Part shown: positions 1-64,000 of the stretch, piece after piece
Layout of the letters: every line of letters begins with the position of its first letter
Position numbering within the stretch: position 1 is the first letter of the stretch
NCBI GenBank assembly: GCA_014163555.1
Contig: JACJGO010000003.1
Span: 124,001 to 188,000, forward strand
Direction: 5' to 3'
DNA: 64,000 nucleotides
Source of the DNA: Flavisolibacter longurius
GTDB taxonomy: Bacteria > Bacteroidota > Bacteroidia > Chitinophagales > Chitinophagaceae
The notes under the pieces: generated by a model
What the model was told of the DNA's origin: nothing
The model's database searches: none
The model's input: only the letters and a program-made list of their open reading frames with translations
Made by a program: the position numbers and the translations under genes

Positions 1-1
1 A

Positions 2-565
2 CTGATAGACACTGCGGGCATTCGAACGCATACCACCGATACGATTGAATCGGTTGGTATTGAAAAAAGCCTGGCAAAAATGCGTGGGGCGGACGTAGTT
101 ATTTATCTTTTTGATGTAAACGAAACAGAGCCCGCCGAGTTGGAAAAAACAATCCGGGAGATGAAGGAGCAGGGGATCGAGTTTTTGCTGGTGGCCAACA
201 AGTCTGACCTTGTAGATGAAGTCGCGGTCCGGCAAAAGTTCTCAATGATTGCCGGTGTGCTCTTTATCTCTGCCAAATCCGGTGCACACCTTGATGTATT
301 GAAAGAAAAAATGGTGGATGCAGTTTTGCAGGACCGTGTGCAGGGCGAAAGCGTTATTGTGACCAACGCCCGGCATTTTCATTCCCTGCAGGAAGTTGAC
401 AAGTCGCTAGCAGAAGTGGCAGCGGGTTTAGAGACCGGCATCCCCGGCGATCTTTTGGCGCTGGACATTCGCCGCTGTCTGCACTACCTTGGCATCATTA
501 CCGGTGAAGTCAGTAACGATGATTTGCTGGATTATGTGTTTAGTAAATTTTGTATCGGGAAATAG
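2..565 (+). CDS. mnmE: tRNA modification GTPase MnmE, C-terminal part (5' truncated by window)
   Basis: The reading frame is open from the first bases and encodes the last 187 residues. It opens with the G3 switch motif DTAGIR, followed by G4 (NKSD) and G5 (SAKSG), and ends with the MnmE hallmark C-terminus CIGK, whose cysteine is catalytic in the family. MnmE with MnmG makes the 5-carboxymethylaminomethyl modification at U34 of certain tRNAs in the cytoplasm. The C-terminal helical domain between G5 and CIGK is of normal length, so only the 5' part is missing because of the window edge. Identification is secure. It lies upstream of, and in the same direction as, a tRNA gene that has its own promoter. 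Confidence 0.95.
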   Translation: MIDTAGIRTHTTDTIESVGIEKSLAKMRGADVVIYLFDVNETEPAELEKTIREMKEQGIEFLLVANKSDLVDEVAVRQKFSMIAGVLFISAKSGAHLDVLKEKMVDAVLQDRVQGESVIVTNARHFHSLQEVDKSLAEVAAGLETGIPGDLLALDIRRCLHYLGIITGEVSNDDLLDYVFSKFCIGK

Positions 566-668
566 GGAAGATATCCCGAATCTTCAGATTCAATACCACA
601 GAATCTACAAAGGAATTATGCCTAACTAGAATCCGCAAAAGATTCTTTCAAAAATACTTCAAAGCGTT

Positions 669-700
669 TTTGTTCAAGTAGATGGATTCCTTTACTTTTG
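669..700 (+). promoter_or_regulatory. Bacteroidota-type promoter for tRNA-Pro
   Basis: A TTTG at 669-672 (-33 element) is followed after 20 bases by TACTTTTG at 693-700, a perfect match to the Bacteroidota -7 consensus TAnnTTTG. Transcription would start near 705, about 48 bases before the mature tRNA. Confidence 0.7.
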
Positions 701-752
701 CACCCTCCTTTATAAAAGGCCTTGTTTATCGAGGGATTTTTGTAAGAAGGTC

Positions 753-826
753 CGGGAAGTAGCGCAGGCCGGTAGCGCACCTGGTTTGGGACCAGGGGGT
801 CGCAGGTTCGAATCCTGTCTTCCCGA
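753..826 (+). tRNA. tRNA-Pro (anticodon TGG)
   Basis: A full cloverleaf can be drawn: acceptor stem 753-759 pairs with 819-825, discriminator A at 826, anticodon stem CCTGG/CCAGG around loop TTTGGGA giving anticodon TGG, and T stem GCAGG/CCTGT around loop TTCGAAT. The 3' CCA is not encoded. The gene is flanked by its own promoter and a strong intrinsic terminator, so it is a single-gene unit. Confidence 0.96.
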
Positions 827-839
827 CAAGCAACATGCA

Positions 840-868
840 GGAGTTACAGTAATGTAACTCCTTTTTTA
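840..868 (+). terminator. Intrinsic terminator after tRNA-Pro
   Basis: Eight-base perfect stem (840-847 with 854-861), six-base loop, then a run of six T at 862-867, 14 bases after the tRNA end. Confidence 0.85.
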
Positions 869-1181
869 TTTTCTCCTTTGTCCTCCAAACCAAATCAACA
901 CCGCTTTTTGTTCAGCTTTTCGCTTCCTCTGCCTTATCTTCAAATGAATGGCTGGGGTGTAACAGGAAATTGCATTGCTTTCAGGAAATTCGCTGGCGAA
1001 AGTTTTGCAGGCAAACGGAGTAATAGATACATTTTCAATCCGAAGGCCTGTGAAAGAATTAATTTTTATTGTTTGAAAACCGGATAAAATAATCCTGTGA
1101 TGTTGGCGAGAGAGTGCGAAAGGCAGCGGTTTTCAATTGGCTAAACCCGGTTGTGAAGCAGCTTTTCCAACCGGATCAAAA
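869..1181. other. Gap between tRNA terminator and mrpA
   Basis: No convincing gene. A 69-codon open frame at 878-1087 has no family resemblance and no start context. A near-direct repeat CAGGAAATT occurs twice around 971-998. The mrp operon promoter presumably lies here, but I find no clean TTG/TAnnTTTG pair. Confidence 0.5.
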
Positions 1182-3500
1182 ATGGTTTGCATGTTAGTAG
1201 CGGTACTTTCCGGATTTATTGTTGCTTCATTTGTTCCCTTCCTCGGTAAGCTCCTGAGGGGACGAGGATCGGTTCTTCTGACCGTGCTTCCACTCTGTTT
1301 GTTTATTTATTTTCTGACGTTTCTTCCGAAAGTATCGCTTCAACAAAATACGCTTGTTTCCTATGACTGGATACCGTCCATGGGAATCAACTTTAGCTTC
1401 CTGGTTGATGGCCTTTCACTTCTTTTTGCCCTGATGATCACCGGCATCGGCACCCTTGTTTTTTTATATACCTCGGCATATATGAAGGGCGACCGTTACC
1501 TCGACAGGTTTTACGGTTATCTCTGCCTGTTTATGGGCGCCATGCTGGGTATGGTACTTTCAGACAATATCTTTTCTCTCTTTGTCTTTTGGGAACTTAC
1601 CAGCATCAGCTCTTTTTTTCTGATTGGCTATGACAATGAAAACAAGGAATCGCGAAAGGCAGCGCTGATATCCCTGGCGATTACCGGCCTGGGCGGATTC
1701 TTACTGCTGGCAGCATTTGCCCTTCTCGCCACGGTTTCCGGAACCTATTCCATCAGCGAAATGATAGGATCGGCTGCCGTTTTGAAATCCCATGGCCTGT
1801 ATCTTCTCATTGTCATCTTTCTTTTTTTGGCAGCCTTTTCCAAATCCGCTCAATATCCGCTGCACTTCTGGCTGCCTGGCGCAATGAAGGCGCCTACTCC
1901 GGTTTCCACCTACCTGCACTCAGCCACCATGGTCAAGGCGGGTATTTATTTGCTGGCCCGCTTTACACCAGTGCTTGGCGATGTGCCGGTATGGAACAAT
2001 ACATTGCTGATTGTAGGAGGCTTTACCATGTTGTACGCAGCTTTTCACGCCATTTTTAAAAAAGACCTGAAAGAGGTGCTGGCCTTTTCCACCATATCGG
2101 CACTTGGGCTACTGGTGTTTTTAATTGGGATGGGGACGGCAGAAGCACTGCTGGCTGCGACTGTCTTTATTCTGGTTCATGCCCTGTACAAGGCAAGCTT
2201 GTTTTTGGTTACGGGTATCATCGATCATGAAACCGGTACCCGGGATATCAGCAAATTATCGGGCCTGCGGAAAGTACTGATGCCGGTGGCGCTGGCAGGA
2301 CTGCTGGCTATGTTGTCCAACTCGGGCATCCCGCCGAGTTTTGGCTTTGTGGGTAAAGACCTGATTTACGAATCTACACTGGGATCGGAGGTTGGAGCCA
2401 CCCTGGTTACAGCCGTCTCCGTGCTGACAAATATTTTACTGCTGTACGCAGCCATTCTGGTTGGTATCAAACCGTTTGTGGGACCCTTGCCGAATGCCTA
2501 TAAAGAAGTACACTTGCCCGATTGGCGCATGTGGGTACCGCCTCTTATATTAGGTGTAGCGGGCCTTCTCCTGGGCATATTTCCAATGATCATTGAAGGC
2601 AGCCTTGTGAAGCCGGCACTTCTTTCCATCGATCCGGACGCACCCCAATTTCACCTGAAGTTGTGGCACGGCTTTAACCTGGTATTGGGGCTAAGTGCAG
2701 CAACAGTTTTCGGTGGATTTCTGTTATACTTTTTCTTCAAGCCTTCCTTGCGACACGAAGAATGGCTGGCAAAACTGTACAAATCTTCTCCCAAAGCGGT
2801 TGCCATTCAGCTTACCCGTTGGTTCAGGAACTTTGCGCACTTGTGGACGCGACTCCTGCAAAACGGTTATGTACGGATTTATGTGCTGGTCATTATTTCT
2901 TTTCTTGTCATCCTGCTGGCGTACAAATCTTTCACACAGGTAAAATTTTACGTAGACCTCTCCATAGTTTCGCCGCTAACGTCTGCTGAAACCGTAGTGA
3001 TGATGATCCTGATCTCGGCGCTGATCTACATCGTTTACACACCATCTCGACTGGCCGCGGTAGCTGCCATGGGAGTGATTGGTTATTGTATATGCCTGCT
3101 TTTTGTTTTTTACAGTGCCCCCGACCTGGCCATGACGCAGTTTGCCATTGATACGCTGACCGTGATTCTTTTTGTGCTGGTACTGTACCGGTTACCCAAA
3201 TACATTACGTATTCCAATTGGCTGATACGAATACGCGATGCCCTGATCTCCCTGTTTTTTGGGACACTCATAACCATCCTGGGACTAGAGGTGCTGCATG
3301 AACCTACCCGCAAGGAAACAACAGAATTTTTTGCAGAAAGTTCCTATACGCTGGCCAAGGGAAAAAATGTGGTCAATGTTATTCTTGTTGATTTTCGTGG
3401 CATTGACACCATGGTGGAAATAACTGTGTTAACCATTTCAGCTTTGGGCGTGTTTGCGCTGCTAAAGCTTCAACTCAATAAATATGATCAGGAACTATGA
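1182..3500 (+). CDS. mrpA: Mrp-type Na+(K+)/H+ antiporter subunit A
   Basis: About 772 residues, almost entirely membrane helices. It combines an NADH-dehydrogenase chain 5/MrpA antiporter core with a C-terminal MbhD/MbhE-like part, the fused form usual for large MrpA. The core holds the conserved glutamate in WELTS (near residue 130), a lysine in the [19 protein letters not shown] stretch, and a further lysine just after it (MVKAG), all in proton-path positions of this family. The C-terminal section ([13 protein letters not shown]) is the MbhE signature. The frame is open from a TTG at 1137, but the ATG at 1182 (or 1191) is the better start because the first helix follows at once. It overlaps mrpB by ATGA. 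The complex exports monovalent cations at the expense of the proton gradient. Confidence 0.93.
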
Positions 3501-3907
3501 GACACTTAACCTTTCGAACCGCAGCCCGTTTTTTGTTACCCCTGTTGCTCCTGTTCTCCGTGTTTATTTTGCTGCGGGGACATTACCTCCCCGGCGGCGG
3601 GTTTGTCGGCGGCATTATTGCCTCCATTGCCTTTGTGTTGCATGCCTTTGCCTTTGGCTTGCGCAACACCCGCAAGCTGCTCAGGATATCACCCATGAAA
3701 CTAATGCCGGCAGGCCTTGCTCTTGCTGTGTTCAGTGCCGTCCTTCCGCTGTTTAAGGGCCTGCCCCTCATGACGGGGCTATGGCTGGACGAACCCATAC
3801 CCGTGATCGGGCTGGTAGGAAGCGCCCTGTTGTTCGACATTGGTGTTTACATCGTCGTACTGGGTGTAGCGTTAACCATCATTTTTACCATTTCAGAAGC
3901 CGTTTAA
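3497..3907 (+). CDS. mrpB: Mrp antiporter subunit B
   Basis: 136 residues with four predicted helices and the MnhB-domain pattern [15 protein letters not shown] near residues 24-38. Its ATG overlaps the mrpA stop codon by four bases, which implies translational coupling. MrpB is a membrane subunit of the hetero-oligomeric Mrp antiporter and is required for the assembled complex. The length is usual for a free-standing MrpB. Confidence 0.93.
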
Positions 3908-3908
3908 T

Positions 3909-4268
3909 ATGGAGATCATTCTGGCTATTATTGTGGGATTACTTTACGCATCCGGCATTTACCTGATGCTTCGACGCAGCCTGGTAAAGCTGGTGATTGG
4001 GCTTGTACTGCTGGGAAATGGCGTAAACCTGCTCATCTTTTTACTGGGCGGATTGGTAAGAGGAAAGCCGCCCATTATTCCGGCGTCCGGTAATGTTTTA
4101 GGGGAGATCTATGCCGACCCGGTACCGCAGGCACTGATCCTGACAGCGATTGTGATTTCCTTTGGCCTCCAGTCTTTTGCCATTGTTCTAATCAAGCGTA
4201 CTTATATCGTAGTGGATACGGACGACCTGGACAAAATACATTCAACAGAAGAAGATGATGACTATTAA
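3909..4268 (+). CDS. mrpC: Mrp antiporter subunit C (NuoK-like)
   Basis: 119 residues, three transmembrane helices, homologous to NuoK of complex I. The typical [15 protein letters not shown] helix and the [16 protein letters not shown] helix are both present. It starts one base after the mrpB stop and overlaps mrpD by 14 bases. The C-terminal tail is acidic (EEDDDY). It is thought to contribute to the ion channel at the A/D interface. Confidence 0.94.
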
Positions 4269-5787
4269 CCTGATTATTTTACCGGTTTTGCTCCAGTTTG
4301 CGCTGGCCATTGTTTTACTGCTCTTTTGGAAGAAGATAGTTGTTCAAAAAATAATCAGCATTGCAGGTAGTGTCCTTTCGATTGTGGTGGCATCGATCCT
4401 CTTCGGTAAGGTGTACGATGGTGATATCTTAACTATGCAGGCCGGTAACTGGGGTGCACCGTTTGGGATCACTTTTGTTGCCGATACGTTCAGTGCCACC
4501 ATGTTGTTGCTGGCTTCACTTTCGTCAACAGCCGTTTCCATTTTTTCATCGGTCACCATCAAAAAAGCCCGCATGCGATTTGGTTATTTTCCAAGTTTTC
4601 ATTTCCTGGTAATGGGGTTGAACGGTGCCTTTCTTACCGGCGATATTTTTAATTTGTATGTATGGTTTGAAGTGATCATTATCTCTTCTTTTGTATTTAT
4701 AACACTCGGTGGAAAAAAGGTGCAGATCGAAGGCGCCGTTAAATATTTTACACTCAATTTCCTGGCCTCCATGATCTTTCTTACCGCCATTGCTGTTTTA
4801 TATGGACTCGCAGGTAGCCTTAACCTGGCCGACCTTTCGGGCAAGATTCAGAACATTCGTAACCAGGGCCTGGTGCAGGTAACAGCTATTTTATTCTTGG
4901 TGGGCTTTGGCATTAAATCCGCCATCTTTCCCCTGTACTTCTGGCTTCCCGATTCGTACCATACCCCGCAGGCTGCCATCTCCTCCATCTTTGCCGGGCT
5001 GCTTACCAAAGTAGGGGTTTATGCCCTCCTGCGGGTGTTTAGCCTGATCTTTGTTCCCGATGCCTTTATGAAGATGCTGGTGGTTTCCCTGGCAGGCCTT
5101 ACCTTGATCAGCGGCGGCTTGGGCGCCCTTGTACAAACCAATATGCGCAAGATGTTTTCATACCTCATTGTCTGCCATATCGGGTACATGATCGGGGGGC
5201 TCGGAATGTTTACGGTTGCCGCCTTATCTGGCGCCGTTTTTTATCTGATTCATGATATCATTATTAAAACAAACCTTTTCCTGGTGGGAGGATTGGTATA
5301 TAAAATCAGTGGCGAATTGAACATGAAACGCATGGGCGGTATCTATTCCAATTATCCGCTCTTATCACTTTTACTGGCCATCCCCTTGTTTTCATTGATA
5401 GGCGTGCCGCCGCTTTCCGGCTTCTGGCCCAAAATCAATCTCTTTAAAGAAACCTTTACAACGTCGAATTACTTTTTGTTGGGCAGCCTTATTTTCGGAA
5501 GCATTGTTACCCTGTTCGTACTAACGCGGTTCTGGTCGGAAGCTTTTTGGAAAACGGCGGAAAATCCCATCCACCGGCCACACATACGCTATTATGACCA
5601 GATGCCGCGAAACGACAAAGCGGCGCTGATCATTCCGATCGTTTTCCTGAGTTTTATCTCGTTGTATATCGGTTTAGGGGCTGAAAACATTTTCCGCTTG
5701 TCCAACCACATTGCAACTGAATTGATGGATACATCTGCCTATATAAACGCAGTTTTGGGACCTGTAAAACCAAAGGGAACGCCATGA
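4255..5787 (+). CDS. mrpD: Mrp antiporter subunit D
   Basis: 510 residues, about 14 helices, of the NuoM/N antiporter-like family. The conserved glutamate sits in [12 protein letters not shown] (about residue 137) and the conserved lysine in [15 protein letters not shown] (about residue 253), the proton-translocating pair of this fold. Two adjacent ATG codons at 4255 and 4258 are possible starts; both lie inside mrpC. The end overlaps mrpE by ATGA. Together with MrpA it forms the two proton-pump-like modules of the complex. Confidence 0.94.
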
Positions 5788-6263
5788 TGCAGAAACGATT
5801 TTTACTGAATGTGATGCTGACGCTGATATGGCTGGCGCTGACGGGCATATTTACCTATATCAACATGTTCATCGGCTTTGTCATCAGCTATTTTATTCTT
5901 TGGATTCTCAGCCGCAACAGCGAAGACAAACGCTATTTCACCATTGCCTTTAAAGTGCTGGGATTTTTCTTTTTCTTTTTATATGAAATGCTCAAAGCAA
6001 ACTGGCAGGTGGCTTACGAAGTGATGACCTCGCACCTGCATATGAAACCGGGTATTGTAAAAATTGAGCTGGAAGCAAAAACGGATCTTGAAATTACGCT
6101 GCTTTCCAACCTCATTTCGCTAACGCCGGGCACACTTGTCGTGGATGTGTCGGACGACCGGAAAGTGATGTATGTGCACGGCATGTACCTGGAAGACAAA
6201 GTAAAGTTTATTGAATCAATAAAGCTGGGACTGGAAAAACCATTGCTGAACATTATGCGTTAA
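5784..6263 (+). CDS. mrpE: Mrp antiporter subunit E
   Basis: 159 residues: two or three N-terminal helices followed by a soluble cytoplasmic domain with the MnhE pattern LSNLISLTPGTLVVDVS near residues 107-123. It is translationally coupled to mrpD through ATGA and followed after two bases by mrpF. Length and order are standard for group 1 mrp operons. Confidence 0.93.
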   Translation: MMQKRFLLNVMLTLIWLALTGIFTYINMFIGFVISYFILWILSRNSEDKRYFTIAFKVLGFFFFFLYEMLKANWQVAYEVMTSHLHMKPGIVKIELEAKTDLEITLLSNLISLTPGTLVVDVSDDRKVMYVHGMYLEDKVKFIESIKLGLEKPLLNIMR

Positions 6264-6265
6264 CA

Positions 6266-6541
6266 ATGAATCTAAACGATTACCTTCTGTATTTTATTCT
6301 GCCGGTACTGTCGCTTTCGACTGTGTTTGTGTTCATTCGTTTTTTAAAAGGACCCAATATTGCCGACAGGGTTGTTTCGCTCGATTTGCTTGTAACGATT
6401 GGCATCGGATCCATTGCCATATACAGCATGTTAACGGCACAGTCAACGTTCCTGGATATTGCTATGGTGGTGGCCCTGATTGGATTTTTGTCAACCGTTG
6501 CCTTTTCGTATTACCTCGAAAAAAGAAAGAACAATGATTAA
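6266..6541 (+). CDS. mrpF: Mrp antiporter subunit F
   Basis: 91 residues with three helices and the MrpF signature FLKGPNIADRVVSLDLL at about residues 26-42. Its last eight bases overlap the start of mrpG. It is a small subunit found only in Mrp complexes. Confidence 0.93.
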   Translation: MNLNDYLLYFILPVLSLSTVFVFIRFLKGPNIADRVVSLDLLVTIGIGSIAIYSMLTAQSTFLDIAMVVALIGFLSTVAFSYYLEKRKNND

Positions 6542-6926
6542 TGCATTGATCATCGTCTTATCCGGGATTGGTGCCATTGCCATTTTACTGGCATCCATCG
6601 GCATCCTGCGCATGCCGGATTTGTACCTGCGGTTATCGGTAACTACCAAAGCCGCCACGCTTGGTGTGGGATTGATTCTGGTAAGCGCTGCCTTTTATTT
6701 TCAGAATGTAGGCGTCACCTCCCGTGTAATAGCCATTATATTTTTTATAACCGTAACGGCTCCTGTCAGTGCGCAGTTGATTGCCCGGGCATCCTATCTT
6801 ATAAAAACAAAGATGTGGAAGCATACGGTCGTTAACGAACTGGAAGGGATGTACGATAATAGTACTGATAAGCTGCACGGCATTGAAACACCCGAAAAAC
6901 CGGATGACAGTATTATCAAACAATAA
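6534..6926 (+). CDS. mrpG: Mrp antiporter subunit G
   Basis: 130 residues from the ATG at 6534; an upstream in-frame ATG at 6480 would extend the protein into mrpF coding sequence with unrelated residues. The PhaG/MnhG pattern ASIGILRMPDLYLRLSVTTKAATLG is clear, with three helices and a hydrophilic C-terminal tail of about 35 residues. It closes the seven-gene A-B-C-D-E-F-G operon. No terminator is obvious directly after it. Confidence 0.93.
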   Translation: MINALIIVLSGIGAIAILLASIGILRMPDLYLRLSVTTKAATLGVGLILVSAAFYFQNVGVTSRVIAIIFFITVTAPVSAQLIARASYLIKTKMWKHTVVNELEGMYDNSTDKLHGIETPEKPDDSIIKQ

Positions 6927-7016
6927 GGGCTTAAAAAGTTGTGGAGTGAAAACGATCGCAGTACATCTCCGATGAATTAAACGGTACCACCACATAAACG
7001 AGTTTCCCCAACAGGT

Positions 7017-7047
7017 CTAAAAAGAGAAAATCCCTCTTGCGGAGGGA
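7017..7047 (-). terminator. Leftward intrinsic terminator
   Basis: Six-base perfect stem TCCCTC/GAGGGA (7031-7036 and 7042-7047), five-base loop; on the minus strand it is followed by a T-rich run (A-rich 7016-7030 on plus). Confidence 0.5.
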
Positions 7048-7308
7048 ACAATACTGTCAGGCTATAGAGTTGGTTGCGGTTTTTCAAGCTAACTGGACGC
7101 CTTTTTCTCTTTTGTTTTCAAGGGATCGGGACCAATAAACGGGCACGATATAAAATAAGAAGTTGACTGATATTGGACTTTGTTGGTTTTTCCTGGATAC
7201 TTGAACTTTTTACAAAAACTTACTGGACGGTTGCTTACAAGGACAATTGGATTTGGATGATTCTTCTTTTGGTATTGGATTTTATTGATATCGCTATCAA
7301 TCAACTTC
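7017..7308 (-). ncRNA. Candidate small RNA or untranslated transcript
   Basis: On the minus strand a perfect promoter (TTG at 7344-7342, 20-base spacer, TACTTTTG at 7321-7314) faces left, with the same -7 octamer and spacing as the tRNA-Pro promoter. About 260 bases downstream lies a hairpin (7031-7036 with 7042-7047) followed on that strand by TTTTCTCTTTTT. The predicted transcript contains no ATG in any frame. A frame of 75 codons could only start at a TTG upstream of the predicted start site. The pairing of a promoter with a terminator supports transcription; identity as an RNA gene is inference. Confidence 0.38.
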
Positions 7309-7313
7309 TGGTA

Positions 7314-7344
7314 CAAAAGTAGTATGGCAGAGCTCGCAATGCAA
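7314..7344 (-). promoter_or_regulatory. Leftward promoter of the candidate small RNA
   Basis: Reading the minus strand: TTG at 7344-7342, 20 bases, then TACTTTTG at 7321-7314. This matches both elements of the Bacteroidota consensus. No protein gene lies in its path before mrpG. Confidence 0.55.
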
Positions 7345-7698
7345 GAGCAGAACTGCTCTGTTTTTTACGTACTTACGCCAATCCTTTTTTCGTATTTCAG
7401 TCGCTCCTATTTCGTAAATCTACTGTGGTGTTTACGGTAAATAGTATGGTACGGACTATTGTCAAATGGCAAGGACCATCCTTTTAGTGTACACATTAAA
7501 ACTTTTCTTGGACGAAAGTTCATACAAGAAGAGCTTGCGTTTTATACAAGCGTCAAATTTTACTCATATTTTCTTCTCTAAAATTTTATTCTGTCTACAG
7601 CCTGAAGTTTCAAAATCTGAAGGAGGGCCTGGGCTGGATTGTGAGAATCAACCACGTATTAATTTCTGTTTGTTTTTAGTAAATGTTTATTTTAGGAA

Positions 7699-7731
7699 TT
7701 GTTACCGGATTCACGATTGATTTCATTTTTG
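7699..7731 (+). promoter_or_regulatory. Possible promoter for the Gfo/Idh/MocA gene
   Basis: TTG at 7699-7701 and CATTTTTG at 7724-7731 (one mismatch to TAnnTTTG), 22-base spacer. It would give a leader of roughly 12 bases before the ATG at 7749. Confidence 0.35.
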
Positions 7732-7748
7732 AAAATACATTGTTTGTT

Positions 7749-9164
7749 ATGTCGAAAAGCAATCAAGCCTCCCGCCGCAACTTTTTGAAAAAACTGGGCG
7801 GTTCCACACTTGCGCTGGCTGCAGCACCCATCACCAACCTGGCTGCGGAAGAAAAGCTGGAAGAACGCATACTGCACTACGAGAAACGCATTTCACCCAA
7901 CGACAGGTTGCGCATTGGTGTTGTTGGCCTGGGCATCATGGGGCATAACAATATCAGTACATCACTCAAAGTTCCCGGAGTAGAGATGGTCGCTGCCTGT
8001 GATCTGTATAAAGGACGCTTGCAGCGGGCCAAGGAGCTGTATGGCAATTCGCTTTTTACCACGCAGGATTATCGTGAACTGATCAACCGGAATGATGTTG
8101 ATGCGGTGATTGTGGCAACCAGCGATAACTGGCATGCCCGCATTGCACAGGATGCCCTTCAAAAAGGGAAAGCTGTGTATTGCGAAAAACCTATGGTGCA
8201 CCGTATACAGGAAGGTGCGGGTGTGGTGGCCGCACAGCGGAAGAGCGGAAAGATATTGCAGGTTGGCAGCCAGCGTGTCAGTAGCATTGTGTATGCAAAA
8301 GCCGCGGAATTATACAAAGCTGGCGAGATCGGAAAGCTCAATCTCATCCAGGCTTCATTCGACCGTCAAAGTGCCCTTGGCGCCTGGCAATACACTATGC
8401 CCACAGATGCAAACGAAACAACAGTGGACTGGGACCGCTATGTAGCCGGAGCGAAAAAGATTCCGTATGATGCGAAAAAGTTTTTCTGGTGGCGCAATTA
8501 CCGCGATTACGGCACCGGTGTCGCCGGCGATCTGTTTGTACATCTCCTGTCCGGTATTCATGTTATCACCGGTTCAAAAGGTCCCAATAAAATCTTTTCT
8601 TCCGGCCAGCTTTCGTATTGGAAAGACGGGCGGGATGTGCCGGATGTGATGACGGCGATTATGGAGTATCCCGAAACGGCAGCACACCCGCCGTTTCAGT
8701 TAATGCTCCGTGTGAATTTTATCAGTGGTGAAGGTGACCAGGGATCCATTAAATTGGTAGGAGAAGAAGGCGTGATGGACCTACGCGGAAACAGTCTAAC
8801 GGTCAAGCATAGCCTGATGCCAAAGGCACCAGGCCTTGGTGGATGGGATGCCCTGAGCACTTATCCTGCCGCTATGCAGGAAACCATCAGAAAAGAATAC
8901 AATCAAAAATACTCGGAGGCCGACCGGAAAGCGCCGGTGAAGGAAGACATTACCTACAAGGCACCGCAAGGCTATAACGAACACCTGGATCATTTCAACA
9001 ACTTCTATGATGCCATACGTACCGGCAAACCGGTAGTGGAAGATGCTGTTTTTGGTTTTCGGGCGGCCGCACCCTGCCTGGCATGCAACGACAGTTATTT
9101 TGAAAAACGAATCATCCATTGGAACCCGGAAGAAATGAAGGTAGTAAAAGGCGAAAGGAGCTAA
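7749..9164 (+). CDS. Tat-exported Gfo/Idh/MocA family oxidoreductase
   Basis: 471 residues from the ATG at 7749; an earlier in-frame ATG at 7683 would place 22 hydrophobic residues ahead of a twin-arginine signal (SRRNFLKK) that is otherwise well placed at residues 8-15. A Rossmann fold follows with GVVGLGIMG near residue 57 and the family EKP motif in VYCEKPMV (about residue 147). These enzymes oxidise or reduce sugars or inositols with NAD(P). The Tat signal suggests the enzyme folds with cofactor and acts in the periplasm, as for other Bacteroidota members with this architecture. The substrate cannot be told. It is followed after two bases by a PfkB kinase, so the pair probably handles one sugar. 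Confidence 0.88.
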   Translation: MSKSNQASRRNFLKKLGGSTLALAAAPITNLAAEEKLEERILHYEKRISPNDRLRIGVVGLGIMGHNNISTSLKVPGVEMVAACDLYKGRLQRAKELYGNSLFTTQDYRELINRNDVDAVIVATSDNWHARIAQDALQKGKAVYCEKPMVHRIQEGAGVVAAQRKSGKILQVGSQRVSSIVYAKAAELYKAGEIGKLNLIQASFDRQSALGAWQYTMPTDANETTVDWDRYVAGAKKIPYDAKKFFWWRNYRDYGTGVAGDLFVHLLSGIHVITGSKGPNKIFSSGQLSYWKDGRDVPDVMTAIMEYPETAAHPPFQLMLRVNFISGEGDQGSIKLVGEEGVMDLRGNSLTVKHSLMPKAPGLGGWDALSTYPAAMQETIRKEYNQKYSEADRKAPVKEDITYKAPQGYNEHLDHFNNFYDAIRTGKPVVEDAVFGFRAAAPCLACNDSYFEKRIIHWNPEEMKVVKGERS

Positions 9165-9166
9165 GC

Positions 9167-10057
9167 ATGCAGTATGACCTTTGTTGCATCGGACATATTA
9201 CCATTGATAAAGTCGTGTCTCCTGCCGGAACGGTAATAATGCCGGGTGGTACTTCCTTTTATTTTGCCAATGCTGTAGCAGGACTGAACGCATCTTTCAA
9301 ACTGATCACTGCTCTAGCACCAGAAGATGTGTATGCCGTAAAACAGCTGCAGGAAAGAAACATTGACGTCGATGCGCATCCCTCCGCACATACCTTATTT
9401 TTTGAAAATATTTACGGAACCGATACCGATCACCGGGTGCAACGGGTATTGCAAACGGCCGACCCGTTCACCTTGGAACAAGTAAAAGATATAGATGCTT
9501 TTGTTGTTCATGCAGGCCCTTTGCTGTCAAATGATATTTCCACTGCCATTCTTCGACAACTGGCAAGTCAAACAAATGTCTCGCTGGATGTGCAGGGCTT
9601 TTTGCGAAAGGTTGAAAATTATAACGTTGTTCCGGTTGACTGGCTGGAGAAAATGGAAGCACTGCCGTACATAGAATTTCTCAAAGCCAATGAGGAAGAA
9701 CTGGCTGTAATAACAGGGCAACCGAACATTGAAGCCGGTGCCAAACGACTGCAGCAATGGGGGGCGAAAGAAGTGATTATAACCTTGGGTAGCAAAGGCT
9801 CGATGGTATTTTCCGGCAACGATACGTACACCATACCAGCATTTGTTCCGGAAACACTTTTGGATGCTACCGGTTGCGGTGATACGTATATGGCGGGGTA
9901 CCTGTACAAGCGAAGTAAAGGTTATGGCATTCAGGAAGCGGGTGAATTTGCTGCAGCCATGGCTACATTGAAATTGCAGCAGTCGGGTCCATTTTTGGGT
10001 ACCGAAGCAGATGTGAACGCATTGCTTGCCCTAGCAAAACAACCGGTGGCAAAATAA
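9167..10057 (+). CDS. PfkB family carbohydrate kinase
   Basis: 296 residues. The ATG at 9167 lies two bases after the upstream stop and is preceded by AAAGGAG. The N-terminus reads CCIGHITIDKV and MPGGTSFYFA, typical of the PfkB substrate-binding half. The second signature is DATGCGDTYMAGYL near residue 236, where the aspartate of GCGD is the catalytic base; the usual GAGD alanine is a cysteine here. It phosphorylates a sugar or nucleoside with ATP. Coupling to the oxidoreductase gene suggests the two act on related sugars. The exact substrate is unknown. Confidence 0.87.
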   Translation: MQYDLCCIGHITIDKVVSPAGTVIMPGGTSFYFANAVAGLNASFKLITALAPEDVYAVKQLQERNIDVDAHPSAHTLFFENIYGTDTDHRVQRVLQTADPFTLEQVKDIDAFVVHAGPLLSNDISTAILRQLASQTNVSLDVQGFLRKVENYNVVPVDWLEKMEALPYIEFLKANEEELAVITGQPNIEAGAKRLQQWGAKEVIITLGSKGSMVFSGNDTYTIPAFVPETLLDATGCGDTYMAGYLYKRSKGYGIQEAGEFAAAMATLKLQQSGPFLGTEADVNALLALAKQPVAK

Positions 10058-10329
10058 CCTGACCGTAACATGTAATAAGAGCATCTCCGCTATAGTAGGC
10101 TCAGCAGTTTTTCACTTCACTACTTGTCTCGTTAACAGATTTCCATGAGCGGTAAGAACCGCTGCACGAAAAGGATTTACTTTAGACGTGGACTCCTTTA
10201 CACCGTTGTGTGCAGGAGCGTATGCACCCCTTCAACTAGTTGTTCATGTTTAGGATGCGAAGGCATTCTGGTATTGCTTGCCAGGCTGATTGATGGGTTT
10301 CGTCCAAAAAACACACACAAAACAACATC

Positions 10330-12816
10330 ATGGAAAGAGAACGTGCTGCGCAGGTAGCTGCCCCCATTGTAGTGAAGTCAACCCCGAAAAAATGGTTTCT
10401 CAGCTATAGTCTATTACTGTTATCTTTTATCGTAACTACTGGTGCATTGGCGCAAAACACCACGCTGCGTGGCCGGTTGCTGGATGAAAAAGATCGGCCG
10501 GTTGTTTTTGCCAATGTTTCCCTGCTTCGTTCGGCAGACAGCTCCTTGACGGCAACCGTCATCAGTGATTCCACTGGAAAATTTGCCCTTGTCAGCAATG
10601 TGGCAGATAAATACCAACTGCAAATCTCCGCTATTGGCTTTACCGAGTGGAAGTCACCCTCTTTTACGTTAACCGGTACAGAGGCAGAAAAGGTTTTTGG
10701 CGACATCAAACTGAAAGCCGATGCAAAGGCGCTGAAAGATATTACCATCTCTGCACTACGGCCTACCATTACGCAATTAGCCGACAGAATGGTGGTGAGT
10801 GTGCAGGGAACGGCCATGGCAGCGGGCAATACAGCTTATGCGGTGCTCTCCAGAGCCCCTGGTGTTTTTATCGATGCAGAAGGTAACATACAGCTCAATG
10901 GGCGCAGCGGTGTGCTGGTTATGCTTGATGGCAAACAAACTTATCTATCGCCAAGAGACCTGCGTACGCTGCTGGAAGGTATGTCAGCCGAAAACCTGAA
11001 AAACATCGAAATCATTACCAACCCGTCGGCAAAATATGATGCAGAAGGAACGGCTGGTATTTTAAATATCAATTTAAAAAAGAACACACAGCAGGGGATG
11101 AACGGAAGCGTGTACGCTGGTTATACGTATAACTTTCACCAGCAGCATGGCGCCTCCGCCGGTGGTAACATTAATTACAAAAGCGGTAAATGGAACACCT
11201 TTGCCAATCTTGATTTTTCCCGTAGGGTAGGGGGCAGGGAAGCTACGTTTACACGCATCTTTTACAGCACCAACAAAACAACTTATTTCGACCAGGTAGC
11301 CACGGGAAATTTTTTGGCACAGGGACCGCCATCGGTGCGACTGGGAGCCGACTATAATGTGAATGACCAGCACAGTGTTGGTGCCATGGTTTATTATGCC
11401 ACCAACACGGCAAAGTCGGATTTTCTGACCGACACCTATATTGGTGGGGCGCCCAAAAAGCCATCACAATTTATTGAGGCGGATAATTTTTCGGAGAACA
11501 CGTATACCAATTACACAACCAACCTGCATTACACGGGAAAGTTTGATACTGCCGGTACACAGCTAAATGTGGACTTGGATTATGTAAAGATCACCAACCG
11601 CGGTGATTCCTATTTCAATAATTATTACACAGATCTACAAAGCAACCGGCAAACAACAGATCTGCTGTACAACCATACACCCAACGGCTATGATATCTAT
11701 TCGGCACGACTGGATTTTATACTACCGCTCAATAAAAAACACAAACTGGAAATGGGTGGCCGTGCCAGTCAGATAAAATCTGACAACGACTTTCGTTTTT
11801 ATTTCAACAATGGCTCCCTCGTGCTGGATCCCCAGCGCACCAACCATTTCCGGTACGACGAAAAGATCTATGCGGCCTATCTGAACTGGAGTGGGACACT
11901 GAGTGATAAGGTTTCTGTTCAATCGGGTTTGCGGATGGAGAATACGGCCTCATTGGGTAACTCACTCACAGCAAACAAAATCACATCCCGCAACTATACC
12001 AATCTTTTTCCCAGTGTGTTTTTGCAGCAAAAAGTAAGTGACAATTATGGCATTACGTACAGCTACAGCCGTCGCCTGACCCGGCCCAATTACGGCAGCC
12101 TGAATCCATTCCGGGCCTACCGCGATCCGTACACCTGGTACGAAGGCAATACGGAGCTTCGTCCACAATACACGCATTCGTTTGGGGTGACGCAAACGTT
12201 TAAAAAGATTTACAATCTTTCGCTCAGTTATCAGCGTCATACCGATGTGATGGCAGAAATTCCCATTTTGCTGGTGGATGATACGACCACTATTTATACC
12301 ACCGGTAATGTGGACGATGGCTACAGTGTAGGTGGTACAGCCGTTGCGCCATTAAAGATCACCCGGTGGTGGGATACGCAAAATACAATGGTACTTTCGT
12401 ACAGTAAATTTAGCATGCAGTCCAATAACGGTCAGTTAAACAACGACCAGTTGTTCTTTATGCTCCAATCCAATCATACCATTCTGTTGCCGAAAAGCAT
12501 TCGCATGGAGCTGAACCTGCTCTACCGCGGTCCGGCAGCATCCGGTCTTTACCACATGGCATCAATGCACCGTGTGGATGTGGCATTCCGCAAAAGTTTC
12601 TTTGACAAAAAGTTCGACCTGAGCCTGAATGCAAATGATATTTTTAAGGGCTTCCGTTATTTCTGGACAACCGATATCAACGGCAACGTAAATGAATTTG
12701 ACCAGTATTTCCGATTTCGCACCATTGGTGCCACCCTGCGGTTTAATTTCAGCAAAGGGCAGAAGGTGGACACAAAACGCAGAAACACCACCCTGGAAGA
12801 AGTGAACCGCACATAA
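10330..12816 (+). CDS. Outer-membrane beta-barrel receptor (TonB-dependent receptor-like)
   Basis: 828 residues. A signal peptide (hydrophobic stretch SYSLLLLSFIVTTGALAQ, residues 25-42) is followed by a carboxypeptidase-regulatory-like beta-sandwich (about 45-135), a plug-like domain (about 145-250, with YAVLSRAPGVFID and the MLDGKQTYLS stretch) and a long barrel region rich in alternating aromatic strands. This is the Bacteroidota outer membrane beta-barrel family (PF14905-like). The N-terminus before the signal is unusually long (24 residues, basic), but no later ATG would leave a signal peptide intact. No SusD partner is adjacent, so it is not a canonical Sus pair; the cargo is unknown. 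Confidence 0.85.
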   Translation: MERERAAQVAAPIVVKSTPKKWFLSYSLLLLSFIVTTGALAQNTTLRGRLLDEKDRPVVFANVSLLRSADSSLTATVISDSTGKFALVSNVADKYQLQISAIGFTEWKSPSFTLTGTEAEKVFGDIKLKADAKALKDITISALRPTITQLADRMVVSVQGTAMAAGNTAYAVLSRAPGVFIDAEGNIQLNGRSGVLVMLDGKQTYLSPRDLRTLLEGMSAENLKNIEIITNPSAKYDAEGTAGILNINLKKNTQQGMNGSVYAGYTYNFHQQHGASAGGNINYKSGKWNTFANLDFSRRVGGREATFTRIFYSTNKTTYFDQVATGNFLAQGPPSVRLGADYNVNDQHSVGAMVYYATNTAKSDFLTDTYIGGAPKKPSQFIEADNFSENTYTNYTTNLHYTGKFDTAGTQLNVDLDYVKITNRGDSYFNNYYTDLQSNRQTTDLLYNHTPNGYDIYSARLDFILPLNKKHKLEMGGRASQIKSDNDFRFYFNNGSLVLDPQRTNHFRYDEKIYAAYLNWSGTLSDKVSVQSGLRMENTASLGNSLTANKITSRNYTNLFPSVFLQQKVSDNYGITYSYSRRLTRPNYGSLNPFRAYRDPYTWYEGNTELRPQYTHSFGVTQTFKKIYNLSLSYQRHTDVMAEIPILLVDDTTTIYTTGNVDDGYSVGGTAVAPLKITRWWDTQNTMVLSYSKFSMQSNNGQLNNDQLFFMLQSNHTILLPKSIRMELNLLYRGPAASGLYHMASMHRVDVAFRKSFFDKKFDLSLNANDIFKGFRYFWTTDINGNVNEFDQYFRFRTIGATLRFNFSKGQKVDTKRRNTTLEEVNRT

Positions 12817-12841
12817 GGGCCGGACGGAGTCTGATGGCATA

Positions 12842-12869
12842 GTTTTTACCGGTGAACAAGGGTAAAAAC
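12842..12869. other. Hairpin between receptor gene and small acidic gene
   Basis: Nine-base perfect inverted repeat GTTTTTACC (12842-12850) / GGTAAAAAC (12861-12869), ten-base loop, no T run. It could end the receptor transcript or lie in the leader of the following small gene. Confidence 0.35.
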
Positions 12870-12877
12870 AACCCGGC

Positions 12878-13126
12878 ATGGAGAACGAACAAAAACGGAA
12901 CGGAGCAAATTCCGACGAAGCAAAAGCACCGGCAGCCAATACAGGAAATGCCAGTAATCCCGGGCCCGATGCCAGTGGCCTGCAAGGATCACCGGGTAGC
13001 CAATTGCTGGACGAGAAAGCGGAAAAATATCTGCGTGAAGTGGCCAGTATCGAAGATGTTCCCGATGCACAGGACAAGCAAGAAATGGACGAAACGTTGC
13101 AGGAAAACAAAAACGATAATCAGTAG
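12878..13126 (+). CDS. Small acidic, disordered protein of unknown function
   Basis: 82 residues, very hydrophilic. The first half is rich in N, G, A, P and S (low complexity); the second half is a charged helix around YLREVASIEDVPDAQ. There is no signal peptide or known motif. It is supported by an ATG close to the receptor gene's end, coding-like third positions, and a stop 34 bases before the convergent LOG gene. It is probably real but I do not recognise it. Confidence 0.55.
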   Translation: MENEQKRNGANSDEAKAPAANTGNASNPGPDASGLQGSPGSQLLDEKAEKYLREVASIEDVPDAQDKQEMDETLQENKNDNQ

Positions 13127-13160
13127 TTACAGCCTTTTTGGTTCCGCAATTTATTCATGA

Positions 13161-13712
13161 TTACGAAACAGCTTCTTCGTTCAAATACAGCAGCAAGTCT
13201 TCCGGCTTGTCCAATACCACCAACTTTTCTTCCAGCTTTCCGTACAGAAATCCTTCTTCGCTCAAAAGATTCATGTGCGAGATAAGGTGATTATAAAACC
13301 CATTCGTGTTCATGATAAAGATTTTCTTGTCATGAATGGACAACTGGTTCCAGGTTAAAATTTCAAACAGTTCATCCAGGGTACCAAATCCTCCGGGCAG
13401 GATGATGGCGCCATCACATAGCTCATAGAGCTTGCGTTTGCGTACATGCATATCATCTACCACAAACAATTCGCTGATGGCATCATGTTGGTGTTCCCAG
13501 TCGACCAGCACCCGCGGAATCACACCGCGAACAATGCCGCCCTTTGCCAGCACGGTATCCGCCACAATTCCCATTAAGCCATTTTTGCCGCCGCCATAAA
13601 TCAATTCGATCTTTTTCCCTGCAATAATTTGGGCCAGTGCGACCGCCTGTTGCTCGTATAAAGAATTGTTACCTTTTTTGCTACCGCAGAAGATTGCGAG
13701 TTTGTTAATCAT
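13161..13712 (-). CDS. LOG family protein (TIGR00730; nucleoside 5'-monophosphate phosphoribohydrolase-like)
   Basis: 183 residues with a Rossmann-type fold. It carries GGGKNGLMG near residue 39 and the family hallmark PGGFGTLDE near residue 106, whose glycines and glutamate bind the nucleotide phosphate. Members hydrolyse AMP or cytokinin-type nucleotides to base plus ribose 5-phosphate; older annotation as lysine decarboxylase is wrong for this family. It is a single gene on the minus strand, divergent from the symporter gene, with a promoter-like pair just upstream. Confidence 0.9.
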   Translation of the reverse strand: MINKLAIFCGSKKGNNSLYEQQAVALAQIIAGKKIELIYGGGKNGLMGIVADTVLAKGGIVRGVIPRVLVDWEHQHDAISELFVVDDMHVRKRKLYELCDGAIILPGGFGTLDELFEILTWNQLSIHDKKIFIMNTNGFYNHLISHMNLLSEEGFLYGKLEEKLVVLDKPEDLLLYLNEEAVS

Positions 13713-13734
13713 CCTTCTTCACTATTTTGTGCCG

Positions 13735-13767
13735 CAAATGGACTATAAATTTTTTGATCTTCAAAAA
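13735..13767 (-). promoter_or_regulatory. Promoter of the LOG gene
   Basis: On the minus strand TTTTTG (13767-13762), a 19-base spacer and TCCATTTG (13742-13735, one mismatch to TAnnTTTG). The predicted leader is about 16-20 bases. Confidence 0.45.
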
Positions 13768-13808
13768 TTTCATCCCACTACACCCGATTGTTAGCAAAAA
13801 AATAAACT

Positions 13809-15338
13809 ATGTCACCAGCGCTCCTGTTCTCATTTGTTATCGGCTATTTCGCAATCCTCCTGCTAGTTGCTTATTACACCTCCCGAAATGCCAATAACGA
13901 ATCGTTCTTCATTGGAAACAAAAGCTCCAACTGGATGGTGGTGGCTTTTGGAATGATCGGTACCTCGCTTAGTGGTGTTACGTTTGTCAGTGTGCCGGGT
14001 GCGGTAGGAAAACCATTTGGCGGCGGTGGATTTGAAGGCTTTAGTTATTTCCAGGTCGTTATCGGCTATGTGATTGGTTACATCGTGATTGCTTATGTTT
14101 TGCTGCCCTTGTATTACCGGTTGAATCTTACCTCTATCTATAATTACCTAAGCAAGCGGCTGGGATTTGCCTCGTATAAAACCGGCGCCAGCTTTTTTAT
14201 TTTATCACGAACCCTGGGTGCAACAGCCCGTCTTTACCTGGTGGTGGCCATCTTACAGGATACCATTCTTTCGGCTTTCGGCGTTCCGTTTTGGGTAACC
14301 ACACTCGTGATACTGCTGATGATCTTATTGTATACCTATGAAGGTGGGGTAAAAACCATTGTATGGACCGATATGCTGCAGACGTCCTGTATGCTGATTG
14401 GTCTTGTGATTTGCGTGATTTATATCCTGCGCAGTATGGGACTGAGTTTTGGTGAAGGCGTGCAGCAGTTGCAGGAGGCACAGTTGACCCGCATGTTTAT
14501 TTCCGATCCCAACAGCAATCTATTCTTTTTAAAACAGATCATTGCCGGGGCATTTATTACGATTACCATGACGGGGATGGACCAGGAAATGATGCAGAAA
14601 AACATCAGCGTACGCACCCTGAAGGATTCGCAAAAAAATGTACTGACCTTTGGTGTGATCCAGGCCCTGGTGGTTTTGCTCTTCCTTTTCCTGGGCGGAT
14701 TGCTTTACCTGTATGCAGCGCAAAATGGCATTGATGCAAAGGCAGACCGCATCTTCCCAAGCATAGCGTTGGGCGAAGGCATACCAGCCATTATTTCCGT
14801 CATTTTTATCATTGCCCTTATTTCGGCGCTCTTCCCTAGTGCAGATGGCGCCATCACGGCACTGACCTCTTCGTTTTGTATCGATATTTTGGGCCTGAAG
14901 CGTCGTTCCGATTGGACCGATAAACAAAAGAACAAAGTGCGCAAGAGCGTTCACCTTGTATTTGCTTTTGTATTTCTGCTGTTTGTGATGGTTTTTGAAT
15001 GGATTGATAGCCCAAGCATGATTGGTGTAATTCTGAAAGTGGCTGCTTACACCTATGGACCACTATTGGGATTGTTTGCGTTTGGTATTCTCACCAAGCG
15101 AAAAGTGGCCGATCGTTTTGTGCCCTACATTGCGGTAGCGGCGCCGGTTATCTGTTTTATTTTTGATAAATACCAGAAACAATTTTTTGGCAATTTTGAA
15201 ATCGGGCTGGAACTGATTATCATCAACGGCCTCCTAGTATTCCTTGGTCTTTGGGCGGTTTCAAAGCCGCAGGACAGCCAATGGTCGATGGAAGCTGAAA
15301 AAACAGAAGGGCCCGCATTTGAATCTGCAAAGCACTAA
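13809..15338 (+). CDS. Sodium:solute symporter (SSS family)
   Basis: 509 residues with about 13 predicted helices. The N-terminus (FVIGYFAILLLVAYYTSRNANNESFFIGNKSSNW) has the family pattern of a first helix followed by the conserved FF-G-x-x-S/N-W segment. It is a LeuT-fold cotransporter in the inner membrane that uses the Na+ gradient. The substrate (sugar, carboxylate, amino acid or sialic acid) cannot be fixed from sequence. The last base of its stop codon is the first base of the next gene's ATG, so it is coupled to an O-methyltransferase, an odd pairing that may be only transcriptional. Confidence 0.9.
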   Translation: MSPALLFSFVIGYFAILLLVAYYTSRNANNESFFIGNKSSNWMVVAFGMIGTSLSGVTFVSVPGAVGKPFGGGGFEGFSYFQVVIGYVIGYIVIAYVLLPLYYRLNLTSIYNYLSKRLGFASYKTGASFFILSRTLGATARLYLVVAILQDTILSAFGVPFWVTTLVILLMILLYTYEGGVKTIVWTDMLQTSCMLIGLVICVIYILRSMGLSFGEGVQQLQEAQLTRMFISDPNSNLFFLKQIIAGAFITITMTGMDQEMMQKNISVRTLKDSQKNVLTFGVIQALVVLLFLFLGGLLYLYAAQNGIDAKADRIFPSIALGEGIPAIISVIFIIALISALFPSADGAITALTSSFCIDILGLKRRSDWTDKQKNKVRKSVHLVFAFVFLLFVMVFEWIDSPSMIGVILKVAAYTYGPLLGLFAFGILTKRKVADRFVPYIAVAAPVICFIFDKYQKQFFGNFEIGLELIIINGLLVFLGLWAVSKPQDSQWSMEAEKTEGPAFESAKH

Positions 15339-15982
15339 TGGATATTGTTCATCCACAGGCACAAGCCTACGCTGAAACGTATTCCTCTCCGGAAGACGAT
15401 CTGTTGCACGAAGTGGCGCAATACACCTATGCGCAACATGCGCATGCCCACATGCTGAGCGGCCACCTGCAGGGGAAATTTCTGGAAATGATCAGTTGCA
15501 TGGTGCAGCCAAGCCGCATTCTGGAAATTGGAACCTTCACCGGGTACAGTGCGCTTTGCCTGGCAAAAGGCCTAAAGGCTGGCGGGCAACTGCATACGGT
15601 TGAGCTGCGGGAGGACGATGCGGCCCGGGCAAAAGGCTATTTTGAGCGGAGTATTTTCCGCGATCAAATAATTTTACACGTAGGCAATGCGTTAAACATT
15701 GTCGGTGCGCTAGAGGAACCGTGGGATCTCGTGTTTATTGATGCCGACAAAGAAAATTATGTGGCTTATTTTGATCTTGTTTTTCCATTTGTACGGCAAA
15801 ACGGGATTATTTTAGCCGACAATGTGCTCCTTCACGGACAGGTGCTGGAAAGCCCGGTAAGGGGAAAGTCTGCCAAAGCCATCCAGGCGTTTAACGATGC
15901 GATGCTGAGAAGAACGGATATTGAAAAGGTAATGCTTCCGCTGCGGGATGGATTGTTTGTGATCAGAAAGCTGCACAACTGA
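15338..15982 (+). CDS. SAM-dependent O-methyltransferase (class I, COMT-like)
   Basis: 214 residues. Motif I is EIGTFTGYSALCLA (about residues 63-76). The metal/substrate aspartate motif is DLVFIDADKENY near residue 130, followed by DNVLLHG, the usual divalent-metal site. The family methylates hydroxyls of catechol-like or other small acceptors using SAM, in the cytoplasm. It starts within the stop codon of the symporter gene. Length is normal for the family. Confidence 0.9.
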   Translation: MDIVHPQAQAYAETYSSPEDDLLHEVAQYTYAQHAHAHMLSGHLQGKFLEMISCMVQPSRILEIGTFTGYSALCLAKGLKAGGQLHTVELREDDAARAKGYFERSIFRDQIILHVGNALNIVGALEEPWDLVFIDADKENYVAYFDLVFPFVRQNGIILADNVLLHGQVLESPVRGKSAKAIQAFNDAMLRRTDIEKVMLPLRDGLFVIRKLHN

Positions 15983-16062
15983 TTCTGAGTAAAAACCCAA
16001 AAGTCAAAACAGCGGCCGAGGGGTATGGGCAACTCGCCGAAAGATGCTCTTTTTTGTTGTTT

Positions 16063-16070
16063 TACGTTTG
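16063..16070 (+). promoter_or_regulatory. -7 promoter element for the glucosaminidase gene
   Basis: TACGTTTG is a perfect TAnnTTTG, 40 bases upstream of the ATG at 16111. No TTG lies at the right distance upstream. Confidence 0.4.
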
Positions 16071-16110
16071 AATTTTGAGTTTCATCACCGGCCAAACGAA
16101 AAATGCATCC

Positions 16111-17337
16111 ATGAAAAAATGTCATTTCACCTTTATACTCTTTTTTGCTCTCTGTAGCCAAGGCCTTTTCGCACAAACACGGAACCGGGTTCAGGAGTAC
16201 ATCGACAAATACAAAGATATTGCGATGGCCGAAATGGCTCGCACCGGTGTACCGGCTTCCATTACTTTGGCACAGGGAATTCATGAGTCCGGTGCCGGCA
16301 CCAGCGACCTGGTGCAGTGTTCCAACAACCATTTTGGCATTAAATGCAAAACCGAATGGACCGGTGAAAAGGTTTACCACGATGATGATGCCCGCGGGGA
16401 GTGCTTCCGCAAGTACGACGATCCTTTTACTTCGTACAAAGACCACTCGGACTTTTTGCGGGCCCGCAAACATTACTCATCTCTCTTTGATCTAGACCCT
16501 GAGGATTATGAAGGCTGGGCCCATGGTCTGAAAAAAGCCGGTTATGCTACAAACCCAAAATACCCCCAGATTCTCATCAAGCTGATTCGTGATTATAATC
16601 TCCAGGATTATTCGCTGATTGTTCTTGGTAAGAAAACTGCCGGCGAAACTGACCCTGCCTGGGTAAAGTTGAATGCTCCGCAGGCGGAAGAAGCTGTTGT
16701 GCTGACCAAAAAAAGTGAAGGGAGCAATGTGGCGAAGCAAATCTACGCGCAGGGTGTATTTACTATCAACGATACAAAAGTGATCGCCGTTGCCAGGGGC
16801 ACCTCGTACCTGAGGGTGGCTGAGGAAAACAACATTTCGCTGGCCCGCCTGCTGGAATTTAATGATCTGAAAGATAGGGATGTCACCACAGAAGACGCCC
16901 TTCTTTACCTGCAGCGCAAGCGCAAGACCGGCGCAAATGATTTTCATGTGGTGGCCGAAGGCGAAACGCTGTACAGCATTGCCCAGGCCCAGGGCATTAG
17001 GCTGGAAAGCCTGCTGGAGTACAATCAGCTAACAGCCAATGCTGCGGTGGAAGCGGGGGAGAAGTTGCACCTGAAATCGCAGGCGCCTGCAAGGCCTAAG
17101 CTGGCAGGTTTGTTCGACTGGCTAAAAAAAGATGAACCAAAGCCGGCTATACCGGATGTTGTGAAAGAAAGTCGACCGGCACCACAGATCATTGTACACG
17201 TTGTACAACCCAAAGACACTGTTTACAGCATTGCCCGGAAATACGAAGTTGGTGTGGATGATGTAAAAAAATGGAACGAAATGCAATCCACAGACCTAAA
17301 GATTGGCCAGCAACTTAAGATCAATAAAAGCCGTTAA
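16111..17337 (+). CDS. Exported glucosaminidase with C-terminal LysM domains
   Basis: 408 residues from the ATG at 16111; an upstream in-frame TTG adds nothing conserved. A signal peptide (FTFILFFALCSQGLFAQ) is followed by a glucosaminidase/FlgJ-like domain (about 30-180) with the catalytic-type glutamate in AQGIHESGAGTSDLV and the segment NNHFGIKCK. Then come a degenerate LysM (about 225-275), a LysM at about 280-325 (VVAEGETLYSIAQAQGI) and a LysM at the very C-terminus (VVQPKDTVYSIARKYEV). LysM binds peptidoglycan, so the protein should cut glycan strands during wall growth or division. The next gene starts directly after its stop codon. Confidence 0.9.
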   Translation: MKKCHFTFILFFALCSQGLFAQTRNRVQEYIDKYKDIAMAEMARTGVPASITLAQGIHESGAGTSDLVQCSNNHFGIKCKTEWTGEKVYHDDDARGECFRKYDDPFTSYKDHSDFLRARKHYSSLFDLDPEDYEGWAHGLKKAGYATNPKYPQILIKLIRDYNLQDYSLIVLGKKTAGETDPAWVKLNAPQAEEAVVLTKKSEGSNVAKQIYAQGVFTINDTKVIAVARGTSYLRVAEENNISLARLLEFNDLKDRDVTTEDALLYLQRKRKTGANDFHVVAEGETLYSIAQAQGIRLESLLEYNQLTANAAVEAGEKLHLKSQAPARPKLAGLFDWLKKDEPKPAIPDVVKESRPAPQIIVHVVQPKDTVYSIARKYEVGVDDVKKWNEMQSTDLKIGQQLKINKSR

Positions 17338-17880
17338 ATGTCAACAATCAAACTGCACGATAAACACTTTTCGATTTACCTGCCTGAAGAAATAATTCAG
17401 CAAAAAGTAAAGAGCCTGGCCGAAAACCTGAACCAGGATTACGCCGGCAAAAAGCCTCTTTTCATTGCTATTCTGAACGGCTCGTTCATGTTTGCTGCTG
17501 ACATTTTTAAGCACCTGACCATTGATGCAGAAATCTGTTTTATCAAGCTGGCTTCGTACAGAGGTTTGAAATCCACCGGGCAGGTGATCACAGCCATTGG
17601 GCTTGATCATGATCTGTACGACCGCGATGTGGTGATCCTGGAAGACATTGTGGACACTGGTAAAACCCTGCATGAATTTTTACCCCAGTTGCACCACCAG
17701 CAACCCCGTTCCTTTGCCATTGTTACACTGTTGCACAAAGCCGAAGCCACCCAGTTTCCGTTAACCCTGGCGCATGTGGGTTTTGAGATCCCTGATAAGT
17801 TTGTGGTAGGCTACGGACTGGATTATGATGGGCTTGGCCGAAACCTAAAGGAGATCTACCAATTATCCCCGGAAGTTTGA
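17338..17880 (+). CDS. hpt: Hypoxanthine phosphoribosyltransferase
   Basis: 180 residues, the normal length. The PRPP-binding loop is VVILEDIVDTGKTL at about residues 98-111, with the acidic pair E-D preceding it. Other family blocks are FIAILNGSFMFAADI and KASYRG-like LASYRGLKSTG. It salvages hypoxanthine and guanine to IMP and GMP in the cytoplasm. The ATG immediately follows the TAA of the glucosaminidase gene, with zero spacing, so it must be co-transcribed with it. Confidence 0.94.
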   Translation: MSTIKLHDKHFSIYLPEEIIQQKVKSLAENLNQDYAGKKPLFIAILNGSFMFAADIFKHLTIDAEICFIKLASYRGLKSTGQVITAIGLDHDLYDRDVVILEDIVDTGKTLHEFLPQLHHQQPRSFAIVTLLHKAEATQFPLTLAHVGFEIPDKFVVGYGLDYDGLGRNLKEIYQLSPEV

Positions 17881-17922
17881 CGTACACCCATTTGTTTTGT
17901 ACCTTTTCCCAGTCGAACTGCT

Positions 17923-19662
17923 TTGAAGCGTGCAAAACATATAATTCTTTTTTTGGCACTCTTCCCTTTTCTCACCACTGCCCAACCTTTTTATACCAAA
18001 GGCGCAGTAAAAGACCAGGAGGGAGGTCCCCTACAGAATGTAACACTCCTGTTGCACAGCAGCGGCTATATCTATCGCACCGGAAAGGACGGTGGTTTTG
18101 GAATTCCCATTCCGCAAAAAACAGACACGCTAACCATATTCCGCGAGGGTTATGAAAAAGAAAAACGGCCCATCTATGGTGATCGCTTTAACGAGATTGT
18201 GCTGAAAAAGACTATTGTTATTAAAAGCGTGGCGCCTAACCGACTGGCTTCTGTTATCCAGAACATGCCCCGGGAAGACTGGGAGCTTCAGGTTACCGGA
18301 AATGAATCCTACGCCAGTATAGTTGAAAACGAATTTATCAATGCCGGCAAGAATCCTTCAACAGGTATTACGCTGAATGTGGACCGATCCTCGTACAGTA
18401 ACATCCGGCGCTTTTTGACACTCAGTTCGCCTGTTCCGAAAGATGCCGTTCGCATTGAGGAAATGCTGAACTACTTCAACCTTTCCTATACAGAACCAAA
18501 GGAGGGAAAAACGTTCGAGATCAATACCACGCTGACCGATTGTCCCTGGAACAAGGCCAATGCCTTGCTTTTTGCACAAATAAATTCCAAAAAAATTCAG
18601 CTTGATAACCTGCCGCAAAGTCATCTTGTTTTCCTCATCGATGTTTCGGGTTCTATGGATCTGCCGCACCGGTTACCATTGCTGAAAAGCGGATTCAAAG
18701 CCCTTGTCAATAACTTACGGAACGAAGACACGGTTTCTATTGTAGTGTATGGAGGGACGGTTGGCATTGCGTTGTTCCCCACTAGCGGAGGCGAAAAAGA
18801 AAAAATTCTCCACACAATCGACAGTCTCCAGCCGGGAGGTTCCACACCAGGGGAGTCGGGCATTAAACTGGCGTACAGCCTGGCAAGAGCCCATTTTATA
18901 AAAGGCGGTAACAACCGGGTGATCCTGGCTACCGACGGTGATTTCAACGTAGGACTGAAAAAGGAAGAAGAGTTGGAAGAAATGATCGTTGCCCAGCGAA
19001 AGGACGGGATCTATCTTACCTGCCTGGGCGTGGGGATGGGTAACTACAAAGACTCCAAAATTCAAACCCTGGCACAACGGGGGAATGGCAATTTTGCGTA
19101 CCTGGACAGTTATGCCGAAGTAGAAAAAGTACTGCTGAAGGAGTTCATGCAAATGCTGTACACGGTTGCGGACGATGCTTATTTAACGGTCAGTTTTAAT
19201 CCGCGCTATGTAAAAGAATACCGGTTGATTGGCTTTGAAAACAAGGCAACCGCCATTGGCGACAGGTCGGCCAGCCTGGAAGGTGGCGAAATTGGCTCTG
19301 CGTATTCGGTGCAGGCTGTGTTTGAGATTGTACCCGCCACCATCCTGCAAAAGCAGCTTATTGACCCGGCGCAGTTTACCCTTCGCTATAAAAATAGTGG
19401 CAACAATACCCAATGCGAAATGACTGAGCAACCACACCTGTTTTATACCCAGTTTGACCAGTTGACAGCGCAGCAGAAATTTGCCACGGCGGTGGTTTGG
19501 TTTGGCTCCCTGTTACGGGATTCTAAATATGTAAAAAGCAACGCCTGGAACGAGATCATCAACCTGGCAAAGCTTTCCGCTGAAAAAACGAATTATTCGC
19601 AAGTCGAATTTTTAAAGCTGGTAGAAGAGGCCAAGCGCCTCTATGGGAAGAAAAGAAAATGA
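17923..19662 (+). CDS. Exported von Willebrand factor A protein (YfbK-like)
   Basis: 579 residues, apparently starting at TTG 17923: no ATG lies upstream in frame before the hpt stop, and a signal peptide (HIILFLALFPFLTTAQ) begins right there. A carboxypeptidase-regulatory-like domain covers about 25-95. A YfbK-type N-terminal block (VDRSSYSNIRRFL) follows, then the VWA domain from about 225 with the MIDAS motif DVSGSMD, and a C-terminal YfbK region. VWA domains bind protein partners through a metal ion. The protein should be periplasmic or surface-attached. The fusion of a CarboxypepD_reg-like domain to YfbK is seen in Bacteroidota. Function is unknown. Confidence 0.88.
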   Translation: MKRAKHIILFLALFPFLTTAQPFYTKGAVKDQEGGPLQNVTLLLHSSGYIYRTGKDGGFGIPIPQKTDTLTIFREGYEKEKRPIYGDRFNEIVLKKTIVIKSVAPNRLASVIQNMPREDWELQVTGNESYASIVENEFINAGKNPSTGITLNVDRSSYSNIRRFLTLSSPVPKDAVRIEEMLNYFNLSYTEPKEGKTFEINTTLTDCPWNKANALLFAQINSKKIQLDNLPQSHLVFLIDVSGSMDLPHRLPLLKSGFKALVNNLRNEDTVSIVVYGGTVGIALFPTSGGEKEKILHTIDSLQPGGSTPGESGIKLAYSLARAHFIKGGNNRVILATDGDFNVGLKKEEELEEMIVAQRKDGIYLTCLGVGMGNYKDSKIQTLAQRGNGNFAYLDSYAEVEKVLLKEFMQMLYTVADDAYLTVSFNPRYVKEYRLIGFENKATAIGDRSASLEGGEIGSAYSVQAVFEIVPATILQKQLIDPAQFTLRYKNSGNNTQCEMTEQPHLFYTQFDQLTAQQKFATAVVWFGSLLRDSKYVKSNAWNEIINLAKLSAEKTNYSQVEFLKLVEEAKRLYGKKRK

Positions 19663-19665
19663 GGA

Positions 19666-19739
19666 GCGTCAAACATGATACGTCAAACGTGAAACAGGGA
19701 ATCACTAATTCATAGGATTCCCTGTTTCGCATCTCACGT
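19666..19739. repeat. Phased inverted array A (7-bp period), VWA/dnaJ convergent gap
   Basis: Left arm: five in-phase heptamers at 19666-19700 (GCGTCAA, ACATGAT, ACGTCAA, ACGTGAA, ACAGGGA). Right arm: inverted heptamers at 19719-19739 (TCCCTGT, TTCGCAT, CTCACGT). The core is a 13-base perfect stem (19691-19703 with 19716-19728), 12-base loop. The array begins three bases after the VWA stop and ends in the dnaJ stop codon. It probably terminates both transcripts. Confidence 0.75.
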
Positions 19740-20896
19740 TAAGAGAACATCTCACGCATTTTATCAAAGAATGATTTTTCGTTTTTGTCCGGAGCCGGAT
19801 GGAAGTTGGGTGAATTACTCAATTTCTCCAACATTGCTTTTTCTTCGGAAGAAACATGTTGCGGTGTCCACACATTTACATGCACCAGTTGGTCTCCTTT
19901 TTCGTAGCTGTTTACGGCCGGAAAACCTTTCCCTTTGAGGCGAAAGATTTTACCGCTTTGCGTACCCGGCGGGATCTTGATCTTGGCACGCCCGTCGATG
20001 GTAGGCACTTCCAGGCTGGTTCCAAATACCGCGTCGGGGAAGGAAATATGCAGTTCAAACACAGCATTCAGGCCTTCGCGTTGCAATTCCTTATGGGCTT
20101 CTTCTTCTATCAGGATGATGAGGTCACCCGGCATGCCGCCACGTTCGCCTGCATTGCCTTTACCACTGATGTTTAATTGCATGCCTTCCTGCACACCGGC
20201 CGGGATATCAATGGTCACGGTTTCTTCGCCATACACACGGCCGTCGCCTTTACAGGCGCCGCATTTGGCGGTGATCTGCGTGCCTTCGCCATTACACGTC
20301 GGACAGGTCGTCACGGTTTGCATCTGGCCTAAAAACGTATTGGTTACACGCCGAACCTGGCCGCTGCCACCGCAGGTGCCGCAGGTTTGTACGCTGCCTT
20401 TGTCCTTTGCCCCGCTGCCGCTACAGGTACCGCAGGGAACGTATTTTTTAACCTTGATGTTTTTGGTAACGCCTTTGGCGATCTCCTCGAAGGTGAGCTT
20501 CAACTTGATACGCAGGTTGCTGCCCCGTACACCACGGGCACGCTGACCACCACCCCCACCACCTCTGCGGCCGCCACCGTTAAAGAAGGATCCGAAAATA
20601 TCTTCCCCGAAGATGTCGCCAAACTGGCTGAAGATATCTTCCATGTTTCCATGGCCGGCACGTCCGTTACCGCTTACACCGGCATGACCAAAGCGGTCGT
20701 ATTGCGAACGTTTGTCCGTATCGCTCAATACTTCGTAGGCTTCCGCCGCTTCCTTAAATTTTTCCTCGGCTGTTTTGTCTCCGGGGTTACGGTCGGGGTG
20801 ATATTGCATGGCAACCTTGCGGTACGCTTTTTTGATCTCGTCCGCGGGGGCGCCTTTGCTGACCCCTAATACTTCGTAATAATCTCTTTTTGACAT
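19739..20896 (-). CDS. dnaJ: Molecular chaperone DnaJ
   Basis: 385 residues with the full type I layout: J domain (HPD at residues 33-35), glycine-rich linker (about 95-125), four CxxCxGxG zinc repeats ([32 protein letters not shown], about 155-230) and the C-terminal substrate-binding domains. It delivers unfolded clients to DnaK and stimulates its ATPase. It lies 209 bases downstream of grpE on the same strand; dnaK is not in the window. The gap between the two genes holds repeat array B. Confidence 0.97.
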
Positions 20897-20904
20897 TTTC
20901 GATT

Positions 20905-21046
20905 TGAAAATTTGAAAATGTGAAAATTTGAAAATGCATTTTTAATTCAAACTCTCACTACTGGTTGATTGCTATTGTAAGGCAATTAGAAGCTGCGTCC
21001 GATGGCCTTTAACCATTTTACACATTTTCATATTTGCACATTTTCG
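20905..21046. repeat. Phased inverted array B (8-bp period) between grpE and dnaJ
   Basis: Left arm: four perfect tandem octamers TGAAAATT/TGAAAATG alternating at 20905-20936. Right arm: three inverted, degenerate octamers at 21023-21046 (CATTTTCA, TATTTGCA, CATTTTCG). The 86-base spacer has no gene. It lies in the grpE-dnaJ intergenic transcript. Confidence 0.75.
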
Positions 21047-21105
21047 CATTATTTTCTTTTAAAGAACTTCTTGATGGATTGAAAACCGCTGGTTTTCGCA
21101 TTCCT

Positions 21106-21669
21106 TCACCGGCCTACGACCACTTTGGCGTGGCGGATAATCTTTTCGCTTAGGTAATAACCTTTTTGCACTTCGGCCACCACTTTTCCCTGCATTTCTT
21201 CACCCGCATCAATTTCGGTTACCGCTTCGTGCAGGTCCGGGTCAAACGGAGTGCCGACAACGTTCATCGGCTTCAGCCCCCTGGCAGTAAGAATATTGCG
21301 AAACTTGCTGAACACCAGTTGGGTGCCTTCTTTTACCGTTGTTATGTCTTCAGTTTTGGCCATTTGCTCCAGGGCCCTGTCACTATCGTCCAACACGTCC
21401 AGCAGGTCGGTGATGATGTCTTTACCGGCTGTCTGAATCAGTTCCACCCGCTCTTTGGCCGTGCGGCGGCGAAAGTTATCAAACTCCGCTGCTTGGCGCA
21501 GGTACTTATCGTTGAGTTGTGCAATTTGTTCTTTCAGGGCTTCTGTTTCCGGTTCTTCCGTTACAGGCTCGTTTAAATGCTGGTTGCCATCAATGTTTTC
21601 ATCGGCGTTGATGTTAAAATCCTTGTTCTCCGTTTCCATGGGATTGTCCTGCATTTCCTGTTTGTTCAT
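21106..21669 (-). CDS. grpE: Nucleotide exchange factor GrpE
   Basis: 187 residues from the ATG at 21669; an upstream TTG would add two residues only. An acidic, disordered N-terminus (about 1-45) leads into the long dimerisation coiled coil (QLNDKYLRQAAEFDNFRRRTAKE) and the C-terminal beta domain with LHEAVTEI and GYYLSEKIIRHAKVVVG. GrpE releases ADP from DnaK. It is upstream of dnaJ on the same strand and has a promoter plus an operator-like dyad in front. Confidence 0.95.
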   Translation of the reverse strand: MNKQEMQDNPMETENKDFNINADENIDGNQHLNEPVTEEPETEALKEQIAQLNDKYLRQAAEFDNFRRRTAKERVELIQTAGKDIITDLLDVLDDSDRALEQMAKTEDITTVKEGTQLVFSKFRNILTARGLKPMNVVGTPFDPDLHEAVTEIDAGEEMQGKVVAEVQKGYYLSEKIIRHAKVVVGR

Positions 21670-21688
21670 GGTCAAAAAAATTAGAGTG

Positions 21689-21716
21689 CAAAGGTAAGTT
21701 TCAAGAACGTTGCCAA
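21689..21716 (-). promoter_or_regulatory. Promoter of grpE
   Basis: On the minus strand TTG (21716-21714) and TACCTTTG (21696-21689), a perfect -7 element with a rather short 17-base spacer, ending 19 bases before the ATG. Confidence 0.5.
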
Positions 21717-21726
21717 TGCCTAAGAA

Positions 21727-21743
21727 AAGGACAAAATGTCCTT
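21727..21743. promoter_or_regulatory. Operator-like dyad upstream of the grpE promoter
   Basis: Perfect seven-base inverted repeat AAGGACA-AAA-TGTCCTT, about 10 bases upstream of the -33 element of grpE. It is not CIRCE. The binding protein is unknown. Confidence 0.4.
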
Positions 21744-21766
21744 CCCAATACGTTATTAGGCCAGTG

Positions 21767-21910
21767 TGATAATTTGATAATGAATAGTAACTGCCAACTG
21801 GGCTGTGAGTGGCAGTTATCTTAATTTATCACTTAATAGGTGACATTCATTACTTGTAAAACGGTTCGTTTATTATCACATTATCAGATTATCGAATTGG
21901 CACATTGATG
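21767..21910. repeat. Phased inverted array C (8-bp period), grpE/methyltransferase divergent gap
   Basis: Left arm: TGATAATT, TGATAATG in tandem at 21767-21782. Right arm: inverted octamers TATTATCA, CATTATCA, GATTATCG at 21871-21894, then two weaker units up to 21910. The spacer is 88 bases and contains a further small hairpin, AACTGCCA/TGGCAGTT near 21789-21819. Confidence 0.65.
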
Positions 21911-21922
21911 TAGCTTGCGCCT

Positions 21923-23098
21923 ATGAAAAAAGTTCACCTGAAGCGGAAGATTGCCCAACGTATTGCCGGAGGGCATCCCTGGATTTTTGCCAACGAAGTG
22001 GAAAAAGTGGAAGGAGAACCTGTTGCCGGGGATACTGTGGAGGTTTATTTTTTCGACGGAAAGTTTGCGGGAAAGGGTTATTTCAACCCGCAATCGCAGA
22101 TCATGGTGCGCCTGCTGACCTGGGATAAAAAGACAGAAATCAACGAGGCTTTTTTCATTCAAAAAATAAAAGAATGCTGGGAGTATAAAAAGCAGATTGG
22201 TTACGCGGAAAACTGCCGCCTTGTCTTTGGCGAAGCCGACGGCCTGCCACAACTGATCATCGATAAGTTCAACGATTATTATGTTATCCAAACCTTGGCG
22301 CTGGGTATTGACGTATGGAAGCCGGCCCTGGTAAAAGCGCTCCAAACCGTTTTTAGCCCCAAAGGCATTTATGAACGAAACGACGTGCCGGTTCGGGAAC
22401 TGGAAGGCCTTCCGCAGCAAAAAGGTTTTTTGTCAGACCCCTTTGATACAAAAATTATCATCAATGAAAATGGCCTGAAATTTCATGTGGATTTGGAAGC
22501 AGGCCAAAAGACAGGCTATTTCCTCGACCAGCAGGACAATCGCCGGGCCATTCAGCACATTGTAAAAGGTGCCGATGTTCTGGGTGCATTCACCTATACC
22601 GGTACGTTCGAAATTCATGCTGCGCATTACGGCGCTAAGTCCGTGCTGGGAATTGATATTTCGGAAAATGCCGTTGCGCAGGCCAACCGGAATGCAGAGC
22701 TAAACGGCTTGCAAAACATCGTAAAATTTGAAACTGCCAATGCTTTTGATGTGCTGAAGCAGTGGGGCAAGGAAGAAGGGCGTCGCTACGATGTGGTGAT
22801 GCTGGATCCGCCGGCCTTCACCAAAAGCCGGGCAAATATTCAAAAAGCCATAACCGGTTACAAAGAAATCAACCTGCGCGGCATGAAGCTGGTGAAGCCG
22901 GGAGGTTTTTTGGTGACGTCAAGCTGTACCAACCTGGTGCAACCTGACCTGTTCCTGCAGATCATTGATATGGCTGCAAAAGATGCCCGCCGCAAACTTC
23001 GCCAGGTAACCTTCCAGGCCCAGTCATCCGATCACCCCATTATCTGGAACATGGAGAACACAAATTATTTGAAGTTTTTGATTGTGCAGGCGGTCTAA
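21923..23098 (+). CDS. Class I SAM-dependent rRNA methyltransferase (RlmI/COG1092 type)
   Basis: 391 residues. An N-terminal PUA-like RNA-binding domain (about 1-75; RIAGGHPWIFANEVEK) is followed by a bridging domain and a Rossmann methyltransferase domain. Motif I is VLGAFTYTGTFEIHAAHYGA (about 219-238) and motif IV LDPPAFTKSR (about 295-304). E. coli RlmI makes m5C1962 in 23S rRNA; whether this orthologue has the same site is inference. The gene is divergent from grpE and convergent with a T9SS-sorted protein. Confidence 0.88.
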   Translation: MKKVHLKRKIAQRIAGGHPWIFANEVEKVEGEPVAGDTVEVYFFDGKFAGKGYFNPQSQIMVRLLTWDKKTEINEAFFIQKIKECWEYKKQIGYAENCRLVFGEADGLPQLIIDKFNDYYVIQTLALGIDVWKPALVKALQTVFSPKGIYERNDVPVRELEGLPQQKGFLSDPFDTKIIINENGLKFHVDLEAGQKTGYFLDQQDNRRAIQHIVKGADVLGAFTYTGTFEIHAAHYGAKSVLGIDISENAVAQANRNAELNGLQNIVKFETANAFDVLKQWGKEEGRRYDVVMLDPPAFTKSRANIQKAITGYKEINLRGMKLVKPGGFLVTSSCTNLVQPDLFLQIIDMAAKDARRKLRQVTFQAQSSDHPIIWNMENTNYLKFLIVQAV

Positions 23099-23229
23099 TC
23101 TGCACCATGATTTGGGTGGGATAATGGGATTTATAAAATAAAAGAGTCGTTCTTATTGGAACGACTCTTTTTGTATAGAAAGAAATTAATCTTGTAAATC
23201 TTAAACATCCACCCAAATCATGGTGCAGA
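23099..23229. repeat. Inverted array G (21-base perfect arms, about 9-bp period) enclosing a terminator
   Basis: Arms 23099-23119 and 23209-23229 are perfect reverse complements of 21 bases. Their inner flanks continue as degenerate units about 9 bases long containing ATTT or AAAT. The left arm starts on the base after the methyltransferase stop codon and the right arm ends two bases before the stop codon of the convergent gene, so the structure fills the intergenic gap. Confidence 0.8.
23141..23175. terminator. Bidirectional intrinsic terminator
   Basis: Twelve-base perfect stem AAAGAGTCGTTC (23141-23152) / GAACGACTCTTT (23159-23170), six-base loop, with T residues on the 3' side of both strands. 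It lies between two convergent genes. Confidence 0.85.
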
Positions 23230-23230
23230 C

Positions 23231-23575
23231 TTATTTCGCTACCTGGAATTTACCTGATTCGACCATGCGGCCGCCTTTGTCGCGGAGCTGGTAAATGTAA
23301 ATACCGCGGCTGAATTCGGAGAGGTTGACACTCATACGCTCAGGAATGTTGACCTGCTCGTACGCTTTGCGGCCCAGAATAGCATTAAAAATCTGGAGCG
23401 AATATCCTTTTTCGTAATCTTTTTGAAAGTCGAAATTGATGACCGATGTTGCCGGGTTGGGATAAAAACGGACAATAGACGACTGAACACCCGTTAGCGG
23501 AAGCGGCCTTGTTTGAGCCTGTGAGGAAACGGTTGATACAAGATATATGGATAGTATAAGTAAAAGTCTCTTCAA
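23231..23575 (-). CDS. Minimal exported protein with a type IX secretion sorting domain
   Basis: 114 residues: signal peptide (LLLILSIYLVSTVSSQAQ), then directly a Por secretion C-terminal sorting domain (type A) covering about 35-114: RFYPNPATSVINFDF, LQIFNAILGRKAYEQ, LSEFSRGIYIYQLRDKGG and a GKFQV end. There is almost no cargo between signal and sorting domain, which is unusual because the domain normally rides on a large secreted protein. It may be a remnant of a longer protein or a genuine small surface protein. It is convergent with the methyltransferase gene. Confidence 0.85.
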   Translation of the reverse strand: MKRLLLILSIYLVSTVSSQAQTRPLPLTGVQSSIVRFYPNPATSVINFDFQKDYEKGYSLQIFNAILGRKAYEQVNIPERMSVNLSEFSRGIYIYQLRDKGGRMVESGKFQVAK

Positions 23576-23667
23576 ATAATTATCAGTTTAAATGTAACCA
23601 GGTACAATAATACTCCCTTTTCTTAAAAAAGCAAAGTACTTGCCGAAAAATCGCAATAAAATGTAAA

Positions 23668-24141
23668 CTACGTCGTTAAGCCTGCTAATATTTCCTTAAT
23701 GGCCATAAAATCGGGCTGTTCGCCTGCATTTTCAAGCACCTCTACATACTGAACAATTCCATCTTTATCAATGATGAATGCCGACCGCTTGGAAACACCC
23801 TGCATGCCAAAGCCCCATTCTTCATAAATCGAATCATAGGTGCGGGAAACCTCTTTATTAAAATCGCTGAGAAGGGTAAAATTCAGACCCTGTTCCTCCT
23901 TAAATTTTTTCAGGGAATGCAGGGAGTCTACAGAAATGCCAAACGGAACGGCGTTGAGGGATTCATAGAGTTTATAATTATCCCGAACGGAACACAGTTC
24001 GGCGGTGCAAACCGATGTAAAGGCCAGCGGGAAAAACAGCAGCAGAACCGTTTTCCCTTTTTGTGCTGATAAGGTAACGGGCTGTTTGTTGGTATCGTAT
24101 AAAGTGAAATCCGGTGCGGGTTGTCCAATCTGAATCGCCAT
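23668..24141 (-). CDS. Peroxiredoxin, Bcp/PrxQ-like
   Basis: 157 residues, thioredoxin fold. The peroxidatic cysteine is C45 in PLAFTSVC, and a second cysteine five residues later (C50, CTAELC) fits the resolving position of atypical PrxQ/Bcp enzymes. It reduces hydrogen peroxide and organic peroxides with thioredoxin. It lies downstream of oxyR on the same strand (60 bases between them), beside catalase, so it is probably in the OxyR regulon. Confidence 0.9.
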   Translation of the reverse strand: MAIQIGQPAPDFTLYDTNKQPVTLSAQKGKTVLLLFFPLAFTSVCTAELCSVRDNYKLYESLNAVPFGISVDSLHSLKKFKEEQGLNFTLLSDFNKEVSRTYDSIYEEWGFGMQGVSKRSAFIIDKDGIVQYVEVLENAGEQPDFMAIKEILAGLTT

Positions 24142-24183
24142 AGTATTGATTTATCGTAAAAACATTTCTTTCGCAGATAGGTT

Positions 24184-24191
24184 CAAAAATA
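24184..24191 (-). promoter_or_regulatory. -7 promoter element of the peroxiredoxin gene
   Basis: TATTTTTG on the minus strand is a perfect TAnnTTTG, 42 bases upstream of the ATG. No TTG at the expected distance. Confidence 0.4.
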
Positions 24192-24201
24192 GGTCCACGC
24201 T

Positions 24202-25140
24202 TCAGAAAATGGAAATAACATCCGTTTCCCCTTTTCCCTTCAGGTGTGGTTTTACCGCTTTTAAAATTTCTGTTTCCAGCAGGTGCAACAATCCTTTTTT
24301 CACAAAGTGCCGGTAGGTTACAAGACTGATCTCCCGTACAGGGACGGGTGGCTTAAAATGACGCAGCCGCTCCGTTTTTTCCCCGGAAAAACGAAGCGTA
24401 GCCAGGTTAGGTACAATGGTGATGCCCCCATTCATTTCCGTGATCTGAAGCAGGCTTTCAATGGATCCTGTTTCGTAATCGAGGTGGTGAACGATGGCCT
24501 GCTGCTTTTGAATTTCGCAAAGATTAAGAACCTGTGAGCGCAAACAATGCCCTTCTTCTAGGAGCCATAGTTTGCTGATATCAATGTCTTCCGCCAGGAT
24601 ATATTTTTTCTTCAGGCTTTTGTTCTCTTCCGAAACATACACTTTGAACTCTTCGTAAAAAAGATGCTTTTCCAAAAAACCTTTCTCTGACAGGGGCGTG
24701 GCCATAATGCCTACATCCAGCTTGTCGGATGCCAGCAGTTGCAGCAGGTGCTCGGTGGTTTGTTCAACAATCCGGAGTTTGATCGAAGAATATTTTTTTA
24801 AAAATTCGGTCAGGAAAAGAGGTAACAGGTAAGGCGCAAGCGTGGGGATAATACCAATCCGTAATTCGCCCTGCAGGCCGGTTTTGGCGGACTTGGATAG
24901 CTGTTTTAAAACACCGGTTTCCCGCAATACCACCCGGGCTTGTTCGATGATGGTTTTTCCTACCTCTGTAGGAACCACAGGTTGTTTGCTGCGGTCGAAA
25001 ATGACTACATCCAGTTCCTGTTCCAACTTCTTGATCATCATGCTCAGGGTTGCCTGGGTCACATAGCAATGGTCTGCCGCTTTTTCAAAATGCCGGTGCG
25101 TATCAACGGCCACAATGTATTCGAGTTGCTGCAAGTTCAT
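24202..25140 (-). CDS. oxyR: Peroxide-sensing LysR-family regulator OxyR
   Basis: 312 residues from the ATG at 25140 (an in-frame start at 25206 would put 22 non-conserved residues before the helix-turn-helix). The LysR winged helix-turn-helix is at about 1-60. The redox pair falls at C199 and C208 in HCLRSQVLNLC, the same numbers as in E. coli OxyR. Peroxide converts the pair to a disulfide that changes DNA contacts. The gene is divergent from catalase (165-base gap) and followed by peroxiredoxin, which supports the identification. Confidence 0.94.
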   Translation of the reverse strand: MNLQQLEYIVAVDTHRHFEKAADHCYVTQATLSMMIKKLEQELDVVIFDRSKQPVVPTEVGKTIIEQARVVLRETGVLKQLSKSAKTGLQGELRIGIIPTLAPYLLPLFLTEFLKKYSSIKLRIVEQTTEHLLQLLASDKLDVGIMATPLSEKGFLEKHLFYEEFKVYVSEENKSLKKKYILAEDIDISKLWLLEEGHCLRSQVLNLCEIQKQQAIVHHLDYETGSIESLLQITEMNGGITIVPNLATLRFSGEKTERLRHFKPPVPVREISLVTYRHFVKKGLLHLLETEILKAVKPHLKGKGETDVISIF

Positions 25141-25143
25141 GTT

Positions 25144-25158
25144 ATAGATGATATCGAT
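25144..25158. promoter_or_regulatory. Possible OxyR half-operator
   Basis: The 15-mer ATAGATGATATCGAT fits the OxyR half-site ATAGntnnnanCTAT with one mismatch in the second tetramer. It lies three bases upstream of the oxyR ATG. No good second half-site is seen. Confidence 0.3.
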
Positions 25159-25198
25159 AAATGTATAGAAATATTTGTTTTTGTCTATGAAAGGAATC

Positions 25199-25214
25199 GC
25201 TGACATTTGTCAGC
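25199..25214. promoter_or_regulatory. Dyad in the oxyR-katA intergenic region
   Basis: GCTGAC-ATTT-GTCAGC, a perfect six-base inverted repeat midway between the two divergent genes. Operator or hairpin; role unknown. Confidence 0.35.
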
Positions 25215-25305
25215 AACCGCCCGGGAGAACAACGCTAACTTTTGGCGCAAACTGTCCTCTTTATTGTACAAAATTTGATGGTAGAACTATTTAAAGATTA
25301 AACGT

Positions 25306-26919
25306 ATGATCAACGAACAAAACAACGGCAATGGCCAAAATAAAAATGGCCAGAACGGGGAACCTACCTTTCTAACCACAAGGCAGGGCCATCCCGTTTA
25401 TGACAATCAAAATTTGCGTACGGTTGGGAATCGTGGTCCGGCCACGCTGGAGAACTACCAGTTCCTTGAAAAAATGTCGCACTTCGACCGCGAACGGGTT
25501 CCGGAACGGGTGGTGCACGCCAGGGGAGCCGGCGCCCACGGGGTGTTTGAAGCCTATGGAACAGTGGGAGACGAGCCCATCTCGAAATATACAAGAGCCA
25601 AGCTTTTCCAGGAAAAAGGAAAGCAGACGCCGGTGTTTGTTCGTTTTTCTACCGTAGGTCACGGCGGTCACTCGCCGGAAACCCTGCGTGACCCCCGCGG
25701 TTTTGCAGTGAAGTTTTATACCGAAGACGGCAACTGGGACCTGGTGGGCAACAACCTGAAAATATTTTTTATTCGCGATGCGATCAAGTTTCCTGACCTG
25801 ATTCATTCGCAAAAGCCCGACCCGGTCACCAACATCCAGAGCGGTGAACGCATTTTTGATTTTATTGCCAACACACCAGAATCTACCCACATGGCTACCT
25901 TCCTGTTTTCGCCCTGGGGCATTCCTGCGAACTATCGCCAGATGCAGGGATCGGGTGTGAATACCTACAAATGGGTAAACAAAGACGGCCAGGCCGTGCT
26001 GGTAAAATACCACTGGGAGCCCCTGCAGGGCATCCATAACCTTACACAGGAGCAGGCATCGGAAATCCAGGGCAAGAATTTTAATCACGCCACGCAGGAT
26101 CTTTACGAAGCCATTGAGCGGGGTGATTTCCCGCAGTGGGAATTGTTTGTACAGATCATGGAAGATAACGATCACCCGGAACTGGATTTTGATCCGCTGG
26201 ACGATACCAAGCTTTGGCCGAAAGAGCAATTCCCCTGGTTGCCTGTGGGTAAAATGACCCTGAACCGCAACCCGGTAAACTATTTTGCCGAAGTAGAACT
26301 GGCCGCATTCGGTACGGGTGTACTGGTAGATGGACTGGATTTTTCTGACGATAAAATGCTACAAGGCCGCACGTTCTCGTACTCCGATACGCAGCGTTAC
26401 CGGATTGGTACCAACTACCTGCAACTCCCGATCAATGCGCCGCGTAACAAGGTGGCTACGAATCAGCGTGACGGCCAGATGGCTTACCACCAGGACCTGG
26501 TAGAAGGTGTGAACCCGCATGTAAACTATGAACCTTCGAGCCTTGGCGGATTAAAGGAAGCACCCAAAGCCGGCAAAGACTATGAGCCGCTTTACAATGC
26601 ACGCCTGGTACGCCAGAAGATCGATCGCACCAATGACTTTAAGCAAGCAGGTGAAACCTACCGCAATTTTGAAGACTGGGAGCGGGAAGACCTGATCAAC
26701 AACCTGGTGAACACATTGGCCAATGCAGCCCCGGTTATCCAGCAAAAGATGATCGAGAACTTTACAAAGGCTGATGAAGACTACGGCCGCCGTGTGGCGG
26801 AAGGCCTCAAGAACAAGGCAAAGAATGTTGGCGAAGTGGGTGCTCCTTCCGGTGCTACAAAAACCGAAGAAGGGGTGAAACAAGCCGAGCAGGTTTCAAA
26901 AGAAGCAAAACCGTATTAA
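25306..26919 (+). CDS. katA: Monofunctional haem catalase
   Basis: 537 residues. The distal histidine is H71 in the signature [20 protein letters not shown]; the catalytic asparagine is in [11 protein letters not shown] (about residue 150); the haem-ligand tyrosine is in [14 protein letters not shown] (about residue 351). It dismutates hydrogen peroxide to water and oxygen. The N-terminal 20 residues are rich in N, G and Q, and there is a charged C-terminal tail of about 30 residues rich in E and K. It is divergent from oxyR and is very probably activated by it. Confidence 0.96.
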
Positions 26920-26924
26920 CGGGT

Positions 26925-27045
26925 ATGACAGTTTGCGGATGACAGATGACAGCACAGAAAAGGATTTGGTTAGTAGTATAAGTAAGACAAAAGATGATTG
27001 TAAAACGAAAGTCTCTTCTGTCATCTGTCATCCCTCCTCTGTCAT
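26925..27045. repeat. Phased inverted array D (7-bp period), katA/porP convergent gap
   Basis: Left arm 26925-26952 reads as four heptamers: ATGACAG, TTTGCGG, ATGACAG, ATGACAG. Right arm 27018-27045 is the mirror: CTGTCAT, CTGTCAT, CCCTCCT, CTGTCAT. The order is symmetric even for the odd unit. Inner perfect arms are 16 bases. The spacer is 65 bases. The left arm starts five bases after the catalase stop and the right arm ends within the porP stop codon. Confidence 0.8.
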
Positions 27046-28127
27046 CAGAACTTTGGGCAGACCACCGCGTTCAGCGATGAGTTTTCGCGGTCGGTGAAGC
27101 CCGCATAGGACACACCAAGTTCAAAACCTCCTCTTCCATAAGAGGAGGTTTTTAGTTGAGAGATGTTGACATCATAACTGACCGAAAAAGAAAAAGGCCG
27201 GTAATCTACTTTCACAACCGGAATTATAGCATCATTTAGCCGGAAGAAAGCGCCGCCATGCACAGTATAGCGGGCATTTTCTATATCGCCGCCTAGCTTT
27301 ACTCCATACAAGGCACCGGCAATGGTTTCGCTGTAAGCCGCCTGGAAGGATTGGTTGGCCTGAACGGTCACATAACTCCATTCCGTTACGCCAAAGCGAA
27401 TGCCTGCCGATATATCGGTTTTGGGAGACAATTCAATCCGGGGATTTCGGTAAAAAGAATTTTTGGGTTTGTTGAAATGGTGCAGCGCAACGCCCACATA
27501 AAAATTATCCTCGGGGTCATCGTTTAATTGTGCATTGTAACTCAAGCCAACGGAAGCATCCCAGTAACTGTACTGCGGCTGCAAAAACGTTTCTCCATCA
27601 CCGGTTCCATTGTACATGCTGTTGGTGAGCATTTTGCTGCGGTCGAATCGCTTTTGCACCCATCCTCCCATAATTCCCAGCGAGAGGTATTTTGTTTTTT
27701 CATCACTTAATGATTTGTGATAGTTGAGTGCCGGCAGCACCTGCGTCGACACCCAGGAAATTTCACCGGCTCTGTCCTGAACGAATTGAAGACCGGCCGT
27801 CACAAAATCATTCCCTTTCCCGATAGGCATTTTGTATTCGCCGTTGATAGACGCGGTTTTATAAGCTGTGGTGATACTGTTCCATTGGTCGCGGTAAACG
27901 GCTTGTACGCGGATGTCACCAGCGAATATGCCGGCCAGCGACGGGTTACGCAACAGCGGCGCTTCAAAAAACTGTGAGAAGTGAATGTCCTGCGCTTTAC
28001 CAAAAGCAGGCAGCAGGCAAAGGGCAGTCAGCAGTGTAACATACAGCTTTGTAAATCGTGCAAAGAATTGTATTATGATTTGCTTATGGACGACCGAATG
28101 CCGCCTGTTGCAAAATGCTTTTTTCAT
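27045..28127 (-). CDS. PorP/SprF family type IX secretion membrane protein
   Basis: 360 residues: signal peptide (LYVTLLTALCLLPAFGKAQ, after a long basic N-terminus) and the family block DIHFSQFFEAPLLRNPSLAGIFAGDIRVQAVYRDQW, followed by a predicted 14-strand outer-membrane barrel. Members help deliver or anchor partner adhesins that carry type B sorting domains. The upstream gene on the same strand (88-base gap) is exactly such an adhesin. The start at 28127 gives a long n-region; a later non-ATG start cannot be excluded. Confidence 0.92.
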   Translation of the reverse strand: MKKAFCNRRHSVVHKQIIIQFFARFTKLYVTLLTALCLLPAFGKAQDIHFSQFFEAPLLRNPSLAGIFAGDIRVQAVYRDQWNSITTAYKTASINGEYKMPIGKGNDFVTAGLQFVQDRAGEISWVSTQVLPALNYHKSLSDEKTKYLSLGIMGGWVQKRFDRSKMLTNSMYNGTGDGETFLQPQYSYWDASVGLSYNAQLNDDPEDNFYVGVALHHFNKPKNSFYRNPRIELSPKTDISAGIRFGVTEWSYVTVQANQSFQAAYSETIAGALYGVKLGGDIENARYTVHGGAFFRLNDAIIPVVKVDYRPFSFSVSYDVNISQLKTSSYGRGGFELGVSYAGFTDRENSSLNAVVCPKF

Positions 28128-28215
28128 TGGCTTTGATTTTTACAAACACGCTTGTTCTGCATTTCTGTTGGTTTAATTGTTACATCGCTTTCTGCTACTG
28201 CCAACAGCTTGCTCC

Positions 28216-31200
28216 TTACTGTATCAGTGCCACATTGCCTTCAAACTTCACCACCTGATTATTATCACAGAAAATTTCAACCTGGTAAACGTAAACATCC
28301 GACACAGCTTTCGCCCCCTTGAATGTGCCATTCCATCCCATGGACGGGTCGTTTACGTTAAAGTTCACCCGTTCAAAAACAACTTGTCCCCAGCGGTTAA
28401 AAATGCGCAAGGTTTTCACCCGGCTCAGGCCCTTGCCCCGTACATAAAATATATCGTTGCTGCCGTCGCCGTTGGGTGAAAATGTGTTGGGTACAAAAAT
28501 GTTATCATTATTACAAAGAACAATCACATTCACCTCCCCTGCATTGCGACAGCCATTGTTATCTTCAAAATCAACCCTGTACCTTGTATCGAACCGAGGT
28601 TTGGCGAAGGGTTGCGGACATGTGGTACAATTTAAACCTTCCGGTTCGCTCCATTTGTAGTTGATGACACTATCCGAGTACATCGCGGGCAGTAAAACCG
28701 GCGTCCCAATGGTAGTTGTGACGGTGGCTGGCAGTGTAACAGTGGGGATGGGGTTGACAACAAGAAGTTGCGTGGCTGTGTCACGGCAACCGCTTTCGTT
28801 TACGGCTACGGCTTGTACTACTAGCCTTCCTGGTTCACTGTAAATCTGTCGTTGCGGGATTTGTGCAAAGGCTTCTTTCCCGTTCGGAAAGCGCCAGGAC
28901 CATTTGATCAGGGAAGTATCTGTCCTTTGAAGAATACCAAAATGGGTAACGCCCTGTCCTGCACAAATTACTGAATCACCGGCTATGCTAATCTGAGGCG
29001 AACGTGCTATTCTAACGGGTGCGGTTAATCGGAATGTATCTACGCAATTGTTTTGCGTTCGTACGCTCAGTGTTACAGGGTAGTTGCCTGGTTGTGAATA
29101 GTAATGCGATGGTGAGGACTCGGATGATGTGGTGCCATCGCCAAAATTCCAGGTATAGGCTGTAACCGGGTTGTTGGCAGTGGTAGAATCAGTAAAATTT
29201 ACAAGGCCCCTGTCACAGAGAAGATTTTTATCCAATCCAAACTTCGCTGTGGCACCTTGAATGCGGATTGTGTCCAAGCCTGAAATCGGTACCACACAGC
29301 CGCTGCTGTCCCGCAGGATTAATTTGGGAACGAAGTTGCCAAAGAAATTATAGACATGTTGTCTGGCAGAGTCGTTGGCATCAATGATGGTGCCATCACC
29401 CATATCCCATATCTTACTCATTTTAATTTGTTGTGAGGTCGATAAATCCACCAGTAGCGGTTTGCAACCGTCAAGAGGTAGGTAGTTGATGCGAGTAGTC
29501 GTTACATCGTACAGTGTAATTTGTTTCACAGCCGTATCACTGCAGCCGCCTGGCCCCGTTACCACCAGTTTAGTTTCATAAACGCCAGGATTATTATAAT
29601 ACTGGACAGGATTGGGCAGGCGTGTAGTACCGCCATTCAGGTCCCAGTAATGACTTGTGTAATAAGCAGAGGTATTGGTGTATCGAACCGGAAAAGGGAT
29701 ACAGGCACTGGCTGAATCGCTTACTGTAAAAGAAGCTACGGGTTGGTGAACAGAAATGTATTCTTTTTTTGTAATAGAATCTGTGCAGCCATACTCGTCG
29801 GTGATGGTCAGGTTTACCGAATACAGTCCTTCTGCATTGTATACAGCAGAAGGGTCTTTGTCTTTTGACGTGGTGCCATTGCCAAAATTCCAAGTGCTGT
29901 TGTATGCACCTGGCGTAAATGAGTTGTTACTAAACTGAACGGCTGCGCCAGGGCAACTGGCTGTATCAACGGCCGTAAAGGAAGCTCGGATGTCTGAAAC
30001 GTTAACCAGTTGCGGCATCAGCAAAGAGTCCGTACAGCCGCTTTCATCCCGCACCTTCAGCGATACATCATATGAGCCAGCCTTGTCATAAATGTGCCGC
30101 ACCACGGCTGGTGTTGTCTGGTTAACGACCGTGCCATCACCTAGGTTCCACTCCCAAGCCCTGAGACGATTGGTACCATCGGTCTTGGACTGATCGGTAA
30201 AGCTGGCTTCCACTACTTTGCAGCCGTTGTTGTTACTAGCTTGAAAGGCAGCCGCTGGTCCGTTAATTCTGATGTACTGCTGTTTTTCAGTGGTGGTTAC
30301 GCAACCATTCTGGTCTTCTGTTGTCAGAACTATAGTATAGCGTCCTGCAGTCGTATACGTGGCAGAAACTGATCTTCCAGTAAGTGCCGGTTGACCTGCA
30401 CCAACATTCCAGCTATATCGTACAATATTGGCTGCATTAGTGGTGTCGGCGGTGAAATGAATAGCGGTGCCCTTGCAAGCAACAGTTGTCGATGCCACGA
30501 AATCAGGTATGCCGCCGCCAACATTAACAACATGCTGGATGCTTTGCGAACAGCTATCGTTGGTCACAGTTAGTATCACTGTAAATTTTCCATAGCGGGG
30601 ATAGGTATGGGTGGGGTTCTGTAGATTAGAGGTTTGGCCATCACCAAAGTCCCATTGCCAGGTTTTGGCACCAATTGACTGGTCGCGAAACGAATAAAGG
30701 TATTTGTTGGTACAAGCCACATCAAAAGTAAAGCTGGCGATGGGTGGTTTTATGGTAACATAATCTGCAAGGCTGATTGAGTCTTGGCAGCCATGGTTTT
30801 CAGCAATCAGCTTGATGGTAAATGTGCCGGTGTCAGAAAATAGGTAAACGGGATTCTGTTCTGTGGACGACCCGCCTTCACCAAAATCCCAATACCATGC
30901 TGTAGAATTGGTTGAGGAGTTGGTAAAGGTGACGGGCTGGCTGGCACAAACCGTCGTCGGAACTGCCGTGAAGCCGGCTTTTGGCTTCGTGCCGGCACTG
31001 ATGAAGTCCTTTAGTGTTAGGGTATCTGTACAGCCACTGGCAGTTGTGACGATGAGCGTTACCGTATAATTACCTTGTTGGGTGTAGGTATAAGAAGGGG
31101 CCTGCTGTGTAGAAGTGGCACCATTGCCAAACCGCCATAGATAGGCCACTACCGGCTCATTGGAAACAACGGTAGGGGTGAACTGAACAGGTAATGGAAG

Positions 31201-32550
31201 ACAGCCCCGCTGCGGAAGCGCAGCAATGGTGATTTTAGGTTTTGAAATAGATACCGCCTTCGGCACCCGAATCGTATCTGTACAGCCATTAGCATTGGCT
31301 ACAGTCAGCGTGACTGTGTAATCTCCAGCTGCTTTATAAATATGGATAGGGTTTGCTTGGGTAGATGTTGTGCTATCGCCAAAATCCCAGTAATAGGAAA
31401 CTGCGTTGGTAACGGTATTGCTAAAAGATACGGTGGCTGGCACTTGGCAGTACGTGTTTTTATTGACCGTGAAACTAGCCTTAGGCCGGGCAAATATGGT
31501 CAGGCTACTGGACGAAGAGTCGGCACAACTGCCGTAACCCTGCACCAATCTAACGGTGAAGGTTCCGGTGGTAGTGTACAACTTTACCGGATTGGCTTCC
31601 GTGGAGGTGGTGCCATCGCCAAAATCCCAGAAAGACTGCCCCGTTGTATCGGAAGACGTGTTAACAAAGCGGATAGAGTCGCTTACACAGCCTTTGTCAG
31701 CGACCCGAAAGGATGTTACCGTGTTGCCTAAAGTAAGAAGGTTTTCTTTGCGCAGGGTGTCAATGCATCCTTCGCTGCTTTTTGCTATCAGGGTTACCGA
31801 GTAGGTGCCGGCATTCCGGTAAGAATGTATTGGACTGGCTTCCGTAGAGGTGGTGCCATCGCCAAAATCCCAGGTATAGCTTATGAGGCCAGGGCCGGCA
31901 GTAGCGTTGGTAAACTTAGCCTCAAAAGGAGCTTGACAGGAAGAAGGCCGTATAAGACTGAAATCTGCTTTCAGGCCACCTGCAACTTTAATGAAGGTAT
32001 GTTTTGTGGCGACACTCCAGCAACCTTTGTCGTTGACGACTTTCATTGAAACTGTGTAGGTGCCATCATAATTGTACGTATGCAGCGGATTTTGCTGGGT
32101 CGATTGGGTGCCATCACCAAAATCCCAAAGCCAGGAGGTATTTGCCGTACCGGTGCTTGCTGTACTTGCATCGGTAAACTGCACCGGGAATGGATAGCAA
32201 CCAACCGAATCAGATACGCGAAAAGCTGCCTCCGGATTTTTATAAACTGTAATGTAATTGGCACGGCTGACGGTTTTTACTCCGTCAGAGTAGGTTACTT
32301 TCAACGTAACCGCATATTGGCCAGGGGTAAAATACGTGGTAGAAGGATTTTTAAGGGTAGAGGTGGCACCATTGCCAAAGTCCCAAAACCAGGAAAGAGG
32401 AGCACCTGATGATTGGTCTGTAAATTTTACCACCAGTGGTGAACAGCCTGCCACCGTGCTGGAAGCAAAGTCGGGCGTTGATGCCTGCGCCTTTACCACG
32501 TTATGCAGCAAAAAGAAAAAGCCTATCAGTAGTACGGTAATCCGTGTCAA
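28216..32550 (-). CDS. Giant PKD-repeat adhesin with type B T9SS sorting domain
   Basis: 1444 residues: signal peptide (ITVLLIGFFFLLHNVVKAQ), about 15 PKD-like repeats of 85-90 residues each marked by WDFGDG or a variant (WNFGNG, WDMGDG, WRFPNG) and a following cysteine (GCTDT type), then the CHU_C/gliding-motility C-terminal domain (FVPNTFSPNGDGSNDIF ... LRIFNRWGQVVFE). Such proteins are exported by the type IX system and held on the cell surface, as SprB is. The repeats show up at DNA level as recurring GGTGCCATCGCCAAAATCCCA-like segments. It precedes a PorP/SprF gene, the usual partner. Confidence 0.94.
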   Translation of the reverse strand: MTRITVLLIGFFFLLHNVVKAQASTPDFASSTVAGCSPLVVKFTDQSSGAPLSWFWDFGNGATSTLKNPSTTYFTPGQYAVTLKVTYSDGVKTVSRANYITVYKNPEAAFRVSDSVGCYPFPVQFTDASTASTGTANTSWLWDFGDGTQSTQQNPLHTYNYDGTYTVSMKVVNDKGCWSVATKHTFIKVAGGLKADFSLIRPSSCQAPFEAKFTNATAGPGLISYTWDFGDGTTSTEASPIHSYRNAGTYSVTLIAKSSEGCIDTLRKENLLTLGNTVTSFRVADKGCVSDSIRFVNTSSDTTGQSFWDFGDGTTSTEANPVKLYTTTGTFTVRLVQGYGSCADSSSSSLTIFARPKASFTVNKNTYCQVPATVSFSNTVTNAVSYYWDFGDSTTSTQANPIHIYKAAGDYTVTLTVANANGCTDTIRVPKAVSISKPKITIAALPQRGCLPLPVQFTPTVVSNEPVVAYLWRFGNGATSTQQAPSYTYTQQGNYTVTLIVTTASGCTDTLTLKDFISAGTKPKAGFTAVPTTVCASQPVTFTNSSTNSTAWYWDFGEGGSSTEQNPVYLFSDTGTFTIKLIAENHGCQDSISLADYVTIKPPIASFTFDVACTNKYLYSFRDQSIGAKTWQWDFGDGQTSNLQNPTHTYPRYGKFTVILTVTNDSCSQSIQHVVNVGGGIPDFVASTTVACKGTAIHFTADTTNAANIVRYSWNVGAGQPALTGRSVSATYTTAGRYTIVLTTEDQNGCVTTTEKQQYIRINGPAAAFQASNNNGCKVVEASFTDQSKTDGTNRLRAWEWNLGDGTVVNQTTPAVVRHIYDKAGSYDVSLKVRDESGCTDSLLMPQLVNVSDIRASFTAVDTASCPGAAVQFSNNSFTPGAYNSTWNFGNGTTSKDKDPSAVYNAEGLYSVNLTITDEYGCTDSITKKEYISVHQPVASFTVSDSASACIPFPVRYTNTSAYYTSHYWDLNGGTTRLPNPVQYYNNPGVYETKLVVTGPGGCSDTAVKQITLYDVTTTRINYLPLDGCKPLLVDLSTSQQIKMSKIWDMGDGTIIDANDSARQHVYNFFGNFVPKLILRDSSGCVVPISGLDTIRIQGATAKFGLDKNLLCDRGLVNFTDSTTANNPVTAYTWNFGDGTTSSESSPSHYYSQPGNYPVTLSVRTQNNCVDTFRLTAPVRIARSPQISIAGDSVICAGQGVTHFGILQRTDTSLIKWSWRFPNGKEAFAQIPQRQIYSEPGRLVVQAVAVNESGCRDTATQLLVVNPIPTVTLPATVTTTIGTPVLLPAMYSDSVINYKWSEPEGLNCTTCPQPFAKPRFDTRYRVDFEDNNGCRNAGEVNVIVLCNNDNIFVPNTFSPNGDGSNDIFYVRGKGLSRVKTLRIFNRWGQVVFERVNFNVNDPSMGWNGTFKGAKAVSDVYVYQVEIFCDNNQVVKFEGNVALIQ

Positions 32551-32693
32551 TTTTACTCACGTTAAACGCTTCGGAAAGCGTGGTTATATCAATGGCGTTG
32601 GTCGCGACCTTGATAGCAAGAATTATTCCTAAACGCGGGTAACGGAAATCCAGTTTCAAATAAGCAGAAAGAAGGGTAGGGTAACAGGCGGTC

Positions 32694-33098
32694 TTATTTA
32701 TCAAGCCGCAGTTTAAGCACTTCGCCATTAACGGTTTGTGACGCTTCTACAAATGTCCAACTGTTGTTGGTAATTTTCCAGATGCCATTCAGAAGCATCA
32801 CGGTGGCGGTCGCATTGGAAAAATTAGAAGTTATGGTTCTATTATTCGGGTCAGCCTCCCAGGTGCCGGTATTTTCCTTGTTGCCGTTGTTGATCGCTTC
32901 CACGGTATTGTTGGAGCGGAACTGAAACAGGTAAGGAGAAAAATCGACCGTTTTGTTTTCGGTTCCCTTCGTAAAGCTCGATACCCGCCACTGGCCGTCA
33001 GTCATGGCTTTCATCACCATGTCCTCCTGGATGTTTTCCTTTATTTTTTCGCAGCCTGCCAGCAAAAAGAGGCAAAAAAAGGCAATCAAAGGTTTCAT
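32694..33098 (-). CDS. Lipoprotein, lipocalin-like, unknown function
   Basis: 134 residues. It has a lipoprotein signal with lipobox LLAGC (cysteine at residue 16). The mature part reads as a small beta barrel: GQWRVSSFTKG, DFSPYLFQFRSNNTVEAIN and NTGTWEADPNNRTITSNF, a lipocalin-like pattern common in Bacteroidota lipoproteins. It is a single gene. No ligand can be assigned. Confidence 0.8.
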   Translation of the reverse strand: MKPLIAFFCLFLLAGCEKIKENIQEDMVMKAMTDGQWRVSSFTKGTENKTVDFSPYLFQFRSNNTVEAINNGNKENTGTWEADPNNRTITSNFSNATATVMLLNGIWKITNNSWTFVEASQTVNGEVLKLRLDK

Positions 33099-33466
33099 AT
33101 CTATATAAACTCTTTAAATAAAATAAAAACACTTTTCTGTGAATGTTATTGTCCGAACCATTGGCAACAGCAATGCCGGTCCTATAATTAGGAAGCCAAC
33201 AATCGGTCATACAAAACGAAAACGTCACAAGGCTGTACTCCGCATGGAAGTTCACAGGGTATTGGCGGAATGGGAAAGTAAGTAATAAGGCGACAGGCAA
33301 ACAATTTTAATCTGTTATGCGGTTGTAACCGGAAACTAAATTAAGGCAGTTTGGCTATACCAACGAAAAATAACTATTTCTGGAGGAGGCATAGAATCCG
33401 GAGTGGGATTCCAAAACGACAAACAAAACAGATGAATGTCCTTCAACCTGCTTTTTATTACCATCC
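33099..33466. other. Intergenic stretch upstream of the lipoprotein gene
   Basis: 368 bases with no credible gene. The only structure seen is a six-base hairpin GAATCC/GGATTC at 33394-33411, lying downstream of the M32 carboxypeptidase gene but without a T run. Confidence 0.5.
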
Positions 33467-34972
33467 TCAGTCCCAGTTATATACCGATACATATTTTTTA
33501 TGGGCATACTGCATAAAATAATCCGTATTTAACCCTTCGCCGGTGACTTCGGTACACAGCGTTTCGCTGGTAAAGGAGCGGCCCGTTTGGTGAATATTTT
33601 TGCGAAGCCATTGCAGGAGCGGCAACGTATTACCCGAAGCGATTTGCTCTTCCAGACCCTGTAGGTCTTTCTGTGCCTGTGCATAAAACTGTGCTGCGTA
33701 GAGGCTGCCCAAGCTGTATGTGGGAAAATACCCAAAGCTGCCATGACTCCAGTGTACATCCTGCAGGGCCCCCTGTATGTCATCGGGCACGGCAACATCC
33801 AGCAGGGTAGCATATTGTTCGTTCCAATACTGTGGAATATCAGCGGTTTTAAGTGTGCCTTCCAGCAACCGCTTTTCCAGTTCGTACCGGATATACACAT
33901 GAAAATGATAGCTAATCTCATCGGCTTCGGTCCGTATCAGAGAGGGCTGTACTTTGTTGATGCCTTTGTAAAACCGGTCCAGCGAAACGGCCTGCAGTTG
34001 TTGCGGAAACTGTTTTTGCAATTCCGGATAAAAATGTTGCCAAAATCCTTTGCTGCGGCCAACATTATTTTCCCATAACCGTGACTGTGACTCGTGAATG
34101 CTGTACGAACAGGCTTCGCCCAGGGGCAAGCCATATTGGTCCACAGGCAGACCCTGTTCGTAGATTGCATGTCCTGCTTCGTGAATGCAACTCCATGTCA
34201 TGTTGCCAAAATCAGCTTCGTCAATACGTGTGGTGATGCGGACATCCCGTGCGCCAAAACTAATGCTGAAGGGGTGCTCACTGCGGTCCTGCCGTCCAGC
34301 AGTAAAGTCAAAATGCATTTCTCTAAGTAACTGCAAACCCCAATCCCATTGCGCCTGTTCAGGAAAATGTTGTTTTAAAAAACTGTCGTCCACCTGTGGT
34401 GCCGACAATATTTTTTCGTACAATGTTTTGAGTTGCGGTAACAGGTGTTCAAAGGCTTTGTCGAGCAATGAAACTGTTGAACCTTTCTCGTATTCATCCA
34501 GCAAGGCATCGTACGGGTGATGAACATAGCCCAACACACTGGCTTCTTCTTTTTTCAATTGCACCAGCGTATCCAGGTCTTTTTCAAAAACTGAAAACGA
34601 ATTCTGCTTTCTTGCATCCAGCCAGGAATGAAACGCTTTGTTTACCGCGTCAGAAAGTGCCCGAACCAGTTGCGGGCTGTATTTTTTATTTTTTGTATAA
34701 TCCTCGAAGGTTCGCTCTACATTTCTTTTTTCGCCGTGAGAGAGATCTTGTTTAATCAGCAGGCTTTGCAAAAGTTCGCCCAGGGCATCGTCGCTGAAAA
34801 GCTGGTGAGACAATTCCGCCAGTGTACTGATTTGTTGTCCGCGCAGTGTTGCCCCTTGTGAAGGCAGGTAGGTTTCCTGGTCCCATTGCAATACGGCGCT
34901 GGCATTCCGAACATCGGCAATGCGTTTCATCCGGGTAACATATTCCTGGTACAAATCGGTGGTGTTCTGCAT
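33467..34972 (-). CDS. Carboxypeptidase M32 (thermostable carboxypeptidase Taq type)
   Basis: 501 residues, the family length. The zinc motif HEAGH is at 264-268, and the M32 hallmark HESQSRLWENNVGRS follows about 30 residues later, supplying the third zinc ligand. It removes C-terminal residues from peptides in the cytoplasm, metal-dependently. The start is only 16 bases downstream of the yitT stop on the same strand, so the two genes are probably one transcript. Confidence 0.95.
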   Translation of the reverse strand: MQNTTDLYQEYVTRMKRIADVRNASAVLQWDQETYLPSQGATLRGQQISTLAELSHQLFSDDALGELLQSLLIKQDLSHGEKRNVERTFEDYTKNKKYSPQLVRALSDAVNKAFHSWLDARKQNSFSVFEKDLDTLVQLKKEEASVLGYVHHPYDALLDEYEKGSTVSLLDKAFEHLLPQLKTLYEKILSAPQVDDSFLKQHFPEQAQWDWGLQLLREMHFDFTAGRQDRSEHPFSISFGARDVRITTRIDEADFGNMTWSCIHEAGHAIYEQGLPVDQYGLPLGEACSYSIHESQSRLWENNVGRSKGFWQHFYPELQKQFPQQLQAVSLDRFYKGINKVQPSLIRTEADEISYHFHVYIRYELEKRLLEGTLKTADIPQYWNEQYATLLDVAVPDDIQGALQDVHWSHGSFGYFPTYSLGSLYAAQFYAQAQKDLQGLEEQIASGNTLPLLQWLRKNIHQTGRSFTSETLCTEVTGEGLNTDYFMQYAHKKYVSVYNWD

Positions 34973-34988
34973 ACGGTTCTTTTGCCTG

Positions 34989-35963
34989 TCAATGCTGTTC
35001 TTTCAGTTTTATTTTTCGCACCATACCCCCGCGGGTGTCCTTAATGCTTTGCATTACAATAAATGCCTGCGGATCGATGCGCTCAATTTCAGACGTCAGC
35101 CGGTTAATCTCCAGCCGGGTGATTACGGTAAAGATGATGTCAATATGCTGGTTGCTTTCCCCACTTTTCCCAAATCCTTTTTTGCCATTATATAGGGTAA
35201 GACCACGGTGCAATTTGTCTTTGATCATGGTCATGATCTGCTGGCTGTGGGTAGAAATGATGGTAACGCCGGTGTATTCTTCAATCCCCTCTAAAATAAA
35301 ATCCACCGTTTTCGAAGCAGATAAATACGTAAGGATGGAGTACAGGGCTACTTCCATGGAAAGTAGGTAGGCGGCTACCGAAAATATAATGATGTTGAAA
35401 ATGAGAATAAAATCACCAACGGTAAGACTGATCTTCCGGCTCAGGTAAATAGCCAGCACTTCGGTGCCGTCAATTACGCCGCCACCCCGGATGCTGAGGC
35501 CAATGCCAGCGCCGAGGAAAAAACCGCCAAAAACAGCTACCAGTAACTTGTCGGATGTCATGTTGGGATAAGGAATAACCTCAACCACCAAGGCCAAAAC
35601 AGCAATGGCCAGAATGCTTTTGATGCTGAACACTTTACTGATTTGCCGGTATCCGAGAAGCAGAAAGGGCAGGTTGAAAACAATGATCAGCAAGGAAAGT
35701 GAAATATTGGTTTGGCTCTTGGTGAGCAGCGAAATTCCCATAACGCCGCCATCGATGAAACCAGTGGGCATGATAAAGCCTTTTAACCCAAAACCAGCTG
35801 ATAAAACACCAAGCAGGATCAGGAAAAAATCACTTGTGTTTTTCAAGATTTGCTTGCGCCTTCGCTTGGCTGCCTGCCGTTGTCGTATCATTTCGTAGGA
35901 GCGATGACGGTTTTCGCCACGAAAAACGCCGGTGATGGTTTTGAAGAGGGAAAGGCTGGCCAT
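34989..35963 (-). CDS. YitT family membrane protein
   Basis: 324 residues. A basic N-terminal tail of about 40 residues is followed by five or six helices (YitT_membrane/DUF161; GFGLKGFIMPTGFIDGGVMGISLL) and a C-terminal soluble DUF2179 domain (GVTIISTHSQQIMTMIKDKLHRGLTLY). Function is unknown. The first ATG (35963) is preceded at four bases by a perfect -7 element, so either the mRNA is leaderless or translation begins at the ATG 24 codons in. Confidence 0.88.
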   Translation of the reverse strand: MASLSLFKTITGVFRGENRHRSYEMIRQRQAAKRRRKQILKNTSDFFLILLGVLSAGFGLKGFIMPTGFIDGGVMGISLLTKSQTNISLSLLIIVFNLPFLLLGYRQISKVFSIKSILAIAVLALVVEVIPYPNMTSDKLLVAVFGGFFLGAGIGLSIRGGGVIDGTEVLAIYLSRKISLTVGDFILIFNIIIFSVAAYLLSMEVALYSILTYLSASKTVDFILEGIEEYTGVTIISTHSQQIMTMIKDKLHRGLTLYNGKKGFGKSGESNQHIDIIFTVITRLEINRLTSEIERIDPQAFIVMQSIKDTRGGMVRKIKLKEQH

Positions 35964-35967
35964 ATGA

Positions 35968-35975
35968 CAAATTTA
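35968..35975 (-). promoter_or_regulatory. -7 element abutting the yitT start codon
   Basis: TAAATTTG on the minus strand, perfect TAnnTTTG, ending four bases before the ATG. Predicted transcription start is at the ATG itself. Confidence 0.4.
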
Positions 35976-36058
35976 TTTGAATTCAGCCTGTTTTCTTTTA
36001 TTATTCTCAGCCTGATTTTCTGTCGATTTTCCGCAGAGAATGTGGTTATTTTGGCGCT

Positions 36059-37156
36059 ATGAAAATCGGAGACCTCCTTTCGGCGATTGAAGTTTTTGCC
36101 GCACCGGAATTGCAGGAAGACTATGACAACGCCGGCCTCATTACCGGCATTCGCAACTGGGCCTGCACTGGTGTATTGTGTACGCTGGATGTAACGGTAG
36201 ACGTGCTACAGGAAGCCATTCGACAGAACTGCAATCTTGTGGTAGCCCACCATCCGATTGTGTTTAAGGGCATGAAACGGTTCAATGGAAAAAACTTCGT
36301 GGAGCAGGTGATTATCCAGGCCATTAAAGCCGATATTGCTATTTACGCGGCGCATACCAATTTGGACAATGTGGTGCTGGGCGTGAACAACACCATTGCG
36401 CAAAAGCTTGACCTTAAAAACACCACCATTCTGCAGCCAAAGCAGAAGATGCTGCGCCGCCTCATCACTTTTGCACCGATGGACAAAGCAGAAGAAGTGC
36501 GCCGGGCGGTATTTGCGGCCGGTGCCGGGCATATCGGCAAGTACTCGGAATGCAGTTTCAACAGTGAGGGGACAGGTACGTTCAAAGCTGAAGAAGGCGC
36601 TGATCCCTACGTAGGAGAAGTCGGGGAACGTCACTCAGAGGCGGAAACGAAGATTGAGATTGTGTACCCGTTTTACTTGGAGGACCAGGTAGTAAAAGCA
36701 TTGGTCAGTAATCACCCCTATGAAGAAGTGGCCTATGATATTTTTACCATGGACAATGTACACTACGGCATTGGCGCCGGTATTATAGGCCAGTTGGAGC
36801 CTGAAATGGACGAATCCAATTTTTTAAAAATGTTAAAAGATCGTTTTGGGTTGTTTGTCATCCGGCACACACCACTTCGGCAAAAAGCGGTCAAAACGGT
36901 GGCGGTTTGCGGGGGTGCCGGAAGTTTCCTGATTAAAACTGCCCTCTCAAAAGGGGCCGACGTTTATGTCAGCGCCGATATTAAATACCACGAATTTTTC
37001 GATGCCGAAGGGCGGATGGTGGTGGCTGACATCGGTCATTACGAAAGTGAGCAGTTCACCGTGGACCTGCTCCATGACCTTTTGGTGGAAAAATTCCCTA
37101 CTTTTGCCGTCCTTAAATCCAGCGTGAATACAAACCCGGTGCAGTATTTTACGTGA
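36059..37156 (+). CDS. Nif3-like dinuclear metal centre protein (DUF34/YqfO type)
   Basis: 365 residues, the long form: two Nif3 halves flanking an inserted PII/CutA-like domain (about 130-235). Metal ligands are in VVAHHPIVFKGMKRF, AAHTNLDN and, near the C-terminus, DIGHYESEQ. Members form hexameric toroids. Proposed roles include GTP cyclohydrolase I-like or metal-handling functions, none firmly established. It is followed, after a 201-base gap, by its usual neighbour, a C4 zinc-ribbon coiled-coil protein. Confidence 0.93.
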   Translation: MKIGDLLSAIEVFAAPELQEDYDNAGLITGIRNWACTGVLCTLDVTVDVLQEAIRQNCNLVVAHHPIVFKGMKRFNGKNFVEQVIIQAIKADIAIYAAHTNLDNVVLGVNNTIAQKLDLKNTTILQPKQKMLRRLITFAPMDKAEEVRRAVFAAGAGHIGKYSECSFNSEGTGTFKAEEGADPYVGEVGERHSEAETKIEIVYPFYLEDQVVKALVSNHPYEEVAYDIFTMDNVHYGIGAGIIGQLEPEMDESNFLKMLKDRFGLFVIRHTPLRQKAVKTVAVCGGAGSFLIKTALSKGADVYVSADIKYHEFFDAEGRMVVADIGHYESEQFTVDLLHDLLVEKFPTFAVLKSSVNTNPVQYFT

Positions 37157-37215
37157 AACGGCAAATGTGAGGTGTGAATGTGTGAAACTGAATGGGGTTA
37201 CAGAACGTGCACGTG

Positions 37216-37230
37216 TCCGCCTCAGGCGGA
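37216..37230. repeat. Short palindrome TCCGCCTCAGGCGGA
   Basis: Seven-base perfect arms around one base, in the gap between nif3 and the zinc-ribbon gene. It resembles short palindromes scattered in Bacteroidota genomes. No mobility gene is nearby. Confidence 0.4.
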
Positions 37231-37319
37231 ACGAAAGGGGATAGCAGTACCGCCGCTGGTAACAAAAAATAGCAAAAGCTAAAAACACAATAGAAAAGTT
37301 GATAGTCGTGTTAGGAGCA

Positions 37320-37354
37320 AGACTTTAGACTTTGAACTTAAAACTTTGAACTAA
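37320..37354. repeat. Single heptamer array upstream of the zinc-ribbon gene
   Basis: Five in-phase heptamers (AGACTTT, AGACTTT, GAACTTA, AAACTTT, GAACTAA) end three bases before the ATG at 37358. No inverted partner arm is visible. Confidence 0.5.
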
Positions 37355-37357
37355 AAC

Positions 37358-38113
37358 ATGGCAAGCGTTAAAGAATATTCGGTTGAAGAAAAATTAGCCT
37401 CGCTGGTTCGCCTTCAGAAAGTGGAGTCGAAACTGGATGAGATCCGCATTTTAAAGGGTGAGCTTCCAATGGAAGTAGCCGACCTGGAAGATGAAATCCA
37501 GGGTCTGCATGCCCGCCAACTGCGCATTGAAGAAGAAATCAATGGCATCACCGATTTTATCGAGCAAAAGAAAAATGCCATTAAAGATGCGCAGGAGCTG
37601 ATCAAAAAATACGAAAAGCAAAGCGAAAACGTAAAGAACAACCGCGAGTTTGAAGCGATCAACAAAGAGATTGAAATGCAGCAGCTCGAAGTAAAGCTTT
37701 GCGAAAAACATATTAAAGACGCCAACGAAGAGATTGCGGAAAAAGCTGTTGCGCTGGAGAAAGCGAAAAAGGCAATCGCAAACAAGGAAGGCGTACTGAC
37801 ATCCAAAAAAGGTGAGCTGGAAAAAATCATTTCCACTACCGAAAAAGAAGAAAAAGACCTGGGCAAGAAAGCCGGTGAGGCCCGCGAACATGTGGACTCC
37901 CGCCTGTTGGCTTCATACGAAAAAATCCGCGGCAGTTACCGCAACGGGCTGGCTGTAGTACCGGTTGAGCGTGACGCCTGTGGTGGTTGCTTTAACTTTA
38001 TTCCGCCACAAAAGCAGAGCGAAATCAAGCAACGCAAAAAAGTAATGATTTGCGAAAACTGCGGACGCATCCTGGTGGATGGCGACCTGAATGACGCAAC
38101 GGAAATGGCCTAA
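37358..38113 (+). CDS. C4-type zinc-ribbon coiled-coil protein (CT398-like)
   Basis: 251 residues. Residues about 20-195 are an almost continuous charged coiled coil. The C-terminus is a zinc ribbon with two CxxC knuckles (CGGC and CENC) about 30 residues apart, ending ILVDGDLNDATEMA. The family (COG1579) is often encoded beside Nif3 and may bind nucleic acid or export-apparatus components; its role is unknown. A strong terminator follows. Confidence 0.92.
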   Translation: MASVKEYSVEEKLASLVRLQKVESKLDEIRILKGELPMEVADLEDEIQGLHARQLRIEEEINGITDFIEQKKNAIKDAQELIKKYEKQSENVKNNREFEAINKEIEMQQLEVKLCEKHIKDANEEIAEKAVALEKAKKAIANKEGVLTSKKGELEKIISTTEKEEKDLGKKAGEAREHVDSRLLASYEKIRGSYRNGLAVVPVERDACGGCFNFIPPQKQSEIKQRKKVMICENCGRILVDGDLNDATEMA

Positions 38114-38136
38114 AATAAGACCCTTAAAATTTTAAG

Positions 38137-38165
38137 AAAAGTCCCGCTACAGCGGGACTTTTTCA
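38137..38165 (+). terminator. Intrinsic terminator after the zinc-ribbon gene
   Basis: Stem AAAAGTCCCGC (38137-38147) / GCGGGACTTTT (38152-38162), loop TACA, followed by T residues. Confidence 0.85.
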
Positions 38166-38203
38166 TTTCCAAACCCGGAAATGGAGTAATTTGTCGCGGA
38201 ATT

Positions 38204-39862
38204 ATGCTGAGCCGATTATCCATTCAGAACTACGCTATTATCGACCAGTTGGAAGTCGATTTTTCTTCCCGTTTAAATGTGATTACAGGTGAAACCGGTG
38301 CCGGTAAATCCATTATTGTCGGCGCTTTGGGACTGATCTTGGGACAGCGTGCCGATAGCGGCGTGCTGCTGAACAAAGAAAAGAAATGTGTGGTGGAAGG
38401 TTGCTTTAAAGAGGAAGCGTCGGACCAGCATATTGTTTATTTTTTAAAGGAGAACGAACTGGATGTTGCCGATGAATTGATGGTGCGCCGCGAGATTGCC
38501 GCCAACGGAAAGTCCAGGGCTTTTATCAACGATACACCAGTCAACCTTTCGCAGTTAAATACCCTGAGCAGTTTGTTGGTGGACCTGCACCAGCAGTTTG
38601 ATACCCTGGAACTGGGCGAAAGCGATTTTCAACGGGAAGTGTTGGATGCGTTGGCGGCCAATTTTTCTCTGCTTGGAAAATACCGGCAGGTGTTTGCGGC
38701 TTCGCAGGAAGCAAAGCGGGAATTGGAAACCCTGAAAGAAAAAAAATCACAGTTTGAAAAAGAGTTCGACTATCACCAGTTTCAGTTTAATGAACTGGAA
38801 GAAGCCGGCTTTCGCGAACATGAACTGGAAGACCTGGACGTGGAGCTGAAAATGCTGTCGAATGCCGAAGGCATTAAAACAGCACTCAGCAAGGCGTATT
38901 ATGATATGAACGAATGCGAGGAGCCAATCGTTCGCCAGTTGAAATCAATGCTGAGCAGCCTGCAACAGTTTGCGGAGTTGCATCCGGAGTTGCCGGTAGT
39001 AACGGGGCGGTTGCAATCCGCTTATATTGAGCTGCAGGATATTGGCGAAGAGATCGATCGCATCAACGGGCATATTGGTTCGGATGCGGAAAGACTGGAA
39101 ACAATAAATGAACGTCTCTCGATGGGTTACCGCTTGCTGAAAAAGCATGGTGTTTCCACCACCAATGAACTGATCGAGATTCGGAATAACCTGAATGAAA
39201 AACTGCAGGCCGTACTGAACATTGATGAAGCCATTGCTGCTGCAGAAAAAAAATACAACGACCTGATTGCCCAGGCAGAAGCGTTGGCGGCAAAAATTTC
39301 TGCAGCCCGTTCGGCCCAAATAAAACCTTTGGAAATACAGGTTAATAAGATGCTGGCGCAGGTGGGCATGCCCAATGCCCGTATCAAAGTTGACATCCGA
39401 AAAGTGGCACTTAATCCAACCGGTTTTGATGATGTGGTATTTCTTTTTGATGCGAACAAGAGCAACCAGTTTCAGCCCTTGCGCAAGGTGGCCAGTGGCG
39501 GTGAACTAAGCCGCTTGATGCTTTGCATTAAATCGCTGGTGGCAACATCAATGAACATGCCGACGCTGATCTTTGATGAAATAGACTCCGGGATTTCCGG
39601 CGAAGCGGCCAAACAGGTTGGTATTATAATGAAAGAACTGGCCCTGGCACGACAGGTGATTTGCATTACGCACCAGCCGCAGATTGCAGGAAAGGCCGAT
39701 GCGCATTATCTTGTGTACAAAGCGCTGAAAGAAGATCGTGTCACCACCGGTGTTCGCCTGCTGGATACGGATGAACGCATTGTGGCCATAGCCAAGATGA
39801 TGAGTGGCGAAAAGCCCACGGCCGCCGCGCTGGAGAATGCCAAAGAGATGGTGATGAATTAG
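38204..39862 (+). CDS. recN: DNA repair protein RecN
   Basis: 552 residues, SMC-like. Walker A is GETGAGKS near residue 30, two long coiled-coil segments (about 150-370) surround a hinge-like middle, the ABC signature is ASGGELSRLML (about 428) and Walker B LIFDEIDSGISGE (about 455). RecN gathers DNA ends at double-strand breaks for RecA-dependent repair. It is followed after 27 bases by the AAA-ATPase gene on the same strand; co-transcription is likely. Confidence 0.95.
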   Translation: MLSRLSIQNYAIIDQLEVDFSSRLNVITGETGAGKSIIVGALGLILGQRADSGVLLNKEKKCVVEGCFKEEASDQHIVYFLKENELDVADELMVRREIAANGKSRAFINDTPVNLSQLNTLSSLLVDLHQQFDTLELGESDFQREVLDALAANFSLLGKYRQVFAASQEAKRELETLKEKKSQFEKEFDYHQFQFNELEEAGFREHELEDLDVELKMLSNAEGIKTALSKAYYDMNECEEPIVRQLKSMLSSLQQFAELHPELPVVTGRLQSAYIELQDIGEEIDRINGHIGSDAERLETINERLSMGYRLLKKHGVSTTNELIEIRNNLNEKLQAVLNIDEAIAAAEKKYNDLIAQAEALAAKISAARSAQIKPLEIQVNKMLAQVGMPNARIKVDIRKVALNPTGFDDVVFLFDANKSNQFQPLRKVASGGELSRLMLCIKSLVATSMNMPTLIFDEIDSGISGEAAKQVGIIMKELALARQVICITHQPQIAGKADAHYLVYKALKEDRVTTGVRLLDTDERIVAIAKMMSGEKPTAAALENAKEMVMN

Positions 39863-39889
39863 TATAGTTAAACCAGATTTTTACTGCTT

Positions 39890-41206
39890 ATGGAAAACGA
39901 TACCCTCAAAAACTTATTGGAAGCACTTGCCGTTTCCCCTGAAAATATTCCCCTCCGGTTACATGTTGCCAGTCTGCTATTGCAGGCTAAAAAATACAGC
40001 GAAGCGGCTGAACAATTTCAGATTGTACTGGAGAAAAACTACGGAAACGAAAAAGCCCAACTGGGCCTCGCCGCCTGTTATTTTCATACCGGCAAATTTT
40101 CTGCTGCTGCCATTGTTTATGAGCAATTGCAAGATGTTCTTTCGCTTGAGGACAAGGTTCGGTACATTAAATGCCTGGTGAAAGAAGATGCCTTGTCGCA
40201 GGCCGTTGAACTGTACCAGCAGGTACTCGCCTTGAACCCCGGTTTTTCCGATGAAGAACTGGATATCGCATTGCGAGTTTCTCCGGAAGCGATTTCACCG
40301 GAGGCCTGGGAAGAAGCGTTCGAGGACGATGCCCGCTATTTTCTGGAAAAGCCAAAAGAAAAATTCAGCGATGTGGGCGGCATGCAGCGCATCAAAGACG
40401 AAATTTCCATCAAAATCATTCAGCCCATCGCCAACCCTGATCTGTATAAAGCATTCGGAAAAAAGATTGGCGGCGGTATTCTACTCTATGGCCCTCCGGG
40501 CTGCGGCAAAACCTTCCTGGCAAAAGCCACCGCCGGCGAGATCAATGCAAAATTCATCAGCATTGGCCTGCACGATATCTTGGACATGTGGATTGGAAAC
40601 AGTGAAAAGAACCTGCATGGGATTTTTGAGCTGGCACGCCGCAATGCTCCCTGTGTCTTGTTCTTTGATGAAGTGGATGCGATGGGTGCCAGCCGGAGTG
40701 ATTTAAAAGGATCGGCCATGCGTCATGTCATCAACCAGTTTTTGGCTGAAATGGATGGCGTGAATTCGGATAACGAAGGAGTTTTGATTCTGGCCGCTAC
40801 CAACGCACCCTGGAGTATCGATCCGGCTTTTCGCCGGCCGGGCCGTTTTGACCGGATCATCTTTGTAGAGCCGCCCGATCAAAAGGGCCGGGAAGAAATT
40901 TTGCGAAGCTTGCTCAATGGAAAACCGGTTGGCGAAATTGCCTTTGATAAAATTGCCAAAGCAACCGAAAAGTTTTCCGGCGCCGACCTGAAAGCCATCA
41001 TCGATCTGGCCATTGAAGAAAAGCTACGGGAGTCAATGGCAAAAGGAAGCATTCAGGCGGTACAAACAAAAGACCTGCTTTCGGCAGCAAAGCAGCACCG
41101 TCCTACCACGCTGGAATGGTTTGCATCTGCCCGGAACTATGCATTGTATGCAAATGAATCGGGCTTATACGACGATATCCTGAAATACCTGAACATTAAA
41201 AAATAA
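39890..41206 (+). CDS. AAA+ ATPase with N-terminal TPR domain
   Basis: 438 residues. Residues about 1-125 are three or four TPR-like helical pairs (LLLQAKKYSEAAEQFQIVLEKN). A classic AAA module of the Cdc48/katanin class follows: FSDVGGM at about 160, Walker A GPPGCGKT, Walker B VLFFDEVDA, the second-region pattern ATNAPWSIDPAFRRPGRFDR with arginine fingers, then the helical lid. Such ATPases remodel or unfold protein complexes; the TPR part would choose the client. The next gene, six bases on, is a TPR membrane protein and is the obvious partner. The pathway is unknown. Confidence 0.88.
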   Translation: MENDTLKNLLEALAVSPENIPLRLHVASLLLQAKKYSEAAEQFQIVLEKNYGNEKAQLGLAACYFHTGKFSAAAIVYEQLQDVLSLEDKVRYIKCLVKEDALSQAVELYQQVLALNPGFSDEELDIALRVSPEAISPEAWEEAFEDDARYFLEKPKEKFSDVGGMQRIKDEISIKIIQPIANPDLYKAFGKKIGGGILLYGPPGCGKTFLAKATAGEINAKFISIGLHDILDMWIGNSEKNLHGIFELARRNAPCVLFFDEVDAMGASRSDLKGSAMRHVINQFLAEMDGVNSDNEGVLILAATNAPWSIDPAFRRPGRFDRIIFVEPPDQKGREEILRSLLNGKPVGEIAFDKIAKATEKFSGADLKAIIDLAIEEKLRESMAKGSIQAVQTKDLLSAAKQHRPTTLEWFASARNYALYANESGLYDDILKYLNIKK

Positions 41207-41212
41207 CTGCTT

Positions 41213-42475
41213 GTGAATACTGAACTGCTTTTGGAAAGAGCTCAGGTTTTGCTGGAGCAAAACCGCTACCGCGATGCAGAACCCTACATACTGCAGGCGC
41301 TGGAAAAAGACCCGGATAATGATTATACGCTTGGCCTTCTCGGTCGCTGCTACATTAACAGCAATCGGCACGATGAAGGAATTGAAGTCATTCAAAAAGC
41401 AATCGTCATCGATCCTAACGAAGGGTTTTATTTCTATTTGCTGGGTTTTGCATTTTACCAGAAAAGCAACACCACGGAAGCAAAAGCGAATCTTCAACAG
41501 GCCATCCGGTTAAGCCCTTACACGGCAGAATATTTTGGCTTGCTGGCACATGTGCTGCTGGAGGAAAAAAGTTTTGAAGAAGCACTGGATAAAGCCAACG
41601 AAGGGTTGGCGCTGGAAGCCGACAACATTACCAGTTTAAATGCCCGGTCTATTGCGCTGAACAAATTGAAGCGTAGCGAAGATGCTTTTGAAACCATGAA
41701 TACGGCCCTGGCGCAGGACCCGGACAATGAAACAACCCACAATGTGGTAGGATGGAACCTCCTGGAGCGTGGCCGGCACCGGGAAGCCGCCGATCATTTT
41801 ATGGAGTCGTTGCGTATAAACCCAAATTATGGCAATGCAAAAGAAGGATTGAAAGAAGCCCTAAAGTCACGATTGCTTTTGTATAAATGGCTCCTCCAAT
41901 ACAGTTTCTGGGTCAACAACAAAGGCAAGAACCTGCAGGTAGCACTGCCCATCATCTTGTATATTTCGTTTCGGGTGTTGATTTCTTTATCAAAAGATGG
42001 CGGTGGAAATTCTAACCTGACCTGGATTTTGATAGCATCTTACATTTTCATTGTGGTCACTTCCTGGACAATTGGCTCCATTGCCAATTTTGTTCTGTTG
42101 TTTCACCCTTTGGGTAAACATTCCCTTACCATCAGTGAACGCTGGCAGGCGTCCACATCGGTATCCGCCCTGGTGGTAGGAGTCATGATAATGTTACTGT
42201 CTGCGTTAACTGGAATTGCCGAAGGCTCGGGCTATGAAGAAGGGCTGTTTTTTGCAGGCATGATTGGTCTTTCCTTAGCCCTGCCGCTGGGACAAGTTGA
42301 TTACCCTATCCACTTTCGCAACAAAGGTTGGAGAGAACATTTCGCATTCGGACTGATTGGTCTTGGTTTGATGACCCTTCTAATTTTTACCTTTGCTCCT
42401 GCTGCTGCCAGTGCTTTGTTTGGTATTTATGGACTGGGGTTCATTATTTATAACTGGACAGGAATCAGAGGTTGA
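41213..42475 (+). CDS. TPR protein with C-terminal membrane domain
   Basis: 420 residues, starting at GTG 41213; the next in-frame ATG lies well inside the repeats. Residues about 1-200 are tandem TPRs (LLEQNRYRDAEPYILQALEKDPDN repeats). A basic linker and about six helices (residues 240-418) form a membrane domain that I do not recognise. The TPRs should face the cytoplasm and recruit proteins, possibly the AAA-ATPase of the preceding gene. It ends the recN-AAA-TPR run. Confidence 0.8.
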   Translation: MNTELLLERAQVLLEQNRYRDAEPYILQALEKDPDNDYTLGLLGRCYINSNRHDEGIEVIQKAIVIDPNEGFYFYLLGFAFYQKSNTTEAKANLQQAIRLSPYTAEYFGLLAHVLLEEKSFEEALDKANEGLALEADNITSLNARSIALNKLKRSEDAFETMNTALAQDPDNETTHNVVGWNLLERGRHREAADHFMESLRINPNYGNAKEGLKEALKSRLLLYKWLLQYSFWVNNKGKNLQVALPIILYISFRVLISLSKDGGGNSNLTWILIASYIFIVVTSWTIGSIANFVLLFHPLGKHSLTISERWQASTSVSALVVGVMIMLLSALTGIAEGSGYEEGLFFAGMIGLSLALPLGQVDYPIHFRNKGWREHFAFGLIGLGLMTLLIFTFAPAAASALFGIYGLGFIIYNWTGIRG

Positions 42476-42702
42476 TGAAGCATTTATAATTTACAACAGA
42501 AGAAAATTCCTGCCAATCTGAATTCAACTTTTTTAGGCGGAAGAAAGTACCGTAAAAATGATTCTTATCTGCATGCCTAAAATCACTAACTGGTTTTAAG
42601 GGGTTGCTTGTTACTTTTCCTTTGATTTTATCTTGGTAAGATGTTTCTGCAGCCTGACAGATTAGCCTTATTTTTACGCCTTCTAATTCAATCCATTTGC
42701 TT

Positions 42703-43545
42703 ATGTCAAATAATCTTTTAGCCGGAAAGAAAGGAATTATTTTCGGTGCGCTGGACGAAAAATCAATAGCCTGGAAAACAGCAATGGCCTGTCATGCACA
42801 GGGCGCACAGATCGTACTGACCAATGCGCCGGTAGCCCTTCGGATGGGTGAGATCAACAAACTGGCCGAGGCTGTACAAGCCCCTGTGATTGGTGCCGAT
42901 GTAACCAACATGGATGACCTGAAAACCCTGTTTGAAGAAAGCCAGAAACACTTTGGCGGTGGTATTGACTTTGTGCTTCATTCCATTGGCATGGGCCTTA
43001 ACGTACGCAAGGGAAAGCACTATACTGAAATGAACTACGAATGGAACCACAAAACCTTCGATATCTCGTCTATGAGCCTGCACCGGGTGCTGCGTACAGC
43101 TTGGGAAATGGATGCCCTGAACGAGTGGGGTAGTGTAGTAGCGCTAACCTATATTGCTGCCCAGCGTGTATTCCCCGACTATAACGAGATGGCCGATGCC
43201 AAAGCCCTGCTGGAAAGCATTGCCCGGAGCTTTGGTTATCACTACGGTGTTCGGAAAAAAGTAAGGGTGAATACGATTTCGCAATCACCTACCCGCACGA
43301 CAGCCGGCAGTGGTGTAAAAGGGTTTGATGCCTTTATTGACTATGCCGATAAAATGAGTCCGCTGGGCAATGCCTCGGCCGACGACTGTGCCAACTATTG
43401 CGTGTCGCTCTTTTCCGATCTGAGCCGCTATGTAACGATGCAAAACCTTTTCCATGATGGTGGTTTTAGCTTCACCGGCGTCAGTGACGCGATTGTAAAT
43501 GCCATGACACAGGCGGAAGAAAAGAACGAAAGCACTACGGTATAA
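42703..43545 (+). CDS. fabI: Enoyl-[acyl-carrier-protein] reductase FabI
   Basis: 280 residues from the ATG at 42703 (a TTG two codons upstream is a worse start). It is a short-chain dehydrogenase fold with the FabI-type cofactor loop GALDEKSIAW and the catalytic Y160-x6-K167 in DYNEMADAKALLE, preceded by LTYIAAQRVFPDYN as in E. coli FabI. It reduces the enoyl-ACP double bond with NADH in fatty-acid elongation. It is a single-gene unit ending in a strong terminator. Confidence 0.96.
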   Translation: MSNNLLAGKKGIIFGALDEKSIAWKTAMACHAQGAQIVLTNAPVALRMGEINKLAEAVQAPVIGADVTNMDDLKTLFEESQKHFGGGIDFVLHSIGMGLNVRKGKHYTEMNYEWNHKTFDISSMSLHRVLRTAWEMDALNEWGSVVALTYIAAQRVFPDYNEMADAKALLESIARSFGYHYGVRKKVRVNTISQSPTRTTAGSGVKGFDAFIDYADKMSPLGNASADDCANYCVSLFSDLSRYVTMQNLFHDGGFSFTGVSDAIVNAMTQAEEKNESTTV

Positions 43546-43566
43546 GTGGAAAATTATAAAAAGAAG

Positions 43567-43592
43567 AAAGCCTCCCAACAGGAGGCTTTTTC
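43567..43592 (+). terminator. Intrinsic terminator after fabI
   Basis: Stem AAAGCCTCC (43567-43575) / GGAGGCTTT (43581-43589), five-base loop, followed by T residues. Confidence 0.85.
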
Positions 43593-43691
43593 ATTGGTTT
43601 TTCTTTTGCTTTTGAGAGAATTGGGCGTCATTCCCTATCAGCCTACTACGGCAAGCAAAGTAGTGGGAGGTAGGAAATGACAGTATCTTGA

Positions 43692-43766
43692 GTGTGGCTA
43701 TGAGCTTATAGCCGTGAGCTATAGGCATTTTGCTCGCAACTCAAAGCTCATGGCTCGCAGCTTACA
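43692..43766. repeat. Phased inverted array F (7-bp period), fabI/sigma convergent gap
   Basis: Left arm: five in-phase heptamers at 43692-43726 (GTGTGGC, TATGAGC, TTATAGC, CGTGAGC, TATAGGC). Right arm: five inverted heptamers at 43732-43766 (GCTCGCA, ACTCAAA, GCTCATG, GCTCGCA, GCTTACA). Only five bases separate the arms, giving one long imperfect hairpin whose right end covers the sigma-factor stop codon. Confidence 0.75.
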
Positions 43767-44343
43767 GCGAAATTTGCTTCTGCACCATCATCTTGCGCAA
43801 ATTAATCAACCCGTATCGCATTCTTCCCAAAGCTGTGTTAATGCTGCAATTGGTAATATGGGCGATCTCTTTAAAGCTCATATCGGCATAGTGGCGGAGG
43901 ATGATCACTTCCCGCTGGTCTTCTGGCAACTGGTCCAGCATATCCTTTACCCGGTTATGGCTTTGCTTTTTAATGAGCTTGTCCTCAGCGCTTTCCTCCG
44001 TAAAATTAAGGACCTCGAAAATATCCTGGTCTTCGCTGTTACGAATGGTGGGGGTACGTTTTACCTTCCGGAAATAATCTACACAAAGGTTGTGGGCAAT
44101 ACGCATGGCCCAGGGCAGAAATTTGCCTTCTTCGGTGTAGCGGCCGCCCTTGATAGTATCGATAACCCGGATAAAAACATCCTGGAAAATATCTTCGGCA
44201 AGATACTTGTCTTTTACTAAAAATAAGATTGAGGTATAGATTTTGTCTTTGTGACGCAATACCAATGTCTCGAATGCGTTTACATTACCAGTGTTGAAAA
44301 GATTAATCAATTCATGGTCGGACAGCTTGGACAAATAACTCAT
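43762..44343 (-). CDS. ECF-type RNA polymerase sigma factor
   Basis: 193 residues. Region 2 (AEDIFQDVFIRV ... PWAMRIAHNLCVDYFRK, about 45-100) and region 4 (LPEDQREVIILRHYADMSFKEIAHI ... ALGRMRYGLINLRK, about 135-185) are both complete. A short linker (about 100-135) joins them. No anti-sigma gene is adjacent, which is not rare for this conserved Bacteroidota type. The gene starts 250 bases from uvrA, divergently. A 12-base direct repeat GTGTAATGGATT (44361-44372 and 44444-44455) lies upstream. Confidence 0.93.
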   Translation of the reverse strand: MSYLSKLSDHELINLFNTGNVNAFETLVLRHKDKIYTSILFLVKDKYLAEDIFQDVFIRVIDTIKGGRYTEEGKFLPWAMRIAHNLCVDYFRKVKRTPTIRNSEDQDIFEVLNFTEESAEDKLIKKQSHNRVKDMLDQLPEDQREVIILRHYADMSFKEIAHITNCSINTALGRMRYGLINLRKMMVQKQISL

Positions 44344-44571
44344 AAACTCCTACGTTTAAGGTGTAATGGATTAATGGGCGCAAGAAAACTCTGTTAAGAA
44401 TTTGCGAGTAGAAGTTTAAGCGATAGGCGAGTGTTGTTAACGGTGTGTAATGGATTTTGTTGCATAAAAATAATCCTCTTTTCCATTTCTCACAATTTTT
44501 TTATTGACCAAAATGCCCTTGTAGCAGTAAAAAAATGTTAACGTTACCAAATCCAACTGTGAAGGGGTGCG

Positions 44572-44579
44572 TACTTTTG
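44572..44579 (+). promoter_or_regulatory. -7 promoter element of uvrA
   Basis: TACTTTTG, identical to the -7 of tRNA-Pro, 14 bases before the uvrA ATG. The -33 region has only TTA near 44544. Confidence 0.5.
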
Positions 44580-44593
44580 CGCTGGAGTTTACA

Positions 44594-47452
44594 ATGAAAG
44601 AAAAGGTAGCCAAACGAAGAAAAGAGGAAGAGAGATCTCACCTTGACGAACCCATTTTTATCAAAGGAGCACGGGTTCATAATCTCAAGAACATTGATGT
44701 CAGCTTCCCCCGCAATAAACTGATTGTGGTAACGGGTGTTTCCGGTTCCGGGAAATCCTCCCTTACCATTGATACGCTTTTTGCCGAAGGGCAGCGCCGC
44801 TATGCCGAGAGCCTGAGTGCCTATGTGCGACAGTTCCTCAACCGCATGGACAAACCTGATGTGGATTACATTAAGGGATTGGCGCCGGCCATTGCCATTG
44901 AGCAAAAGGTCATTACCCGTACACCCCGCAGTACTGTGGGCAGCATGACGGAGATCTATGATTATCTCCGCCTTTTGTATGCCCGCATCGGGCGGACGTT
45001 CTCGCCGGTTTCGGGTCGTGAGGTAAAAAAAGACGACGTGAAGGATGTACTCGATGCCATGAAAACAATGAAGGAAGGCAGTAGGGCTTATATTCTTGCG
45101 GCGTTTAAAACCCACCATAACCGCGATGAACGGGAAGAGCTGAACATCCTGATGCAAAAAGGCTTCACCCGGATTTATGTGTCCCCGTTTTCCAAAATAC
45201 AAAAGGAAAACCCTATAGACAAAGGGCAGCTTTATTCCATTGAAGATGTGCTGTCGTCACCGGACGATTTTCTGGCAGCGTTCAAATACCCGGAAAACGT
45301 ATTTGTGATGGTGGACCGGATCGTTGTAAAAGCGTTTGATGAAGACGACGAACACCGGTTGGGTGACTCCATCGGAACGGCATTTTACGAAGGGGAAGGC
45401 GATGTGTATGTTGAAGTGGATGGCGAAAAGCTGCTGCACTTCAACAATCGTTTTGAACTGGATGGGATGACCTTTGAAGAGCCGTCTCCTAACCTTTTTT
45501 CCTTTAACAATCCTTATGGCGCTTGTCCCGTATGCGAAGGGTTCTCGATGGTACTGGGCATTGATGAAGATCTGGTGATTCCTGATAAAAGACTGAGCGT
45601 TTACGAAGGCGCCGTGGCACCCTGGAAAGGTGAAAAGCTGGGTCGCTGGAAAGAGAACTTCGTACGGGCAGCCCGTCATTTCAACTTTCCGGTTCATAAG
45701 CCAGTTGCCGATCTTACCAAAGAACAATACCAGGTGCTCTGGAAGGGCAACCAGTATGTGGAAGGCATCGACGATTTTTTCAAAGAAGTAGAGCAGAATT
45801 TATACAAGGTTCAATACCGCGTTATCCTGAGCCGTTATCGTGGCCGCACCAAATGTCCGGAGTGCGGTGGCTACCGCCTGCGTAAAGAGGCGTTGTACGT
45901 GAAAGTGGTGGATAGGCACATTGGCGAACTCAGTGAAATGCCCATCAAGGATCTGCGGGTTTGGTTGAATAGCGCCGTGAAAAAATTTACGGAATTTGAA
46001 AAAACGGTAGCCAAGCGCATTCTCATTGAGATCAATCATCGTGTGGATACCATGCTGAATGTAGGCCTGGGTTATCTTACCTTAAACCGATTGGCCAATA
46101 CCCTGAGTGGTGGCGAAAGCCAGCGCATTCAGCTCACACGGAGTTTGGGCAGTAACCTAACGAATTCTTTATACATCCTGGATGAACCTTCCATTGGATT
46201 GCACCCGAGAGATACGGCCAACCTGATCCGTGTCTTGAAAGAACTCCGTGATTTGGGCAATACGGTTGTGGTAGTAGAACACGACGAAATGATGATGCGG
46301 GAAGCCGATCACATTATCGATATGGGACCTTTGGCTTCTCACCTGGGTGGTGAAGTTATTGCCGAAGGAAACTACGATGAAATTATTGCCAATCCCCAAA
46401 GCCTGACCGGCAAATACCTCAAAGGCGAACTGACAATTGAAGCACCGAAGAAAGTACGGAAATGGAATACGTCCATCGCCGTCGAAGGAGCAAGACAACA
46501 CAATCTGAAAGATATTTCGGTTGAATTTCCGCTGAATGTATTGTGTGTGGTGAGTGGTGTGAGCGGAAGCGGTAAAACAACCCTGATCAAGCATATTCTT
46601 TACCCGGCACTGAAAAAACACCAGGGTGAACCGGCCGATAAAGTTGGTTTTCACAAAGAGCTTTCCGGCGACCTGGATGCCATAACACAGGTGGAGATGG
46701 TGGATCAGAACCCGATCGGTAAATCATCGCGAAGCAACCCGGTTACGTATGTACGTGCCTGGGACCTCATGCGTGACCTGTTCTCTTCCCAGCCGCTGAG
46801 CAAGATTCGCGGTTATCAGCCCAAACATTTTTCGTTTAATGTAGATGGTGGCCGTTGTGATGCCTGTAAAGGCGAAGGCGAAAAGATTGTGGAAATGCAG
46901 TTCCTGGCCGATGTGCACCTGACCTGCGAGGTGTGCCACGGCCGTAAGTTCAAGGAGGAAATTTTGGAAGTGCAGTACAAAGGCAAGAATGTTTTTGACG
47001 TGCTGGAAATGAGCGTGGAGGAAGCGATTGAATTTTTTGCCGATGAAAAAAATGTCATCAATGCCATCAAGCCATTGAGCGATGTTGGTTTGGGTTATGT
47101 AAAGCTGGGACAGTCATCTGATACACTCTCCGGTGGAGAGGCGCAGCGTGTAAAGCTGGCTTCGTTCCTCGGTAAAGGCCGTTCTGCCGGCAAGGTTCTA
47201 TTCATCTTTGATGAACCGACAACGGGTCTTCATTTTCATGATATCAAAAAACTGTTGGCATCGTTCAATGCGCTGATCGACCAGGGCCATTCGATCCTGG
47301 TGATTGAGCACAACACCGATGTGATCAAAAGCGCTGATTGGGTGATTGACCTTGGTCCCGAAGCCGGTATCAATGGCGGTAACCTGGTGTATGCCGGGAA
47401 GCCGGAAGGCTTACGCAAGGTAAAAGAAAGCCACACCGGGCAGTTTGTTTGA
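44594..47452 (+). CDS. uvrA: Excinuclease ABC subunit A
   Basis: 952 residues from the ATG at 44594 (an upstream in-frame GTG overlaps the promoter). Two ABC ATPase halves: Walker [11 protein letters not shown] near residue 38 and [10 protein letters not shown] near 655, with [11 protein letters not shown] and [11 protein letters not shown] signatures. UvrA with UvrB finds bulky DNA lesions. Of the first zinc module only one knuckle (CPVC) remains: the usual preceding CxxC is replaced by FNNRF. The other cysteine pairs are CPEC in the insertion region and CDAC/CEVC in the second half. I believe the loss is shared by other Bacteroidota but cannot check. Confidence 0.96.
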
Positions 47453-47511
47453 CAAGCAGGCTTTCCTCATGGTTGGAAATAAGGTTGGTTTTTGTAGCTT
47501 TAAAGGAAAAG

Positions 47512-48042
47512 ATGGAAGGTGCGTATATACATCCCCCGAAAACGATGCTGGAGGTTTTTGAAAACCTTCCCGAGGGAACGTTGGCCCAACTGATCAACAA
47601 CCAAATCTATATATCACCGTCGCCTTCCAACAGCCATCAGAAAGTACTGGATAAAATATACAGGCAATTGGGAAACTATATTGAAGAAATGGGACTTGGT
47701 GAAACCAGGGTTGCTCCCTTTGATATTTTCCTCAACAATAGAAATGCTTATCAACCGGACATTCTTTTTATTGCCAACGAAAACCTTTCTAAACTAAAAG
47801 AAGAGGGTTTGTTTGGCGCACCGGATCTTGTCATTGAAATTCTTTCGCCGGCGACAAAGCGTTTCGACAAGGGCGAGAAAAAAGCGGAGTATGAAAGGAG
47901 TGGGGTAAAAGAATATTGGATGATTGACCCGGCCGATAAAACGGCAGAAGGATTTAGGCTGCAAGATGGCGAGTTCATACCGCTGCCTGGTAGCAAAGGT
48001 GAAATTGCATTTCGGTTGATTCCCTTACAGATTACGTTTTAA
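47512..48042 (+). CDS. Uma2 family (DUF820) putative PD-(D/E)xK nuclease
   Basis: 176 residues from the ATG at 47512, with AAAGGA eight bases upstream; the frame is open back to 47449. The Uma2 core is complete: QLINNQIYISPSPSNSHQ, AYQPDILFI, APDLVIEILSPATKRFDKGEKKAEYERSGVKEYWMIDP, with aspartate, glutamate and lysine in nuclease-like positions. Members are abundant in cyanobacteria and Bacteroidota; a nuclease fold is established but cellular roles are not. It starts 59 bases after uvrA on the same strand, and could share its transcript. Confidence 0.88.
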   Translation: MEGAYIHPPKTMLEVFENLPEGTLAQLINNQIYISPSPSNSHQKVLDKIYRQLGNYIEEMGLGETRVAPFDIFLNNRNAYQPDILFIANENLSKLKEEGLFGAPDLVIEILSPATKRFDKGEKKAEYERSGVKEYWMIDPADKTAEGFRLQDGEFIPLPGSKGEIAFRLIPLQITF

Positions 48043-48108
48043 TCCTTGCGGCAAAAGTTGATAAAGCGGCTACGATGTTTCGCGAAATTTCTCAACTGTT
48101 CATATAGC

Positions 48109-48136
48109 AAAAGGCGCCTCCCAGGAGGCGCCTTTT
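48109..48136. terminator. Bidirectional intrinsic terminator
   Basis: Stem AAAAGGCGCCTC (48109-48120) / GAGGCGCCTTTT (48125-48136), loop CCAG, between the convergent Uma2 and DUF4293 genes. Confidence 0.88.
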
Positions 48137-48153
48137 CTAATCTATATATTTGA

Positions 48154-48570
48154 TTATCGTAACCGATCTAGGCTTTTGATCAGTTTCTGATCTTCGCGAA
48201 TACCTTTAATGGCCAAAATATAAAATGCCGCAACAGCAAAATAAAATATACACCAAAGGGAAATGGTGCCGCTGTTGAAATTTTGAATCTCCATAAAATA
48301 AAGTACGATCATCGCAACAGCGAGAATAAGTCCAACGATGGTAAGCTTTAATTGCAGGCTGCGGTTTCCAAAAAGAAAAATAGCGGCAAAGCCCAATGCT
48401 CCTGTCAACACGGCAAGAATGGTGAGAACCAGCGTGGTGGTGGCATTCAGGTCAATCGGGGCCGGGATGGTGTCTTTCTGCCAGTCGCCGTTATAAAACG
48501 GAAAGCGAAATGTAATGGCGTCGAAAAGGGATGCTAATAAAAGCCAGAGTGATTGTATACGTTGAATCAT
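48154..48570 (-). CDS. DUF4293 membrane protein
   Basis: 138 residues starting MIQRIQSLWLLLA, the hallmark of DUF4293, with four helices and a basic C-terminal tail. The family is restricted to Bacteroidota and has no known function. It follows the response-regulator gene by 33 bases on the same strand. Confidence 0.9.
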   Translation of the reverse strand: MIQRIQSLWLLLASLFDAITFRFPFYNGDWQKDTIPAPIDLNATTTLVLTILAVLTGALGFAAIFLFGNRSLQLKLTIVGLILAVAMIVLYFMEIQNFNSGTISLWCIFYFAVAAFYILAIKGIREDQKLIKSLDRLR

Positions 48571-48603
48571 GCAAAGGATTTACTGTAAAAATAGGGAGTA
48601 ACC

Positions 48604-49236
48604 TCAAAAGGCGTTCCCATATTTTGCGGCCAGTTCGCTCCGGGAGTGCACGTTCAGCTTCCGGTAAATGTTTTTGATATGCGAATTAAGGGTTTCAACG
48701 GAGATGCAAAGCTCCGCGGCAATTTCTTTGTAGCTTTTTCCCTGGATCAGGGATAGCAGGATGCTTTTCTCCCGGTTGGTAAGATGGGAGTCTTCCAACT
48801 GGCTTTCCTGCTTGCCCTGTTTTTGAAAGTAGTCTAGCAGTTTGGCAGCGATCATGCCATTCATCGCCGACTCGCCACGGTGTACGGCCTCAATAGCATC
48901 CAGGATTTTCTGTGGGCTGTCCTTTTTTAACAGGTACCCGTTGGCACCCGCCTTGATGGCACCAAAAATTTTTTCATCCTCCTCAAAAACAGTAAGCATC
49001 AGCACTTTTATCGCCGGCCAATGCTTGCGCAGTTCCCATACCGCTTGTATGCCGCTTTTCCCCGGAAGATCGATGTCCATTAATACAACATCTGGCTTTT
49101 CGCCTTCAAAAACGGCCATCATGGTTTCCGCATCTTCCAGCTTGTGTACGAGTTTTAAATTTTCGTTCAATTGCAAAATGATAGAGAGAGTGGTGCGATA
49201 CTGCAGGTTGTCTTCTATGATGGCCACATTTATCAT
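48604..49236 (-). CDS. NarL/FixJ-type response regulator
   Basis: 210 residues. The receiver domain (about 1-120) has phospho-acceptor D54 in VLMDIDLPGKSG and acidic pocket E8-D9. The C-terminal LuxR helix-turn-helix (about 148-205) reads LTNREKSILLSLIQGKSYKEIAAEL ... VETLNSHIKNIYRKL. It lies 16 bases downstream of the histidine kinase gene and is surely its partner. Confidence 0.94.
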   Translation of the reverse strand: MINVAIIEDNLQYRTTLSIILQLNENLKLVHKLEDAETMMAVFEGEKPDVVLMDIDLPGKSGIQAVWELRKHWPAIKVLMLTVFEEDEKIFGAIKAGANGYLLKKDSPQKILDAIEAVHRGESAMNGMIAAKLLDYFQKQGKQESQLEDSHLTNREKSILLSLIQGKSYKEIAAELCISVETLNSHIKNIYRKLNVHSRSELAAKYGNAF

Positions 49237-49252
49237 CCTTTCTTAAAGCTAA

Positions 49253-50608
49253 TCAGATTGGCTTTTTTATTTTGTACCATGTTCTTGGTATTTTATGAGG
49301 ATGCGGAACGGTCAAACGCACCAGGGTGCCTTTGCCCGGTGCAGATTCTATTTCAAGTATCCCGTTCACTTCTTCCGCTCTTTTGCGCATGTTTTTCCAT
49401 CCCGATCCATTTCCTTTGATAGCCCCGTCCGTTCCTTTTCCGTTGTCTTTAATTTCGAGCACCAGCTTTTGGTGCTGCAGGGCTAACATCACCTCGCAGT
49501 GCGTTGCTTCTGCGTATTTAATGCTGTTGTTGATCGCTTCCTTAAAGATCAGGAGCAAGTGCTGGCGAACGTTTCCGGCAATGACCACATCCTCATCAAA
49601 CCCGCTGTCGTTTACCTGTAAAGCAATGCCATGGACATGGGTAGCGGGACGGGCAAATTTGAGCATGGCATTTAGCAGGCTTTTGGCATTGTCGTACTGC
49701 GGATTGGTGGCCCAGGAAATGACCTCCAAACGGTCGATCATCTCTGCTGCATTTTCCTGAATAAGTCCCTGAATGACTTCGTTGCTGCCGTTTCGTCCCA
49801 GTATCTCCGCATAGGCTTTTACACTGCTAAGGGTAGCACCGATATCATCATGAAGATCCCTGCTGATCTGTTCCCGGATGGTACTTAACCGCACTAACAA
49901 GTCCTGGTTTTCCCTGTATTTTTCAATCAATTCTTTTTGGGCAGTGAGGCTTTGATTGTGGAGCCGTTTTGATTTATATACCAGGCCTGTGTTCAGAAAA
50001 ACCATTTCTAAAATGGCTCCGATTTGCAGGGAGAGAAAATGATCATCTTCATACGGTGATTTGTCCTGGCTCAGCCACAACGTGATAAAAGCGCCAATGC
50101 CATACATGCTGGTTCCGGTGAAAATAAACCGGTCAAGTGTTTCCATTCGTGCAATCATGGTGCGAAAGACATATACCAGCGCAACGGTGTTAAAGACAAT
50201 GTTCAGCACGTAAAAAAGGAGGTTCTCTAACTGAAAATTTCCGGTAAAAAACAGGAGGGTCGCTACCGCCAAACAATACACGAGGGAAGCCCGTTCCGTG
50301 TGCTTCAGAAAGCTGTTCATTCTTGGATACCGCTCGGCTGCTTCTACAAAATGCCTGGCAAACTTGAAGTAAAAGCAAAATGAAATAATGATCAGAATCT
50401 TATCCGGGTAAAGTTTGTTGTAGTGAAGGATTCCCAAGTCAACCATTCCGTTTTCATCCGCTAAATATTTATTTAAAAAATAGGCAACAACGGTTACAAT
50501 ATAAATGGCATAGAACAGATACTCTTTTCTGCGAAAGAAATACCAGTTGACCAGGATATAGATAAACTGAACAGCTAAGGCTGTGAGAAACAGGGAGGAT
50601 GGCAGCAT
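49253..50608 (-). CDS. Membrane sensor histidine kinase (HisKA_3 type)
   Basis: 451 residues. Seven or so helices (about 5-210) resemble a 7TM diverse intracellular signalling sensor without a periplasmic domain. A coiled linker leads to the HisKA_3 phospho-acceptor box REQISRDLHDDIGATLSSVKAYAEIL (about 240-265), and a HATPase domain follows with EAINNSIKYAEAT, DNGKGTDG and GSGWKNMRKRAEEVNG. It should phosphorylate the downstream regulator. The signal is unknown. Confidence 0.92.
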   Translation of the reverse strand: MLPSSLFLTALAVQFIYILVNWYFFRRKEYLFYAIYIVTVVAYFLNKYLADENGMVDLGILHYNKLYPDKILIIISFCFYFKFARHFVEAAERYPRMNSFLKHTERASLVYCLAVATLLFFTGNFQLENLLFYVLNIVFNTVALVYVFRTMIARMETLDRFIFTGTSMYGIGAFITLWLSQDKSPYEDDHFLSLQIGAILEMVFLNTGLVYKSKRLHNQSLTAQKELIEKYRENQDLLVRLSTIREQISRDLHDDIGATLSSVKAYAEILGRNGSNEVIQGLIQENAAEMIDRLEVISWATNPQYDNAKSLLNAMLKFARPATHVHGIALQVNDSGFDEDVVIAGNVRQHLLLIFKEAINNSIKYAEATHCEVMLALQHQKLVLEIKDNGKGTDGAIKGNGSGWKNMRKRAEEVNGILEIESAPGKGTLVRLTVPHPHKIPRTWYKIKKPI

Positions 50609-50724
50609 AAAAATTTCATCTGCCTATTAAATTACGATTATTTATTATTTAATAAGAACTAAATGCAATTGTCAATTTCGGTTTTTGGGACGAGGCGTGT
50701 AAACATCCTCTTTTTTTAAATACA

Positions 50725-50761
50725 GAAGTCATGGCATGAAAGCCTATCATGTCATGACTTC
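50725..50761. terminator. Long hairpin between the kinase and monooxygenase genes
   Basis: Stem of 15 bases with one mismatch, GAAGTCATGGCATGA (50725-50739) / TCATGTCATGACTTC (50747-50761), seven-base loop, then TTTTCTTC on plus. It lies downstream of the minus-strand ABM gene, so it may end that transcript, though the T run is on the other strand. Confidence 0.45.
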
Positions 50762-50856
50762 TTTTCTTCGTCCGAAGCAGGTTAGTTTGCCAGGAGGATG
50801 GCATCGGAAAGAAGGCGGAATGGTTGCAGTCCAAGAGTTGCAAGGGGGGAGACGAT

Positions 50857-51282
50857 TCAGGACAAAGGGCTGGAAGAGAGGGCTTGCGGGAATGCCATTG
50901 ATTTCTCACCCAGCCGGACAAACCCATTTTCAGGTGCAAAAAATTCCGGTTGGATGTTTTGGCTGGCGCCGAAAGCCCGCAAGCCTTCCGCTGTTTCTGC
51001 TGAAACGGTACCAAATATTTTCCAGCCGCTGATGGGTGCCAAGCCAAATAAGTCTGCCAGTACCGGTTCCACGTTTTTGAGATGATGCAGAAAGGATTCT
51101 TCCGAGGGAAAACATTCGTGCAGGTGGCATTGGCTGCCGTCGGCATTAAAATACCAGCGATACAACAGGGTATCCGGCTCTCCCGACTTTACCCGTTCCG
51201 TAATAGAAGGAATCAAGTTTTGCAGGGCGGCACGCTTGCCGGCTGGAACCTTCATGGAAACAATAACCTGGATTTGTTGCAT
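50857..51282 (-). CDS. ABM-domain protein (putative quinol monooxygenase)
   Basis: 141 residues. The N-terminal 95 form an antibiotic-biosynthesis-monooxygenase-like ferredoxin fold: IQVIVSMKVPAGKRAALQNLIPSI, a WYFN strand and FPSEESFLHHLKNVEPVLADLF. The C-terminal 45 residues extend past the usual single domain and are partly low-complexity. Members oxidise small aromatics without cofactor or act as stress proteins; the substrate here is unknown. An overlapping frame at 50649-51146 is a shadow. Confidence 0.75.
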   Translation of the reverse strand: MQQIQVIVSMKVPAGKRAALQNLIPSITERVKSGEPDTLLYRWYFNADGSQCHLHECFPSEESFLHHLKNVEPVLADLFGLAPISGWKIFGTVSAETAEGLRAFGASQNIQPEFFAPENGFVRLGEKSMAFPQALSSSPLS

Positions 51283-51498
51283 AAAATTTATGGTTTAATG
51301 AATGAAATAGATCCGGCTTCCTTTCAAGATTTTTCTACGGCAGTGTAATGTTTTTGAACCGGGTAATAGGACGGATCACCCAATTGGTCAACCGTACAAT
51401 TGCTAAACATTTTCACGTCGGTAGATTTATTCGGAAAGTCATTTTGTTCGAAACCTGGCTGGCTATATCAACGTTGTGAGGAAGGATTATCTCTTCGC

Positions 51499-51981
51499 TT
51501 ACCAGGCCACCTTTACCAGCTTTTCCTTAATTTTTGGCCAACCCTCTGTCATTTCTTTTCCTTCCACTACCATTTTCGAAAATCCGTTCATATACATGGT
51601 GTCTCCTTTCACTTCTAAATATTGCCAGTCCATAGCGCCCCAATAAGGTCGGTGGCTATGATAAAGGAAGGTTTCATGATACTGGTCTCCCTCAAATCCA
51701 TAGCGTCCATACCCGGAGAATTTCATTGTACCCGCCGTATCATGTGCATAAAGAAAGAATGTGCCACCCGTGAACATTTTCACCTGAATGTGGTTATCCA
51801 TATCGCTCCTTTCGTTGTTGCGTTCCTGCCATACCAGTTTCCATGTGCCTTCAACAGCTTTGTCCAGAGCAATGGGTGTCAACGCCCTGTCTTGTCTTCT
51901 CTTTTTTGCATCAGCCTGGTTGCATTGGAAAAACGAAATGCCACTGACAATAGCTACAATAAGAATCAGTAATTGCTTCAT
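51499..51981 (-). CDS. Exported lipocalin-like protein (DUF4488-like)
   Basis: 160 residues. A hydrophobic N-terminus (LLILIVAIVSGISFFQC) may be a lipoprotein signal with a poor lipobox. The mature part has the order GTWKLV, a strand IQVKMFTGGTFFLYAHD, GYGRYGFEGDQYHETFLYHS, DWQYLEVKGDTMYMNG and WPKIKEKLVKV. By eye it shares this strand order with the two halves of the protein at 53236-54015. Function is unknown. Confidence 0.72.
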   Translation of the reverse strand: MKQLLILIVAIVSGISFFQCNQADAKKRRQDRALTPIALDKAVEGTWKLVWQERNNERSDMDNHIQVKMFTGGTFFLYAHDTAGTMKFSGYGRYGFEGDQYHETFLYHSHRPYWGAMDWQYLEVKGDTMYMNGFSKMVVEGKEMTEGWPKIKEKLVKVAW

Positions 51982-52313
51982 GACTGTATGATTATAAATT
52001 GAAAATCAAAAGCTGTTCTTCTGTTGTTCCATCAAACTACGGCGCAGTATTTTTTACATTTTTATAATCCATGCCAGCACCACCGGTTGCCATGAGTTAT
52101 CCTTTACGCAATGGCTCGTTTTAAACAAGTCGTTTAATTTTTTTAGTAAGAAGAAGTAAACACTTAAATGGCCTTTCTCGATTCTTGAAGTTGTCTTGGG
52201 CAGGATTGGTAGTAAAGCTAACATAGAGCCATGACGGTGTCAATCCCAGAAATTGGGGGTAAGACGAGTGAACCAGCGTATTTCAAATGGCAACTCTGGT
52301 TCACTCTTCAATG
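51982..52313. other. Intergenic stretch with a hairpin
   Basis: 332 bases without a gene. At 52266-52306 there is a perfect 11-base inverted repeat GAGTGAACCAG/CTGGTTCACTC with a 19-base loop, eight bases past the stop of the NTF2-like gene at 52314; it could mark the transcript end. Confidence 0.5.
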
Positions 52314-52757
52314 TCAGGCAGCCCCCAGTTGCCGTTTTAAGTCAGCGTGGTTCCATTCAATCTCGATACTGTTAATCTTGCCTTCATCATCAAGCCGAAA
52401 GATGAAAATGTGATCACTGTCGAAGTGCTTGCCCTTATTGGGAATATCAGCAAAGTCTTTTGTCTGGGTACCGCTGATTACAACCTGGCAACGAACCGTA
52501 TCGCCTTCTTCAGCAACGGCTGCATCAACCGTATTGTCTATATCCGGAAAACAATCAATCAGTCCTGTCCAAATCTGTCGCCCCAGTTCACCGATCTTTC
52601 CTTTCCCGCTTTCGCCCAGAGGTTTAAAGAAAACAGACCCTTGCGGGTTACAAAAACTAAGCATCTTGTCCACATTGCGCTGCTGGTAGGCAAACATGAA
52701 AGAAACACAGGCATTTTTTAAACTTAATTCGCGTTGTTGTTTTACAAACGTGTCCAT
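52314..52757 (-). CDS. SnoaL/NTF2-like protein (1)
   Basis: 147 residues with the NTF2-like layout: helix LSLKNACVSFMFAYQQRNVDKMLSFC, strand GSVFFKPLG, helix WTGLIDCFPDIDNTVDAAV and strands DTVRCQVVISGTQ, DHIFIFRLDDEGKINSIEIEW. The family includes polyketide cyclases, ketosteroid isomerases and non-catalytic small-molecule binders. Two similar-fold genes lie nearby. No catalytic assignment is safe. Confidence 0.8.
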   Translation of the reverse strand: MDTFVKQQRELSLKNACVSFMFAYQQRNVDKMLSFCNPQGSVFFKPLGESGKGKIGELGRQIWTGLIDCFPDIDNTVDAAVAEEGDTVRCQVVISGTQTKDFADIPNKGKHFDSDHIFIFRLDDEGKINSIEIEWNHADLKRQLGAA

Positions 52758-52823
52758 ACTTTCTGATTTAAAATTTGATGAAAAAGGGTATGCTTTGTGA
52801 GTGATTATGATACCGTGCGCTTC

Positions 52824-53225
52824 TCAAGCTGGATTGGTTACCGCTCTTGGATCAAAAAAGTTTTCTTGTGAAATTATCCTTCCTTCGTCATTTACAGTAA
52901 AGCGGTCCATTACCCGCAGCACACAGGCAGGCTGCCTGATATAACAGTGGAATTCAACGGTGACTGCGGTTTCTGTTTTATTGACAAATGTGTCCAGGAC
53001 CTCCGTTTTTTCAAGCAATTCGGGCAAGGGTGCCCACCATTGGGTTCGCAGGGTTTCTTTGCCTTTTAAGGGAACTTCCGAACCACCGGCAGTTAAAGGT
53101 GCCCGCAGTTCAACCGCATCATCATATGGAATGGCATCAAAATTTTTTTCACCAAGCCCTTTGATGACATAGTTACGGGCAATGGTGTGCAGGAGGCTTG
53201 CTTTGCTCATGGTTGTTGTTGACAT
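52824..53225 (-). CDS. NTF2-like protein (2)
   Basis: 133 residues. NTF2-like cone fold: helix LLHTIARNYVIKGLGEKNFDAIPY, strand VELRAPLTAGGSEVPLKGKETLRTQWW, helix LPELLEKTEVLDTFVN, strands AVTVEFHCYIRQPACVLRVMDRFTVNDEGRI. It is ten bases downstream of the exported lipocalin-like gene on the same strand, so the two are likely co-transcribed. Unknown function. Confidence 0.78.
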   Translation of the reverse strand: MSTTTMSKASLLHTIARNYVIKGLGEKNFDAIPYDDAVELRAPLTAGGSEVPLKGKETLRTQWWAPLPELLEKTEVLDTFVNKTETAVTVEFHCYIRQPACVLRVMDRFTVNDEGRIISQENFFDPRAVTNPA

Positions 53226-53235
53226 ATGATTGGTA

Positions 53236-54015
53236 TTATTGCAGAGGAGAATTGACTTTTTTCCACCACTCTTTCATCACACCTTGTTGCGAATCCTGGC
53301 GGATGGTTTCAGGGCCTTCTTTGGTAACACTGATTTCATATTCGGTACCTAATGCCAGGGGATAGGTAATGTATTCAATGCGTTCAATCAGTTTTTTGCC
53401 ATCATACTGGTAAGTGCCGCCACCAGCGCCAATAAATTTTTTGTTCTTCGTATCAAATTGAGCCCAGGCAAAGCGGGGATAAGCGTAGATTTTAACCTGA
53501 TCAAATGACTTGGCATCTTCTTCTTTGCCATCCTGTGTCCAGGTTACTTTTTGCAGTAGCCATGCACCTTCCAGCGATGCATTCTGTAATGGAAGATTGG
53601 TTTTGATTTTGGCAAACTCTTCGCGGATGGTATAGTCAGGATATTTCTCACTATCCATCTTTCCATTCTGAAAATAGTTGTCACCGGTTACGCTGTAATC
53701 AAACGTATAGGTATCACCAACGGCTGTACTGTCCCAGGAATAATAATCGAGTGTTTCTGTGTATTTGCCGTTAGCGGTTGTATAAGTACCACCGCCAACA
53801 CCATTGAATGGTTTTTCCGGGTTGCCAAAATAGGCTGCCATCCAGTACCCGTCTTTAAAGATTTTGATGACATGTTGCCTTCGTAAGTCTTGTTGTGTAA
53901 TGGTTTTGTCACCATGAAGTCCACCTGTGAACCGGAAAGCGCCGTCGAGCTTTTGTGCATCTGCAAAGGCAGAAAAAAGAAGAACTGTCAGCAGGGGAAA
54001 AAGGTTTTTTTTCAT
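53236..54015 (-). CDS. Exported protein with two lipocalin-like (DUF4488-like) repeats
   Basis: 259 residues from the ATG at 54015 (an upstream TTG adds three residues). Signal peptide FPLLTVLLFSAFADAQ. Two internal copies follow, about 25-140 and 145-258. Each has a GA[FW] start, a strand with VIKIFKDGYWMAAYF or VKIYAYPRFAWAQF, then GVGGGTYTTANGKY or GAGGGTYQYDGKKL, and a final strand before a short basic helix. The duplication is old, since identity between copies is modest. Unknown function; probably periplasmic. Confidence 0.78.
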   Translation of the reverse strand: MKKNLFPLLTVLLFSAFADAQKLDGAFRFTGGLHGDKTITQQDLRRQHVIKIFKDGYWMAAYFGNPEKPFNGVGGGTYTTANGKYTETLDYYSWDSTAVGDTYTFDYSVTGDNYFQNGKMDSEKYPDYTIREEFAKIKTNLPLQNASLEGAWLLQKVTWTQDGKEEDAKSFDQVKIYAYPRFAWAQFDTKNKKFIGAGGGTYQYDGKKLIERIEYITYPLALGTEYEISVTKEGPETIRQDSQQGVMKEWWKKVNSPLQ

Positions 54016-54101
54016 ACCAGCCAATTTTTTAACGAAGCTAATCCGGCCGGTACCGCTTTGTCTTGTAAATCTGCGACAATCGGTTGTAAAATTGCGTCAA
54101 A

Positions 54102-54938
54102 TTAGTGCAGCACTTGCGTTTTGGGTTTTTCCACAAGGTTAGCCAGCTCCCTGTTCTCCTGCAGGTATTGTTGCGGCGTTCGTCCGGTAAACTCCTCAAA
54201 ATCTTTGATGAAATGTGCCTGGTCGTAAAATGCGGCTTCGTAAAAAACTTCGGGCCAGGCCACTTTCTTTTTTCCAACAATCAAACTGCAGATATAACCT
54301 ATGCGCCGGATGCGGGCATAGTATTTCGGACTAAGGCCCACTTTCTGGAAAAAATGCCGTTCGAAGGTGCGGCGGCTCATGCAACTTTCCCGCAGCAGGT
54401 GTTGCACATGCAGCATGCCGTTTTTGTCCAGAATCGTTTGCACGGCCTGATCAATAAAATCAGGCGTCGGTTCATGGCGCTGGCAATGAAAAAGCAGAAA
54501 CGCCTCCATTTCCTTAGCTCTTTCCAAAGCTGATTTGGCTGTAAGGATGTTTTGCGTGAATTGCTTTACGTAGTCTTGTTGCAATACGGAAAAAAGGTTT
54601 ATTCTTTCTTCGGTAAAAACAAACCCATCGAGTCCAAAAAGGGAAGCCAGGGCTGCAGGTTTTAGCACAATACCGGCAATACCGATACTTTCCCTTAAAA
54701 AGAGTTTATACGAGTAGATGGACTGTCCGGCAATAAAGACAGCGGGAACGGAGAGGCGGTCGTATTTTTTGTTTTGGAGAAAATACGGTGCGCCATAATT
54801 GAAAACAATAGAACAAAAACCATTGGGTGGCGATTCCACCACCAGTTCCTCATCCAGCGGGCCTTCCGAATCCCAGACGAAATAACATTCAACGAATGGC
54901 GTAAGCGATTCAGTTGGTTTGAATTTCTGATAAAGCAT
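54102..54938 (-). CDS. AraC family transcriptional regulator
   Basis: 278 residues. The N-terminal domain (FKPTESLTPFVECYFVWDSEG, about 5-150) resembles the DUF6597 sensor of Bacteroidota AraC proteins. The C-terminal AraC HTH pair is at about 165-265: LLRESCMSRRTFERHFFQKVGLSPKYYARIRRI and WPEVFYEAAFYDQAHFIKDFEEFTGRTPQQYL. It sits inside the run of small minus-strand genes and is the only regulator there, so it may control them. Confidence 0.9.
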   Translation of the reverse strand: MLYQKFKPTESLTPFVECYFVWDSEGPLDEELVVESPPNGFCSIVFNYGAPYFLQNKKYDRLSVPAVFIAGQSIYSYKLFLRESIGIAGIVLKPAALASLFGLDGFVFTEERINLFSVLQQDYVKQFTQNILTAKSALERAKEMEAFLLFHCQRHEPTPDFIDQAVQTILDKNGMLHVQHLLRESCMSRRTFERHFFQKVGLSPKYYARIRRIGYICSLIVGKKKVAWPEVFYEAAFYDQAHFIKDFEEFTGRTPQQYLQENRELANLVEKPKTQVLH

Positions 54939-55033
54939 GATTTTGCTTTAAGGTCTGAACATTCGCTGCTTTCCCGGTCAAAACGTTTTGGTTGACAGGC
55001 AGGAAACCGGTGGTGGTGTTTTGCATCGCCAAC

Positions 55034-55465
55034 TCAGGAAGCTGCTGCCCCAGCCGTTTCCAATTCGGCCGTCTGCAAGGGTTGTTTGACTTTGACCGCA
55101 TCAAAAGCTTTGCTGACGATCAGCCACTGGCCTTCCATTTTCAGCAACTGGAAATAATTGACATAGTCTGTACCGTAACAATTTTCCTGTACCACTTCTA
55201 CACTGGCGGCCAGTCCGGCGATATCAATCTTGGTGATGGTGCAGCGATGTTGTTCGCCGGTAGTAGCCGGTGCTTCCTGCGCAGCTACATAGGCAAACAG
55301 TCCTTCAATTTCCACCATCATAACGCTATCGCTGTTGCAGCCATACATCATAGCCTTGGGATGAAAGGCTGACCGGAGAAGGGCAATGTCGCCATTGGTA
55401 ATGCCTTCTCCATACTTGTTAACGGTTTTGCGAACTGCTTCGAATTCAGCAATGGATGTACTCAT
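55034..55465 (-). CDS. NTF2-like protein (3), lumazine-binding-like
   Basis: 143 residues: VRKTVNKYGEGITNGDIALLRSAFHPKAMMYG, helix VEIEGLFAYVAAQE, strand HRCTITKIDIAGLAASVEVVQENCYGTDYVNYFQLLKMEGQWLIVSKAFDAV. This matches the putative lumazine-binding (PF12893-like) branch of the NTF2 fold. Situated directly upstream of araC on the same strand (95-base gap). The ligand is unknown. Confidence 0.83.
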   Translation of the reverse strand: MSTSIAEFEAVRKTVNKYGEGITNGDIALLRSAFHPKAMMYGCNSDSVMMVEIEGLFAYVAAQEAPATTGEQHRCTITKIDIAGLAASVEVVQENCYGTDYVNYFQLLKMEGQWLIVSKAFDAVKVKQPLQTAELETAGAAAS

Positions 55466-55597
55466 ATGTTCTGGTTTTAATAACTAAGGGAAATGGCCGG
55501 ATGGAGTTGTGGATAGGGGGAGATGTACTTAAAGCTACATTTCATATTTGACTTTTGCAAGGGCCTACGCAAAAATTCAAATCCCGGATTTATGTCC

Positions 55598-56242
55598 TCA
55601 ATAGTCGATCCATCCATCCGCATTGTAGGCTGCATCACTGGGATCCGTTGGATTAAAGTAGCCATCAAATGCAAATTCTCCGGTGGCGTGAACAAATTTG
55701 CCGGTGCCGCCCAGGATCAGGCCTTTTCCATTAAAACCAATTTTAGTAGCAGAGACGGGGAAGGTGCTGCCACCGCCGGCAATGGCCGTGGTGAAAATGG
55801 CTTCTCCCTTTTTGTTGTAGATAACATGATTGATGACATGGCCGTTTACGGTTTCCGGAATGCCGAGGGAAGAAATGGCTGAAGCCAGTTCGGTAAAATC
55901 TCCGGCAACGGGGTAAGAAGGAATATCAACCAGTGGAGCCGCTACGGATCCAAGTATAGCATCACCCGGCGGTTGAATATAAGCCAGTTGGTTAAAGTAG
56001 GTAATACATTTTCCAAGGTGTGTGGCATTACCGGTGCCGCCGCCCGGAAAATGTAAAATGCCCAGATAATTAACGCCCCCAATGGTTAAAGGCTGTGGCT
56101 GCGTTGGAGAAACGCGGTACCATGTGTCGGTGGTAACCTTAAACGCCCTTTGTTGCTGGCGAAGTTCTTTTTTACAGGAGACAAGGGCAAAGGCAAACAG
56201 ACCAATGATCCATACGTAGCGAAGTGCGAAAACCCGTTTCAT
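55598..56242 (-). CDS. Lipoprotein of unknown function
   Basis: 214 residues from the ATG at 56242 (an earlier in-frame start at 56308 is not conserved-looking). Lipobox FALVSC with cysteine near residue 23. The mature part has a glycine-rich beta pattern, ending in GKGLILGGTGKFVHATGEFAFDGYFNPTDPSDA, which resembles the last strands of allene-oxide-cyclase-like or heme-binding barrels. No firm family. First gene of the minus-strand accessory run. Confidence 0.7.
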   Translation of the reverse strand: MKRVFALRYVWIIGLFAFALVSCKKELRQQQRAFKVTTDTWYRVSPTQPQPLTIGGVNYLGILHFPGGGTGNATHLGKCITYFNQLAYIQPPGDAILGSVAAPLVDIPSYPVAGDFTELASAISSLGIPETVNGHVINHVIYNKKGEAIFTTAIAGGGSTFPVSATKIGFNGKGLILGGTGKFVHATGEFAFDGYFNPTDPSDAAYNADGWIDY

Positions 56243-56353
56243 AACGAAAATTTTTACGTGGAGGAATGCTGCGTTAGCGTTTGTTGTCGAGGGCAGGAAT
56301 AGTAACAAAAATAGCCGGTGCCCACTGGCGGTACAATACCAGAAATTGGGTAG

Positions 56354-56390
56354 AAAAGAAAAGCCGCTCTTGCGGAGCGGCTGAAAAAAC
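56354..56390 (-). terminator. Intrinsic terminator of glyA
   Basis: Stem AGCCGCTC (56362-56369) / GAGCGGCT (56375-56382), five-base loop; on the minus strand it is followed by TTTTCTTTT. Confidence 0.8.
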
Positions 56391-56405
56391 TAGGAGGAAA
56401 GATGA

Positions 56406-57683
56406 TTACAGCTCCGGGTACAGCGGGAAGCTGGCCATCAGTTCATGCACTTCATCTGCTGTCTTACTTACAACAGAAGCGTTATCAATATTCATCAATA
56501 CTTTATCAATCAGGTCTACCACCGTCTGCATGTGCTCTTCCTTCATGCCCCGTGTGGTAATAGCCGGTACTCCCACACGAATGCCCGATGTTACAAACGG
56601 GCTTTTATCATCATACGGCACTGCGTTTTTGTTCAGCGTAATGTGTGCCCTGTCCAGTGTTTCCTGCGCTTTTTTACCCGTAATGTTTTTATTGCGAAGG
56701 TCGATCAGCATTAAGTGGTTGTCGGTTCCGTTGCTGATCAGGTGATAATCTTTGGCTACAAAAGCTTTGGCCATGGCCTGCGCATTCAGTTGTACTTGTT
56801 TGGCATAGGTTGTAAAATCATCAGAAAGGATCTCGCCAAACGCGATGGCCTTGGCGGCAATCACATGCTCCAGCGGGCCACCTTGTGTACCGGGGAAAAC
56901 CGCCATGTCAATAAGGTTGCTCATCATACGAATGTTGCCCTTCATATCTTTTAATCCAAAGGGGTTTTCAAAATCTTTACCCATCAGGATAATGCCGCCA
57001 CGGGGTCCACGCAAAGTTTTGTGCGTGGTAGAGGTTACAAAATGGCAGTGTTCAAATGGCGAGGCCAGCAAACCTTTGGCAATCAGTCCTGCCGGGTGGG
57101 CAATATCGGCCATCACAAAAGCGCCAACTTCATCGGCTACTTTGCGAATACGGGCATAATCCCATTCGCGGCTATAGGCAGAGGCACCACAAATGATCAT
57201 CTGCGGTTTTTCGGTTCTTGCCTTTTCTTCCAGCTCTTCGTAATTAATCAAGCCGGTCTCTCTGTGTACGGTATAAGAAAGTGCCTGGTACAGTTTTCCG
57301 CTGAAGTTCACCGGCGAACCGTGGGTAAGGTGGCCGCCCATGCTCAGGTCAAGTCCCAGGATTTTATCACCGGGTTTTAGCACGGCCAGCATCAGGGCCG
57401 CGTTGGCCTGCGCACCGCTGTGGGGTTGTACGTTGGCGTATTCGCAGCCAAATATTTCTTTGATACGGTCAATGGCCAACTGCTCCACTTCATCCACAAA
57501 TTCGCAACCGCCGTAATAACGACGCCCCGGGTAACCCTCAGCGTATTTGTTGGTCATAACGTTGCCCATGGCCTGCATGACCTGCAGGGACGTAAAGTTT
57601 TCTGATGCGATCAGCTCAATGCCGTTGCGCTGGCGTTCCAGTTCTTTGCGAATGATGTCGAAGACAAGTGTATCTCTTTGCAT
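56406..57683 (-). CDS. glyA: Serine hydroxymethyltransferase
   Basis: 425 residues from the ATG at 57683 (the frame is open to 57794 but the extra 37 residues are non-conserved). It has [22 protein letters not shown], and the PLP lysine K222 in [15 protein letters not shown]. It converts serine plus tetrahydrofolate to glycine plus methylene-tetrahydrofolate in the cytoplasm. The best promoter lies about 200 bases upstream, giving a long leader that carries repeat array E. Confidence 0.97.
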
Positions 57684-57698
57684 GGTTATAGTTTTTTG

Positions 57699-57865
57699 CC
57701 GCAGAGAACAGGAGTAGTCGCGTGTTTTGCAGAGATTCTGTTTAACCCTGCTAATACTAAGCGGCTTTGTCTCGCTGTAGGTTGTACTTCGCAATGAACG
57801 TTTGAACTGGAGGCATCCGCTAAAATAGTATCTGCGAAAGCCTCCTTTTCTCTCGTTCTCTGCGG
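57699..57865. repeat. Inverted array E (about 9-bp period) in the glyA leader
   Basis: Perfect 11-base arms CCGCAGAGAAC (57699-57709) / GTTCTCTGCGG (57855-57865). The right arm continues outward as TTCCTGCGGTT, so its reverse complement reads AACCGCAGG, AACCGCAGA, GAACGAGAG in 9-base phase. The left arm has a second degenerate GCAGAGATT copy near 57729. The spacer is about 145 bases. Confidence 0.55.
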
Positions 57866-57885
57866 TTCCTGCGGTTAAAGTGGTG

Positions 57886-57918
57886 CAAAAATAAGCCTCG
57901 GCCCATAAGGAAAGCCAA
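57886..57918 (-). promoter_or_regulatory. Promoter of glyA
   Basis: On the minus strand TTG (57918-57916), 22-base spacer and TATTTTTG (57893-57886), a perfect -7 element. Confidence 0.5.
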
Positions 57919-57919
57919 G

Positions 57920-57951
57920 TTGTTTCGTTGAATGAAAAAGCTGTAATTTCG
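57920..57951 (+). promoter_or_regulatory. Promoter of the nucleotidyltransferase gene
   Basis: TTG at 57920-57922, 21-base spacer, TAATTTCG at 57944-57951 (one mismatch to TAnnTTTG). Its -33 element lies two bases from that of the divergent glyA promoter. Confidence 0.45.
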
Positions 57952-58028
57952 ACCGCTTAATTTATCACGGTTGTTTTGCGTAAGGTGAAGAAAGAAAAAA
58001 GAGGTTCGGTCAATCGAAATAAAAATCA

Positions 58029-59021
58029 ATGAAAGCTATAATTCCCGTAGCCGGTGCCGGTACAAAACTGCGTCCGCATACCTATACCCAGCCCAAGGCC
58101 TTGATTCCAATGGCGGGGAAAACGGTTCTCAGCATTATTGTTGATCAACTGCGAGAGGGTGGCCTGAATGAGTTTGTGTTTGTAGTGGGCTACCTTGGCG
58201 AAAAAATCCAGGACTACGTCAAAACAAATTATCCCGATATCACATCGCATTTTATTTTCCAGAACGATCGGCAGGGCATTGGCCATGCCATCCGTCTTAC
58301 CCGCAGCATTGTGGCCGGCGACGAGGCACTGATTGTACTGGGCGATACCATCTGCGATTTTGATGTAAAGGCGGTAATTGAAAGTGATGTCTCCATGATC
58401 GGCATTAAAAAAGTGGATGATCCGCGCAGCTTTGGCGTGGCCGAACTTTGTCACGATGCCGACGTATCGCATGTAGTGGAGAAGCCGCATATTCCGAAAA
58501 GCAATCTGGCCCTGGTAGGCGTTTACAAAATAAAGGAAACCGAAATGCTGTATGAATGCCTTGAGGCCAATATCAGCCAGGGCATTAAAACACATGGCGA
58601 GTTTAGTATCACCGATGCCATTGACTGCATGATCAAGAAGGGTGCAAATTTTAAGGCCTTTAAAGTGGCTGCCTGGTTCGACTGTGGCAAACGTGATACA
58701 CTGCTGGAATCCAACGCTACACTGCTCAAAAAATTCGGCGCAAGAACAGAACCCTCTTCTGATTACGAAAACACTGTCATTGTGCAGCCCGTCAGTATCG
58801 GTAAAGGCTGCGCCATCAAAAATTCCATCATCGGTCCCAACGTAACTATTGGTGACAATACCACCGTTGATTATTCCATCATTAAAAATTCCATCATCGG
58901 CGCTTTTTCTAATCTCTACGACATTGTGCTGGATGATTCCCTTATTGGCAGCGATACCTCCATCCGCGGCGAAACCCGTACACTAAACATCGGCGATAAT
59001 ACGGATATTGACCTGGGGTAA
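58029..59021 (+). CDS. Sugar-phosphate nucleotidyltransferase with hexapeptide-repeat tail
   Basis: 330 residues. The N-terminal Rossmann-like domain has the signature VAGAGTKLRPHTYTQPKALIPMAGK (lysine where most have arginine in GTRL), and VLGDTICDFD supplies the metal aspartate (about residue 105). From about 245 on there are left-handed beta-helix hexapeptide turns (VSIGKGCAI, NVTIGDNTTV, SIIGAFSNLYDI). It activates a sugar 1-phosphate with NTP for cell-surface glycan or nucleotide-sugar synthesis; the sugar is not defined. Single gene, divergent from glyA. Confidence 0.9.
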   Translation: MKAIIPVAGAGTKLRPHTYTQPKALIPMAGKTVLSIIVDQLREGGLNEFVFVVGYLGEKIQDYVKTNYPDITSHFIFQNDRQGIGHAIRLTRSIVAGDEALIVLGDTICDFDVKAVIESDVSMIGIKKVDDPRSFGVAELCHDADVSHVVEKPHIPKSNLALVGVYKIKETEMLYECLEANISQGIKTHGEFSITDAIDCMIKKGANFKAFKVAAWFDCGKRDTLLESNATLLKKFGARTEPSSDYENTVIVQPVSIGKGCAIKNSIIGPNVTIGDNTTVDYSIIKNSIIGAFSNLYDIVLDDSLIGSDTSIRGETRTLNIGDNTDIDLG

Positions 59022-59023
59022 CG

Positions 59024-59260
59024 GCCCCCTGCTCCCCGGTGGGGGAACTTAGGTCAAACTATCTTTATAATTCTTCTATTCTTTTCTTTGCAAAATCTTA
59101 TTGATTGGCAAGCAAATCTTTCTTCCCTGCATATGCAAAGTTGGGAAGAGGGCTGGCAATTACGGACTAGAAGCCTTTCCTGAAAAAACACCGCGTAAGC
59201 AATGACTGAAGAAAGAGCAGGCAACACAAATCTAAGTTCCCCCACCGGGGGACAGGGGGC
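59024..59260. repeat. Inverted repeat H with one arm inside a coding region
   Basis: Arms of 29 bases at 59024-59052 and 59232-59260 are reverse complements at 27 of 29 positions (a TC/CT swap). Each arm is itself C-run/G-run rich (CCCCCTG..CCCCGGTGGGGG). The left arm begins two bases after the nucleotidyltransferase stop. The right arm encodes residues 11-20 of the following flavoprotein. Confidence 0.85.
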
Positions 59261-60215
59261 AAATCGCATAACCCGTCTTTTCAACATAAACTATCCCATC
59301 CTTCAGGCCGGCATGATCTGGGCCAGCGGCTGGAAACTGGCAAGTGCCGTCAGCAATGCCGGTGGACTGGGCATGATCGGGGCCGGCAGCATGTACCCGG
59401 ATACGTTGCGTGAGCATATACAAAAATGCAAGGCGGCTACCAGCAAACCGTTTGCGGTTAACGTGCCGCTTCTTTACCCGGATCTGGACAAGCATATTCA
59501 AATTATTATTGAAGAAGGAGTAAAGATTGTATTTACCTCGGCGGGCAATCCCAAAACCTGGACGGGGCATTTTAAACAACACGGCATCACCGTTGTGCAT
59601 GTGGTCAGCAGCAGCAGGTTTGCATTAAAAGCACAGGAAGCCGGTTGCGATGCGGTTGTGGCCGAAGGCTTTGAGGCCGGTGGTCATAACGGTCGGGAAG
59701 AGACGACAACCTTTGTACTGATACCTGCTGTTGCCAAAGCCGTACAGATTCCGGTGATTGCGGCCGGTGGAATTGCTACCGGTCGACAAATGCTGGCAGC
59801 AATGGTGCTGGGTGCCGAAGGCGTTCAGGTAGGAACCCGGTTTGTGGCAAGTGAAGAGGCGTCTTCGCATACTGCCTTTAAAGAAGCCATTATCAACGCT
59901 GGCGAAGGCGATACGCAACTGATGATGAAAAAACTCACGCCGGTGCGCCTGCTGAAGAATAAGTTTTTTCAGGATGTGCAGGAAGCGGAAGCCCGTGGTG
60001 CAGATGAAATAGAACTCAAACGCATTCTCGGGAGAGCAAGAGCAAAATTAGGAATGTACGAAGGCAATCTTGATGAAGGCGAACTGGAAATTGGACAAGT
60101 AAGTGCCCTGGTCAGTGACATTTTACCCGCAGAAAAAATTGTTCAAAACCTCTGGACTGAATTTAATGCTGGGTTGCAAAATCCGTTGGCGATACCTGCA
60201 AAAACGGTGCGGTAA
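59202..60215 (+). CDS. Nitronate monooxygenase / FabK-like flavin oxidoreductase
   Basis: 337 residues. TIM barrel with RLFNINYPILQAGMIWAS near the N-terminus, EAGGHNGRE (about residue 160) and the FMN phosphate site VIAAGGIATGRQMLAAMVLGAEGVQVGTRF (about 186-215). It oxidises nitronates with FMN and oxygen, or could be a FabK-type enoyl reductase; fabI at 42703 makes the first more likely. Residues 11-20 are encoded by a repeat arm, and no ATG, GTG or TTG lies between the arm and the conserved core, so the extension is really translated unless the gene is silent. The 3' end overlaps the convergent 2H gene by 53 bases. Confidence 0.88.
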   Translation: MTEERAGNTNLSSPTGGQGANRITRLFNINYPILQAGMIWASGWKLASAVSNAGGLGMIGAGSMYPDTLREHIQKCKAATSKPFAVNVPLLYPDLDKHIQIIIEEGVKIVFTSAGNPKTWTGHFKQHGITVVHVVSSSRFALKAQEAGCDAVVAEGFEAGGHNGREETTTFVLIPAVAKAVQIPVIAAGGIATGRQMLAAMVLGAEGVQVGTRFVASEEASSHTAFKEAIINAGEGDTQLMMKKLTPVRLLKNKFFQDVQEAEARGADEIELKRILGRARAKLGMYEGNLDEGELEIGQVSALVSDILPAEKIVQNLWTEFNAGLQNPLAIPAKTVR

Positions 60216-60756
60216 AAACAACGTCCCACACACGACCATTGTGGCGCAGGAGCGACAGGCCATTGACATCTGCCGTTTCTAGAAACGGCTCTTTTTCAAA
60301 TCGCGACCATGCTTCCCAAAAATCTTTTTTGTGCATGTCCCGTGTAGCAATGGTAATGTGCGGATGAAACGGCCGGTTCTCTATTTTCATCTTGTACTCT
60401 TTTCCACGAAAAAAGGCGTCTGAATTTTTTTTAAGCTGATGCAGCGTTGCATTTTCTTCTACTTCCACAAAAATGGTACGGGGCTTAAACGCTGAAAAAC
60501 CTGCTGTTGTTACTGAAAAAGCAGGCATGGTTTGCGCAAGCTGTTCGATATCCTGCCGCAAGGCATGCTCTTTTTCTTCTTCCATCCAAAATGGCGGCAC
60601 AATGGTAATATGCGCCGGCGATTTTAATCCGACTTTACAACCATATTTTTCCTGCATTTGCCGTTTGTACGGCAACAATTTTTCATCAATCTGCTGTGGC
60701 AACACCACTGCAACAAAATACATACGGACAGGTGTGTTTTGTGTCGATTCCTGCAT
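60163..60756 (-). CDS. 2'-5' RNA ligase family (2H phosphoesterase) protein
   Basis: 197 residues from the ATG at 60756; an upstream TTG would lie in the T run of the preceding terminator. The two 2H motifs are AHITIVPP (about residue 47) and HPHITIATRD (about residue 132). These enzymes act on cyclic or 2'-5' phosphodiester bonds in RNA or nucleotides. Convergent overlap with the flavoprotein gene covers the last 17 codons. A later ATG (60723) would leave the first motif intact. Confidence 0.88.
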   Translation of the reverse strand: MQESTQNTPVRMYFVAVVLPQQIDEKLLPYKRQMQEKYGCKVGLKSPAHITIVPPFWMEEEKEHALRQDIEQLAQTMPAFSVTTAGFSAFKPRTIFVEVEENATLHQLKKNSDAFFRGKEYKMKIENRPFHPHITIATRDMHKKDFWEAWSRFEKEPFLETADVNGLSLLRHNGRVWDVVFTAPFLQVSPTDFATQH

Positions 60757-60770
60757 AATGACAGTATACA

Positions 60771-60798
60771 AAAAATCCTGCCGTGAAGCAGGATTTTT
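60771..60798 (-). terminator. Intrinsic terminator of the coiled-coil gene
   Basis: Stem AAAAATCCTGC (60771-60781) / GCAGGATTTTT (60788-60798), six-base loop, with T residues on the 3' side of the minus strand. Confidence 0.85.
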
Positions 60799-60818
60799 GG
60801 AATGCGGAGTTGATTGAT

Positions 60819-61610
60819 TTAATCCTTCTCGATGTTCAGGCCGTCTTCATCTTTTTCCAGGGTGAAGCCGTCTTTATCACTCAAATAGGCGTTGTATTTC
60901 TGCACAGCTTCAACAGATAGTTTTTTACCATTCACTGTCAGTTCTTTGTTTTTGTATTCAATCTTGTAGTCCTTAGTTTTATCCAGGTGGCCGTCTCGGT
61001 CCAGTGCCTCTACAAGGTTTTTGTACGATGTAATTTCTTTTCTAGCTTTTTCAATGCTCACCTTTGCTTCTTTCATTGCATTTTCCACTTCGGGTCCAAT
61101 CTTTTCCAACTCGGTTTTCATTTTAGACATGTCAATCTCTTTGACTGTCTGCATTTCTTCTTTGGCACGCTGCATTTCCGTTTGCACCTTTTGCATTTCT
61201 ACCTTCAACGACTCTTTCATTTCCTTGCTGATCTTTTCTGCATCTACGTCCTTCATGGCTTTTTGAATCTCAAGGCTGATCTTTTCGGAATCAATTTCTT
61301 TCATCGCCTTTTCAATATCAACTTTCATTTTCGCCATATCAATCTCCATCGACTTCATCGCTTCGCGAATTTCTTTTTCCATTTTTTCGCCGTCAAAGTC
61401 TTTTAAGGCACGCTGCAACTCTAACTCGCCACGGTCAATTTCAGCCAGGGCTTCATCCAGGTCGCGAACTTTTTTCTGTTTTTTGGGAATGGTATCAGTT
61501 GTCGCATGCTGTTGTGTACCTGCGTTTGACTGTGCTACCGCCACTGCTGCCACAACACCCATCGCAATCAAAAGGAGCGGAATTTTTTTCCAGGAAAGAA
61601 CTTGTTTCAT
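60819..61610 (-). CDS. Exported coiled-coil protein of unknown function
   Basis: 263 residues from the ATG at 61610. An ATG nine codons upstream (61637) exists, but a perfect -7 element ends just before it, so the later start is more likely. A signal peptide or anchor (IPLLLIAMGVVAAVAVAQ) is followed by a long highly charged helix (about 45-195) with repeated units of about 21 residues built on EIDSEKISLEIQKAMKDVD-like words. A small beta-rich C-terminal part reads DYKIEYKNKELTVNGKKLS. Similar proteins sit near anti-sigma systems in Chitinophagaceae, in my recollection; none is adjacent here. Confidence 0.75.
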   Translation of the reverse strand: MKQVLSWKKIPLLLIAMGVVAAVAVAQSNAGTQQHATTDTIPKKQKKVRDLDEALAEIDRGELELQRALKDFDGEKMEKEIREAMKSMEIDMAKMKVDIEKAMKEIDSEKISLEIQKAMKDVDAEKISKEMKESLKVEMQKVQTEMQRAKEEMQTVKEIDMSKMKTELEKIGPEVENAMKEAKVSIEKARKEITSYKNLVEALDRDGHLDKTKDYKIEYKNKELTVNGKKLSVEAVQKYNAYLSDKDGFTLEKDEDGLNIEKD

Positions 61611-61639
61611 ACGTTGGTTTTTATTGTTTTTGTTCATTA

Positions 61640-61647
61640 CAAATGTA
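61640..61647 (-). promoter_or_regulatory. -7 promoter element of the coiled-coil gene
   Basis: TACATTTG on the minus strand, perfect TAnnTTTG, ending two bases before the upstream ATG (61637) and 29 bases before the ATG at 61610. Confidence 0.45.
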
Positions 61648-61771
61648 CGATGATGTTCGTATTTCAGGCGGTCGTCATCATTTTTTAGCCTACTTCCATC
61701 ATGATTTGAGTCCTTTCATCCCTAAGGCGGAATCAAACGCTCAAAAATGATCCCCAATCTTTCGTTCGCCC

Positions 61772-61779
61772 TATATTTG
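61772..61779 (+). promoter_or_regulatory. -7 element abutting the gatC start codon
   Basis: TATATTTG, perfect TAnnTTTG, ending four bases before the ATG at 61784. Transcription would begin at or next to the start codon. Confidence 0.45.
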
Positions 61780-61783
61780 TTTT

Positions 61784-62083
61784 ATGCAGGTAGATGATGC
61801 CTTAATAGAAAAGCTGTCGCGATTGTCCATGCTTGACTTTGATGCTACCGAAAAGGAGGAGATTAAAGCCGACCTGGAAAAAATGATCGGTTTTATCGAC
61901 AAGCTCAAAGAATTGGACACCACCAGAGTAGAGCCGCTGCTGCACATGGCCGGTGAGGTAAATGTGTTGCGGGACGATGTGCCCGGTGGCATGCTGAATC
62001 AGGAAGAAGCCCTGCAGAATGCACCCCTGCATAACAACCAGTTTTTCCTGGTACCGAAAGTGATAAAAAAGGACGAAGCCTGA
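61784..62083 (+). CDS. gatC: Asp-tRNA(Asn)/Glu-tRNA(Gln) amidotransferase subunit C
   Basis: 99 residues, usual length. It has the GatC pattern: [40 protein letters not shown], then [19 protein letters not shown] and a C-terminal [10 protein letters not shown]. GatC stabilises the GatA/GatB complex that amidates mischarged tRNA. Its stop codon (TGA) shares a base with the ATG of the following ABC gene, so they are coupled although unrelated in function. gatA and gatB are not in the window. Confidence 0.93.
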
Positions 62084-62772
62084 TGCAGCCGGTGATTCAA
62101 CTGCAGGATATCCGTAAAAATTATTTCCTTGGCAATGTTGTCATTGAAGTGCTCAAAGGCATTTCGCTTACTATCCAGCGCAACGAATATGTTGCCCTGA
62201 TGGGCCCTTCCGGTTCGGGCAAAAGCACATTAATGAATATTATCGGCTGCCTCGATACGCCCACAGCCGGCACCTACACCCTTAATGGTCAGGCGGTCAG
62301 TGGCATGACCGATGATCAACTGGCAGATGTTCGCAACCAGGAAATTGGTTTTGTTTTCCAGCAATTTCACCTGCTTCCCCGCCTTACTGCGTTGGAAAAC
62401 GTAGCCTTGCCACTTGTTTATGCCGGCGTTCCAAAAAAGAAACGCACAGAACGGGCCACCGAAGTGGTGGAAATGGTGAGCCTTACCGATCGCAGTCATC
62501 ACAAGCCTTCGGAGCTAAGCGGTGGCCAAAACCAGAGGGTTGCCATTGCCCGGGCCCTGATCAACAATCCATCCCTTATTCTGGCCGACGAACCCACCGG
62601 TAACCTGGACTCCAAAACATCCGGTGAGATCATGGCGATTTTCGACCAGATTCATGCGGCCGGCAATACCGTTGTGCTGGTAACCCACGAAGAGGATATT
62701 GCCGCTCATGCCCGCCGGATCATCCGCCTGAAAGATGGTTTGATCGAAAGTGACCAGCTGACCGGAAAGTAG
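62083..62772 (+). CDS. ABC transporter ATP-binding protein, LolD/MacB type
   Basis: 229 residues. Walker [10 protein letters not shown] (about residue 43), Q-loop [18 protein letters not shown], signature [15 protein letters not shown] (N for the usual Q), Walker [13 protein letters not shown] and H-loop VTHEED. The LolD/MacB subgroup drives lipoprotein release or mechanotransmission with a separate FtsX-like permease, which is not adjacent here. Coupled to gatC. Confidence 0.92.
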
Positions 62773-62912
62773 AAAGGACCTTGCTTTACTGTATATTTAC
62801 GTATAAAACCTGTGGTAAATGAACGAATCCGGAGTCGTAAAAAGGCGCATTCCCCTGCCCGTAAATCCTGCTGATCGAAATTGTGTAGAACTACTATTCT
62901 CTATTCGGAAGT

Positions 62913-62938
62913 TTTTCAGCAACTTGCATCGCTGAAAA
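62913..62938. promoter_or_regulatory. Dyad upstream of the response-regulator gene
   Basis: TTTTCAGC (62913-62920) / GCTGAAAA (62931-62938), perfect eight-base arms with ten-base loop, 28 bases before the ATG at 62967. It could be an operator or a leader hairpin. Confidence 0.35.
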
Positions 62939-62966
62939 GCCGTACAACTACCTATAACTTTTTCTT

Positions 62967-63635
62967 ATGAAAAATCCAGAATCAACTGTCATTAAGGTCG
63001 CAATTGCCGACGATCATGCCCTATTCCGTGCCGGCGTGAAAACTGCTCTCTCCAGCCGCAAAGACATCCAGATGATAGCCGAAGCCGAAAACGGCATGCA
63101 GCTTCTGAACCTGCTCAAGCACATCAAGCCCGATGTCATTCTCCTTGATATTCAAATGCCTATCATGGATGGACTGACCACGCTTCCGGAGATTAAAAAG
63201 CTTTACCCCGACATGAAAGTAATTATGCTTTCCATGCACAACGATCATTCCGTAATTACACGTATGATGGAGATAGGGGCGAACTCTTACCTCACGAAAG
63301 ATTCCGATTCGGAAATGATTTACCAGGCCATCCGCACATGTTATGAACAGGAATTTTACTTCAACGATTTGACCAATAAAGCCCTGCTGAACGGTCTGCG
63401 CATGAAGCGTCCGGTGGAGCAGGAAATGCCGGAAGTGGCCCTCAACGACAAAGAGGTGACCATTTTAAAATTGATGTGTGAAGAAAAAAGCACACGTGAA
63501 ATTGCGGCGGCTGTTGACCTGAGTCCACGTACAGTGGAAGCCATCCGCGACAAGCTGAAAACCAAGACCGGCGCCAAATCGCTTGCCGGTTTAATTATGT
63601 ATGCCGTAAAAGCCGGCATTGTCGTACAAGAATAA
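62967..63635 (+). CDS. NarL/FixJ-type response regulator (orphan in this window)
   Basis: 222 residues. Receiver domain (about 8-130) with D61 in VILLDIQMPIMDG as phospho-acceptor, acidic pair D15-D16, and conserved lysine in YLTKDSDSEM. LuxR helix-turn-helix at about 158-215 (LNDKEVTILKLMCEEKSTREIAAAVDLSPRTVEAIRDKL). No kinase gene is adjacent on either side within the window. A strong terminator follows. Confidence 0.92.
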   Translation: MKNPESTVIKVAIADDHALFRAGVKTALSSRKDIQMIAEAENGMQLLNLLKHIKPDVILLDIQMPIMDGLTTLPEIKKLYPDMKVIMLSMHNDHSVITRMMEIGANSYLTKDSDSEMIYQAIRTCYEQEFYFNDLTNKALLNGLRMKRPVEQEMPEVALNDKEVTILKLMCEEKSTREIAAAVDLSPRTVEAIRDKLKTKTGAKSLAGLIMYAVKAGIVVQE

Positions 63636-63660
63636 TCGTCCTAAACGCAAACATTATTTA

Positions 63661-63690
63661 AAAAGCCAACGAACACCGTTGGCTTTTTTC
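63661..63690 (+). terminator. Intrinsic terminator after the response-regulator gene
   Basis: Stem AAAAGCCAACG (63661-63671) / CGTTGGCTTTT (63677-63687), five-base loop, T run 63684-63689. Confidence 0.88.
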
Positions 63691-63705
63691 ATTCAATTTT
63701 GGGCC

Positions 63706-64000
63706 ATGCAGGTTTGTTTTAATGGAGAATTCTTTCCCGCCAATGCACCGCTGCTGACCATTCAGAACCGCTCCTTCAAATGGGGCGATGGGGTATTTGA
63801 AACGGCGAAGGTTTTCCGTGGACGGTTGTTACTGGAAAGCCTACACTTTGAAAGGCTATGGGCAAGCTTGCGCTTGTTGGGAACAGAGGTCGGAAAGGGG
63901 TTTACACAGGACAGCTTGGTAGCACAGGTGCTGGAGCTTTGCCAGCGGAATGATTGTCTGGAACTGGCACGCATCCGGTTGGCTGTGTACCGCCAGGAAG
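63706..64000 (+). CDS. Class IV aminotransferase, N-terminal part (cut by window end)
   Basis: 98 codons from the ATG at 63706 to the window edge. The start reads NGEFFPANAPLLTIQNRSFKWGDGVFETAKVFRGRLLLESLHFERLW, the typical N-terminal block of the fold-type IV PLP family (branched-chain aminotransferase, D-amino-acid aminotransferase, 4-amino-4-deoxychorismate lyase). The lysine that binds PLP lies beyond the window, so the subgroup cannot be named; the short FETAKVFRG form fits PabC-like enzymes of Bacteroidota. Confidence 0.85.
   Translation, partial: MQVCFNGEFFPANAPLLTIQNRSFKWGDGVFETAKVFRGRLLLESLHFERLWASLRLLGTEVGKGFTQDSLVAQVLELCQRNDCLELARIRLAVYRQE

Follow-up and report, generated by a model that had tools for sequence, protein, structure and literature searches.

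Recurrent inverted arrays of 7- and 8-bp repeats in the intergenic DNA of a Flavisolibacter-like genome

Introduction

Eight intergenic loci in the window, the whole 64,000-nt stretch of DNA that was analysed, had been described as carrying two inverted arms each. In most of them the arms were said to be runs of in-phase 7-, 8- or 9-bp repeats, with a repeat word that differs from locus to locus. Do these loci form a real class, and, if so, how does one architecture come to be written in different words? The preliminary description offered two explanations, local slippage followed by copying of the tract into inverted orientation, or an enzyme that recognises geometry. Here, the arrays are followed through the genome and its relatives.

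Loci in the window

The coordinates given previously are correct, and inverted arms are present at all eight loci. When the best inverted-arm score at each locus is compared with 30 dinucleotide shuffles, the observed score exceeds the shuffle maximum throughout: 16.5 against 11 at locus 1, 20.5 against 12.5 at locus 2, 16.5 against 11 at locus 3, 24.5 against 10 at locus 4, 20 against 11.5 at locus 5, 16.5 against 11.5 at locus 7 and 25.5 against 12 at locus 8. Locus 6 exceeds it narrowly, with a borderline 12 against 11.5. Arrays, defined as tracts of period 7, 8 or 14 with a score of at least 8, occur at five of the eight.

Locus 1 (19667-19739) lies in the convergent gap before dnaJ, where period-7 arms of the ACGTSARA type, detected at period 14 (2x7), occupy 19680-19707 and 19713-19739. 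In F. longurius this gap carries a bigger array with the same type of word; in F. nicotianae and F. ginsengisoli it has plain hairpins that look, by eye, like terminators. Locus 2 (20902-21050), in the dnaJ-grpE gap, consists of inverted period-8 TGAAAATK arrays at 20902-20935 and 21008-21050. In the adjoining grpE-rlmI gap, locus 3 (21760-21907) has period-8 TGATAATK arms at 21760-21790 and 21870-21901, with the array detected at 21872-21907; relatives carry other words in this gap. Locus 5 (26925-27045) follows a catalase gene in a convergent gap and has period-7 ATGACAG arms at 26925-26958 and 27012-27045, a word kept in F. longurius and, by eye, degraded in F. nicotianae. The period-7 TGAGCTN arms of locus 6 (43697-43768) span 43697-43720 and 43745-43768. 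An additional array that had escaped the original list lies at 37322-37356 on the forward strand (period 7, detected at 14) and is the sole array reported for its gap.

Loci 4, 7 and 8 are other things than the 7/8-bp array class. At locus 4 (23096-23233), arms at 23096-23142 and 23186-23233 enclose a terminator-like hairpin (23130-23152 and 23159-23181); no array scoring at least 8 is found within 23099-23229, and a similar structure is present in three of four relatives examined. Locus 7 (57699-57865) has inverted arms at 57699-57744 and 57821-57865 with a GCAGAGAAC-like word and no period-7 or period-8 array, its sole periodic tract being 17 bp of period 9. Locus 8 (59024-59260) is a TIR element with ends CCCCCTG..GGGGGAACTTAG and no 7/8-bp array; three relatives have related copies in their nuoL-M gap, and one gap of F. 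longurius contains related ends.

Periodicity beyond chance

The five array loci (1, 2, 3, 5 and 6) represent a genuine class. A 65-kb sample of intergenic DNA from the studied genome contains 28 arrays of period 7, 19 of period 8 and 15 of period 14, with five arrays at all other periods together. Shuffled intergenic sequence, proposed earlier as a control that might refute the class, yields at most 0.6 arrays per period. The excess over chance was tested on 464 kb and on 588 kb of genome, and degenerate arrays of period 7, and likewise of period 8, are enriched in non-coding DNA. Arrays occupy 50 gaps in 588 kb; if this density is typical, about 480 such gaps would be expected over 5.66 Mb. 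The description of most loci as having 7-, 8- or 9-bp repeat arms holds for five of eight at 7 or 8 bp; period 9 is not a class, with no array in 588 kb of the studied genome.

Words and polarity

Among the eight loci the repeat unit does differ from site to site, as first described. Genome-wide, this picture is misleading, since words recur in families: an exact-pattern scan finds GATAATNN at 18 loci and GTTCACNN at 39, and pairs of arrays with an identical word number 28 against 2.3 expected. About ten recurring words with periods 7 and 8, mostly not G-rich, are present in this one genome, the bigger families including CAATNGG, AATNNGAN, GGTGAGT, GTTCACNN and similar words.

For the two words scanned genome-wide, polarity is constant at 17 of 17 two-armed loci (GATAAT, 7/7; GTTCAC, 10/10), the word forming the left arm and its complement the right. 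Across all genomes, identical-word comparisons agree in polarity in 37 cases and disagree in 2, orthologous pairs being counted in; both disagreements of the 39 are between L103 and F. longurius. Among 87 untied hairpins, 72 have the purine-rich arm on the left and 15 do not; 8 more are tied. As a general rule this was dropped: the GTTCACNN left arm is pyrimidine-rich with polarity constant in 10/10, and the rule is therefore read as holding per word.

Two other readings of the words were set aside. Stop-codon arrays, with TGA in all frames, were suggested by reading the words themselves, and words such as GCAGTNN contain no stop. The exact 22-mer AATGTGCAAATATGAAAATGTG is found in 3 of 195 sampled genomes of the family (reversed control, 0) and a related pattern at 9 of 207 loci, some overlapping; as a special signal it was rejected, its frequency being compatible, on a rough estimate rather than a computation, with chance recombination of unit variants.

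Arm orientation and unit order

Same-word arrays within one gap are inverted in 38 pairs and direct in 1, where shuffling labels within genomes gives 8.0 and 4.2. The order of variant units is mostly not common to the two arms (33 versus 27 of 65 pairs). Simulated inverted copies at 25% divergence are detected as such in 64 of 65 pairs, in a simulation that excluded unit turnover, which could mask an old inverted copy. An earlier test of in-register arms, also on arms found by array detection, gave 19 versus 24 of 44. Arms chosen by alignment had appeared to be in register, with an identity of 0.85 versus 0.73 for neighbouring units in 53 hairpins and 62/72 in a further run. This proposal was withdrawn because both positive tests used arms picked by the alignment itself, and the signal is gone once arms are chosen by array detection.

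Between loci, unit order is common to the GTTCAC family (p=0.001) and not to GATAATNN loci (p=0.53), and pooled same-word pairs show no common order (115 versus 115). The left-right sharing of GCAGTNN order across F. longurius loci (61 versus 14) is not proof, the matches having been chosen by similarity to one query; the across-locus result for GATAAT (117 versus 39) is set aside because degenerate end units bias it, and applied within loci the test gives 5 versus 4.

Dispersal and genomic context

Among the word families, one consists of dispersed composite elements: four loci have about 90 bp of interior in common, and three contain a nested GTTCACNN array. The MITE-type combination of shared interior and terminal inverted repeats is present in this ACGT/GTTCAC composite and was not seen for the GATAATNN element of locus 3. 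A whole-genome search with the latter returns only arm-length matches of 27-46 bp and no full copy, which recent copy-and-paste would not be expected to leave. The gap-c hairpin of F. longurius has 40 more matches in its own genome, several spanning most of the hairpin at 75-86%, and the nuoA-B hairpin of genome G005 has one (76 bp at 78%). The original statement that this is not one mobile element is upheld, in that no single family explains all sites.

Arrays are commonest in convergent gaps (15/60), present in operon spacers and rarest in divergent gaps (tandem, 26/182; divergent, 5/60). In 12 of 17 genomes the nuoK-L gap has an array, and gaps that hold arrays in one species tend to hold them in another (Fisher p 0.035 for G006, and likewise for G005). 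The same gap can carry different words in related species: words differ in 2 of 7 gaps shared with G006 and in 3 of 6 shared with G005. In some gaps both arms differ together between species. Visual inspection of gap alignments revealed no target duplication.

No agent mobilising the elements was found, and no transposase is linked to them. The studied genome has four Y1/IS200-type genes (Pfam Y1 matches), only one of which (L179) is flanked by a period-7 array, on one side; mobilisation by RAYTs is not supported. A telomerase-like reverse transcriptase was likewise rejected, the genome having a single PF00078 (RVT_1) match, a 236-aa open frame with partial domain coverage and what we take, by eye, to be group II intron-like motifs.

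Discussion

Together, these data suggest, with a probability that we put at roughly one half, several families of dispersed REP/MITE-like intergenic hairpin repeats whose units undergo slippage turnover. Elements would enter gaps that tolerate them, or replace one another there. Replication slippage in steps of 7-8 nt would expand, contract and homogenise units separately in each arm, and arms would therefore retain the word and lose common unit order. The element sequence would afterwards decay. This reading does not account for the 7/8-nt phase of all families.

Birth in place without dispersal is unlikely, if a serious possibility: slippage would make a 7/8-bp tract, fold-back (quasi-palindrome template switching) would invert it, and unit turnover would later erase the order. 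Arms that match unit by unit, like a fresh inverted copy, in L072, L099, L091, L123 (arms adjoining) and L064 (86-bp loop) are consistent with it, as is the locus-3 element without a full copy in its genome, and a period of 7 agrees with Mrazek's polymerase-contact idea, to which PMC4679880 and PMC4692102 refer. Word reuse far beyond expectation and the homologous interiors of one family argue against it, and inverted copying of random tracts should yield both polarities rather than the one seen at 17 of 17 loci. As a general mechanism, the slippage and inverted copying first proposed is not supported, given this polarity of the two scanned words, the recurrence of words genome-wide and arms mostly without common order; the single architecture and the diversity of words that it was to explain both stand. 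Selection at the RNA level, keeping hairpins as terminators, mRNA stabilisers or insulators between cistrons with the word as free filler, appears quite improbable. The between-species correlation of array presence, the frequency of nuoK-L arrays and the plain hairpins that replace arrays in gap a would suit it. Against it, as against intrinsic terminators, speak the lack of wobble excess (transcribed-strand arm mismatches in 64 co-directional hairpins are G-U in 58 cases and A-C in 71) and a location between nuo cistrons, where terminators would do harm; recurring words are also left unexplained.

Two proposals invoke a dedicated activity. A repeat-writing enzyme, such as a telomerase-like reverse transcriptase, might act at breaks and extend both 3' ends with a word, so that the arms are word and complement but independent in order. 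One polarity per scanned word, independent arms, recurrent words and the lack of full locus-3 copies would all fit. The proposal is scarcely credible given the sole, partial PF00078 match, units with two free positions that a fixed template would not produce, the common order of GTTCAC loci and the common interiors of the ACGT family. In bacteria, telomerase-like addition of repeats has a precedent in DRT10, whose repeats are 9 nt long in the system that the cited part of PMC12632851 describes. Also highly improbable is machinery that writes or copies words by geometry rather than sequence, installing a 7/8-nt word on one side of an intergenic site and the complement on the other, with independent arms and one polarity per word, and overwriting the word at that site in another lineage.

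The dispersed-family reading, like the observations behind it, turns scattered reports of heptamer repeats into a measurable system, with a limited set of recurring words, a single polarity for each word scanned, a phase of 7 or 8 nt, and exchange of words at orthologous gaps, nuo operon spacers among them. Why bacteria should favour 7-nt repeats, a long-standing question, becomes testable by strain comparison, and some of the intergenic turnover in the Chitinophagaceae may be due to these arrays.

Comparison with known systems

REP and REPIN sequences, with their RAYT transposases, are short dispersed extragenic palindromes with several families per genome. The elements described here are likewise short, dispersed and of several families; they differ in that no link to the four Y1 transposase genes was found, and REP/REPIN arms are not known to be arrays. 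The TAACTGA arrays reported, in the cited sections of PMC4679880, from Beggiatoaceae, Cyanobacteria and five Bacteroidetes are also intergenic heptamers, but nearly all are direct (in BOGUAY, 169 sets and one indirect repeat) and most lie just upstream of start codons.

The remark at the outset that no formal description was known is partly mistaken, since publications already report inverted heptamer arrays in Xanthomonas and, at one locus, in Nostoc. As far as the cited text of PMC4476775 goes, the P6b stem of the Nostoc trnL intron is built of heptamers (Class I TDNGATT, Class II NNTGAGT), and the motif class has been replaced repeatedly while the stem remains. NNTGAGT is similar to the GGTGAGT word of the studied genome; the Nostoc case is a single RNA locus with two words, in contrast to many intergenic loci here. 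The cited parts of Rehm et al. 2015 (PMC4692102) describe Xanthomonas GGGAATC / (GGGANTN)n and Nostoc GGGGA(C/T)T heptamer repeats, with two sites in close inverted orientation in 70 cases in Xcc and 75 in Xac. The majority of Xanthomonas sites lie between the same genes in both species, although they vary extensively in length and sequence, and they are under-represented between divergent genes. Degenerate intergenic units and close inverted pairs of word and complement are features common to those repeats and the arrays found here. The differences lie in the words: those repeats are, in the cited text, of one G-rich type studied as G-quadruplexes, whereas judgement by word composition finds no dominant G-rich, quadruplex-capable word in the present genome, which instead has about ten words, mostly not G-rich, in periods 7 and 8, that are swapped within a gap.

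Periodicity of the arrays

The source genome (5.66 Mb; the window lies on its contig C32) carries a real class of intergenic 7/8-bp arrays. In a 588-kb survey (65,271 intergenic bases, genes called by a simple ORF rule, array score ≥11), we find 28 arrays of period 7, 19 of period 8 and 15 of period 14, with five in total at the remaining periods from 5 to 13 (one of period 5, three of 6, one of 10). Equal numbers in shuffled intergenic sequence had been named beforehand as grounds for refuting the class; shuffling yields at most 0.6 arrays per period. At a stricter score, only period 7 (10 arrays) and period 8 (7) are left among periods 5-13 in the first 464 kb, with 0.4 in shuffles, and 398 kb of coding DNA contains 17 arrays scattered across periods 5-13. 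In 76 loci, mostly from Chitinophagaceae (L063-L138), the counts are 91 for period 7, 29 for 8, 19 for 14, 12 for 11 and 14 for other periods. Period-11 arrays, CTATAACTTTA-like, lie upstream of rlmI in L068 and L118.

The preliminary description assigned inverted arms to eight loci of the window, built in most of them of in-phase 7-9 bp repeats. Inspection of all eight in sequence, then rescoring against shuffles, upholds 7/8-bp arrays with inverted arms at five; loci 4, 7 and 8 are of other kinds. Locus 4 has arms around a terminator-like hairpin, with a similar structure in three of four relatives examined, and locus 7 holds a distinct inverted word. Locus 8 (window 59024-59260) is a TIR element, not an array, with ends CCCCCTG..GGGGGAACTTAG. 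Three other genomes carry related copies in their nuoL-M gap, and one F. longurius gap has related ends; the element is recorded at L160 16659-16795, L162 and L163 9832-9963.

Recurring words and polarity

The 62 source-genome arrays group into word families: for example, CAATNGG, GGTGAGT, TGAGCTN, ACGTGAA, AATNNGAN (TGATAAT/TGAAAAT) and GTTCACNN. Identical-word pairs number 28, where permuting the letters gives 2.3 and random intergenic words give 1.5; pairs within one mismatch number 91, with 23 and 26 in the same two controls. For 87 of 139 arrays in L063-L138, the word differs by no more than one mismatch from a source-genome word (permuted, 58, sd 6). Whole-genome pattern scans of the source genome give 46 matches at 18 loci for GATAATNNGATAAT and 76 matches at 39 loci for GTTCACNNGTTCAC, with no match to either reversed control pattern.

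Arms are paired as inverted repeats. Among 414 arrays from 96 sequences (score ≥8, gaps ≤600 bp, same word meaning within one mismatch), same-word pairs in one gap are inverted in 38 cases and direct in 1, against 8.0 (maximum 13) and 4.2 (maximum 9) when gap labels are shuffled within genomes. A one-armed look is common: for 60 source-genome arrays, the inverted partner is better than the direct one in 40, worse in 14, and above all five shuffles in 31. Where both orientations lie ≤160 bp apart, the word precedes its complement at 7/7 GATAAT and 10/10 GTTCAC loci, and never the reverse; a looser chain search of 18 GATAAT loci gives word then complement at 10, one arm at 7 and a mixed order at 1. 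Over all genomes, polarity agrees in 37 versus 2 pairs of identical-word hairpins and in 158 versus 28 within one mismatch, these pairs being non-independent and including orthologous ones; within the source genome only, the figures are 5 versus 0.

Word changes between relatives

The nearest relatives among those compared are F. longurius (L059/G009; RlmI 96% identical to that of the source genome), F. nicotianae (L060/G006) and the single-contig genome G005. The grpE-rlmI gap (locus 3) carries TGATAAT in the source genome, GCAGTNN in F. longurius, TGAAAAT in F. nicotianae and GCAGTTT in RYN287; no arms were found in this gap of F. ginsengisoli. Between the TGATAAT arms lies a nested inverted repeat, TAACTGCCA..TGGCAGTTA (window 21775-21831), similar to the GCAGT word carried by relatives in the same gap; it may be left over from a previous element. 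Within 420 bp before rlmI, 16 of 62 loci (of 80 fetched) have a period-7/8/14 array, with many different words.

Arrays are also present between cistrons of the nuo operon. Arms in the nuoL-M gap are of GGTGAGT type in the source genome and F. longurius, and of AAAATTA/AAGTCAAA type in the genomes G006, G005 and G003. No arrays occur in spacers B-C and M-N of the genomes compared; in I-J there is one only in genome G016, whose gap measures 69 bp versus 7-18 bp elsewhere.

Across gaps of ≥40 bp in both genomes (same word meaning within two mismatches), array presence in the source genome agrees with G009 in 65/73 gaps (both 15: 11 same word, 4 different; Fisher p 8e-9), with G006 in 31/43 (both 7: 5 same, 2 different; p 0.035) and with G005 in 21/28 (both 6: 3 same, 3 different; p 0.035). 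The agreement with G009 probably reflects mostly inherited arrays.

Origin of the arrays

The history most likely involves several dispersed hairpin-repeat families together with slippage turnover. A search with the array element C32:95625-95803 returns two source-genome loci at 68-70% over ~145 bp and a third at 71% over 91 bp. Four aligned elements (L043, L196, L197, L200) have ACGTSARA arms and a common interior of ~90 bp, three of them with a nested GTTCACNN array; the same two word types occur in L199 and, less clearly, in L198. This alignment indicates dispersal in at least one family, the ACGTSARA-armed elements with a common interior. The hairpin of the F. longurius grpE-rlmI gap matches 40 other places in its own genome, several across most of the hairpin at 75-86%; many are arm-length only, and same-word arrays match one another anyway. 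For the locus-3 element, the whole-genome search returns only arm-length matches.

Local slippage with template switching is a possible origin, and arms are alike in unit order at a few loci (L072, L099, L064, L091, L123). The two arms of a hairpin are mostly not copies of each other. Over 65 inverted pairs, the observed unit order beats shuffled order in 33 and loses in 27 (p 0.14). When inverted copies are simulated with 5-25% divergence, their order beats the shuffled one in 64-65/65; as the simulation has no unit turnover, an old, slippage-scrambled copy is still compatible with the data. Between loci, unit order is not shared with words pooled (115 vs 115) or among GATAAT loci (p 0.53); GTTCAC loci have an order in common (p 0.001). 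That a dedicated activity writes the arrays is a long shot.

A second dispersed intergenic repeat, which contains GTACAAGWGTGCGACGCAAC and is not an array, occupies several gaps of the source genome (C32 83658-83881, 91338-91624, 110628-110820, 196240-196474 and 206265-206482) and of relatives; a related word occurs in L061, L103, L153 and L161. In L053 (10102-10136), ~32-35 bp of the source genome matches 11 F. longurius genome places at 86-97% identity. A large inverted structure, TGTTAACCCCAGC..GCTGGGGTTAGCA, follows an IS200/RAYT-like gene in L180 (~1990-2150) and is perhaps its cognate repeat.

Genomic setting and relation to known repeats

Among gaps of 60-700 bp, arrays occupy 15/60 convergent, 26/182 tandem and 5/60 divergent gaps, which is what one would expect of elements tolerated at a distance from promoters. 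Xanthomonas heptamer repeats are also reported to be under-represented between divergent genes (PMC4692102). Because arm mismatches on the transcribed strand have no G-U excess (G-U 58 vs A-C 71 in 64 hairpins; 17 vs 24 for convergent gaps, 10 vs 10 for divergent ones), we see nothing that points to selection for a hairpin in the RNA.

Our searches of open-access papers turned up no account of inverted arrays with multiple words in Chitinophagaceae. To the extent of our searches, the class is undescribed there, yet it is a variant of known heptamer repeats. It overlaps the G-rich heptamers with inverted pairs of Xanthomonas and Nostoc (PMC4692102), the heptamers with motif replacement in the Nostoc trnL P6b stem (PMC4476775) and the heptamer repeats of TAACTGA arrays (PMC4679880).
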